From NCBI RefSeq assembly GCF_009017415.1, contig NC_092403.1, positions 1,798,001-1,862,000 of the forward strand: a stretch of 64,000 nt of DNA, given 5' to 3'. A model generated the notes under the pieces. That model ran no database searches, was not told where the DNA came from, and saw nothing but the letters and a program-made list of their open reading frames with translations. This DNA comes from Aspergillus flavus. Its lineage: Eukaryota; Ascomycota; Eurotiomycetes; Eurotiales; Aspergillaceae. The position numbers and the translations under genes are program-made. This document shows positions 1-64,000 of this stretch, in pieces (positions within the stretch are counted from its first letter, which is position 1; every line of letters begins with the position of its first letter).

Positions 1-128
1 TTCTAGCATAAAATATAAAATATACAGCTGCAGCTAGCGCTACAGAAGGGCTTCGACCTATTGTCCTCTACTGCACAAAAATCATCAAGGGATTACTGGC
101 CACCCACCAGACGTGAATTTTGAACAGA

Positions 129-2645
129 CTACAGGACCTCGCCTACGATTTTCGCGGCCTCCTTGTAGGTTTCTAGAAGTCTTTCGCACTTCTCCCTCTC
201 CGCCTTAATCCCATCATCCTCGTAAAGAAGCTCCCCAAAAAGATCTTCCTTATAAAGTTCGCTGACAAGCCTATTTTGCACAACATCTTTACTATGATTG
301 ACAAGAAGGTGCATGATAGCCTTGGGAACCTGGTCAGCAATAGTTTCCCGAACAATATCGAAGTAGGAAGATATCAAGCGGCGAATCAACTCCGTCTCCA
401 ACAGCTCACGGTCGGAGAGAGTCGGTTCGGTATTTTCCTGTGCATTGTATAAGCCTCTAGTGTAACCCAACAAAATTCGAACTAATCACGACTTACAAGA
501 GAGCTGATCTCGCCAATATATTCCGGAACAGGTACATAGTCATCGGGCGGCATCACTGGAGAGCGCACCTCCGTCCGCCGAATACTTTGGGTGGTACTGA
601 CTTCGTTGGTGTGGTTGGAAGGTCTGCTTTGACTCGAAGGTTGAGGAAGCGATGGGGATGGCTGGGCGCCATCCTTGCCAAAAAAGTAATTCAGGAAAGA
701 ATCACGTGTGGTGTTTGTGCCACCGAACATGGCATGTGGATTTTGATGTGCACCGTTCAAAGTTGCCGCGATACCACTTTCTTGGAGCTTTCCAATATTA
801 GGGGGCATGTTTCTTGTGCCTTTTGCAGACTGACTCCTGATAGGGATGTTCTGAGCCTTTTGCTCTAGTGCTTGCTCCTCCTCATCCTCGGGGGAGAGAC
901 TTGTACTTCCGTTAATTCCGCCAAGTTCTCTCTGTCGTCGCTTCTCACGCTTCCTTCTATCTTCTGCTAATGCAGACTTCCTTTCTTGCTCCTGTTTATT
1001 CTGAATGATGGAAGACATCGCGGCCGCCGCACCGAGAAAGTTCGGATGATTTGTATTTATATAGGCTCTTTGTATGGAAATCAGCGACTCCACATATGCT
1101 GAACAAGGCCCCAAGCGCTCACGAAGGAGGTCGGATACTACCTCAATAAGCTTTGCTTGTAGGCGTGGAAAGCGTAGGAGTTCTTGTGATCCGCAAGTAT
1201 GGCAAATTTTTATAAGTTCCTCGTACACAAGCTCTACACATCTCTGACTAGGAGCTTCCAACATCTTGATCTGAGGTTTCACGAGCAAATCGAAAGCAAG
1301 TTCAGGGACAAAGAGACTCGGACGAGGGCCAGTTGAGTTTCGAATTGCTGTTCTGATATCTGACACTGTCAGGTTGTGTGTAGGGTCAATTGTTTCAAGA
1401 GAATTGCCGAAAACGGAGTTGAATATATAATAGATTCTGGCACCACCGCAAAGCTCCTTGGTTGAGATTTCAGATGAAGTTCCGTCAATGGAAGATATAA
1501 AAGAGGAGGCAAAACGTGTCATTAGTTGCAGGATCAATGAACCACGATGTTCCTTGCCACTGAACTGTTTATTGCCATAGCTAGCAAGCTCCTGTTGTGT
1601 TTGACCCATGAGGGTATTCAAACGGGCTTTGATATCAGGGAGTCGATCTCTAATGTGAGACATCAAAGTCGTATTCAGTGTTTTTGCCAAAAACTGTGTT
1701 CCACAACGATTTGCCATGTTACGGTAGGCAGGGTGATGCCGGAAGAAATCAACTTCTGCCTGTAAAGCATCAGATAAGGATTTCCCTGATTGAATGTCTT
1801 GTTGGGATCTGTTGACAACGCCAATGAACCCCAGCTTCAGAGGATAGACACGTCCCGAAAGAATATCCATAGCATTCGTGCCGTGGTCCATGAGATCTAA
1901 CTTTGTCAGAACGCCGATTGTTCTGCGCCCCATAGGATCTACCTGGCGAGCAAGCTTCAGGGCTTCAGAGTTCACCAAGTCGACATTTGCCGGAGATACC
2001 GCCAGGACAAGGCTGTTGGGCTTTGCTATATATTCCAAAATTAGCGCTCGAGTCTGCTTCTCTATGTCAGACGGTTGATCGCCAATGGGCACTTTGGTTA
2101 ACCCTGGTAAGTCAACCATGGTGAGATTAAGAACATGAGGCGAAAATATCTTAAGATTGATGGGTTGCCTATTGATTCCCTTATTGCTTCCGGCTATCCT
2201 TGCGGTCTCGGCTTCAATTTCTTGTTTCACCAGGGCGAAGTCCTCAAATTTCCGACCAGGGAGGTGATGAAATTCCGCCCATTCATGCTGTCCAGCCACA
2301 CTGGCGGCAGTGTGAGGAACGTGGATCTCATCGGTGTCAGGTTTGTCATGGCGTTCGCTGGGTATGTTTATAAGCTGCAGTATTAAAGGGCGCCTCGTAA
2401 CTATGCCGCTTCCTCTCGGCAAGAAATCTCTACCGACAATATTCTCAAGCACGGACGACTTCCCTGACGACTGAGAGCCTACCACAACCTTCGAAATAAA
2501 ATCAGCGCCGGCTATCAATCTAGGTTGTAAGCCAAACGGAACTTACTATTTGCGGCAAGTCAAGAGAATCATTCCCAATTGTATTGAAAACAAGGTCTTG
2601 CAACTTGTTGACGGTTACAAGCAAGTCTTCGCTAAGTGACGCCAT
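129..2645 (-). CDS. vps1: Vps1-type dynamin-like GTPase (3 exons)
   Basis: Large dynamin-family GTPase. In fungi Vps1 drives membrane fission in Golgi-to-vacuole sorting, endocytic recycling and peroxisome division. Exons read on the minus strand are 2645-2547, 2488-497 and 437-129, with introns 2489-2546 (58 bp) and 438-496 (59 bp). Both introns are GT..AG and both joins keep frame, giving 799 residues. The start MASLSEDLL.. is the family's conserved N-terminus and is encoded only by the short first exon. Visible GTPase motifs are the P-loop GSQSSGKSS (residues 37-45), DLPG (159-162) and TKLD (228-231). The middle and stalk follow, then a lysine/arginine- and serine-rich insert of well over 100 residues (QNKQEQERKSA.. 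to ..RSPVMPPD), and a C-terminal GTPase effector domain of about 100 residues ending KIVGEVL. Yeast Vps1 is about 704 residues, so the extra length lies mainly in the variable insert. The family is certain and the exon ends are well supported. Confidence 0.96.
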
Positions 2646-3865
2646 CTCTATTTCTTTTTTCCCCTCTAGTTTGTCTTTTGTTCGTCTGTTTCTCTTGACT
2701 CCTTGGCTTTGTCTCTTCTTGTTATTCTTCGAAAGAGTTCAATTGGATATACCTTTCTGTTGTCCAACTGTCACAAAGTGTTTCACGAAAGTGCCACACA
2801 GAGATTGTACGCCAAGTACAGCTTTGAACTTGCCAACTAGCACTAACAAGCAGGAAGCCACGGCTATTGATCTTGGCCGCAAGAGTCTGATGCGAATTGC
2901 TTGCTTCAGTGTTGTCGTGGGTGGCTGGTCCTAGGATACACCACAAAGTGGAGCTCGCCCTTTCCTTCTTTCTTCTGCTTCTGCGGATAGGATGTAAATG
3001 CAAATTACACTTTATGGTCATGTGACATCGGGATTTGCGGTGGCTGTACGCTCCATAACATGTCAACACTCGTCACGTGGTTGTTTTTTGTTGGTACCTA
3101 TCATCAATATGGAAGGTGACAAGTACGGAGTATTGGTATACCATTGGTCGTTTCCTCCCGTGAAACGACTCCTGAACATTTCTGTTCGCCAGTACGGAGT
3201 ACAAAATACCTTAGTACCAATACTTGTCGCCTCTATGGGCATAGAGCTTCCAATGACTCAGGAATTAGTACGAACACAGTAAATTAACTTGAACAATTCA
3301 ACTATTACGTTAAAGAGTACTAATGGATATTTTTCCATCATATACTCTTCACTATATGGGTGTCATCCATAATCTATTAACCCTATTAATCCTCAACTAT
3401 ATAGTCACGTAATAGGAGGGGCACATGGATACGAGCTCCTACTATAATGATGAAAAGCAATCACTGATAAGATAGCCTACTTATGTAGGAATACTGCCAT
3501 TGTCCAATTGGCAGAGTCTTGGTTCGCGTATGGAGTCCAGAAAAGTTCACTAGAACAATACCATAAATGAATCGCTTCTCTTAGTGCTCCTATAGCAAGT
3601 TTAAGACAATTGCTATCATGACGCAACAAACTAAAGTCTTTCATATGCCGCTGAAGGCCCGTGTCCTATCTACGAAGGCAGCACCAAGGGGAAATACTCC
3701 TTTCTCATTTCTTTCCTTTTCTTGCTGATATGAATGTGACAAAGTATGTTCAGCCAAAAAGCCTAAAGGTTTAGCAAATAAAGTTGGCAGCCAAAGATAG
3801 GAAGCAGAACGCGTTAGACTTCCAGGCCATCGAAACCCTGTCTTTGTGGAAGACACCGCCTTGGA
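2646..3865. other. vps1 upstream / abp1 downstream spacer
   Basis: No gene is supported here. The spacer should hold the vps1 promoter and 5' UTR (right of 2645) and the abp1 3' UTR (left of 3866). It has T-rich pyrimidine tracts just upstream of the vps1 start (about 2650-2730). The motif TACGGAGTA occurs at 3124-3132 and 3193-3201. The segment around 3117-3137 is partly inverted at about 3217-3232 (TTGGTA facing TACCAA with flanking ACAAGT/ACTTGT), which hints at a small palindromic repeat. Short open frames here are low complexity and look like chance. Confidence 0.6.
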
Positions 3866-6475
3866 TCACTTTCGAAGTTCTACATAATTTGCTGGGAAGA
3901 GGCCTTCTTTATTGTGATATTTACCAAACCACCAGTCATCGTCGGGGAATTCCTACATGCCATTAGCAGTTAGCCATAGAAGTTTTCCGAACACTTCATA
4001 CGTCGATATGAACGTGGGAAAGACAGAAAATCGAAAGGGTGCGGGGAGGGAAAAACTTACGATATGAGTGATCTCAGCTCCCTCCGGAAAACTAAGCTCG
4101 TTGTCTTCCGCGGCTTCATAATCATACAACGCTGTAGCAGTGGGTCCATTAGCTGAGCTCGAGGCTAAAGGCGCCACTATTTCCGCATGAGGCTCTTGAA
4201 TGTTTGTGTCCAAATGGTGCTCATGCAAGTCCGGCGAGGTAGAATTCTGCGGCTTGTCTTCCAGTAGCTCAACATAGTTACTCGGGAAGAGACCCCTCTC
4301 ACCACGAGCGTTTGAACCCAACCACCAGTCCTTGTCAACCATTTCAATCTCCGTCACATATTCACCTTCCCTGAGCTCAATCTCATTGTCTTCCGCTCTT
4401 TCATAATCGTACTGCACCACGGCTTGAATGCCGTTGGTCTGGAGGTTGCTCCCAACTGTAGCCTCTGCCGTTGCCCGGGCGACATCTTGCGTGTCATCTG
4501 CAAGGTCTGCATCTTTCGGCACCGTCTGACGAAGACTTTCCGTGGGCAAAACAGCGGGTGGCGAGCGCTGGTCATCATGAATATCTGTGGCACCACGTCC
4601 AACAGGCATGGCAACACGGATAGGCGATGCTTCCCGTACTGGAGGGGTTGGAGGAGTAGGGGACCGAGGCTGCTCAGGAGGGCTCGGAGCCACTTGGTGA
4701 GCTTCGGGCTCCTGGCTAGCTTCTGGTTGCACAGGTCCCGTTGGTAAGCCGGGCAGAGGTACAGAACGTCCTGTATCCCACGGCTCATCGGACCTAGCCT
4801 CGGGAGCCGAGTCATCAAGTGACTTGTCCGCAAATTGGTCTCGAAGAGCACTGACACTTTGGGGGACTTGAGGCTCTGTTGCCGTGGCATCGTTTGCAGT
4901 AGGGTCCGTAGCCTGGTGAGATGTATTGCTGCCGAGAGACTTTCCAGTGTGTGTGGTCTGAACAGGGGTCCACGTTCTACCGCTGTATGAGCTCTTCCAC
5001 TCGGCTCTGCCGCTGTGCTGTGTTTGAAGCGAGGGCTCCTCGTGCCCCAATGGTGGTACATCAGATGCAGTAGCTTGTCCCCGTTCCTTCGCTTTTCTCT
5101 CTGCCCAAAGTTGTGCGGGAGTCTTTCCTCCCTCATCTGCAAAAGTTCTGCTTGCGCTACCGACGGGCGCAACTGCTGAAGTTGGTTTTGGCATGGATCC
5201 ACTAGGCAGAGGAGGTTTGGTCCCAACGAACGACTGGTTCGCTCCGAACTTATTCGCGACCTTTGGCTTCGGTAGACTTGTTAAACGCTCGGAGTGTCCT
5301 GGATTTGTGTAGTTTCCGGATTCCGCTTGCCTCTCGGCGTTATTTGGTGCAGCTAATTTGCTATCGTCTGCCATCAACTCGCTGGGTTTTTGAGCCCTGG
5401 CTCGAATAGCAGCAATATCAATCTTGCCAACTGGTTCGTATGCTCCCTTCACTGGTTCCGGCCGGTCATCCTTCATTTCGCCTGCCTCACGTGCCTGCCT
5501 CCTTATGGCAGCAATGTCTACTTTGCCCACTGGTTGATAGCCGCCCTTGACAACGTCGCTATGATCTTCGGTGGTATGTTGAACCTGCATGTTTGCTACA
5601 TGTGGCTTTCCTGATCTAAGGGCCTGTATGTTAACCCTGGTTGGTTGGTAGGCCGGCTGCACCTTTTCAAGTTCTGTCCTGGTGACTGGAGGGGCATCTG
5701 GGCCCCAGCCATCATTGTCCGTATCTTTCTGGAGAGGTTTCTGGGGAGCAGCTGGTGTGGCATTCGAGCTGATACCATCGGTCCGCGATGGTGTGAAAAC
5801 TGGCTTGGATGAGATTGGCGGCTTTGTAGGAGCGGCGGCCGGCTGTCCAGCTCCTGCAGAGTATTTAGCACCGGATGCGTCCCCAACTTTCCGTATAATT
5901 CCTTCTGCAGTCAAGTCCCCGTCCGCACGTGCAGTGATTTGAACATGGTAACCCTAGCAGCGTAAGGTCAGCAGCATAGTCTATGATGGGATAAGTGCTC
6001 TAGGAGACGTGTGCGACTAAAGGTCACTAACATGTAACAATTTTGAGACCGCAGATAGGTGACTAGTAAAATAACCCTTCGTCCGTTCGGGAACGCCCTC
6101 CCCACACCATGCAATAAGCACACTCTTGGGAAGTCCAGTATTTGGGTCGGTGACCTTAACAAAGGCGAATTGCATCTTTCCTTCGGAGAATTCGTCAATA
6201 AGATCGGCAAGTTCACCATCTTAAACATATTCAGTCAGCCCGAGTGTTCCTCGTTATTGAGCGTTTGACTGACCTCCGGTGCTCTGGACCTTTAGAACGC
6301 TCTCCTTGCTGCCCGTGTCTTGCTGAAAAGCACTAACAAGCGGTGCTGAAACTGAAAACACTGCCCATTGTCCATATGTAGGCGAAGAAGAGTTTGTGGG
6401 TGGGGAAGAGTTGACAACAGCTTGATAGCTCTTTACTATTGAAGGCCCATTGGATGAAAGGTTAAGGGATGCCAT
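3866..6475 (-). CDS. abp1: Actin-binding protein Abp1 (ADF-homology domain plus two SH3 domains; 4 exons)
   Basis: Cortical actin-patch adaptor that binds F-actin through an N-terminal ADF/drebrin-type domain and recruits endocytic partners through SH3 domains. Minus-strand exons are 6475-6274, 6219-6032, 5953-4061 and 3952-3866, with introns of 54, 78 and 108 bp, all GT..AG; the product is 789 residues. The ADF-H domain spans about residues 1-145 and includes the segment GKMQFAFVKVTDPNTGLPKS. An acidic DGWGPDAPP patch (211-219) is followed by three related motifs: YQPTRVNIQALR (232-243), YQPVGKVDIAAIR (269-281) and YEPVGKIDIAAIR (302-314). A proline/serine-rich linker precedes SH3-1 (about 640-691, ALYDY-like QYDYERAEDNE, DKDWW, GLFPSNYV) and SH3-2 (about 735-788, ALYDYEAAEDNE, DDDWW, GLFPANYV). 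The last exon supplies the second half of SH3-2, so reading through the third intron would truncate it. The start MASLNLSSN was chosen because it opens the ADF-H domain; an in-frame ATG 12 codons upstream is less likely. Confidence 0.95.
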
Positions 6476-7674
6476 TTTCAGAAAGATTCCACAAGGCACA
6501 ACAATAGCCAAGAAAAGTGACAGTGTTGGTGAAACTTTACAAACTGCAGAATGTGATCAGGAGCTGCACAAGTTAGTCCTAGGTTTTTGTCATGAACAGC
6601 GTGGATTAGAGCATACTTGGGCCGGACCAAACACAGAAAAGCCTACCGTGTCACCTTCTCCTGGAACGACGTATGCGGGATATGGAAAGGCGGAGAAGAA
6701 AGTAACTGTCACTTTTGTGCGTTGTGATTGGCGACTATGCTCGCATGTATTCCACCTTATGTAGGGTGATGTAGAATGTGTGAATGATAAGAGACTCTGA
6801 CTATGGGATGATTTGATCTCTGCCTAATGAGTATCTAGCTGAAGGTGGGCGTTTCGGTCTGTTGTACGGGGCAAAGTTACAGGGTACGTCACACCACTAG
6901 CTACTAGTAGTAAGGTTCGGAGTACTCCCTCATACGTACACAGAGAGTCACGGACGGTACCGTGTACTAAGATGCGACCTGACATCCAGGAATAGTTCCT
7001 TATTATATTTAGTAGTGTACTACTAGTACTAGATACTATATATAGTACGGAGTAGTAAGTTAGTAAATGCTAATGCCGCCCGGGGACCATACATGTCCAC
7101 AATATGTATCTAGGAAAAAAGTAAAGTACATGCGTGCCAAGACCTCTGTAGCAAGTACTAGTAATTGTTGAGTTCGAGGCTGGTAATCAAATCTATCACC
7201 TGAATGATAAATTGACAGTCTAGACTCACTCTTTATCACATCTTTTCAGGTGAGTGTTACCACATATGTTTTCTCATACTCTCCGTACATTGGGTTTTAT
7301 TTTTGATTTCAATAATCTTAAACAGTTTCTAACTGCATATGGTCTTTTTCTCTCTCTCTTTCGCTATCCCTTATTTCTTCACGTTTTTATTTTCTCCTCT
7401 ATGATAAATGGGAATCAAGACGATTGGACTATTCACAAGTCTACTATCAAATGCGCCTAATACTTATGCCCAATAGAACGTTTTCCTCTTCTTGGTTTTT
7501 TCTTTTTACTAACATCCATAACAAACCGTGCAGTGTGTAGTAAACGCAAGGAGTTTGATTAGTAGAGTTTTGCGGTGAGTATTTTGGGCGGAGAGATTAC
7601 CGACTGATTGAAATCATTCCAACAGCAGCAACACAACAACATCTGCACAAGTGTGACGAACTCTGGATAGTCTT
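6476..7674. promoter_or_regulatory. Divergent promoter region between abp1 and amd1
   Basis: This 1.2-kb spacer lies between two divergently read genes and must contain both promoters. Visible features are a long CT tract at 7343-7363 (fungal promoters often carry such pyrimidine tracts near the transcription start), a TACGGAGTA motif at 7046-7054, a CGGAGTACTCC palindrome near 6918-6929, and a cluster of TAGTACTAG-type palindromes around 6895-7060. No open frame here has coding character. Exact transcription starts and any transcription-factor sites cannot be fixed by eye. Confidence 0.6.
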
Positions 7675-10600
7675 ATGGCTTCGTCACAGCTCAGCATGAC
7701 TCCTAGGCTTGATGCCAATGTTAACGCTGCTGAAACCTCATCGGAAGACGAGGCTTCCCTGCATTCCCACAGTGGGAATCCGCAGGCACGCGTAGGTGAC
7801 ACTACAGCCAATGAATCTAGTTTTGCCGCGTCGACAAAAACATCCGGTGACATTCTACCAAGGGATAGACTGCTCAAAACTCCTACCTACGATTATGCGT
7901 ATGAAAAATCAATGAGCCATGCGGAAGCAAAACTTTTCTATCAGCATCATCAATTCGCCTCACGGAGTGCCGACAGTGAGCCTACCCTGAACCCAGTACC
8001 TGCAAATCACAATGCAGCCGTCACACAGACAGAGGGTACGCCAAGCTATACACCCACCGTGATGGAACACAATAGCTCCGAAGACTACACAGTCAGCACC
8101 GTGTGCCAAAATGATACATTTTCAAAGTTTCAGCCCGCTGCAAACCCCACTTCGCTGCTTGGTCGTGACTCGCACTTCATTCACGAGTACCAGTCCAATG
8201 GTTCCGCTGTACACGATACTCATGGTACTCTCGGGTTGCATGCAATGCCATCCAGAGTCCAGGACCAATTGGGTCAAACTGCATTTGGGGCAGGTAATGA
8301 CCATTCTGCTGGTGATGTGTTGGGTACCGCCCAAGGCATATTGAATACTACTCCGGGCGACGATGCTGTTACATCAGAATTGAACGTAATTTGTCGCAAA
8401 ATACTAAGATTACTCGATCGGCGATCCGAATACATCCAGCTATCATTGCAAGGTGCTGGAGATAACCCTAAGGATCATTCCGACTGGAAAGTATACCCTG
8501 CGCCGCCAGAACCAGCATGGGAAGGTGACAATGAAACTGGAAAATTTAACGACACCTCCCGACCCGACCAGAAGAAAAGGAAGATGGGTCAAGATATCGG
8601 AGAAGATTTTGACATGGCCGAGTGCCTACCTCTTCCCGAGGCATCAGACTGGGTTTTCAAGCTCGATGGGAATAGTGTGTATCAAGTGTACGAAACTTAT
8701 GACACCGCCTGTCCTAATGAACCTGTTGTTCAAATTCCTTCCCTGAGAGATTTCTACATGGATCTCGACGCGGTCATAGATGTATCAACGGACGGGCCCG
8801 CAAAGAGCTTCGCGTTTAAACGCCTTTCTTACCTGGAGGGAAAGTTTCAGCTTTATACTCTGCTAAATGAATATCAAGAAATAGCCGACAGCAAGAAAGT
8901 ACCTCACAGAGATTTTTACAATGTTCGAAAAGTCGACACACATGTGCATCACTCTGCATGTATGAATCAGAAGCACCTCCTTCGTTTCATCAAAAGCAAG
9001 ATGAAAAAGTCACCTGATGAAGTCGTGTTATTCAGGGATGGCAAACATTTGACGTTGAAGGAGGTTTTTGAGAGTATCAATCTTACAGCTTACGATTTAA
9101 GTATCGATACGCTCGACATGCACGTATGTAGGAAACAACCCAATGTTATATTCCTGGTTTGCAACTAACAGTTTTAAAGGCGCACACAGATTCTTTCCAC
9201 AGGTTTGACAAGTTTAACCTCAAATATAATCCTGTCGGCGAATCTCGACTGCGAGAAATATTCCTGAAGACAGACAATTATATCAAAGGGCGTTATCTAG
9301 CAGAGATAACAAAGGAGGTCATCTCGGACTTGGAATCCAGCAAATACCAAATGGTAGAATGGCGTATCTCAATTTACGGCAGGTCTATCCAGGAATGGGA
9401 TAAACTTGCAGCCTGGGTAGTTGACAATAAGTTATTCTCCCCTAATGTTCGCTGGCTTGTCCAAATACCCCGACTTTATGACGTGTACAAGTCGAGCGGC
9501 ATGATGGAAAACTTTGAGCAGGTCATCACCAACGTCTTCCAGCCGCTATTTGAAGTGACAAAGGATCCTAATAGCCATCCAAAACTTCATTTATTCTTGC
9601 AGCGTGTAGTCGGTTTTGACAGTGTCGACGACGAGAGCAAAGCAGAGCGACGACTGTATAGGAAATATCCTATTCCAAGAGAATGGAATACGAAACAAAA
9701 TCCACCATACAGCTATTGGATATACTTCATGTTTGCAAACATCGCATCCCTGAATATCTGGCGCAAACGGCGAGGATTCAACACGTTTGTCCTAAGGCCG
9801 CACTGTGGCGAAGCTGGTGACCCTGATCATCTTGCGGTTGGGTTCCTCTGCTGCCACAGCATCAGCCATGGGATCCTGCTTCGGAAAGTCCCTTTACTGC
9901 AGTATTTATTCTACCTTGATCAAATTGGGATTGCCATGTCGCCTCTCAGCAACAATGCTCTGTTTCTGACGTATGACAAAAATCCATTTGCCAATTTTTT
10001 CAGGCGAGGCTTGAATGTGTCGTTATCTACTGACGATCCATTACAATTTGCGTTCACCAAGGAGCCCTTGATTGAAGAATACTCGGTTGCGGCACAAATC
10101 TATAAGTTTAGCGCGGTTGATATGTGTGAGCTGGCGAAACACTCAGTCTTACAAAGTGGTTTCGAGCTCGCCTTAAAGCAAAGATGGCTTGGCACAAACT
10201 GTTCAGCGGCAGGAGTCTCGGGAAACAATGTTGCAAAAAGCAATGTTCCAGACATTCGAGAGAGATTTAGGCATGAAACCTTGTTAGGAGAGCTGGCACT
10301 GTAAGGATTCCTAGCTCAGTTGTCTGGCACGTGTGAAGACATCCAGAGTAACTAATAATCTACAGGATTGGAAGATATGTTGACAGTCTGAGTACATATT
10401 CAAAAGCACTACCCCTCAGAGGCCAGTTGCATCCTAGCGTGACCACGGAAAATGAGAACAATCCAAGCCATCGTAAGCCCCATTACGCACCGTCAACTAG
10501 TGGTCTATTTCACTCACCAGCAATGATAGCTTTGCGGAAGGAGGCTCAGGCTACAGCATTTCTGCAGACTTCTAATACGGTGAATCCTCCCAAATATTTA

Positions 10601-10837
10601 CAAAATCAGTCTGAGACCAACGCCGCTGGAGAGGCTTGCTTCCCAAGTTCCACTCCCCCGGGTCCCAAATCTAGCGAGGATACTGGACCCGAAACGTTAC
10701 CAGAACAAAAGATATTCCCTGGTATTGTGCACGAAAGGGCTCAGCGGGGTAGTATGTTGACTCGGGCATTGGCTGAAGATGACAAGGATACGAAAGACGG
10801 GGGTAAAGATGTCAAAAATTGCCCAAGTCCATCATGA
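7675..10837 (+). CDS. amd1: AMP deaminase (3 exons)
   Basis: Hydrolyses AMP to IMP and ammonia in the purine nucleotide cycle; cytosolic zinc enzyme of the adenosine/AMP deaminase superfamily. Exons are 7675-9123, 9180-10300 and 10366-10837, with GT..AG introns of 56 bp (9124-9179) and 65 bp (10301-10365, with a CTAAT-like branch site near its 3' end). The product is 1013 residues. The N-terminal ~300 residues are low complexity and regulatory in this family; a conserved [10 protein letters not shown] stretch opens the more ordered part. The catalytic half shows the metal-binding HVHHSA (His423 and His425), [22 protein letters not shown] across the first splice join, and [10 protein letters not shown] (Asp768-Asp769). 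Splicing the second intron replaces a stop at 10302 with a further ~156-residue serine/proline-rich tail. If that intron is retained, the protein ends at ..LLGELAL, which still contains the whole catalytic domain. The enzyme call is very secure; the tail exon is probable. Confidence 0.95.
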
Positions 10838-11253
10838 GGCAGCCTTAGTACAGGGCGATGCCATGCATAGTACTCCGTTTTACCTGGGCCACGGTCCTAT
10901 AGGTTATGTCGTGGTTCATGACAGGCAATAGTTGCCACACCCATACATCACTGGCCTTTCGTTCACTATTTGGGGCAACTCAGTAGATCAGAGAATAGTG
11001 TTAATCTTTTCCCGTGGGCACGTTGTAGTTGGAAGTTCTTGTGTTCTACAGCCAAGTTTTGGGCTCTCCGTAGGCTGAGATTAATATTGGAGGCACTAGA
11101 GGAGACAATATAGGTGCAAGGATACCCTGTGCACCATTTCCAAAAGGAAAATTTGCTCATTGATGCCTGCCCCCTCCCTCTTCCCCAAGCGATATTCAAT
11201 GAAACCCCGGCCCTCAGCCGAGAAGCCTAGTGTATGCCTTTCCAGCAAACGTC
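10838..11253. other. Convergent 3' spacer
   Basis: About 415 bp between the ends of two convergent genes. It should hold both 3' UTRs and polyadenylation signals. There is a TACTCCGT half-motif at 10870-10877. I see no open frame with coding character and no RNA gene. Confidence 0.55.
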
Positions 11254-13176
11254 TCACCCCGCCCAACTACCTCTTCTCTCGCGTACACCCCATGTCCCAT
11301 GACTGCTGTTGTCTTCAGCCGTAATAGGTTGCTGCCTAGCCCACTCACGTATGTACGAGCGAAGAGCCAGCCAACGCATACAAACATCGCTAACGGAAGT
11401 TCCTGTCCTATTGTTTCCGGCGACGCTAACATAACCCCTGGCATCTGTGTTCATATCATCTCGCCTGAGATCTGGTACGGGAACGCCAGACACTCTACTC
11501 AGCTCATAGTCATAATAACGAGCAACACAAGGATAGCCTAGAGATAAGTAGTTATAAATCTGAGTGACGAACCCATCCTGAAATTGGGGTTCAGTATCAC
11601 CATCAGAGCTGCCCCGCTCCTTCTCATCGGGTAGTTCTAGCTTCTTTTGGGGCTTGAGATGAGCTTTGTCTTCAGATGTAGTCATTCCGTTCGGCCACAC
11701 CCAGCCCTCTCCTTTGACTTGAGAAACCGAAGCTAATGTACTGCAGGAAAGAGAGTCCTTGGGGGTCCAGCAATGCTTGTCACGTTGGCATGTTCCCATC
11801 CACAGACCGTCTCTGCCACAGTGATCATTTCGATGAGGAGCCGCGTGCCAAAGGCTGGGAAAGTTGTGAATGCCGTTATTGCACTCAGCCAAATGGCTGT
11901 TCTCACAGAAAGTTGTCTTGGGCGACGAGCTCTGGGGGAATATAAGGTCATCACCTAACATCGGTGGGCTTTTGGCATGTCTTTGTTGGCCTAACTTGCG
12001 ATCTCTTTCCTGGCTTTTATCAGGATTTATATGGTTGTCTGGTTGACCGCAGGCCATTAGTTTTGAAGGAGCAACCGATGAAAGATGCAAACCCTGTGTG
12101 CCAGCCATGGCACGGTCTCGCATTTCTGCTTCCTCTTTGTGTTGCCGCATATACTCGAGCTCCCACGACAAATCCGCAGATGACCCACGTCGGTACCTTG
12201 TTAGAACATCATCTGCTTCAGGTATCGCTGGCTCACCTTGGCTGGAACAATCCTCTTCTCTGTCAATGGCAAAGTGATCTACCGGCTGATAGACTTGTTC
12301 ATTAGGGAAAGCTGCTAGGGCTTGCTCTCTTAACTGCTTTTCCGCCGAGCGGGCAGCTAGGGACAGTAAATAGCTTGAAAAAAGCTCGTCGCAACTTTCC
12401 CTGCGATCTTCTTCCACTTTCGGCCGTATCACTGATTGTCGGGAGGAGGCAGATGGCGACACGGGCAATGATAAATCCGACACTTCAGATGCTTCACTAC
12501 CACTAGAGGGGATCACGGGGAGATCAGGAACTCTAAAAGAATGCCGTCTTGTCTCCTGACGCTGCCGAAGCCTGGAGTATGAAAATCGAGACTCATGCGC
12601 CAAGTGACCCTCAGCATGTACCGGTGTGTCCCCGATAAGACTTCTACGTCTTAAATTCTCAGTTTCAGGCTCCAATCGGTATGTATCGTGGGGTGCATGT
12701 GGGCTCGAGTCGCGGCGAAATGAGCGGCTGGCCGTTTCCATTAGCTGAGGCACAAATTTTCTCGGGCGCAGTTGTGGATTGTCTGCGTTGGAGAACAGCT
12801 CATTCTGTTTACCACTTAGACGGCTTTGTCGCAGCAATCCTCGCGATTCTGTTGCATGTTTCTCCCCAGTATGCCGCCTCTCTAGATAAATATTAGATGG
12901 TAGGCGAGTTGGTGAGTTGCTATCAACCTCCGATGCAGTGCTAGCTGGTAGTTTTATATTTAGCAGAGATTTGGTGGATGTCGCAGGGCGGGTTGAGTGA
13001 GACTCAGTGTTTTCTTTGCCCCCTTCTGCAGTGTTAAGGTCATCTCGTTCGTGTAGCAACTTCCTCCCCACGTGTGATATTGGCTGATGTGTCTCGGATT
13101 TGCGTGTAGTAGTTTCAATGGGTTCAGGTAAAAATCTCCTAACCCGTTTGGATGGCTCGGTAGTGTGATATGACAT
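11254..13176 (-). CDS. Conserved fungal protein of unknown function (640 aa, intronless)
   Basis: One uninterrupted 641-codon frame starting MSYHTTEPSKRVRR. No enzyme domain, signal peptide or membrane segment is visible. Most of the chain is polar, serine/arginine-rich and probably disordered. Two related short motifs stand out: RRFLPEPIETTTRK (residues 13-26) and RKFVPQLMETASRSFR (about 139-154), consensus [RK]F-x-P-x-x-[IM]-E-T-x-[ST]-R. A charged, possibly helical stretch (SWELEYMRQHKEEAEMRDR) lies near the middle. The C-terminal ~105 residues (536-640) look like a folded conserved module: YNYLSLGYPCVARYYDYEL, then VSDVCMRWLALRSYIREWARQQP, and a final GTWGVRERRGSWAG. From general memory this tail resembles a widely shared ascomycete protein family without assigned role. 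The gene is the last before the AT-rich block. Its coding status is strong because of length, composition and the ordered tail; its function is unknown. Confidence 0.85.
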   Translation of the reverse strand: MSYHTTEPSKRVRRFLPEPIETTTRKSETHQPISHVGRKLLHERDDLNTAEGGKENTESHSTRPATSTKSLLNIKLPASTASEVDSNSPTRLPSNIYLERRHTGEKHATESRGLLRQSRLSGKQNELFSNADNPQLRPRKFVPQLMETASRSFRRDSSPHAPHDTYRLEPETENLRRRSLIGDTPVHAEGHLAHESRFSYSRLRQRQETRRHSFRVPDLPVIPSSGSEASEVSDLSLPVSPSASSRQSVIRPKVEEDRRESCDELFSSYLLSLAARSAEKQLREQALAAFPNEQVYQPVDHFAIDREEDCSSQGEPAIPEADDVLTRYRRGSSADLSWELEYMRQHKEEAEMRDRAMAGTQGLHLSSVAPSKLMACGQPDNHINPDKSQERDRKLGQQRHAKSPPMLGDDLIFPQSSSPKTTFCENSHLAECNNGIHNFPSLWHAAPHRNDHCGRDGLWMGTCQRDKHCWTPKDSLSCSTLASVSQVKGEGWVWPNGMTTSEDKAHLKPQKKLELPDEKERGSSDGDTEPQFQDGFVTQIYNYLSLGYPCVARYYDYELSRVSGVPVPDLRRDDMNTDARGYVSVAGNNRTGTSVSDVCMRWLALRSYIREWARQQPITAEDNSSHGTWGVRERRGSWAG

Positions 13177-13920
13177 ATTGCTAGTTAAACTGTCCCCTCG
13201 TCACTTCCCCCTTCTTCCAGATAGGTATATTATTTATTCTAGGCATTTCCTCGAATAAATATGGTGGCACATGAATTCTTCGTTTATTGTACCTACCTTT
13301 TCGCCTAATTATTCCCTGATTTAAGCCCGACTTATTGCCACCATCTCAGGATGTAATACGTTGAAAGAAAAGAGTAGTTGGATAGGTAATAGTAGCAATA
13401 CCACCGTATTGGGGGCAAGAGGAAGAGTGGGGGATTATAATACTTGTATGATCGCGGGTGTGCATTTATCTTGGATTAGGAAGAGAAAGCCTAAGATAGC
13501 GATACTAGATGGACACGGAAAGATAACTTGTTATATGTTTTCTTAACACTGTGAGCAGGAGGATGGGCGAGTATCTATCATGTGGTTATCAGGTTATCTA
13601 CGTAGTTACAACTCACATCCCATGTGAAACGGGCGGGGCTAATGCTACTTCCTGGATTGCCCACTACTGCGGGCACTACTTGAAAGTAATCAGACAACAA
13701 CCCCTCCATATTGAGGATCAAGATACATCTGGATATTTGAACCTGTTATAATACAATCTTCAACTGGAAGCCTTGAGCCGATTCTCTATATTCTGATTAT
13801 ATCCAATTATATAGATTTTTCTATGCTATTATCGAAATCGGCGATACTTAGTATTACCTAGTGATATAGACCTAAAACCAAAGAGATAAAATTAATAGAT
13901 AATTAGATCTAATTCTCTCT
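13177..13920. other. Last gene-side spacer before the AT-rich block
   Basis: Upstream region of the 640-aa gene, so its promoter is expected near 13180-13500. Two short open frames here (about 13361-13546 and 13551-13751) lack recognisable content and I do not call them. From about 13,750 the A+T content rises stepwise towards the RIPed block. Confidence 0.5.
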
Positions 13921-14032
13921 ATTTAAATGGCTGGGGTCCCAGTTCCTGGGGGGGTCAGAAATTACTAATTAGTGGCTCGGGGTCAGAATAGATCTAAGAC
14001 AGTCAGAGATTTACCTGTCAGGGTGCGGCTTT
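13921..14032. repeat. GC-retaining boundary segment
   Basis: A short stretch with ordinary G+C at the edge of the AT block. It contains the repeated word GGGTCAGAA or GGGGTCAG near 13951 and 13979. A small hairpin starts at its right end (CCTGTC at 14014-14019 pairing with GACAGG at 14034-14039, just beyond this segment). It runs directly into the family-D repeat and may be the unmutated end of the same transposon. No homologue of this exact segment was found elsewhere in the window. Confidence 0.4.
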
Positions 14033-14330
14033 AGACAGGCAGGCTAATTAAAGTTAATATATAGATAGACTACAAATCAAGCTATATATAGATAGATAAA
14101 TAAAATATAGTTTAAAAAATTATAATAAAATTATAATTAGATAGATGGATATATAATTATAGATAAATAAAGACTATAAATTTCTTATCTAAAGATAAAA
14201 TTCTTAAATCTTTAATAATTCCATAGATAAAGATCTTTTATACTAGCCTAAATTATATAATTATAAAGAAAAAGTCTTTATTTTAATAAAGAATTTTTAA
14301 ATAATTATATATCTTTTTAATAGTATAATT
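14033..14330 (-). repeat. Dispersed repeats D (inverted copy) and C
   Basis: 14033-14160 is the reverse complement of segments at about 15740-15935 and 18880-19100 (family D). It keeps C and G (for example GACAGGCAGGCTAATTAAAG) where those copies have T and A. 14150-14330 matches 55890-56060 (family C; shared core TTTTATACTAGYCTAARTTATAT). These are transposon remnants; the element type is unknown. Confidence 0.6.
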
Positions 14331-14339
14331 AAAATTTTA

Positions 14340-14838
14340 AAGCTTTTTTAAGAAAAAATAATATTTTTAATATTTATAATATTTTAAATCTATTAATAAA
14401 TTTTAATTTTTTTAAGTAACTATTTAAATCATATTTTTATAAATAATTTTATAAATCTAGTATATTAAAATTATAATATATTTAAAATAGATATAAAAGT
14501 ATATATTTTAAATAAATTATATAGCTAATATAAAATTAATATATAAAATTATTAATATTATATTTTTAAAATCTATTTTTTTAGAATATTAATATTCTAT
14601 TTTCTTTTTTCTTTTTTATAAATATAGTGATATACTTAATTTTATATATAAATAAATTTATTATAAAGTAAAATTTAAATAAATATAAAATTAAACTATT
14701 AATTAATATAAAGATATATTTAATAATTAATTTTTATATGTTAAAATATTTTATATAATTAATACTAATATAATTAAAATTTTTATTAAAATATATAAAA
14801 AGATTATTATTAATATTAATAAATTTAAAAAAAATTCT
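14340..14838. other. AT-rich DNA left of the retrotransposon stack
   Basis: About 500 bp of nearly pure A+T between the family D/C repeats and the A1 target site. No gene, repeat pair or unmutated island was recognised. It is the DNA into which A1 inserted and is presumably older degraded transposon sequence. Confidence 0.4.
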
Positions 14839-14843
14839 ATTAT

Positions 14844-15039
14844 TATAATAGTAATTATTTTAGATAACTAGATCCTATATAAATAAGTCACTAATAGACT
14901 ACTAGCTTATATAATATATAAATATATTTATAATAGAATTATATAGAGAATTTTAATTTTTAAGTAATTTATTCTATTATATTAGATAAAGAAATTTCTA
15001 TATAATTTTAAATAATTTTAAGTTTTTTAATACTATATT
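14844..15039 (+). repeat. A1 5' LTR, first part
   Basis: Ungapped match to the unmutated LTR at 31503-31773, with C/G replaced by T/A; for example the first 22 bases correspond one-to-one under RIP. It is interrupted after 15039 by F1 and resumes at 24888. Confidence 0.9.
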
Positions 15040-15182
15040 CATTAAAATCTAGAACTTATTAAACCCTATGTAGCTAGTTATAGTAGATAGCTCTAGTTAG
15101 TTAATAGAAAGCTAGCTAATAAGTTAGATAAAAATCAATAAATATAATAATAATAATAATTAAAAATATTAATATCTTAATA
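15040..15182. repeat. F1 left LTR (heavily RIPed)
   Basis: 143 bp. A hand alignment to the right LTR gives 30 differences. Twenty-seven are transitions, and 25 of those are C-to-T or G-to-A in this copy relative to the other. Confidence 0.9.
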
Positions 15183-15739
15183 TTATAATAATATATCTAT
15201 TATTAATCTAAAGATCTCTTGATCTAGTACTATATTTAATTAATTATTAATATCTATTTATTTATTTTATTTTATTTATTTTATTATTATCTATATTTTT
15301 TTACTATTAATATTATACTATTACTATATTTATATATTAATTAATTAATATATTATTAAACTAGTATACTAAATTACTCTATATTATTTTAGTTTATTAA
15401 TTTTATTAAATAAATATATTCTATTTCTATATTATTATTTAAATATTATTTTTATTTTTCAAATTAAAATATTAATTAATTTTATTTATATTATATTTTT
15501 AAAAGTTTTTAAAAAGAAACTTTATTACTATTTAAAATATTAGAATTTAAAAAATAAATATTAATTTAATTATTTAAATTCTATATTTTATATATATATA
15601 ATTTATTAAAAAGATTAAAATTTTATTTATAATTTTAATTATAATTCTGAAAATATATTATATTTATAAATATAGATTAATTTAATATAGATTAATATTT
15701 ATTTATTAAACTAATAATATTTTTAATAAATTCAGTTAA

Positions 15740-15935
15740 AAATCTATTATTAATATTTTTAATATTATAGTATAATTCTAGATTACTATTCTATTAGCTT
15801 TAACTATTTATTATATAATCTTTAATTATATATCTATCTATTTAATTCTAATTTTATTATAGCTTTTTAAATTATATCTTATTTATCTATTTATATATAG
15901 TATAATCTATAGTCTATTTATATATTAATTTTAAT
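15740..15935 (+). repeat. Family-D repeat, copy 2
   Basis: Direct match to about 18880-19100 and inverted match to 14033-14160. The shared core includes TATATCT..TTTAATTCTAATTTTATTATA. The flanking sequence TTAATAAATTCAGTTAAAAA lies before this copy, while a similar stretch lies after copy 3. The pair may bound an element nested in F1. Confidence 0.65.
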
Positions 15936-18879
15936 TAATTTATTTATTAAAATTATATTTAAACATTATATAGCTTTTTTTTTATAAATTAATATATTTA
16001 TTTAAAAATATTTATTATTTTTTAATTATCTATTAATTTAATTATTTTATAAAAATTTATAAAACTATTATAAAAAAATCTATAATTTTTTTAATGAAAA
16101 TTTTTTTATTAATTAATCTATTATTTATTATTTTATTGATCTTTTCAAATATTTATTTAATTTTAATGAATTTAAAAATAATTATTAGAATTTTTATTAT
16201 TTTATTTTATCAATTTAAAAAAATAATTATAAATTAAAATTAATTTTTAATCTTATAAATATATATAATTTATATAATTAATTATTTAAAAAAATATTAT
16301 ATACTAGATTTTATTCTATTTTTATGATAAAATCTATTAATTATTTAATTATATTAATATTTTAATAATTTTAAAATAAGTTTTGAATAATTTTAATTAT
16401 ATTTAAAATATTTAAAATAATTTATATTAATTTTATTAAAAAAATAAATAATTTAATACTTTTTATTAATTTTTGATATTTTATATTAGAAAATTAAATA
16501 TTTAAAACTATTTTTTTATAATATTAAAATAAAAAATTAATTACAAATTAAAAATAATATTTTTATATTATAATTTATTTATTAATAATTATATATTATT
16601 TATTTATTTATTTAAAATTTAAAAAATTATTATTTAATATATAAAGATTATAATATTTAGAATTTTAAAAAATCTTTTTTTTATAAATAAAAAATAATTT
16701 TTAAATATATATACTTTTAAATAAAATATTTAAAATTTTATTTTATTTATATAAAATATTATTAAATTTTTTTTAAATTTATTATTAGTTTTATTATTAA
16801 TTTTAATATTATAAAATCTATTTTTTAATATTAAATATTCTTTATTTACCATATTTTATTTTTTAAAAAATATTCAATTTATTATTATATTATATTAAAT
16901 TTATATTTATATATAATATAAAATATAATATTTAATATTATTTTCAATAGTATTATTTTTAAATTATTAGTTTTTTATAAAAAAGATTTTTTATATTCTA
17001 TTCTTTATTTTTTAAAATATATTTATTAATAAAAAAAATAAATTTAATTTAAATTATAATTAATTATTATTTATATATATTATTTATTTATTAACTATTA
17101 TTATTTAAAAATCTTTTATTAAAAAAATGAATTATATTAATTTAATAAAATAAAAAGTTTTTTAATTATATATTATTATATTATAAAATTAGTTTAAAAA
17201 AATAATAAATAAAAAATAAAATTTAAAATAAAACTTAAGATTAAAATATTTAAAAATATTTATTAAAATAAAAGAGTTTAATAAATAAAAAATAAAAATA
17301 ATTTAATTATTTATTATATTAATTTAATTTTTTATATATCTATTTTATATATAATTAAAAATAATATTATTATAGAATAAATTAAATTTTAAAGATTTTA
17401 TATAAATATTTTTTTACAATTATATAATTTTATTAAAATTCTTTTTATTAAAAAAAGTAAAAAATTATTATTATATTATTTATATAATTATAAAATTAAA
17501 TGAATTAAAAAAAGATTTTTATTTTTATATTAATTATTAAATTTTAAATATTCTAATAATAAAAATTATTATCTATTATTATTAATTAAAAAACTTTTAA
17601 ATAATTTTAAAAAATAAAATATTTTATTAAAATTAATACTATTTTTATTTTTAATAATATTAGGGTTAAATAAAAATAAAAATAAATAATTATATTTTTA
17701 TTTTTAAAAATAATTTATAATTAAATATAATTATAAGATTTATAAGAAAGAAATTATTTATTATTATTTATTATTTTAAAAATAATATTTTAAATTATAA
17801 GATATTTTATTATTTATTAAAATTATATTTAATTATTATAATCTAGAATATTTTATATTTATTAAAATATTAAATTATTAAAGCTATTAATTTAAAGTTT
17901 TATTTTAATTTTATTTTAAAATTATTTATTATTTTAAAAAATTAAAAATTAAACTAGATTTATTAATTAAAAACTTAATAGATTTTTTTATAAAAAAATT
18001 AAATATTTATTATATTTAATTTATTAATAAAAAATAATTATTTTTATTATTTAATATTTAAAATCTAATTTATAAAGTCTATAAAAAAATAATATAAAAT
18101 AATTTATTTTGAAAATTCTAAATAAAAATTATAATAAATATTTTATAATAATATTATTTGAATATAAAAAATATAAAAAATAAAAAAATATTTATTTTAT
18201 AAGATTATTTCTATATTTTTAATTATAATAGATTTATAAATAATTATTTTAAAAAATTTAAAATCTATAAACTTTTATTTTATAAATATTATTAATTTAT
18301 AATATATTATTATATAAATTATTAAATTTAAAATTATTATATTTATTAAAAATTATTATTTTTTAAAAAAATAAAATAAAAAATTGTATATTTATTATTT
18401 ATATTTAAATATATCTAATAAAATATATTTATAAATTTTATTTTTTTTAATATTTAATTAAAATATTTTATAATTTATTAGTTTATTATTAATATTAAAA
18501 AAATTATATATTTATAAATTTAATATATCTAAAAATTATATAATCTATTTTAAATTATTATATTTAATTATAGATATTAATTTATTATTAAATTTTAAAA
18601 ATCTAATATTTATTACTTTTTATTCTAAAATTTATAATTAAATTAAAATTATTAGTATTTTTTTAAAATAATATTTATTGTTCTATATCTTATATTTATA
18701 AAATAATTAAAATAATTAATTAAAAATATTATTAATTTTTATAAAAAAATACAGAAATTATAAAGATTTATATTTAAAATATATAATAAGAAAGTGTAAT
18801 TATAATTAATTTAATAAAAAATTTATTAGATTATTATAAATTTTTATAAATATTATTTTAATAAATTAGATTTTAGTTT

Positions 18880-19100
18880 TAATAAAATTTTATTATTAAA
18901 AAATAATATTATTATAGTATAAATTTAGAATACTATTTTATTAATTTTAATTGTTTATTATATACTTTTTAATTATATATCTATTTATTTAATTCTAATT
19001 TTATTATAATTTTTTAAGCTATATCTTATTCATTTATCTATATATAGTCTAATCTATAGTCTATCTATATATTAGCTTTAATTAATCTATCTATTTATAC
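18880..19100 (+). repeat. Family-D repeat, copy 3
   Basis: Same orientation as the copy at about 15740-15935, roughly 3.1 kb away, so the two could be LTRs of a small or non-autonomous element. Exact ends and a target duplication could not be fixed. Confidence 0.65.
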
Positions 19101-19777
19101 TTTACTCTAATAATTAATAAATTTAATTAAAAATCTATTATAAAAATATTTATTAATTATTTAAATTAATTTTATTTTTAACTATTATCAGATAGCTAAT
19201 TAGAATTTAATTATTATTTATAAAAAGTATAATATTAAATAGAAATACTAAATTAGATTTTTTTAATATATTATTTTTTTATTTTTATTTTATTAATTTA
19301 AATTAACTTTTAAATTTATAATATAAAATCTATATAAATTAATATATAGTTAATATTAAGAATTAAAATATTTAATAAATAATTTATAATATAAAATTAA
19401 TAATTATTTTAATTAATTTATAAATATAATAAATATTTTAAAATATTAATATTAAAAATCTTAATTTTTTTTAGAATTACACTCTATTAATTATAGATAA
19501 TTATAAAAATAATAATTGATTAAATTAAATAATTATTAATAAATATTAATTTTATTATTTAATATTATTAATATTTATAATAAATTAATAAATTAATAAA
19601 AAATAAAAAATAAAAAGAATTAATTATATTTAATTAAATATATAAAATAATATCTTTATTAAATAAATTAATAATTAAATTTACTATAAAAATATATAAA
19701 TTTTTATTAATAAATTAAAAAATATTATTTATAAGAAAGAATTATAATAAAAATTAATTTATATTTAAATTAATTAA

Positions 19778-20346
19778 TTTTAAAAAATAATCTTTATATA
19801 TTTTATAATAAAAATAAAAATAATTTATATTGATAATAAAGTAATCTAAATTAAAAATATTAAAAATATTAATTAAATTATAAAAATTATTATATAAATA
19901 TCTTAATATATAAATAATATTTTATTAAATTTTTATTTTAAATTTTAATTATTTAAAAAATTATTTTAAAATAGTAATTTTTAGAGATTTTAAAATATTT
20001 TTTTAAAAAATAGCTTTAATATATTTTAAATTAAAATTAACTAATTTAATATATTTTTAATATAAATAATTTTTATATTATATATTATTTTTTAAATAAA
20101 TAATTATAATATAAAAATTATTTATATATTAAGATATTTATATAATAATTTTTATAATTTAATTAATATTTTTAATATTTTTAATTTAGATTACTTTATT
20201 ATCAATATAAATTATTTTTATTTTTATTATAAAATATATAAAGATTACTTTTTAAAAAAATATTTTAAAATCTCTAAAAATTACTATTTTAAAATAATTT
20301 TTTAAATAATTAAAATTTAAAATAAAAATTTAATGAAATATTATTT
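19778..20346. repeat. Cluster of interleaved near-perfect inverted repeats
   Basis: Block P (19778-19918, 141 bp) is repeated inverted at 20117-20257 with a single mismatch. Adjoining block Q (19912-20009, 98 bp) is repeated inverted at 20249-20346 with one internal mismatch. The order is P-Q-spacer-P'-Q', not the P-Q-Q'-P' of a simple palindrome. The spacer has its own inverted pair of about 22 bp (20060-20081 with 20106-20127). Both mismatches are transitions. Confidence 0.85.
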
Positions 20347-23300
20347 TTATTTATATAAAAAAGTATTAATTATTTAATAAGTTTAAAATCTTAAATTAAA
20401 ATTATAAAAAGTTTAATTATAATTTATTAAATTAATTATATATTTATATTTTTTATTTTAATAATAAATATAATTATATTTTATAACTATATTTTAAAAA
20501 TTAAATCTAGAATTAATTTTATTTATAAAATTAATTAATTTAATTAGATTAAATTAAAAAATTAATAGATTATATTTTTTAATAATTTAATTTAATAATT
20601 ATAGATTAATAAATAAATTAAAATTATTTTAATTAAATTTATTAATAATTTATTAAATATTTTATATATATAGTTAAATTAATATATAAAATTTTAAATA
20701 CATAATCTAATTTTAAAAAATTTAATTATTATTAAATTTAATTTACTTAATAAATATAATAAATAAAATTCTTATTAAATATTTTATTTTTAAATAATAT
20801 ATATTTAATATATATTAAGTTTTTAATTTTTAATTAAAAGAATATAATTTAATTTATATAAAAATATATATAAAAAATAAAATATTAAATTTTTAAATAA
20901 TATTTATAAAAAAATATTATTAATTTTAATAAATATTATTTAATTTATAAAAAATTAAAAAATAAATTATTTAAATTAAAAATCCATAAAATAAAAATAA
21001 AAAGTTATATTATAATAAATAATATATTTAATAATTTATGTAATTATAAAAAAATATTTTAGTCTATTAAATATATATTATTTATTTATTTAATTTTTAT
21101 TATTTATAAATTAATTTAAAATAATAAAATTAATAGATAAATAATAAAGAATAATAATAATTAATATATAATAACTAATTTAAGAAATAAAATTAAATTT
21201 ATATTTAATTCTATTATAGAATAAAATTTTAAATTTAATATAAAAATATTCTTATATTATAATTATTAATATTTTTAAATTTCTTTATTAATTTTTTATA
21301 TAATTAAATAAAAATAATTTTATATTATTATTATAAAATTTATTAATTTAATATTATATATTTAATAAATAAGAGATTTTAATTTTCTTAAAATTATAAA
21401 ATTTTATTAAATATATATTAATAATAATATAATTATTATTTTTATTATATTTTTATTATATATTACTTATTTAATTTAAATGTTTAATAAATTAATAAAA
21501 ATAAATATTAAATTAAAATTAAAAAAATTATATATTAATTTTTAAATATATATCTATTTAAATAAATAGTAAATAGTCTAGATTTTTTTTATATTAAATA
21601 ATAATTTTAAACTATATTATTAATTATTTTTTAATTATTTTAAATAATATCTAGATATAATAAATTATTTAAAAGATTTTATTAAATAATATATAATAAA
21701 AGTAAATTTTTTATAAAATTATGAAAGTTTCTATTTTTTAAAAATATATTAATTTAAATATTTTTAAAAAAATTATAAAATAATAATTTATTATATAATC
21801 TATAAATATTAAAATTTTACAATAGTATTTATTAAAATTAATGTAAAATTAATAATATTTTTAAATAAATATTTAACTATTCTTAAATAGTATTATTAAT
21901 TAATTAAATTAAAAATCTTTTATTTTACTTAAATATTATATAAAATTAGATATTTAATAAAAGTTTTTTATTAATTAATTATTATTTATATAGATTGTAT
22001 AATAATAATTAATATAATTAAATAAATAATATTAAATACTATTATAGTTAAATATTTAAATTAATTTTTAATTCATATATTTATATATATATAATAGTTT
22101 TCTTTAAAATTATATTATAAATTAAATAAAATAAATATTATTATTAATCTATAATTCTATTTTTTTATAATAAATATTTTAATTTTAAATAATAAAATAA
22201 TTAATCTTAATATTTTATATATATATTTATTAATTAAATTATTATTAAATTTTAAAAAATTTATTTATAAAATATATAAAAATAAGTATTATATTTGGTT
22301 TATATTAAATATAATTTAATTTAATAGGAAATAATTAATATTAATTATTTTATTTTATATTAAAAATAATAATATTTTATATATAATTAAACAAAATTAA
22401 TTATTAAAAAAATCTTTAATTATCTATTTTTTTTATTATTAACCAAATCTATTTTTAAAATATTATATAATAATAATAATTATTAAAATTTAAATAAATA
22501 TTTAATATATAAATAAATTAACTATATATAAAAAAAACTATTATATATATATATTATAAATTATTTAATTTATTTATTTAATAAAATATATTATTATATA
22601 TTTTATAATTTTTATTAATTTATATAATATTATTAATTCTATTTTATATTATGATAATAGATTTTATAATAAATTTATAAAATAAACTAAATTAATATTA
22701 AATAATATAATATAATTTGTATAGTAATTAATTAAGTTTTTTATCATTTTTAAATAAAATAATTAATATATAAAATAGATTTTTTTTAATTTAAAATATC
22801 TATTTAATGGTTTTTATTATATAATTAAAATAAATTATTAATAAATATAATTAATATTTTAGAAAAATAAAATATTTATTATTAAATATTTATTTAAATA
22901 AAAAAATTATAATATAAAAAATAATTAATAAATATAAATAAATAATATTAATATATAGAATTTAATAAATAAATTTAAAGAAATAATTAATTAAGATTAT
23001 AAATAATTATAGATTATTTTTATAAAATTATTTTATTTTATTTTATTATATCCCTTATTTATTTTATTTTATTATATTTTTTATTATTAATTATTTTATT
23101 TTTATTTTAATTATATATATTTTTTAAAAATATTTTTTATTTTATAATATATTTATAATTTTTTTTATAATTAATAATTATTTTATTATTTTATTATTTA
23201 TTATATTATAATAAAATATTATATTAATTTTAATATAATTAGAATTAAATTAATAAAATAGATAATAAATAAATATTATTTAATAATATAATTAAAAAAT

Positions 23301-23368
23301 ATATATCTATAAATTATTTATTATTAACCAAATACTAGAGTTATATAATTTAAATATATTTATTTTAT

Positions 23369-23476
23369 TTAATAAATCTAATAATATTATGATATATTAA
23401 TTATTATTTAATAATTAATTTTTTAATATTAAATTAAATAATAATTAATATATCATAATATTATTAGATTTATTAA
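23369..23476. repeat. Perfect 44-bp inverted repeat with 20-bp spacer
   Basis: Arms 23369-23412 and 23433-23476 are exact reverse complements around a 20-bp loop. They contain the word TATGATATATTAATTATTAT. It could form a long hairpin or cruciform, or be a miniature-element remnant. Confidence 0.85.
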
Positions 23477-24689
23477 TAAAAAAATTAAATTATTATTTTT
23501 ATAATTTTAATAATAATAGTAATATTTAATTAAATAAATTATTTTAAAATAATTTAATTATTATAATAAAAAATAAATATTATTGATTAATAGTATATTA
23601 TAAATATTATATATTTTTAAAAAAATATTTAATTATATTCTATTTATATCTAATAATTATACATACTAAAGATATTTTAATATAAAATATTTTTAATTTT
23701 AAAATAAATAATTTATTATATAATAGAAATATTATTAAAATAATATTTATTTATTTTTCACTATTAATTATTAATTTATAGCTTAATTTTATTTAATAAT
23801 AGAAATATTTAATTTATAATAATTAAATTATAAAAATAAATTAATATTTATTTATAATATAATTTTATAATTTTTATAAATTTCTATTTTTTTATAATTC
23901 TACTATTTTTTATTTTAATTTTTATTTTATAATTAATCTTTATTATTATTATATAATCTATTAATATATTAATTCTAGATTTTTCTATAATAATATAATT
24001 ATTAATAGTTTTTATTAGTCTAGAATAGTTAATAATATCTTCTACTATTAATTAAATATAGTCTTTAGTATCTATTTTTATTATTACTAATCTATTATTA
24101 ATTAATTCTTTTATCTATTTCTTATACTATATTTACTATCTTTATTTATATTAAATATCTCCAGATTTATATGGACTATTTATTACTATTATTATATTTA
24201 TAAACTATATTAATCTATTATTATTTATATATCTAGTATTAATTAAAAGAATTAGAATAATAATAATAGTACTAAAAATCTACTTTATATAATACTATAA
24301 GATATATTAATTTTTTTAGTTTCTATTAATTTATAAGATTTTATTAACTTAATAGATATTTTAATTATTTTAATATTATTATTAATCTATATAGAAGTAT
24401 ATATCTAGTTTTAATATATCTTTTAATTTCATTAAATTAATTTAATACTTTTATAACTTGGATCTATATATTAATATAATTAGTTATTTTATCTATTAAA
24501 AATATTAAGTTTTATTAAAAGATTACTATATAATATAAAGATTAGTTTTTAAAATATAGCTAGATAAAATAAAATAAGCTTAATAAGCTATATAGAAAGC
24601 TTAGGAAATATAAAAGATTAATATAGAGAACTTAGTAATTAATTAATATTAATATATATCTTTTACTTTATTATTTCTACTTATTTTCT

Positions 24690-24882
24690 TATATTGTCGT
24701 GTTTGCCAATGAGATGTTGTTATTTTCGATTCCGGTTTTTATTGAAACCTGGAACTTCTTGAATCCTGCGTAGCTGGTTATAGTGGGCAGCTCTAGTCAG
24801 CCGATAGGAAGCCAGCTGACAATTTAGATAGAAATCAATGAATATAACAGTAACAATAATCAAATATGTTAATATCTTAATA
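24690..24882. repeat. F1 right end and LTR, lightly mutated
   Basis: 24740-24882 is the right LTR. It and the ~50 bp before it keep ordinary CpG, CpA and TpG content (for example GTCGTGTTTGCCAATGAG), unlike the rest of F1. Confidence 0.85.
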
Positions 24883-24887
24883 ATATT

Positions 24888-24962
24888 TTTAAAGTCTATT
24901 AACTAACTATACTCTATGAATCTATTATTTATGGATAATAATATACTAGTAGAGCGCTTATA
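24888..24962 (+). repeat. A1 5' LTR, second part
   Basis: Completes the A-type LTR after F1. It ends ..GAGCGCTTATA, matching ..GAGCGCTTACA of the unmutated copy. The sequence after it matches the region just inside the A2 5' LTR, confirming this is the 5' LTR of a full element. Confidence 0.85.
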
Positions 24963-26505
24963 ATTTAAATTATTTTTAATTAATAATTTTAAGATAATTA
25001 ATATATAAAATTTAAATATTCTACTACTAATAGATTTCTAGAGAATTAATAATATAGTTATTTAATTATTTATAATTTAAAAAATCTTTTAAAAAATATT
25101 TAATAATTTAATATATTTAAACTTTTAATATTCTAATAGAATTAATTATTAAAAAAAATAAGAATAAAATGTCTAAAAAAGAATTAATATTAGAATATTA
25201 AAGTAAAAAATTAATATTATTATTTGATATAGAATTATAGTATAAATATAAAAAATTACTTTACTATAAATATATTAATTTAATAAAATAATAAAAATAA
25301 AGTTCTATATATTATTAGCTATTTTAATAATAAAGCTAAATAAATATAATATTTAAAGAAAGAAATTTTTAAAAAATTAAATTAGAAAAAATAAAAAGCT
25401 TTTTCTATAAATTTATTAATTTAAATAAACTAGTATTAAAATATTGTATATTATTTTATAAACAAAAAATAAAATAATAGAAATATATATAAATAATATA
25501 TCTAAAATCTAAAAATATAATAAAATTTTTTCAATAATTTTGTTATAGCTTAAATATAGATCTAAATATTTAATTAAAAAATTTAAAAAAAGATTACGAA
25601 GTACTTACATAGTATACTAGCTATAAATTTTAGAGAAATATATATATATAATATAATAATTTAATATTAATTAATCTTTTATTATAAATATAATCTATAT
25701 ATTAATAAAAAATAAAATTCTAGTAGATTTAATAAAAAAAATATTTTTATAAAATAAAATCTTTATTATATATTTTTATAATAATTATTTTTTAACTAGA
25801 TAATTATTTTTTAAAATCTATTAATAGAATAATAGTATATAAATAGTCTATAAATATAAAAAGAATTAATAAAAAAAAAGAAATACTATTTTTAATATAA
25901 TAAGAAAAACTATAAAGCTATAGTATTTTTTATTTTTAATATGGTAAAGTTATAACTATAGAAATTATTTAATATTAATATTAATACTAAACTAATAAAA
26001 AATAGAATTATACTATATAAATAATAAAAATATTATTAAATTTTAAAATTAATAATAATTGTATTTTTTACTAATATTTACTCTAGTATAGAATTACTAT
26101 ATTAAATTTTTATTTTTAACTATTCATATATATATAATATATTAATAGTATCTCTATACTATTTTATTAACCTTTAAAATTTAATTTATTAAATTAGTTC
26201 AAAATATAAATAAATATACTATACTAATTTTAATATCATTTTTAAAATATATTTATAATACTATTAAAAGAAGCTCTGAAGATCTCTATTACAAATTTTG
26301 AATAATTTATAAAGATAATATATTATACTTCTATTATAATAATTATATATTAATTAAATATTAATAATAAATTACTAAAATTACTATTTTAATATAGAAA
26401 ATAGATTTATATTTTTTTAGAAAAATAAATAATTAAGCTTCTAGCTAAAAAAACTATATAATATACTATTAATAAAAAAAGAATTTTTATAATATAGATT
26501 ATTAT
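24963..26505 (+). pseudogene. A1 gag-side region, RIPed relic
   Basis: Collinear over most of its length with the reverse complement of A2 from about 45,067 down to about 43,230. Shared words include AAGTAAAAAATTAAT and TAATAAAATAATAAAAATAA. The position directly after the 5' LTR and before RT implies gag and the start of pol. Every frame is full of stops; no protein motif was recognised. It is broken at 26505 by B1. Confidence 0.7.
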
Positions 26506-27173
26506 TATTGTACCCAGGGCTTTATTATTAAATCTCTAAGATTAGTTAATAGACTATATTTTAAGAGTTATTAATCTAAAATTACTTTTTAATTTCTATT
26601 ATTACTAGACTATTATCGATACTAGACTATTATTATTATAAAAATATAATTAATATAAGACTATTATTAATACTAGACTACTATTATTATAAAGATATAG
26701 CTAATATAAGACTACTATTAATACTAAACTTAAGTTTAAAAAACTAAATCTATTAAATATATATATTTAATAATTAAAAGAGTATAAATAAATTAAAACT
26801 AATTTTACTATTAAAAGTAACTCTATAATAATAATATAGATTAATTATAAAAAATTAAATTAAATATATAAGTAAATATTTTTATATATTTTAAATTATC
26901 TATTTCTATTATAATTTTTCTAAAGTAGATTATAGAATATATCTAATTATAATATATAATATTATATACTTCTAGTATATTTTTTTAAAATAGATATTAA
27001 AATAAATATTATATAATAAAACTATTATTAATATTTATAATTCTTTTTAAATAAGTACTAGATAAATAATTTATTAAATATCTTTTATTTAAAAAATAGC
27101 TATTATTATTTTATTATTATTTTATTTTATATATCTATCTTTAATAAAATATACTAGACAAGAATTTATAATA
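26506..27173. repeat. B1 left LTR
   Basis: 668 bp; aligns with 33806-34472 and 40173-40843. Landmarks shared by all three are GGGCTTTATTATTAA near the start and TCTTTAATAARATG near the end. Confidence 0.88.
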
Positions 27174-30100
27174 TTATTTTTTTTAAAAATTTTTATTCTC
27201 GAAAATATAAAGTTATAGACTTATTTAAATCAAAGATTCTTTTTTTTACTATATTTTTCTATTATATTTATATTTAATAAAATATATAAATAAAATAAAT
27301 TTCTTTAATATTATATAATTTTAATTAATAGTTTTATTATTAATAATCTTTATAATTATTATATCTAAAGTAATAAATTTTATATAATAAATTTTAAAAA
27401 TAAAAATTATATTAAATATATTTATTATAATTAAAAATATTTAAAATAATTTTATAATAAATATAAATAGAAAGATTTTTATTATAATTAAAAAAAATAT
27501 TTTTAAATTTAATAAGATCTAGTAAAATTAGCTAAAGTATTTTTAAAAAATATAAAAAATAATATTAAAAATTCTTTATTTTTAAAAATAATAATATTTT
27601 TTAAAAAAATATAGTAGGTATAGTATATATTAAAATATAATTCTTTATTTATAAAATAATTTAATAAAAAAAATTTTTCATATTAAAGATTCTTATAAAC
27701 TAAAGTATTTTATTAATAAATTAAATATTATTTTTTTAATACTATATTATTTAATTCTAATCTAATTTAAATAATAAATAATCTTTTTTTTTAAATAAAT
27801 TTTAACTTTTTTACTAATAATATTATTAAATTAATTAATAGTAGTTTATTAAATTTTTAGTAGATTTCTATAATTTTTATAAAATACTATAATTTTTCTA
27901 TTTTATTAAATAGTATAGTTTTCTATTAATTTATTTATATTTTAGTATTTTTTAATTTTATATTTTATTTTTTTTTATTAAATTTAATATTTTTAATAGT
28001 TTTAATATTTTTTAATATAAATTTTAATAATAAAATATAAAATATAAAATATATTCTTTTTATTAAGTCTAGTCATTTTAATTAATAATTAATATTATTA
28101 ATTTATTCTTTAATTTTAAATAATTTAATTTTTTAATAATTAAGTTTTAAGCTTAGTTATTTTATTTTAATATTTCTATAAAATAGAAATATTTTTTTTC
28201 TTTTTTTAAAAATAGATTCTTTTTTATAATATTAATTATAATATATTACTATATAATAATTAAAAAATTTAATATTTAAAAATAATTAATTATATAATTT
28301 CTTTAATTTTTTAATTATTTTAATAGTTTTTTCTATAATAGAATATCTATTTTCTAATTTTTTACTACTTTAATATAATATCTATAATTTATATAAAAAA
28401 TATTATTTCTATTATTAAATATTCTATATTATTATATATAAACTATACTATTAATAATAGATTTATTTAATTATTCTATTAAGAATTAATATAGTATTAT
28501 AAATATTATTTAATTATTTAATTTATTTTTTTTATTTAATTATTTTTATATAAATAATATATTATAATTAGTTTTTAATTTATTTCTATTAAATCTATAA
28601 ATAATTATTAAAATTTTAATATAAATAATTTATTTTAATTTAATATAATTTTTTTAATATTCTATAATAAATAAAAATATAATTAATAAATAAATATATT
28701 TAATAAATTAATTTATTATTACTATTATTATATTCTATTTTTTAAATTTAAATAGTAATTTTATAAAATTAATTATAATCTATTTTTAAAATTTTAAAAA
28801 TATATCTAGTAATTATATAAATCTATATAATTTATATTTTATTAATTTATTTAAAATATATATTTTATATTTTTTAATATATTTTTTAATTTATTTTTTA
28901 ATTTATTTTACTATATTTAAAAAATAGTAGTTTTTTATAATTTATTTTAATATTTTTTTAATTTTAAAATATTTTTATATTAAATTATTATAATATTTTT
29001 AAATAATTATATTTTATAATTTCTAGAGAATCTAAATAAAATTTTAATAATATAGAATTCTATTTTTATTTTTAATAAATAAATTATTATTTATTTTAAA
29101 TTTTTATATAAATATTTTATTTTTTTTATTTATTTTTATAATAAAATATTAAATAGAATTTTTAATTTTTATAATTATTACTATAAATATCTATTTATTA
29201 TATTTAAGTAATTTATTTTTATACTATTTTAATATTATAAACTTAATTATTTTTTTTTAATTTTATAATTAAATCTTTAGTTTAAAATATTAATTTAATT
29301 ATTTTTTAATTTTTTATAATAATTAATTTTTAAAATTATATTATAATAGTATTTTAATTTATTTTATTTATTATTATATAAATTTTTTTTATAGTTATAA
29401 AATATATTAAATTTTTATAGTTTAATTTTATAATAATTTAATATTATATTTTTTTAAATAAATTTTTTATTTTTTAAATACTAATATTATAGCTAATAAT
29501 TTTTTATTATAAATATTATAATTTAATTTTATTTAAACTAGTTTTTTAGATTTAAATATTATTAATTATAGTTTTTTATTTAATTATATTTATACTATTT
29601 ATATATTAATTATATAATTAAATATATTAATTTTAATAATAGTTTATTTAACTAGATTATACTATATTAAAATTAATATACTTATAATTATTTTTTTTAT
29701 ATTATTAAATATATTTTAATATTTATTTATTTATTTTTATTATTTTAATTTTTAAATAAATTAAAAAGTAGTGCTAGTCTATATATATATTAATTAATAA
29801 ATTATTATAATTCTTTAAAATTAATTAATTTTAACTATTTTTAAATAGTTTTTATTTTTTTTATCTATATTTTTTTAATAGATATTTAATATTTTAAAAT
29901 TTAATTTTTTAAATATAGAATTTATATTTTTTTAATTTTAATTATATTTTTATTTTCTATAGTTTTTTTAAAACTATTTAAATATATTAAATATATTCTT
30001 TAAAATTATATAAAAAAATTAGAGTATTATTTAAATATGTAATAATAAAATTAAAAATTTCTTTTAATATTTTATTAATAAATCTTTAAAATAATATTAA

Positions 30101-31502
30101 TATATTAATAAATTTAAAAAATATAATTAAATATTTATAATATCTATATTTTATTTAAAATATAATTTTTTATTTTTTTTTATAATTTTAAAATAATAGT
30201 ATATATTTATAATATTAAATTTTATAAACTATTTTATTTTTTTTATTTTATTTTTTATATTTTTATAATAAATAATAATAAATAATTATTTTTAATTATA
30301 ATTTTATTTAATAGTTAATAATTAATATATAGTTATAATTCTTTTTTTTTAAAATATAAATAATATACTATATTCTACTAGATTTTTTAATAATTAAATT
30401 TAATTTTTTTTAAATTTATTTTTAATTTACTTCTTTAGAGCTTATAATTTTTTTTAATATTAAATAAATTTATTTATATATTATTTTTTTTTAAATAAAA
30501 ATAGTATAATTATATAGTCTATATTCTAATAATTTATTTATTTATAGCTATTTAAATAGTTCTTAGAATTTCTAATATTTTTTAAATAGACTTAATTATT
30601 TTATAAAATTAATTATTAATTTTTTAAAAATCTAAAAATATTTAAAAATTACTATTTAACTTTAATAATATCTAATTTATTTTTAATAAAAATACTATTT
30701 TTTTTAATTTATTTTCTAGTATTATAATTTTAAATTATTTTTATTTATTAATAAATATCTATTTTATTAGTTTAGTTAATTATTTTTTTAAATACTAGAT
30801 TATTATTATAATTATATTTTTTATAAAAATTTTTTTATAATATTTTAATTATACTATTTAATTTTTTTATTACTAATATTTTTATTAAAAATATAAATAC
30901 TATACTCTATATATAATTTTTTTAAATAATAATAATTATTTAAATAAAATATTTATTATTTATAATCTATTATTAGATTATAATTTTTAAGCTATAAGAT
31001 TTTTAATACTATATGATATTTATTTTTTAAAAATATAATATTAAAAATTATATTTTTAATATATTATTCTATAGCTATAGTAATAGATACTATTTTAATT
31101 ATAATTTAATTAATTTCTAATTTCTAGCTATTTAATCTAAATAAAAATTTAGCATTTTTTTTTATTATTCTTTAATTTTTATATTTTTTTAATATTTTAA
31201 TAATATAAAATTATTTATTATACTTAAATTAATTATTATTTATATTAATTTTTTATTAATAATAATAATTATAATAATATATCTATTTTATTTAATTATA
31301 ATAAATATTTTTTAATTTATATTATTCTATAGCTAAAATTATATTATTTATTTTTAAATATAGTAATACATATAGCTATTATTAAAATATACTATTTAAA
31401 AATAATAATTATATATTAATTCTATTATAGAATAATAATATTTATATTTTTTTAATTAATATTATATTTTTTTTATATTTTTTTTTTATTTTATATAAAT
31501 TA

Positions 31503-31773
31503 TATAACGGCGGTTGCCTCAGGCAACTAGATCCCGCGCAAGCGAGCCGCCGGAGGGCCGCTGGCTTACGTAACGCACAAATGTATTTATGTCAGAATCG
31601 CGCAGAGGATTTCGATCCTCAAGCGATTCGTTCTGTTATACTAGATATGGGAACTCCCATACAATCCTGAACGACCTCGAGCCTCCTAGTACTGCATTCC
31701 TGAAGCCCGTTGGCCGACCGCGCGCCGCAGGCCTACCGCCGATAGATAGTAGTACGCCGGCAGAGCGCTTACA
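31503..31773 (+). mobile_element. Solo A-type LTR, unmutated, inside B1
   Basis: 271 bp of ordinary G+C in the middle of RIPed DNA, flanked by the duplication AATTA (31498-31502 and 31774-31778). Ends are TATAACGGCGG and GCGCTTACA, i.e. an LTR of the TGTAA..TTACA type whose second base reads A. A terminal hairpin GTTGCCTCAGGCAAC lies at 31513-31527. No A-type internal sequence follows it, so it is a solo LTR left by LTR-LTR recombination. An open frame of 72 codons here is a by-product of the higher G+C and not a gene. Confidence 0.92.
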
Positions 31774-33805
31774 AATTAATAAATTTAATTTTTTTTATAA
31801 TATTTAAATCTATTTATACTATATATTTTATATATAAATAAATATTTATTATATTATTAATAATATTCTTTTTAATTTTTAATATTTAAGTTCTAATATT
31901 TATAGTTTTAATATAGATATTATTTTAATAATATTCTAAATAATTATAATAATTTTCTAGAAGTTTTTATAATTTTATTAATTATATTATCAATTAAATT
32001 AATAAAAGTTTTTTATTTTTATAATAATTTAATTTTAATTTACTATATTTAATATAGTCTAAATATTAGTATTTTTTATTTTAATAATATTATTTTTTAT
32101 GATATATTAATAAATATTATAATTTATTAATATATATTTTTATTTTTATTTTAAAAATTTTTTAATATTTTAAATATTTTAAGAAATTTCTTTATATTAA
32201 AATTATAGTTAATCTATTAAATACTACACTTTTTATTTAAAAAATTAATTTTAATTAAAACTTAATTTAATTAGTTAATATTTAAAATAAATTTATTATA
32301 TTAATTAATATTATTAAAATTATCCATTTTATAGATTAGTATATATTTTATATATTTTTAAATTAATTTTATAATAATTTTATATTATAACTTATTATTA
32401 ATTTATTTAAATCTATTAATTTTTTTATTTATATAGTCAACTAGTTTATTAATTTTATTTTTATTAAATTAATTATATTACTATTCTATAGTATTCTATA
32501 AATTATTTTAATTTTAATTAATATATAGCTATATAGTTTAGTTAATATAAATAATAAATTAATTTAATATAATTTAATTATTATTAGATTTATTTTCTTT
32601 ATATTATTTTATTTTTTTATTAATAAATCTATATTAGTATTAAATTATATAGTTTTAAATTTTTTATTAATTTTATCTATAGTTAGACTCTTAATCTTAT
32701 TAGTATAGTAAATTTCTTTAATTTAACTACTAATTATATATATATTTATAATAGTATTTAACTATATTAATTCTTTATTTTTAATTATATTTAATTACTA
32801 AAATAATCTATTTTATTATTATTAATTATTAATTTTATAAATAATATTTTAATATATACTTTACTTTTCTATAGTTAAAATAAAATTTTTTATATTTTTA
32901 ATACTTTTTTTCTTTTTAAAAAATATCTTTTAATTAGTTTTTTATTAATAATATTTAATTCTATAGATTATAGACTATAAAAATTCTAATATTTTTAATT
33001 TTATAGTTATATATATATTTTTTAATTTATAGTATATTATTTAATATAATTATTCTTTAATATATTATAATTACTTTAATTTTTTTAATTAAAGTTATAT
33101 AATTTATTATTAATTTTAACTATTTATTTTATTATTTTATTGAGTATATTAAGTTTTTTTATCTAGATAAATTTTTTCTAGATTTCTAGTTTTAATAATT
33201 TTTTAAATTTAGTAATATATATATTTTTATTTTAATTTAAATAGATAATAATTTATATAAAGTCTATTATTAGCTTATTAATTAATCTAATATATTATAG
33301 ATATTAAAATTTTTATTCTATATTTTAAGTTATATTAATATTTTTAAAAATCTACTTAAAATATTTTTTAAACGCGTTAAAGAATATAAAGATCTTTTTC
33401 ATTTTTTTATTTTATTTTTTTTTTATTTTTTTATAGTATTTTTAAATAAAAAATTTAAATTAATTAAATATTCTACTAGTAAAGTAAATAAAAGTAAAAT
33501 AGATTTTATTATTATTAATTTCTATTTTATTGTAATTAACTTTAAAGTATAATTCTAATCAAATTAAAAATTTTTATAGTTTATTATATTATTTATTAAA
33601 TAGTTTTAAAGTTTTAATTTTAATAGTTTTAGCTATTAAATATATCTTTAGTTAAGTAATTTATTTTTAGAGGTAAGTAAGTAAGTATTAGTATTAAATT
33701 ATTAGTACTAGAGCTAGTAGCTATATCTTTTCTACTTATTTTTAATAATATATTTACTACTTTAGGTCTAAATATAATTTAATTTATATAGACTAGTAAT
33801 TAATA

Positions 33806-34472
33806 TATTATATTTAGGGCTTTATTATTAAATCTTTAAAATTAATTAATAGATTATGTTTTAAGAGTTACTAATTTAAAATTATTTTTAATTTTTATTG
33901 TTACTAGACTGCTATTAATAGTAAATTACTATTATTATAGAGATATAGTTAATATAAGATTACTATTAATATTAGATTACTATTATTATAGAAACATAAT
34001 TAATATAAAACTTCTATTAATACTAGATTTAAGTCTAAAGAGCTAGATCTATTAAATATATATATTTAATAGTTAAAAAAGTATAAATAAATTAAAACTA
34101 GTTTTACTACTAAAAATAACTTTATAATAATAATATAGATTAATTATAAAAAACTAAATTAAATATATAAGTAAATATTCTTATATATTCTAAATTATTT
34201 ATTTTTATTATAACTTTTTTAAAATAAATTATAAAATATATCTAATTATAGTATATAGTACTGTATATCTTTAATATACTTTCTTTAAAATAGATATTAG
34301 AATAGATATTATATAATAAAACTATTACTAGCGTCTGTAGCTCTTTCTAAATAACTATTAAATAAATAATTCATTAGTAATTTTTTTCTAGAAATTGGCT
34401 ATTATTATTCTATTATTATTCTATTTTTTATATCTATCTTTAATAAGATGTACTAGAGAAGGATCTGTAATA
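33806..34472. repeat. B1 right LTR
   Basis: 667 bp, paired with 26506-27173; ends ..GGATCTGTAATA and is followed by the duplication ATTAT. Confidence 0.88.
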
Positions 34473-34885
34473 ATTATATAAGTTTTTATAATATAAATTA
34501 TAAATATTTATATAAAAATATATTAAATATTCTATTAGTATAGTTAAAATATTAATATTTTTTATTTAAATATCTAATAATTTATTAAAACTAAATATTA
34601 ATTATTAAAAAATTAAATATTATAATTATAAAAAATAGATATTTATTATTATATATTAATAAACTAATAAATTAATTTATAGAAATAAAATATTTTATTA
34701 AATTTAATTTAAAAAGTATATATTATTAAATTTATATTTAAAAAAATAATAAATAGACAATAATATTCTAAATATACTATAAATATTTTAAATATATAAT
34801 AATATTATTTAATCTATATAATATACTAGTATCTTCTAGATATATATTAAGAAAGCTATAAAAAATTTTTAGCTAACTACTATAT
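34473..34885 (+). pseudogene. A1 reverse-transcriptase relic, N-terminal part
   Basis: Collinear with the reverse complement of A2 from about 43,230 to 42,800. Covers the part of RT upstream of the YxDD block. Stop codons are frequent. It is cut at about 34885 by E1 and resumes at 48119. Confidence 0.75.
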
Positions 34886-35067
34886 TAAGATTATAAATAA
34901 TGATATACTATAAAAAATAGAGAGTTACTAATCTTCTATAGATTTAAAATGAATTACTATAGTTTATATATATATTGAGATTTAATCTAATAATTCTTTA
35001 ATAAAACTATAAGATTTTTTATAAATTATAGTATTTTTTTAAAATAGTATATTATAGCTATAATTAT
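34886..35067. repeat. E1 left LTR (RIPed)
   Basis: Its last ~26 bases have T/A at nine positions where the right LTR has C/G, with one transversion. Confidence 0.8.
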
Positions 35068-35700
35068 ATTCCTTTCTATTTAATAATTAAATATATTTAA
35101 ATTTAATAATATAGATATAAAAGTATAATATATAGTGAAAGTTATATAACATTTTTTATTATCTAAAAATAGTTTGATATTTTTAATATTAATTAATATT
35201 TATATATAGATATTCTATAGCTACTATTATTATAAAAGTATATTATAGAATAAATAGTAAAAATATTATATTTATTTATAAACTATTATTATTAATAATA
35301 GTATTACTATAATTTATAATTAATTACTAATATTTATTATATTATTTTTTTTAATTTCTTTTAGTACTCTTCGTTTTTCTATTATTATATTTTATTTTAA
35401 TTTTTAATTATTTTTTTATATTTATTCTATTTTTCTATTATTATAATGTTATTTTATTAAAAAAATAAATAATTAAAATTTGAAATATATTAAATTTTAA
35501 ATTTATTGAAATATTATTTATAATATAGTTATAATTTATAAATTTTTCAAAATTATAAAATATTACTATAAATAGTAAAAAATTATAAGTAATCTATTTT
35601 AGATTTAATTATTATAATTAATAATTATATTTAGTGTAATTAGAAAAAATAAAATTTATTAAAAATAAAATTTAGTATTATTAATAATAATAATTAATTT

Positions 35701-35760
35701 TTTAAAATCTATTATTTTTAATAATAATTTTTTAAAATCTATTATTTTTAATAATAATTT
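35701..35760. repeat. 30-bp tandem duplication
   Basis: Two exact adjacent copies of a 30-bp unit starting TTTAAAATCTATTATTTTTA, with a few extra matching bases on each side. It lies inside E1. Confidence 0.85.
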
Positions 35761-38077
35761 TTTAATTATAGTATATATTGAATACTATACTTTATTATTA
35801 TTAAATAATAAAAATATATTATAGAAAAAGTCTATTATTATTTTTAAAGATTTATTTTATATTATATTATGAATATTAAAATTTTAATTCTAAATAAACT
35901 ATTTATATTTGTTATTATTTTCTATATTACTAGATTTATTAAAACTTTTTTATATTAATTATTATTAATTTAATATTTATAATTAGAAAATATTAGCTTT
36001 TTAAAAAATATTATTCTATTACTATTAGTTAAACTATTAAAAAATAGTAAATTAAAAAAATTACTATTTAATATAATATCTTAAATTTAAATATTGAAAT
36101 AATACTATAGTTTATTATATATTTATTAATGTTGTTAAAATTTATAGAAATATTATTTTTGAAAAATTATTTAAAAATATTATATATTTTTTAAAAAATA
36201 TTTTATTTAAAATTAGTTATAATATAAATTAAAATTTTAATATTAATAATATTTATTGTAGAATATTTATAAAAATTATTTATACTTAATTTATTCCATT
36301 GAATTTATTAATAATAATTAATATCATTTTATTTTAAAAATGTTTTATAATAAATATTAATATTTATTAGAATTTTATTATTATAATTATTTTTTTTAAC
36401 TTTATTAATATTTTATTTTAATTATTAATAAATAAAATTTATTAATTTAATAAAAAAATTGTAGAGCTAATTTATAAAATTTCTTCTTTAATAAAATTAT
36501 TAAATATTTAAAAAAAATATTTATAATTATATATAAATTTTTATTTTATTCAAAATAAATTATTATAATTAATTGATATTTTAGCTAATATTACTATTAT
36601 TGTTTAATATTTTATTAATTATTATTTTATAATTATAAATTTTATTTATTTTTTTATATTATTTTTAAAAACCTTTTTTTATAGCTATTTATAATCTTAT
36701 TTTATAAAAAAATATATTAAACTTTTTTATTTTAATATTTATTACAAAATTTATTATTAAATATAATTTTGATTTTATATTTATTTATATTTATTATAAA
36801 CTATACTATTTTTAAAATATTTTTTTTAAAAAATTAATTTATATAATTATTTAAGAAAATTTAAAACATATAATTAATTTTGATATTAATAATAAAAGTA
36901 TTATTAAATAGTAGATTTAATTTATTATTTAATATTAATTTTTTTACTCTTCTATAGTTAATACAGATTTTTTTATATAAAATATATATATTTTTTTATT
37001 GATAATTTTTATTATTATTTTTATTATTATTTATTATGTAGTATAGTCTATTATTATAATAATCTAATAATTATTATTAAAAACTATTAGTAATTAATTA
37101 ATAAAATTAATATTCTATGCTTAAAATAATTAAATATTTTTTTGTATAATATTATAGTTATTTATATTTAAAATCTTTTTAAAAATTCTATAATATTTAA
37201 TAATTTAAATAATTATATATTATATTTTATATATTTTTATTATTAAAAATTATTAATTTATATATTTAATAATTTTTAATAATTTTAAATAATTTGAATA
37301 ATTAAATTATATATATAAATCTTATAGTAATTTATTATATCTAATTAACAACAAGATTATTATTTTTTTTAAATATAAATATAGTTTTAAATTATATTTA
37401 TTTTTAATATTTATATGTAAAAATCTATAACTATATCATTTATTTAACAATAAACTATTTTTTAAATAATAAACTATTATCTATTACTATTTATTTTAAT
37501 TGAAATTTTATATATAAATTAAGATTTATTTATAAATATTTTAATTAATATATTTAATTATAGTATAAAATAATTTATAATATTAATAAAATCTTTTTTA
37601 ATAAAATTAAATTTTTTATTTAATATATTAAATACTATAGTTTTTATTTTTTAATATTAGATTTTTAAATTATATTTTAAAAATTTTTTAATCTATTAAA
37701 TTAAATATTTTAAATATATTTTAATTATATTTAAATATAATAAATTATTATAATTTATTATTATAATAATAATAGTATTATTTTTAATATAGTATTCTTA
37801 TATTATAATCATTTTTTTAATTATAAATAGTTTTTTTTATATTAAATAATTTTATTTTATAAAACTTAGTTTTCTAATATTAAATATTATTAAATACAAT
37901 TTTTTATTTATTTTTATTTAAAATAGAACTATTTTTATAGTTTATTTTAAAATATCAATTTTTATATAACAAAATTTTTATATATTAATTATTGTTAAAA
38001 TTAATACAATCATAAATATTTTTCTAAATATTTTAAAAATAAATTTATAAATATTAATTAATATTTATTAATATATA

Positions 38078-38347
38078 TATAAGCGCTCTACCGGTATACC
38101 ACTATCTATAGACAATAGGCCTGCGGAGTACAATTATTTAATAGACTTTAGAAATACAATACTAGAAGACTTAGAATTATTTAGAATTATATAATAGTTT
38201 CTCTATCTAATATAATAAAATAAATTACTTAAAAATTAGAATTCTTTATATAATTCTAATATAAATATATTTATATATTATATAAGCTAGTGGGCTATTA
38301 ATAATTTATTTATATAGATCTAATTATTTAAAATAACTATTATTATA
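38078..38347 (-). repeat. A2 3' LTR
   Basis: 270 bp, reverse complement of the A LTR. The end AAGCGCTCTACCGGTATACC near 38081 and ATAGGCCTGCGG near 38116 are less mutated than the rest. Confidence 0.88.
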
Positions 38348-40172
38348 ACTATTTTTTTAAAAAAATAAACTATTCTAATTTATATTTAAATTGTAAAATA
38401 TTTAATATTTTATTTTAATAGACTATATAATATAAAAATATATTTTATTTAAAATATTTAATAATAAAATTATAAATATCTAATATATTATTTTATAATA
38501 GTTCTAAATAATTAGAATATTAATAAAATATTATTAAAATAGTATAATAGAATTTTTTTTATATAAATTATAATATTTTTTATAGCTATATGTATTTCTT
38601 TAAATTAGTTTAAAAATATAAATATTATAATAAAATTAATTTTATTAATTCAATAAAACTTTATAAATATTTTTTTAAAATATTTTCATTTTTTAAAAAA
38701 CTATTAATATATCTTTATAAAAAAATTAATATATTTATTAATTTTTTATATCTTATTTATATTTTTTTTATTTTATTAAATTCTTTTTTTTTTTTAAAAA
38801 ATATGTATTTTTAATTTAATGAAGATATATTCTAGTTAATTTAATTAATTTAGAGTATATTATTGTAATTTCTTTATAAAGATTTTAATAATTTTCTATT
38901 TTTAATTTTTTAAAAAAACTTTTTTGTATTTTTCTAAAAATTATTTTTATTGTTATTATAATCTCTATTATTTTCTTTAATATCTTTTAATTTTTTTTAA
39001 TAAATCAATAATCTAATTTTAAATATAGTATAATAAACTAATATTAGTAGTTTATAAATATTTTATAAATACTATATTAAGTTAATATTTATTATTATTT
39101 TTATTAATATTAAGAAACTTTTAAAATATAATTTTTAAAAAATTAGATAATTTTATATATAATATATATATTTTAAAAAGTTATATTTTATACTACTAGA
39201 ATCTATATAAATTAAAACTTTATATCTATAGATTTTATTGTTAAATTAAAAGGTTATAAAAATTATAAATAATTTAATTAAGTATATTAAAAAGACTATT
39301 ACTATTTTAATAAATTAAATAAAATCTATTTTATTTAATATTTAATGAAAGTTTAATAATATAGAATCTTTTTTTAAAGATAATCTAGTAAATTAAAAAA
39401 GTTTATAGTAATTTATTTATTTATTTTTTTATTTATTTATTTAAAATCTATTAATAAATACTCTATACTATATTTTTAGACTATTTTTTATTTTTATTTT
39501 TTAATTTAATAAAATTATTTTATTTTTTCATATAAATATTTTTATTAATAATATAAATATAATAGTTTAGAATATTTTTATTAAATCTTAAAATTTTATA
39601 AATAAAAAAAAAGAGTAATACTATTATATTATTTAAAAATATATTAAAATTCTATAAAAAAAAGATTATATTTGTTTATATAATTAAGAGAATATTTTTA
39701 ATATTTTATTAATTTTTTAATAAACTATAATAACTTTAATAATATTTTTAAGATTTTTTTTTTAGTTTCTATAAGTTTTTATAACTTAACTATTTTTTAT
39801 TTAATAAAATATTATAATTTTTTATAGTATATTTAATAAGTAGATATTTCTTCTACTTTTTATTTTTTTAAATTTTCAATAATAATTAATTAAGTTTTAT
39901 TAATTTTTATTTTTATATACTAGTAATATCGTTTTAATAATAATATATAAAAAATAGAATAAATATTATATATATTTTTTAATAATTTTTATAATTATAA
40001 ATAAACTATTATACTTTATATCTAATTTTTTATTTAATTATTATAATTTAATATTTTTTATTAATAATAAAATTTTTTATTTTATATATAATTATATAGC
40101 TTTATAATATTTATTATATTTTTTTATCTACTATTTTATTATTTTCTTTAGATTTTTTTTAATTTAGTCTAG

Positions 40173-40843
40173 TGTTACGCCCGGGGCTTTATTATTAAGT
40201 CTAAGATTAGTTAATAAACTATATTTCGAGGATTACTAATTTAAAGTTATTCTTTGATTTTTATTATTATAGAGATATAATTAATATAAGACTATTATTA
40301 ATACTAGACTATTGTTGTTATAGAAATATAGTTAATAATAAGACTACTGTTAATACTAGACTATTATTATTATAAAGATATAGTCGATATAAAACTACTA
40401 TTAATACTAGATTTAAGTTTAAAAAACTAGATCTATTAAATATATATATTTAATAGTTAAAAGAGTATAAATAAGTTAAGACTAGTTTTACTATTAAAAA
40501 TAATTCTATAGTAATAATATATATTAATTATAAAGAACTAATCTAAATATATAAATAAGTATTTTTATATATTATTATTTATTATATTATTACTATAATT
40601 TCTTATATTAGTAATATATTGTATTTTATTAGTATTATAAGTTTTTTATATTACTAATATATTTAGTTGTATTACTACTATAATATATATAATTTTATTA
40701 TAATAGTTAATATTGATGTTTACGGTCCTTTCTAAATAATTTATTAAGTATCTCTTACTTAAGAATTGGCTCTTATTATTCTATTATTATTCTATTTTAT
40801 ATGTCTGTCTTTAATAAGATGCGCTAGATAAGGATCTATAATA
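40173..40843. mobile_element. Solo B LTR inside A2
   Basis: 671 bp, begins TGTTACGCCCGGGGC and ends GGATCTATAATA. Flanked by a perfect 5-bp duplication TCTAG (40168-40172 and 40844-40848). No B-type internal sequence adjoins it. Its first bases are the least mutated of the three B copies. Confidence 0.92.
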
Positions 40844-42439
40844 TCTAGATATTAACTAGATTTTTTTATTATAATTTTATTAATATATTTAAGATTATTA
40901 ATTTAATAATTTTAAATTTAGAAACTACTAGTTCTATACTTTACTAAACTATAAAAAATAAATATTCTATAAATATATTTTTAATATTATTATAAATAAA
41001 TTTAATAATAATTAATTAATTTATTTAATTATTTTATTAATAGTTTATATATATTTATAAATATATCTTAAGTATTTAGTTTTAATATTCTATTTATCTA
41101 TTTATTTATAAATAAAAAATAATACTTAGATAGTTTTTTATATAAAGATTTTAATAAAATTATATTTAATATATACTAGTAAAAAATAAATTTTTATTAA
41201 TAATTAAATTTTTTAAAAATCTAGTTTTATAAATAATTTTATTTAAGAATAGATTAACTAATTTTTTATAGTTATAATTTTAATTATAAATAGATATTTT
41301 ATAATTTTTTTAATTTAATAATAGTAAATTAATTATAAAGGTCTATTATTAAATCTTACTATAGCTTTTTTAAAATAAAAAAGAATTAATTTATTTTATA
41401 ATAGTTTTGTAAAGACTTTTATTTTTTAATAAATAAAATAGTTTTAAATATAATTTTTAATATCTATATATAGATTATTTTAGTAAAGCTTTTTTTAATT
41501 AATTTAAAAGTCTTTTTTTGATTAAAACAATTTATAAAAAAATTATTATAATATATTTTTAAAATCTTTTATTTAAATATAGAGTATAGAGATATATAGA
41601 TAGTTTTTTTATAATATAATAATTTATTATTAATATGCTATTAGTTTATTAAATTACTATTTATTTTAATAATATTATTTTTATATATATATGGATTTTC
41701 TTTTTATTAAATAGTAATTTATTATAGATCTAGTTAATAAAAATATCTTTTTATTAAATCTTTGAATTATATTTTAAAAAAATATATTATTATTTTATAA
41801 ATAATTTATTTTTAATAATTTTTTATACTATTATTCTAAGAACTAAAAGTTCTAGATTTTTTAAATTTATAATTAAAATTTTTAATAGAATTACTAAAAA
41901 TATTTTAATATAATTTTAATTATTTAATATTATTTATAACTTTTTTTAAAGTATAAATTATTGTCTAATATTTTTTTTATAAATATTTTTATAGTCCTTC
42001 TACTATAAAAATATATTAACTAAATTTAGATATTTAGATTAATATTTTATTTAGAAATTATAAGTTATTAAAAGCTTTATTTATTAAATCTAATATTTAT
42101 TTAGTTTTATTAATTTTTTTAAAATAAAAATATTATATGCTTTTATAATTATTTTATATATAGATTATATCTACTATATTTTTAAAATAATATCTTTATA
42201 TTTTAAAATATTTTATAATAGTAAGTAATTTCTAGTTATAAATAGAGTATTAATTTTCTATTATTATTAATTTTTAAGTAAAAAGTAATTAATTATTAAT
42301 TAAAATATTAATAAAATTTTTTAATTCTATTAATAGATTATAAAAGAATATTTATAATAATAAATTTTAGAATATTTCTAATTAGTTTAATTTATAATAT
42401 AAAATTAAAAAATTATTAAATACTATTTTTAGTTTATTA

Positions 42440-42830
42440 AAAATTTCTATATTTTTTAATAAAAATAAATAGCTCTATGTTTCTTTTTTTTATATCTTTT
42501 TTAATATATTAAATAAAGACTTAGTAATCTAGATATATTAATATATAAAATATTTAAATATTATATAAAGATTTTAGTATCGGCTATTTATTAATAATAT
42601 ATATATATATTAAATTAATATATATACTATTATATTCTATAATAAATTTTAAAAATATTATTTTTTTAATAGAAATTATACTTAAATAATTTAATATATA
42701 GATTTATTTATTTTAAATATAATAATATTTTATTAATATATTATATATATTTCTTTATTATTTATAAATAAATAAAAATATTATTTAAATATATAATATA
42801 ATAATTATTTAAAATTCTTTTTATAATTTT
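42440..42830 (-). pseudogene. A2 reverse-transcriptase relic
   Basis: On the minus strand the YxDD block is still legible as Tyr-Leu-Asn-Asn-Ile at 42777-42791; Asp to Asn is the single G-to-A change RIP would make. The KLxKCxF block follows as a mutated KLFKYNFY. Further downstream the frame carries the KxxNKLK region that precedes RNase H. Numerous TAA/TAG codons stand where Gln or Trp codons are expected. This fixes the A family as Gypsy-like. Confidence 0.78.
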
Positions 42831-45067
42831 ATTAATATATATTTAAAAAATTATTAGTATATTATATAGATTAAATGATATTACTATATATTTAAAATAT
42901 TTATAGTATATTTAAAATACTATTTTCTATTTATTATCTTTTTAAATTTAGATCTATTAATATATATTTTTTAAATTAAATTTAATAAAATACTTTATTT
43001 TTATAAATTAATCTATTAGTTTATTAATATAAAATAATAAATAATAATTTTTTATATTTATAATATTTATTTTTTACTAGTTAATATATAGTTTTAGTAA
43101 ATTATTAGATTTTTAAATAAAAAATATTAGTATTTTAATAGTATTAATAAAATATATAATTTATTTTTATATAAATATTTTATTAAAATACTTTTATAAT
43201 ATTTATAATTTATATTATAAAAGATTATATAGAGATTTATATAGTAAAAGTCTTTTTTCTATTAATAGTATTAAATATATAGTTTTTTTATTTAGAAGTT
43301 TAGTTATTTTTTTTAAAAAAAGATATAAATTTATTTTTTATATTTAAATAGTAGTTTTAATAATCTATTATTAATATTTAATTTATATATAATTATTATA
43401 ATAAAGATATAATATATTATTTTTATAAACTATTTAGAATTTTTAATAAAAATCTTTATACTTTTTTTAATAATATTATATTTTAATTAAAAAATAATAT
43501 TAAAATTAATATACTATATCTATTTATATTCTAAATAATTTAATAATCTAGATTTTAGAGAATAATAATATAGTACTTTATTTTATATTTTTTTATTTAG
43601 TTTTTTTAATTATTTATTTAAGATTTTATAATTAATTTATTATAATATAATACTAAAATACTATTAATATATTATATATATATTAGTAGTTAAAAATAAT
43701 CTTTTAATATAATAATTCTATACTAAAATAAATATTAATAAAAAATAAAATTATTATCTATTTTAGAGTTTAGTAATATCTTTATTATTTATATAATATA
43801 ATTTTATTTTTTTATTAATTTAATATTAGTATTAATACTAGATAATTTTTATAATTATAGCTTTATTATACTAAAAATATAGAATATTATAGGTTTATTT
43901 AAATAATATAAAATTAAAAATTCTAGAAAGTATAGTTTTTATTATTTATAAAAAATATCTTTTTTTAGTATATTATTAATAATTTTAAAATATTTCTAAA
44001 TTTTATAATCTTTTTATTATATTAAAAATAATATTTCTTTTTTTTATTAATTTTTTTTATATTTATAAATTATTTATATACTATTATTTTATTAATAGAC
44101 TTTAAGAAATAATTATTTAATTAAAAAATAGTTACTATAAAAATATATAGTAAAGATTTTATTTTTTTAAAAAATATTTTTTATCTCTATTAAATCTATT
44201 AAAATCTTAATTTTTTTATTAATATATTATTAATTATTTTTTTTACTATTATATAGATTATATTTATAATAAAGAATTAACTAGTATTAAATTACTATAT
44301 TATATAAGTAATCTTGATTTAGATTTTTTAATTAAATATTTAAATCTATATTTAAAGTATAAAAAAATTATTTAAAAAAGTTTACTATATTTTTAAATTA
44401 TAAATATATTATTTATATATATTTCTATTTTTTTATTTTCTATTTATAAAATAATATATAGTATTTTAATATTAATCTATTTTTAAATTAATAAATATAT
44501 AAAGAAAATCTTTTATTTTTTTAATTTAATTTTTTAAAATTTTTTCTTTTTAAATAATATATTTATTTAATTTTATTATTAAAATAGTTAATAGTATATA
44601 AAATTTTATTTTTATTATTTTATTAAATTAATATATTTATAGTAAAATAATTATCTATATCTATAATATAATTCTATATTTTATAAATAATTTTATTTTT
44701 TAAAAAAAATAAATATAAATAGTTTAAAACTATTAAATCTATTATTTACTAAACTAGCTTATATAATTATTTTTAATATTTTAACTATTTATATAATTAT
44801 ATTAAATAATAGTATTAATTTTTTACTTTAGTACTTTAATATTAATTATTTTTAAAGATTTTATATTTATTTTTTTAATAATTAGTTTTATTAAGATATT
44901 AAAGATTTAAATATTCTAGACTATTAAAAGTTCTTTCTAGAAAATTTTTTAAATTATAAATAATTATATAGCTATATTATTAATTATTTAAAAATCTTTT
45001 AAATAATAAGATACTTGAATTTTATATATTAACTATTTTAAAATTATTAGATTTAAATAATTTAAAT

Positions 45068-45335
45068 TATAAATATTTTACTAATATATTATTATCTATA
45101 AATAGTAAATCTATAGAGTATAGTTAATTAATAAACTTTAGAAATATAATATTAAAAAACTTAGAATTTAAAATTATATAGCAATTTCTTTATCTAATAT
45201 AATAGAATAAATTATTTAAAAATTAGAATTCTCTATATAATTCTAATAAAAATATATTTATATATTATATAAGCCAGCGGGCCGCTGGCAGCTTACTTAT
45301 ATAGGATCTAGTTGCCTAAGACAACCGCCGTTATA
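45068..45335 (-). repeat. A2 5' LTR
   Basis: 268 bp. Begins (in plus orientation) TATAAATATTTTACTAATAT, the heavily mutated form of TGTAAGCGCTCTGCCGGCGT, and ends CAACCGCCGTTATA. Confidence 0.88.
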
Positions 45336-47935
45336 GTATTATATTATATTGTTTTTTTAAATAGTTTATATAATAGTATTATAATCTTTATAAATAATTA
45401 TATAAAATATCTATAATATATTATAAACTTTAAATTTTAATATATTTTATATATATTTTAAAACTAATAATATTTTTTAATAATATTTAATTTTACTAAT
45501 ATAAAATATATTTTATTTTTTTTAGTATAATTATATAATAAATTATTTAAATTTTTTAAAAATAGTATTAAATATTATTTTTAATATTAATAATTTATTA
45601 ATATTTACTAGTATTTTAATAAAAAATTAATTTTAAATAAATATTTAATCTAGTTTATTATATTAATAAGTTTTTAAAATTTAGATAATAAATAATCATT
45701 TTTTATTATTAGTTTATGTAATATATAGTAATTAATATATATTTATTATTTTTTATTAAACTTTTTTCTAAAAACTATAAAAAATCTTTATGTAAAAATA
45801 GATAATTATATTAATTTAATTTTAATTATTATTTTAATTTATGTTTTAAGCTCTATAAGTTTTTTTAATAATAAAAAATAAATATTAATATTTATTAATA
45901 TTATATTATTTATATTAATTTTTTAATAAAAATTCTATAAATAGTTTTTTTTTAAAAAATATTATTATATTTGAAAATTATAAATTTTATTTTTATTTTA
46001 ATATCTATTTTTTTTATAATTTAAATAAAAAAACTATATTTTATTTTTTCTATTCTATATTATTTTTATAATTATTTATATTAAAATAAGATTTAATAAT
46101 ATTTTATCTATTTATATATACTATTTAAAATCTATTAATTAAACTTTATAAAATCTACTCTAATTATTTTATAATATTATTTTAAATATTTATTAATTAA
46201 TATATAGATTAATACTCTATAGATAATCTTTTTTAAAAATAAAATTATATTTTTTAAATTTAATAATTTAAATATTAATTTCTTTTAACTATTTTTTAAA
46301 ATTTAAAAATAAAATATAGATACTATTAATCTCTATTTTTTTTATTAAAAGCATTTTTTTGAAAATATTTTAATCTATTTTTATAATTAGAAATCTTTTT
46401 TATTAAAGTTTATATAATAAATATATAACTAGCTCTAAAATCTATTAAAATATATATTATAAATTATATTAAATTATATCTAATTATTTTTTTATAGTAA
46501 AGTATAATATTTTTTAAAATATATAGATATTTATTATAATTATATAATATTTATAAAAAATTTATATCTATAGTTTATAAAAAGACTTTTTTATTTAATT
46601 AATTAATATTTTTTTATTTAATAATTTTAATATTTTTAATATATTTTTCTTTAATTTTAAATAATAGTTTTTAATAAAATATTTTAATTTATTATAATTA
46701 TAATATTTTTAATTCTTTCTATATTTTTTATTATATTTTTTTAAACTATTTTTAAAATAATATTTTAAAAACTTATATATTTATTTTATATATAATATTA
46801 AAATCTATTAAATCTATTTATTAATTATTAATTTTTAATAATTTTCTATTATTTAATTTAAAATAATAAATATTTTTAAAAATAATCTTTTTTTTTATAT
46901 TAAGTAAACCTTTTTACTATAATATTAAAAATATCTAAAAAGTTTATTTTTTTAATTTAATTAATTTATAATTTTTTTATTTATATAATAAAGTAGTAAA
47001 TATAAGTATATTTTATGAATAAAAATAATAAATAAATTATAATATTAATAGAGATATTAATATAGATTTATTTTAATGTCATTTTTTAAAATATCTATTT
47101 TTAAAATAGCTTTAGTAAACTTTTACTTAATAATAATTATTTTTTAAATTTTAAAAACTTTTTTCTATATAAGGATTTATTTATTTTTAAAATATTAATT
47201 AATTTATTATAACTATCTATCTATTATTTTATTCTTAAAATAATTATTATATTTTAAAATTTAATGAAAATTAGAGATTTTTAATAGAAATAATTATTTA
47301 TTTATAATAAAATTTTTTTATCATAAATATTCTAGTTTTTTTATTTTAATTAATAAAATATTACTACTTAATGTATTTATGAGTAGAGAATTTTATAAGA
47401 TAATAGATAAAATAATTTAATTATATATTTATTATATAGCTTTTTTAATAATATACTAAACTATCTTTTCTATAGTATATTTAATAGTAAAATCTACTAT
47501 TTACTATAGTATAGATTTTATTATTTAAATATACTATTCTACTATCCATTTTTTTTATTAAAGCCATTAATATTTTAAATATAGTTTAAATTTTTTATTA
47601 CTAATTACTTTGCTCGCTTATTTAATTCATTATAAAAGATTAAACTATTATAAAGATTATAATAAAAGATTTAGTTATTATAATAGTTACTAGAAGCTTT
47701 AAGATTATTTAAATAGTAGTAATTTTTTAATAGATTTTAATATTAAATTATTTAATTAACAAAATCTATATTTTTAGTTATATATTTTTTTTATAAATAG
47801 TTTAAATAATAATATTACTTAGTCTTTTATTAAAATCTATTATATCTTCTTATAATTATAGAATCTAACTAAGTATTATAGAACTATATAAAATAGAGTT
47901 AGAGCTCTATCTTTAAGTTTAAATATACTACTAGA

Positions 47936-48118
47936 TAAGATTATAAATAATGATATATTATAAAAAGTAGAGAATTATTAATCTTCTATAGATTTAAAAA
48001 GAATCGCTATAATTTGTATATATGTTAAAATTTAGTCTAGTAGCTCTCTAGTAAAGCTATAAGATTCTTTATAAGTAATAGTATCCCTTTATAGTAGTGC
48101 GTTGTAGCGACGATCACA
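47936..48118. repeat. E1 right LTR
   Basis: 183 bp. The last ~90 bp are only lightly mutated, with words such as GTGCGTTGTAGCGACGATCA. Confidence 0.8.
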
Positions 48119-51100
48119 ATATTATATATTTAAATATATTTTTTCATTTATAAATAGAAGAAATATATATGGAATATATTAATAAGATACTATTATATTT
48201 GAAGAAGATAAATCTATATATTAAATTACCTAAGTGTAATTTCTACTAAAAAAATAATATTTTTAAGATTTATTATAGAATATAATAGGATTTATATTAA
48301 TCTAGCATATATATATACTATTAATAAATAGCTAGTACTAGAATATTTTTATAATATTAAAATATTTTTAAAATTTATAGAATATTTTAGATATTTTATA
48401 TATTAATATATCTAGATTATTAAGTCTTTATTTAATATATTAAAGAAAATATAGAAAAAAAGAAAAATAGAATTATTTATTTTTATTAAAAAGATATAAA
48501 AAGTTTTTAATAAATTAAAAATAATATTTAATAGCTTTTTAATTTTATAATATATTAATTTTATATTATAAATCAAATTAATTATAAATATTTTAGAATT
48601 TTATATTATAAATATTTTTTTTATAATCTATTAATAAAATTAAAAAGTTTTATTAGTATTTTAATTAATAATTAATTATTTTTTATTTATAAAAGTGTAT
48701 AAAAATAGAGAATTATTATTTTATTTATAATTAAAAATTATTTATTATTAAAGAATATTTTAAAGTATAAAGATATTATTTTAAAAATATATTATTTATA
48801 ATCTATATATAAAATAATTATAAAAGCTTATAATATTCCTATTTAAAAAAATAATAAAATTAAATAAATATTAGATATAATAAATAAACTTCTAGTAATT
48901 TATAATTTTTAAATAGAATATTAATCTAAATATTTAAATTTAATTGATATATTTTTATAATAGAAAGACTATAAAAATATCTATAAAGAAAATATTAGAT
49001 TATTAACTATATTGTAAAAACTATAAATACTACTAAATAATTAAAAGAATGGTAAAATATTTTTAATAACTAGATTAAAGATTTTAATTATAAACTTAGA
49101 AAATCTAGAACTTTTAGCTCTTAGAATAATAGTATAAAAGATTATTCAAAAAAATATTAAAAAAATATAATACTATAAATTTATTAAAAAAATATATATA
49201 AAGATAATATTACTAAAATAAATAATAATTTGATAAAATAATAGTATATAAATAGTAAACTATTATATTATAAAAAAATTATTTGTATATTTCTATACTC
49301 TATATTTAAATAAAAGATTTTAAAGATATATTATAATAATTGTTTTGTAGATTATTTTAACTAAGAAAATTCATAAAATTAAGTAAAAAAAGTTCTATTA
49401 AAATAATTTATATATAAATATTAAACTATATTTAAAATTATTTTATTTATTAAAAAATAAAGATCTTTAAAAAACTATTATAGAATAAGCTAATTTTCTT
49501 TTCTATTTGAAAAAAATTATAGCGAAATCTAATAATAATTTTCATAATTAATTTATTACTATTAAATTAAAAAAACTTTATATATAATATAATTTCTATA
49601 ATAATAAATTAATATATAAAAATTATAAAATACCTATTTATTATTAAAATTATAATTATAAAAAAATAATTAATATATATTAAATATAATTCTATTATAA
49701 TCTTTATATAGAAAGCTATTTAAATACTAGTTTCTATCTATAAATAAATAAATAAATAAAATATTAAAATTGAAATATCTAAAATATATCTATAAATATA
49801 TATAAATTATTAATAAGAAAATTAAATAAATTAATTATTTGCTAAAAAATTTATTTATAATAATATTAAAAATATATTTATAGAATATTTATTTTTTATC
49901 ATTTAATAAAATATAAAATTAATAATTTCTAAATTTAAAACTATAAAATTAATAATATTAAATATATTAATGAAACTATAGTTAAAAAATTTAACTAGTA
50001 TTTAAATTAAATGAAAAAAAGATTTTAAAAAATAATAAAATAAATAAAAGAATATAATAAATACTATAAAACTATATAATTATATATTAAAAAAGAGTTC
50101 TATTATTAATAAAAAATATTAAATTATTCTAATTAAATAAAAAATTAAATTTAAAATATAATAGTCTATTTATAATTATAAAGATTATTAAAAAATAAAT
50201 ATATTATTTATAATTATTAAAAATATATAGTTATATCTATTTTATTTTTATATATTATTATTATATAGAGATAAAAATTAAAAAAATCTAATTAATTTTT
50301 ATTAATAACTAAAAACATAAAAAATTGAAAAAGTATTTATTTATTAAATATATTATTAAGAATTATAATAAAAAATTGAATAAAAAATAGCTAAATTATA
50401 AAAATTTATAAAAACAAAAAAAGATTTTTAAAAACATTATTAAAATTATTATAATTTATTAAAAGATAAATAAAATATTTTTAATATTTTATTTATTATA
50501 AAAAAATAAAATTTTTTTTTATAAAATGTTAATATATTTTTAAATAGTATAGTAATATTACTCTTTTTCTTTTTTAAAATTTAATAAAAATATTTTGAAT
50601 TACTATATTTATAATATTAATAAAAATATTTATATAAAAAAATAAAATAATTTAAAAATATAATATAAAATATTTACTAGTAAGTTTTAATTAAATAAAT
50701 AGAAAAATAAATACATAAATTATTATAAATTTTTTTAATTTTTTAAATTATTTTTAAAAAAAAGCTCTAGATTACTAAGTTTTTACTAAATATTTATTAA
50801 ATAAAATAAATTATAATTTATATTTTATAATATTAATAAATATAAATAATTTTTATTTGATTTATTAAGATAATTAATAATCTTTTTAATATATTTTATT
50901 AAATTATCTATAGGTTTTATAATTTTTTAATTTAGTAATAAAATTTATAAATAAATAATTTCAGTTTATATAGATTTTAATAATAAGAAATATAGTTTTT
51001 TAAAATGTATATATTATATATAAAGTTATTTAGTATTTTAAAATATATATTCTAAAAGTTTTTTAATATTAATAAAAATATTAATAAAGAAGAATTTAAT

Positions 51101-51889
51101 ATAATATCTATAGAAAATTTATAAACTATTAATACTACTTTATTATATTATATTTAAAATTAAATTATTTATTTACTAAAGAAAAATTAAAAAATATTGA
51201 AAGTAATTTTTTTAAAAAAAAATAATATTAAAAATACTAAAGAAAATTATAGAGATTATAGTAATAATAAAAATAATTTTTAAAAAAATAAAAAAATTCT
51301 TTTGAAAGACTAGAAATAGAAAATTATTAAAATCTTTATAAAGAAATTAAAAGAATATATTTTAAATTATTAAAATTAGCTAAAATATATTTCTATTAAA
51401 TTAAAAAATATCTATTAAAAAAAAGAGTTTAATAAAATAGAAAATGAAAAGAATATAGAAAAAATATAAAAAATTAATAAGTATATTAGCTTTTTTTTTC
51501 TATAAAAATATATTAATAATTATTTAAAAAAATACTTATAAAATTTTACTAAATCAATTAAATCTATTTCATTTTTTAAAAAACGTTTATAACTCTATAA
51601 ATATTAATATATTTAATTATTTTTAAAATAATAGAGATATTATTAATTTATAACTTTAATAATATTTTTTTTTAAGAAAAGTAAATTTACTATACTATTT
51701 ATATTTTTAAAATAATTTAAAAAAATAAACATAGCTATAAAAAATATTATATTTCATAGAATTAAAAATTTTTATAATATTATTCTAAAAATATTTTATT
51801 GATATTTTAATTATTTTTTTAAAATATCAATAAAATAATATATTAGATTTCTATAATTCTATTAAATATTTTTAATAAAATTTATTTTT
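48119..51889 (+). pseudogene. A1 pol relic from the RT YxDD block to the 3' LTR
   Basis: Resumes exactly where 34885 stopped. The YxDD region (about 48127-48140) has lost a base relative to A2, shifting the frame. KLPKCNFY is intact at 48223-48246, a hallmark of Gypsy RT. A connection segment (about 48420-48560) reads KxxNKLK..FNS..IL. At 48584-48595 the codons ATA-AAT-ATT-TTA are what ACA-GAT-GCT-TCA, the start of the RNase H TDAS motif, becomes under RIP. RNase H, integrase and any spacer must fill the remainder but are not legible. No frame is open. Confidence 0.78.
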
Positions 51890-52159
51890 ATATTATATAA
51901 TTTATTAAAATAACTAGATTCTATATAAATAAACTACTAGTAGACTATTAATTTATATAATATATAAATATATTTATATTAAAATTATATAAAGAATTCT
52001 AATTTTTAAATAATTTATTCTATTATATTAAATAGAGAAATTTCTATATAATTTTAAATAATCTTAAGTTTTCTAATACTATTTTTTAAAATCTATTAAT
52101 TAAATATACTCTATAGATCTATTATCTATAGATAATAGTACACTGGCAGAGCGCTTATA
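51890..52159 (+). repeat. A1 3' LTR
   Basis: 270 bp, matches the solo LTR 31503-31773 nearly without gaps with systematic C/G to T/A replacement. The last ~20 bp keep CTGGCAGAGCGCTTATA. Confidence 0.9.
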
Positions 52160-52164
52160 ATTAT

Positions 52165-55100
52165 TAACAATAAATTATAAAAAATAAATTAATTATAATT
52201 TATAATTTAATAGATTATTTATAAAATAATATATATATTTTAATAATATTTTGATTATAAATAATATTTTTTAATTTAATCTATAATATTAAATATATTG
52301 ATAATTTAAATAAAATTTAATAATATTATTTAACTTATAAATAAATTTTATATTAATTTTAATAATTTTAATATTTAATACTATTAAAAAAATAAAGTTT
52401 TATATAAATTAAAAATAAAAGTAACTATTATATATTTTATATATATATTTTATATTAATTTTGATATAAATCTTTTTAATTATATATCAGTTTTATTTTA
52501 AAATAATAATTAATTATATTAATATATAATACATTAAATATATTATTAAATTATAATTTTATTTTTTTAATATTTATATTAAAATTAATTATTATAATAT
52601 TATTTATATATATAATAAATATAGTATTATAATAATTTATAAATAAATATTTGTTTATTTCTATAAAATAAAAATTTATTATTATAAATTAATTATAAAA
52701 TTTAAAATACTATACTTTTATAAATTATTTAAATTTATAAGAAAATAGATTTAATTTATAAATCTAATTTAATTTTTTATTTAATTAAATCTAGAGATTA
52801 TTAAATATAGATTATTTTTTATTTAAGAACTTTTTATAGAAAAATAAGCTTTATATCTATTTATATCTATTTATAATTAGATTATATAATATAAATAAAA
52901 ATAAATATATAATACTAATATTTACTATAAATAAAAAAATAATAAAAAAATTAATTCTAAGACTTAAAAAATATTTTTTACTAATTATTATATTTTATAA
53001 TTATAAATTTTATTATTAGTATTTTTTATTTTTATTTTAAATATTAATATTTTTTTATAATTATATATTTTTTAAAAAATTTAATAAATTTTTATATATT
53101 ATATTTAATATAATTATTATATTTTTTTTATAATTCATTATCATCTAAATATTTTTTATAATATAACTATTTGTTAACAAAAATAGTTTAATAAAATTAA
53201 AATAATCTTTTTTTTATTAATAATATAGATAAAAATAGATTATATTAATTTAATTATAGTTTATTACTATTATTTAAATATTTTAATAATAAAAGTAAAA
53301 ATTATTTAATAATTAATTAATTATTTATTTAAAAATATTAATTAACTAAACTAGTTAATTTATTATTAAATATATTAGATTTAAAATTATTTTTCATTTT
53401 ATTAAAATTTTAAACTGAAAGTATAATAAGTAGAAATTCTATTTATTATAATTATTAATTAGACTATTAGATAATTCAAACTCCAATTTTTTATTAATTA
53501 TGAATTTTATATTTATTTTATATAATTTATTTTAAAAATATAAAAATATACTATTTATTGAAATTTATATAATTAAAAAATATAATTTATATAATTCATA
53601 AATTAAATTTTATAATATTTTCAAATAATTTTAATTTAATTAATTTAATAACTTGATAAAATAATATAATAATTTTAAATGATTTTAAATTAAATTATCT
53701 ATCATAATATAATTTATATAAAGTCATAGTTATATTTTGGTTTAATAAAATATTTTTTATAAAAATAATTAATTTTATAATTTTTATTTATAGATTTTTT
53801 TCTATTTATAGCTTATTTATAAGACTTATATATATTTTAATTATAATTATATAATTAAAATATTTAATTATATTTTCTTTAAAATTATATCTTAAAATTA
53901 TTATTTATAAATTTTTAAATATTATTAAAATAAAATAATTTAATATTATAGTTATATTATATTTAATTATTTTAAAATTTTTTAATTCTTTTATATTTAA
54001 ATCCAGATTTAATATTACTTTAATTTCTTTTATTAATAAAAACTTATTATTTGTATTTAATAATTAATAATATAAATTATTTATTTATATATTTATTTAT
54101 ATTACTTTATTTATATAATATATAAATATATTTTAATATTAATAAATTTTTAATATTAATATTTTCTAACTATTTTAAATGAATATATAATATTTTTAAT
54201 TAATAAATATATAAAATGATAATATTAAATAATAAAATTAATTTAATTTTTATTAAATATTTTAATAGTTTACACTTAAAATATATGTTTATTTTTTTTA
54301 ATTTAACTATTATTTTATAATTTCTATAATTAATTTAATAGTTATAATATCTATAATTTTGTTATTATATTTATTATATTATATTTGTTTAATAAATCTC
54401 ATTTTTTTACAATTAATTTTATAATATTTATTTTAATAAAATAAATATATTTAATTCTTTTAGCTATAGTATATAAAATAAATTAATTTTAATTTTGAAT
54501 ATATATAATATATATATTGATATTAAATAATATTTATTAAAAAATAATTTTTGTTCTTAAAAATTAAATATATAATATAATCTATAGTAATTTATATATT
54601 ATATAAATAAAACTATTAAACTTCATAATAAAATAACTTATTATTCTAAAGTTAATAATCTAGACATTTACATTAAATTTAAAAAAAACTTTAATATTTT
54701 TAATGTTAAAACAATAGTTCTCTATAAATCTAATTATATAAATAAAATTATTATTTTTTAATTTTTTTAAATTTTATATTTATTTAAATAAATTTATTAA
54801 TATTAATTCTTTAAATAATTAATTTTTTTATAATATTTATGATAATAATAAAAATCTTTTAAAAAAGCTTTTTATTATTTTTTATTTTTTTTATATAAAT
54901 TATTTATCTATTTTAATTTTAATAATACTAGTTTATAAAATATTAAATTTTATTTTTATTTTTTTCAAATAAAAATTTATATCATTTTATTAAAAATAGT
55001 TATTTTTTTATTAAAATAATTATTTAAATATAAAATAAAAAATAAATTTTAAATTTTTTTTATACTATATAAAATAAATTATATTTTTAAAGATTTAAAT

Positions 55101-55889
55101 AACATTTTATGTATTTTGAAACTTATAATTAATATATTAAATAATATAATTAATTTAGATATATAATTTTAAATATTTTTATAATTTATAAATTAAATAT
55201 AAATAATAATTTAAAACTATTTAAATAATTAAATATTAATAAAAATAATAAATTTCTTTTATAAATAATTTTATAATTTATTTAAGATTTTATTTTAATA
55301 ATTTTAAATTAAATTATATAAAATATTAATAAATAAATAATATTAATTATTTTTTTGTTAATTTTTTTATTTTACTTTTTTTTGAATTTATTAATTTCTA
55401 TTTTTAAGATTTTCTTTCCTTTTTTAAAAAAATAAAAATACTTTCTTTTCTATTGTTACAATACATAATTAAATTATATATATTATAAATGAAGTAAATT
55501 CTATTTTTATATATTTAATATTACCAAATATTTTAAAATATAAATATTTTTTTAAAATAATTTTTTATATATTTTAAGATTTAAGATATATAGTAATATT
55601 TTTTAATTAAATTTAATAAATATTAGTATTTAGTAATAAAAATAGTTTTAAAATATTTATTATTTAATTTATTATAAATAATAGTATAAATATAAGATAT
55701 TAAATAATATAATTAATTTTTTTAATAATTAGTTTAAACATTTAAATAAAATCATTTATAAATAGTTAATAGTTTTAAATTCTAGAGAATAGTATATTAA
55801 AATTATATTATAAAAAAATTATTATTAGAATTTTAAATAGCTTTAAAAAAAAGCTAGAATAAATAATTCAAAATCTAAAAATTAAATTT
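52165..55889. other. Unassigned AT-rich DNA right of the stack
   Basis: No gene, LTR or repeat pair was recognised by eye. CpA and TpG are somewhat more frequent than inside A1, so this may be an older or differently mutated sequence. Confidence 0.5.
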
Positions 55890-56090
55890 CTAGATTTATA
55901 ATCTATAGATAAATAAAAATATAAATTTTTAAATTTTTAATAATTCTATAGATAAAAAAGACTTTTTATACTAGTCTAAGTTATATAGTTATAGATAAAG
56001 AGTCCTTATTTTAATAAAGAACTTCTAGATAACTATAATAATTAAAGATTATATAATAAATAATTAAAATCAATAAAATAATAATTTAAA
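55890..56090 (+). repeat. Family-C repeat plus tail of family D
   Basis: 55890-56060 matches 14150-14330. It runs directly into AATTAAAGATTATATAATAA, which is the reverse complement of a part of the family-D copy at about 15800-15830. The juxtaposition suggests C and D belong to one transposon, or that C is inserted in D. Confidence 0.6.
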
Positions 56091-56272
56091 GTTATATTTT
56101 AATATTATCTTTTGTTTATAGCTAAGCTCTATTAAAACTAGACTTTAGTTTATAAATATAATATTAATAAAAATTTATAGTAATTTAATAGATATATTTT
56201 AGATATTTAATATATTTTTTAATAAATTAATTATAATTAATCTATTTAACTATATATTTTAAATATAGATTT

Positions 56273-56500
56273 TATAGTAGCAGTTATCTTAGATAACTGT
56301 CAGCTTCCCTAATCCTAAAGTGGAATAGTCCTAGGCCTGGCTAGCATAAATAGAAAAGCTGAATAGAATAAATATATTAAATAACTAGATTATATAAGAA
56401 AGCTAGGATTGACTAAGTAGTAATTCTAGATTAGATAGATAGGTAGAGCTTAAGTAATCTAAGTTCTAAATTAATATCTAGTAGTTAGATAGTTAGATAA
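56273..56500. repeat. LTR-like, lightly mutated segment with terminal hairpin
   Basis: The first ~27 bases (TATAGTAGCAGTTATCTTAG..) align with the start of the A LTR after allowing for RIP. They include an equivalent terminal inverted repeat, CAGTTATC-TTA-GATAACTG at 56281-56299. Beyond that the sequence is unlike A and keeps normal C/G content to about 56,480. Probably the end of a related element family; its partner end was not found. From about 56,500 to 57,678 only unassigned AT-rich DNA is seen. Confidence 0.5.
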
Positions 56501-57678
56501 TAATCTATTTAAAAAATTAATTTAATTTAGTAGAGAATTTAGTAGCTTTTTATATTAATTTAGACTAATTTAAAATTATTAAATTAAAAAATTATTTTAT
56601 ATTTTCTAGTTTACTAAGTAACTATTTAAAATTTTTTAATTAGAAAATAATTATTTTATATTATTTAATTAAAATTATTTTAATTTTTTCTAAATAAATA
56701 ATACTCTAGAATAATTTTAGAATATTTAAAAAATAATTTTAAATAAAAAATAATTTTCTAATATATCTCTCTAAATTTAAATATCTATTTTTAAATTTAA
56801 AAATAGATATTAAATCAATACAGGAATTAATAGATAGATTATATTAAAAATTAATTAAATATAAAAAGTTAATATAGTAGATATTTAAATAAAAAAATTA
56901 AATAGATTAAAATAGAATAAATTTAATTTACACTCTAAGTATTAAAACTAGATAAATTAAAATAGAGCTTATTTATTCTAGAGCTCTAATTAGAATTAAT
57001 CTAATTAAATTAATTAGATATATTAGTCATATTTAAATAATTTATAAAAATCTAATACTTTTGATTAACTAGGTTTTTAGTTAAACTATTTGTAGTTATT
57101 TAATTAATTAGTTTTTATATAATATTTATAATTTTAGCTCTAATTTTCTATTTAAACTATTATTTTTAAATATTAATATATTTTATTTAGATTTATATAT
57201 AAAATAGTTATTTATAAATAGTTAAATAGTCTATTTATTATTATATTTTATATATATTTTTTTAATTAAAGTAGAATTTTAAATTTTTAAATAGATATTT
57301 TTACTATAGAAATTATTTATTAATACTAGTTAAAATTAGTAATTTAATTTTTATTAATTAATAAAATAATTAGTTTTTATTTTTTAGTTAATTAATCTAT
57401 AAAATTACTATATAATTTATAGATATAGTTTTTAAAGCTGTTTTTATTTAAATAATTTATAAAGATAATATCATTAGTCATAAAAAATAAAACTAGAATT
57501 AAAATTAGATATTTTAGATAGATTTAATTAATTAAGGTCTATATAATTAGAACTTAATTTTATAAATTTTATAAACAAATCTCAAATTTTATATAGATAT
57601 AAAATTATATAGTTTATAATTATTATATATATAGAAATAAAATTTAATAGATTTTTATAATATTAGATTTAGATATAA

Positions 57679-57851
57679 TATTAAATCCTCAGAGAATAGA
57701 AATTATTGATTTCTTTAGAAAAGAGGTTTTAACTATCTAGCTATCTAATCAAGAGATATTTTAATACAAGACTTAATTAAAATTTTAGAATTTATATACT
57801 TCTCTAGATCTTATATTATAAAAATTAGTATAATTTTTTAATTAAATATTA
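57679..57851. repeat. H1 left terminal repeat
   Basis: More strongly RIPed copy of the 62759-62932 sequence. Confidence 0.7.
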
Positions 57852-60800
57852 TTTTTAACTATTTATATATTTTAATAAAACTATTTTATATAATATACAT
57901 TATTCTAGAGGAATTATTAATAGATCTTTTTTTATGTCTTTTAATAGCGGTTTTCTATAAATTAATCTTTTTCTAAATTTATTAAAAGTCTTTATAAATT
58001 TAAGTATTATTATTTTATTCTCTTTTAAAATAATATATATTAGATCATTTATATTTCTAATATTAATATATATTTACTAAGATTATTATTATATATAATA
58101 AATAAAAATATTAAAAATTATATTATTATAGAAATAAAATATATAATAGTATTAAAATATAAAATAATATTATCACAATATAAAATAAAGAATTAAAATA
58201 TAAAATAAAATAATAATTGTAAAATAAATAAAAAATATTGAATTATTTTAAAAAATACAAATAATATAATGATAAAAAATACTATTATAATTATAATATT
58301 ATATACTATTATATTAAAATTAAAATAAAATATTAATAATTTTATTTAATAGTATAAATTCTATATAATTTAATGCATCTTTTTAAAAAATAGTATTATA
58401 ATTTAATATTAATATTTAATTTATATCTAAGTATAATTTCTTTTATTTAAATTGATTTATGTTTTAACTATAAATAACACAAATAGTAATATTAATATTA
58501 AAAGAATTAATTTAAAATTAAATCTTTAAAATGTTTATAAATTCATGTATAAATTATTAAATATTTTTAATTTATAGTATATTATGTATTTTAATTATTA
58601 TTTCAATCTTTTTATTTAATAAAATATTAAATAATATTATATATATTTTTGTTCTTTTATTTTTTAATCTATTTTATAAAAATTACTTGAATTTTATAAA
58701 ATTTATAGATTTTTATATTTTTTTATTTAAATAGAGTTTAAAATAAATAAAAACAATAGTTAAATATATTTTTAAATATAAATATAATAGAGTTTTTTAT
58801 TTTAAATATAATAAAAGTATATTATTTATTATAGTATTTTTTTATAAATAATTGAATTAATTTATTATTCTAGCTATAGTAACTTTTATTGTAAAAAATT
58901 AAATAAATAAATTTATAATTTTAAAGAATGATTTTAATTTCAATAAAATAAATAATTATAAACTATATTTTAACTTATATAAAAATAATAATATTTAAAC
59001 CTAAGTATATATTTGTTTAATAAAAATATATAATATAGATATATCTCTATTAATTGATCAATTTTTTCTATTTAATTATTTATTTATATATAGCATATAA
59101 TTAAAAATTTATATTGTATTCTAAAATAATTAAATATAATTAATTAAACTTTAAAATAGGATAATAAATTTTAATTTAATATAAATATAAATACAAAAGT
59201 TTAGTTATTAATAGTTAATTTTTTTTTAATAAAATATTTATTTAAATAAGAATATTGAATATATTTTAATTTAAAACTAAAATAATATATTGAAAAATTT
59301 TATTTGTAATTATTAAAATTATATTAAATTATGTTTTTTAATAATATAATAATATTACTAAGTATAAAAATATAAAAGAATATTTAATATAATAATAAAT
59401 TAAAGAATACTATATAATTTATACTATTTTATAATTATCTATCTATAACATAAATAATATCAAATATATTTATTAATTTAGTATTAAATTTTATAAAATA
59501 TTATATTTCTTAAAATTTTCAAGTTTTTTATTAATTAAATTAATTTAATTGATAATAAATCTATTTTAAACTTTTTTAAATAAAATTTTTAATATATAAA
59601 TTAATTTCTTTAATAGTAGAAATAAAATTCTATTATTAAATATAAATAATAAAATAATTAGATAAAGAAAAGTTTTATTCTTTTTAAATATTTATATTAT
59701 TATTAACTATTTACTATTATTTTTATATTTAACTTAATTAATTATTTAAACTTCCAAATAAGTAGATTTTTATTATAGTAAAAATTAGTATAGAATAGAG
59801 TATTTTAAATAAATATTTAAATTAATTAAAAATATATAAAAATAAATAAAATAAAATGTTTAGTATTATATAAATTTAATTTAATTTATAGTAAATAATT
59901 ATTTTAAATTATTATAAATATATCAATATTTAAATTAATCATAGACTTAATTTATATGTAATAAAAAAATAATATTTTATTTTAAATAATATTAATCTTA
60001 ATAATATAATCTATATAAATATATATTATTTTTTAATAATTTTTCATATAATAATAACATTTCCTAATTATTTATAGTAAATTAATATTTGTAGTTTTAT
60101 TAATTAATAATATTTTGTAAATTTGAATCAAAGTTTATTTAAAAATATAATTAATTATATATTTATTAATTTTAATAATATAGTTTTATTTTAATTCTCT
60201 AGTTTTATTGATTTATTTTATTTATTTTAAAAATTATAATTTTATAATTTCTATATTTAAAAAATAAATTAATATGTATATAAAAATAATACTTTCAATT
60301 AAAATATATAAATATAATTACTAAATTAAAATATAATTAAATTATTTTAAATATTTTATATTCTATATTTATAATATTTTTAATTATTGATTAATATTTT
60401 TATTTATTAAATAAAATAGATTTAATATTTAAATTTATTATAGATTCTAAGATTTATAATATAAATATTTTTTATTTTATAATAATTAAATTTTTATTAT
60501 ATAATAAAAAATATATTAATATAGCTAATTTATTATTTTAATATATATATTTAAATTAAGTAATATTTCTAAAAGTTATAAGTATTTTAATATTTTTAAA
60601 TTCATTTTAGTAATTATTATTTTTAATATTAATACTTTTTAATTTAATAATTAAATTAAGAAATTTAAAAAAACTTTATTAAAAGTTACTATAATCTTTA
60701 TTTTTTTATAATATTTAAAAAATTATTTTAAATAGTTAAAATATTTATTTAATATTTTTAAATAATTTACTTTTAATTGTATATATAATATACTATTTGT

Positions 60801-62758
60801 AAATTTTATTAAATATATATTTAAAAATTTTTAGTTTTTATATGTTACTAAAGTAATAAATAATTATAAATCTAAACATATTAGTTGTTAATAGAATATT
60901 AAAAATCTATGTATAATAAATATATAAAAAAAGTTTGATTATATTTATAAAAATCTTTATTTATAAAAGAATTAAATAAATATCTTTTGTACTTTTTATA
61001 TTTAAATGTTTGATACCTATAATTCTTTATATTTTATTTTTTTAGTTACTATAAATATATAAAAGATTAAATATATAAAAATTAAATATTATATATTTTA
61101 CTAAGTATATAAATTATAGATATTTATTTATATTTAATTCTATTTTTCATCTTTTTTTAAATTAAATACTAAAGTCTTTATTTTATAGAATATTTATAAA
61201 AAGTTTATTATTTTAAATTGAGAAATATTTATTTATTAAAATGATGAACTTTTTATATTGTTCTTAATTTTTTATAGAATTTTTAACTATAGTTTAATTT
61301 ATAACAATAGATTTAAATTAAAATTATAGTTAAAGTAATATTTTTTTATTATATATAAAAATAACATATTAATAAAAAATTAAAATTTAAAACTATATCT
61401 AAATATTAGTATTTAATAAATCTTCTAAATATTTCTATTTAATTTATGATACATATATATAAAATTTATATTAATTATGTAATAATAATATATAATTATT
61501 TTTATTAAAACAATTTAAATAAATAACCTTTATTTGTAAATAAACTTTTTAATATGTTAATATTAAAATTATATTTAATAATACAATTATTAAATTATTT
61601 TTAAAAAATAAATTGATATTTAAAATAATTTAGTTGTAATTTAATAAAAAGTTATATAATTATATTAATTAAATGAATAATTATTATCTTTTTATATAGA
61701 TTTATTATAATTTCTAAGATTTTAAATTATTTATTATTAAATATATTTTATATTATATTTTTATTAGATTTTAATTTAATTTATCTAGAAAATATATAGT
61801 TATATTAATATACTAATTATTTATAAAATTTTTATTAAATACTATAGATTAATATAAATTACAATTATAATATAGTATTAATCTTTAAATATTAAATCTA
61901 GTATAATTTTATTATATATTAACTATAAGAATAAAATAGTTATATTAATATAAAATATTAATAATTTTAAAATAATATTAAGTAAATATTTCTTATTATA
62001 AAGATATTTATATAATATATTATCAAAAAATATTATAGTATAATAGTTATATTATATAAATAAGTCTTAATTTAGTTAATATATAGATTTTATTTATAGT
62101 TTTGTATTTTTAATTAAAAAAAATAGTAGAAATATCAATATTAATATTAAAATCTACGTTAAAAGTAATAAAAATATTTAACATATTAAAATTAAATAAT
62201 TAGTCTTTATTTATTAAAATATCAATTATATTAAATATATAAAAAAACTTTTATTTATTTTAAAAATATAATTTTTATATATAGTTTTATATTTATTTTT
62301 ATATTTATTTTTATATTTGTAATCAATAGATTTAATATTCTATTTATAAATATTTTTAATAAAATTAATTTAAAAAGTATATAATAACTATATTAATCTA
62401 TTTTTATAAAATTAATAATTTTATAATTAATATTATTAAAATAGTTAATTTTAAAAAAATATTTTTAATATAGTTATTATGGCTATTATAAATTTCTATT
62501 TGTATTTATAGATTTATATTCATAATCCTAGAATTCCTTTATATTTTTTAAAAAACTGATTTTAATCTAAATATTAGTTAAAATATAGATTTTAATTAAC
62601 ATTTTATACAATATAATCTTATTACTTAAATATATATATATAGATTTTCTAAATTTCTAAATGAATTTTTTAAAAATAGAAAAGAGCTATAGTAGAATTA
62701 ATATAAATATAAAATTAATTAATGAAAATTAAAATTATCTCTAATATATATATATTAA

Positions 62759-62932
62759 TGTCAAATCCTTATAGGAATAAAAATTGTTAATTCTTCTAAA
62801 AAAGAGGTTCTAATTATCTAATTATCTAATAAAAACACACGTCGGTGCTATATCTAATTAGAATCTTATAGTTAATATACTTCTCTAGATCATGTGTTAT
62901 AGAAACTAATATAATTTTTTAATTAGATATTA
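62759..62932. repeat. H1 right terminal repeat, lightly mutated
   Basis: Keeps CpG- and CpA-containing words (AAACACACGTCGGTGCTATA) absent in the left copy. Confidence 0.7.
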
Positions 62933-64000
62933 ATTTTAATCTTTAAAATATTAATAATCTATAATATTATTTTTTTTCTTATAATAATAAACATTTTATA
63001 ATTTAGAGATTTAATTAATATATTTACTAGATTATTTTCTAATAGTATAAATTTGAAATAAATCTTACTAGTCTATAAAAGCTTGTATATAAAAAGTTAT
63101 TAATTATTAAACTATTTTATAGTTAATATATAGTTACTATACTAAAGAATTTTTGTATTATTTTAACTTTTTCTATAGCTTAAATTTCTAGAAATTTAAT
63201 ATTTAAAATAGTTAATTATTTTTATTATAATAAATACTTCTTTAATATATATAAATTAGAAAAATAATATAATCTTTTTGATATAATTAACTTTTCTTTA
63301 AAATTTTTATTATAATAATTATATTATTAATATAATATTATCATTATCATATTATTTAATAAAACAATATAAAAGTCTTTTTAAATAGATTTAAAATTTA
63401 TTTTTTCTAATTTTTTAAAAGTTTTATACTATAGATTTATTATCTGTTTTAAATTATATAAAATGTAATTAAGCTAGTATATTTAATTATTATCTTTTTT
63501 TATAAAATTCATTAATTAATATATAAAAATCTTTTTATTTTTTAATATTATATCAAAATAGATAGAGATGATATAATATTTATTTTTATTTTAATTCTTT
63601 TATAGCTATCGCGATAAAAAATAGTTTTAAAATATTTTTATTATTATTAAAATATATATATATTTATAATTAATTCTAGAGTATTAAAAATTATTATATA
63701 TTATTTAATAAATTTTTAAATTAGTAATATAATTTTTAAAGTTAATTTTTAAATTATATATTTAGTTATTCAATAGAATATATATATTTTTTAATTTCTT
63801 TATAATATTATATATATTAAATTTTATAATCTTTTTAATTTAAATATATATTATATTCTTTTAATATTCTATAAAAAGACATACTAGTACTTTAATATAA
63901 TTTTTAAAGATTTTAATTTTATAGATTTTTAAATAATAATTTAATTAATATCTATTTGTATAATAATTTAAAAATTCTTTATATTTTAAATTTCTCTATT
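62933..64000. other. AT-rich DNA to the window edge
   Basis: RIPed-type sequence continuing beyond the window; no feature recognised. Confidence 0.5.

What the first reader, a model, noticed from the sequence alone, without database searches (positions are those of the whole stretch)
14839..52164. A four-level retrotransposon stack can be resolved inside nearly pure A+T DNA
Five target-site duplications and four LTR pairs assign almost 37 kb to A1, F1, B1, E1, A2 and two solo LTRs. Order of events follows: A1 first; F1, B1 and E1 into A1; a further A copy into B1 and A2 into E1; B into A2. The A family was therefore active before and after both B1 and E1 arrived, and the B family before or around and again after A2. 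This is a relative chronology of transposition in DNA usually dismissed as unreadable.
Basis: seen in the sequence. Interest (0 to 1): 0.9.

Follow-up and report, generated by a model that had tools for sequence, protein, structure and literature searches.

The report
Nested mutated retrotransposons in fungal centromere

Summary
In alignments that tolerate C/T and G/A changes, A1 (14844-52159) lies in four pieces that map in order onto A2, at about four times the reversed-sequence control. Seven insertions are resolved: A1, F1, B1, a solo A LTR (As), E1, A2 and a solo B LTR (Bs). Target duplications: five exact 5-bp, one exact 4-bp (E1), one 5-bp with two differences (A2). Other copies in the genome give empty sites for As and A2. 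The order A1 > {F1; B1 > As; E1 > A2 > Bs} follows. B1 and A2 are not ordered by nesting; a transversion clock on the LTR pairs agrees with the nesting but is weak. The window holds the left half of a 94-99 kb AT-rich block whose coordinates match the chromosome 8 centromere of Aspergillus flavus NRRL 3357 in a 2023 paper (PMC9910759); that paper lists B1 internal DNA as two Gypsy 4 fragments and part of A2 as Gypsy 2. Nested, RIP-mutated LTR elements in fungi are a known kind. New here: A1, E1, F1, the joining of listed fragments into one stack, and the chronology.

The parts
14839..14843 (.). A1 target-site duplication, left copy (ATTAT)
14844..15039 (+). A1 5' LTR, first part (up to the F1 insertion)
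15040..24882 (+). F1, an LTR element of family F inside the A1 5' LTR; LTRs 15040-15182 and 24740-24882; TSD ATATT at 15035-15039 and 24883-24887
24883..24962 (+). A1 5' LTR, second part (begins with the right copy of the F1 duplication)
24963..26505 (+). A1 internal region, piece 2
26506..34472 (+). B1 (Gypsy 4); LTRs 26506-27176 and about 33806-34472; TSD ATTAT at 26501-26505 and 34473-34477
31503..31773 (+). As: solo LTR of family A inside B1, 56% G+C; TSD AATTA at 31498-31502 and 31774-31778
   Evidence: empty sites in other B copies
34473..34885 (+). A1 internal region, piece 3
34886..48118 (+). E1, family E; LTRs 34886-35068 and 47936-48118; 4-bp TSD ATAT at 34882-34885 and 48119-48122
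38078..45335 (-). A2 (Gypsy 2) inside E1; LTRs 38078-38348 and 45067-45335; TSD ATATA (38073-38077) / GTATT (45336-45340)
40173..40843 (+). Bs: solo LTR of family B inside A2; TSD TCTAG at 40168-40172 and 40844-40848
48119..51888 (+). A1 internal region, piece 4
51889..52159 (+). A1 3' LTR (its first 20 or so bases align poorly to the 5' LTR)
52160..52164 (.). A1 target-site duplication, right copy (ATTAT)

Best explanation
A1, an LTR retrotransposon of the Gypsy 2 family, inserted into the AT-rich centromeric block of chromosome 8 of an A. flavus genome. F1 (into the A1 5' LTR), B1 (Gypsy 4) and E1 then inserted into A1; a further A element inserted into B1 and A2 into E1; a B element inserted into A2. 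The A copy in B1 and the B copy in A2 shrank to solo LTRs. Repeat-induced C-to-T mutation drove the full-length copies to 6-9% G+C while leaving the purine/pyrimidine pattern, which is why the stack can still be read. Shown: pieces, junctions, duplications, empty sites, order, excess of transitions. Inferred: that RIP in the strict (premeiotic, enzyme-driven) sense made the transitions, that the solo LTRs arose by LTR-LTR recombination, and that the block works as the centromere (taken from the published annotation).
For: Colinear A1/A2 pieces against reversed controls. Junctions against the uninterrupted relative for F1, B1, E1 and Bs. TSDs and their chance rate. Empty site of As: of 16 non-window hits to its left flank with E at or below 5e-49, 13 continue into the right flank with the 5-base overlap that a duplication predicts (8 read directly from the end coordinates, 5 after extending an end by 1-4 bases); 3 do not resolve. 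Empty site of A2 in other E copies: 5 of 7 fetched align across it; trimming 5 bases scores best or tied best of 0-8 in 4 of these 5 and second best in L108. Family-A solo LTRs elsewhere carry exact 5-bp duplications (L010, L012/L030, L029; L011 does not), an E solo LTR (L073) a 4-bp one. Five LTR pairs: 234 transitions, 23 transversions; the E1 and F1 pairs, which align without any gap, give 59 and 7. Published Gypsy 2 and Gypsy 4 fragment coordinates fall on these elements.
Against: A2's duplication differs at two of five positions. E1's is only 4 bp in AT-rich DNA. LTR-pair transversions (A1 6/265, F1 3/143, E1 4/183, B1 8/666, A2 2/267) are in the order that the nesting demands, but the counts are so small that the posterior of the full order is 0.28 against 0.10 by chance. 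The alignment scoring favours transitions over transversions, which raises the ratio where gaps were allowed. No coding domain was found in the stack: RVT_1 and RVT_2 profiles over the genome gave 3 and 2 places, none in this window. Two of the seven fetched E copies (L112, L113) do not show the A2 empty site clearly.
Confidence: 0.95

Rival explanations
1. The similarities are compositional: in DNA of 4-10% G+C, long alignments and short flanking matches arise by chance, and the stack is over-read.
For: Unrelated stretches of this DNA do align over about 1 kb with scores near 300-380 and 12-15% transversions; a 4- or 5-bp match is not rare.
Against: True alignments score about four times the reversed control with 2-4% transversions; the As and A2 junctions appear as empty sites in independent copies; genome-wide LTR searches give the same termini.
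Confidence: 0.01
2. The interruptions of A1 arose by rearrangement or assembly error inside a repeat cluster, not by successive insertions.
For: The families are repeated at other centromeres, where misassembly is easy; no reads were seen here.
Against: Each interruption is a whole element or LTR bounded by its own termini and flanked by a duplication of the target, and relatives hold the uninterrupted site. Published coordinates on chromosome 8 agree, though they probably rest on the same assembly.
Confidence: 0.03
3. The C-to-T load is not RIP but long drift under AT-biased mutation or cytosine-methylation decay.
For: RIP was not tested by experiment; the two DNA-methylase loci found were not assigned to a type. 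The DNA left of A1 (14200-14838), not shown to be a repeat, is also at 7.1% G+C. One short family-A solo LTR inside a centromere cluster (L029) is mutated to 20% G+C.
Against: The 271-bp solo LTR As keeps 56% G+C inside a 7% G+C element, as expected if short repeats escape RIP. Transitions exceed transversions about tenfold. Surviving C is 74-91% CpT in the full-length elements and the flanking AT DNA.
Confidence: 0.1

Closest known systems
[quoted passage not shown] flavus centromeres (PMC9910759; abstract, sections 21 and 22, and passages seen)
   Same: Same locus: NRRL 3357 chromosome 8 Gypsy 4 fragments 1825191-1829507 and 1829775-1831639 are B1 internal DNA on either side of As; Gypsy 2 1838843-1843069 is A2 to the right of Bs. 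AT-rich centromeres of about 100 kb are described.
   Different: The word 'nested' does not occur in its main text. The fragments are listed apart, and no A1 piece is listed for chromosome 8 in its Table 6, which covers Gypsy 2 and Gypsy 4 only. No insertion order is given in the parts seen; figures and supplements were not seen.
47-kb nested LTR cluster of Mycosphaerella graminicola (PMC4522978; passages seen)
   Same: An LTR element as base with a 5-bp duplication and further elements nested in it, in a genome with RIP-like mutation.
   Different: The passages seen give no centromeric place and no composition near 5% G+C; element ages there come from LTR divergence, which the authors say RIP may inflate.
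crapaud of Podospora anserina (PMC10787394; passages seen)
   Same: A much higher share of copies without RIP among solo/fragment LTRs than among full copies, as with As here.
   Different: Concerns subfamily evolution, not a resolved stack.
Neurospora crassa centromeres (recalled; no paper read)
   Same: AT-rich, RIP-degraded nested retrotransposons.
   Different: Other families; not compared here.

Membership tests
LTR retrotransposon | Paired direct terminal repeats | tested here: met
   A1, F1, B1, E1, A2
LTR retrotransposon | TG...CA termini (TA...TA after C-to-T change) and 4-6 bp target duplications | tested here: met
   A2's duplication is imperfect, and the first base of the left F1 LTR is C, not T
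LTR retrotransposon | Reverse transcriptase and integrase | tested here: inconclusive
   RVT_1 and RVT_2 profiles find nothing in the window, as expected at this mutation load; integrase not searched
Gypsy 2 (A) and Gypsy 4 (B) of A. flavus | Agreement with published annotation | tested here: met
   Table 6 of PMC9910759 against contig coordinates on chromosomes 1, 4 and 8; sequences were not compared with Repbase
Repeat-induced point mutation | Excess of transitions in repeated DNA | tested here: met
   234 transitions to 23 transversions in five LTR pairs; 59 to 7 in the two gap-free pairs
Repeat-induced point mutation | Premeiotic action by a RID-type enzyme | not testable with these tools
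   two DNA-methylase loci in the genome, type not assigned
Regional fungal centromere | A long AT-rich, repeat-filled block at one internal place on each chromosome | tested here: met
   repeat hits of the four families concentrate at one internal place on each of eight contigs; B also has a few arm sites (such as C2 0.34 Mb and C8 2.91 Mb). Contig 8 block about 94-99 kb (108,717 bp were assayed in PMC9910759)
Regional fungal centromere | CenH3 chromatin | not testable with these tools
   no chromatin data

The most novel reading that the evidence does not exclude
The A. flavus centromeres grew mainly by retrotransposons of a few families inserting again and again into each other. Because RIP leaves the purine/pyrimidine pattern intact, all eight centromeres could be read as an ordered insertion record with a RIP-blind transversion clock, and some late steps (A2, Bs, As) may be polymorphic between strains.
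Probability: 0.35. Interest if true: 0.5.

Novelty: new member of a known kind. Interest (0 to 1): 0.3.

Why it matters
It shows that DNA of 3-9% G+C can keep enough information to order transposition events, and it turns separately listed fragments of one centromere into an ordered sequence of insertions. Extended to the other centromeres and to other strains, it would test how fungal centromeres grow and whether insertion order agrees with strain history.

Tried and rejected
A first self-comparison with short words timed out. A 28-base-word search found only the best pieces; purine/pyrimidine recoding found the rest, but many of its weaker rows (about 73-77% identity) look compositional, so the joins used later were checked against reversed sequence or against an uninterrupted relative.

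A1 sitting inside a further E element was suggested by an alignment running past the A1 end and rejected: flank-to-E1 scores (284-362) equal the controls (276-380).

A 5-bp duplication ATATT for E1 was my first reading; an E solo LTR elsewhere (L073) shows that the LTR starts one base earlier, so the duplication is 4 bp.

High G+C of As as a sign of youth was rejected: 271 bp lies below the length on which RIP is reported to act (about 400 bp, PMC4522978 passage), and the other family-A LTRs with 50% G+C or more (L010, L011, and L012/L030, which are one place) have no partner LTR in the hit list; L010 and L012/L030 have exact duplications, L011 does not. Against a simple rule: L029, a family-A solo LTR with an exact duplication, is mutated (20% G+C).

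The species could not be named (best named hit 64% over 86% of the query; the closest hit, 88%, is unnamed). (98% to A. minisclerotigenes; the listed A. flavus protein 89% over 77% of the query) and the coordinate match point to an A. flavus genome, most likely NRRL 3357.

Papers: searches gave listings, none; judged by titles and abstract starts, they showed nothing but PMC9910759 that bears directly on this locus. That is a statement about those searches of an open-access library. Passages of PMC9970103 were seen and not used.

Full report
What was claimed.

Where it is. The window is G000 contig 8, 1798001-1862000, of a 37.7-Mb, 8-contig genome. G+C falls from about 46% to below 15% at about 14.1 kb. 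Of twenty 300-base samples to the right, the nine up to 1906300 have 2-17% and the eleven from 1911001 on have 38-48%, so the AT-rich block is about 94-99 kb and the stack is in its left half. A host protein beside it is 98% identical to one of Aspergillus minisclerotigenes; the listed A. flavus protein is 89% identical over 77% of the query. PMC9910759 (abstract, sections 21-22 and passages seen) lists for A. flavus NRRL 3357 chromosome 8 Gypsy 4 fragments at 1825191-1829507 and 1829775-1831639 and a Gypsy 2 fragment at 1838843-1843069. In window numbers these are B1 internal DNA on either side of As, and A2 to the right of Bs. Entries for chromosomes 1 and 4 also lie between or beside my LTR hits. 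The genome is therefore most likely NRRL 3357 and the block its chromosome 8 centromere (108,717 bp assayed in that paper); family A is Gypsy 2 and family B Gypsy 4. I did not compare with Repbase sequences.

Is the stack real? RIP changes C to T and G to A, so purine/pyrimidine patterns survive. With such scoring, A1's pieces (14844-15051, 24871-26505, 34460-34900, 48109-52159; edges run a few bases into the inserts) map in order to A2 positions 1-204, 175-2107, 2082-2555 and 2527-7258, at about four times the reversed control and with 2.0-4.3% transversions. One sub-stretch tested apart, 49603-50363, where A2 holds Bs, aligned poorly (9.2%). Against A2, which lacks F1, B1 and E1, the junctions of all three fall where the duplications lie; against A1, which lacks it, so does Bs. 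Duplications: A1 ATTAT, F1 ATATT, B1 ATTAT, As AATTA, Bs TCTAG exact; E1 ATAT exact at 4 bp; A2 ATATA/GTATT. A random exact 5-mer match has frequency 0.016.

Independent copies. Other B elements are uninterrupted at the As site. Of 16 non-window hits to the left flank with E at or below 5e-49, 13 continue into the right flank with the 5-base overlap that a duplication predicts: 8 read directly from the end coordinates, 5 after extending an end by 1-4 bases. Three (C7:2596919, C4:2795543, C7:2648464) do not resolve. Of seven E copies fetched at the A2 site, five align across it; with the right flank trimmed by 0-8 bases, removal of 5 is best or tied best in four (L107, L109, L110, L111) and second best in L108; L112 and L113 do not align well enough to judge. 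Family-A solo LTRs elsewhere show exact 5-bp duplications (L010, L012/L030, L029; L011 does not) and an E solo LTR a 4-bp one (L073).

Order. A1 first; F1, B1, E1 into A1 (mutual order unknown); As into B1; A2 into E1; Bs into A2. Family A thus inserted before and after B1 and E1. Whether B1 precedes A2 is not decided. As an independent check I counted transversions, which RIP does not make, between the two LTRs of each element: A1 6/265, F1 3/143, E1 4/183, B1 8/666, A2 2/267. The four orderings that the nesting requires hold in the point estimates, but the posterior probability of the full order is only 0.28 against 0.10 by chance. This supports, and does not prove.

Mutation. The five LTR pairs differ by 234 transitions and 23 transversions; the E1 and F1 pairs, which align without gaps, by 59 and 7. 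G+C is 8.6% in A1, 5.7% in F1, 7.3% in B1, 7.6% in E1, 8.2% in A2, 16.7% in Bs and 55.9% in As; the poorest 1 kb has 2.8% and the poorest 5 kb 3.9%, both within F1. Surviving C is 74-91% CpT in the full-length elements and the flanking AT DNA, 69% in Bs and 23% in As. Two DNA-methylase loci are present. As escaped although B1 around it did not; repeats below about 400 bp are reported to escape RIP (passage), and solo copies of crapaud are more often free of it (passage). But L029, also a family-A solo LTR, is at 20% G+C, so escape is not a rule.

Place in the genome. Of the 42 strong family-A LTR hits (E at or below 1.5e-41; 51 listed in all), 31 lie in one internal cluster each on seven contigs and 11 near chromosome ends (clusters defined from the hits themselves, and only 40 of 75 candidates were scored). 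Family E: 16 of 17 hits in clusters; family F: 8 of 9. Family B lies in clusters, near chromosome ends and at a few arm sites. Contig 1 has its cluster at 4.52-4.62 Mb from B, E and F.

Verdict. The observation and its interpretation stand, with small corrections. It is a new, well resolved member of a known kind.

Noticed in passing
window 15752-15965, 18899-19112 and about 14053-14199 (inverted): A repeat of about 150-240 bp, twice in the same direction inside F1 and once inverted at the edge of the AT-rich block; it may be an LTR pair nested in F1, but I saw no duplication beside it.
   Followed up: partly
window 57676-57996 and 62756-63089: A direct repeat (score 312, reversed control 41.5) outside A1, perhaps the LTRs or another repeated part of a further element.
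   Followed up: partly
window 16551-21550: 5 kb with 3.9% G+C, inside F1; the poorest 1 kb (from 20551) has 2.8%.
   Followed up: no
window 31503-31773 and loci L010, L011, L012: The only family-A LTRs with G+C of 50% or more among those examined have no partner LTR in the hit list, while LTRs next to internal sequence are heavily mutated; L029 is a mutated solo LTR.
   Followed up: partly
G000 C4:902086 (L079): A little-mutated F LTR with adjoining sequence in a chromosome arm; only short frames there.
   Followed up: partly
G000 C3:2697370-2698041: An RVT_2 match with seven stops, inside the contig 3 cluster; its family was not determined.
   Followed up: no
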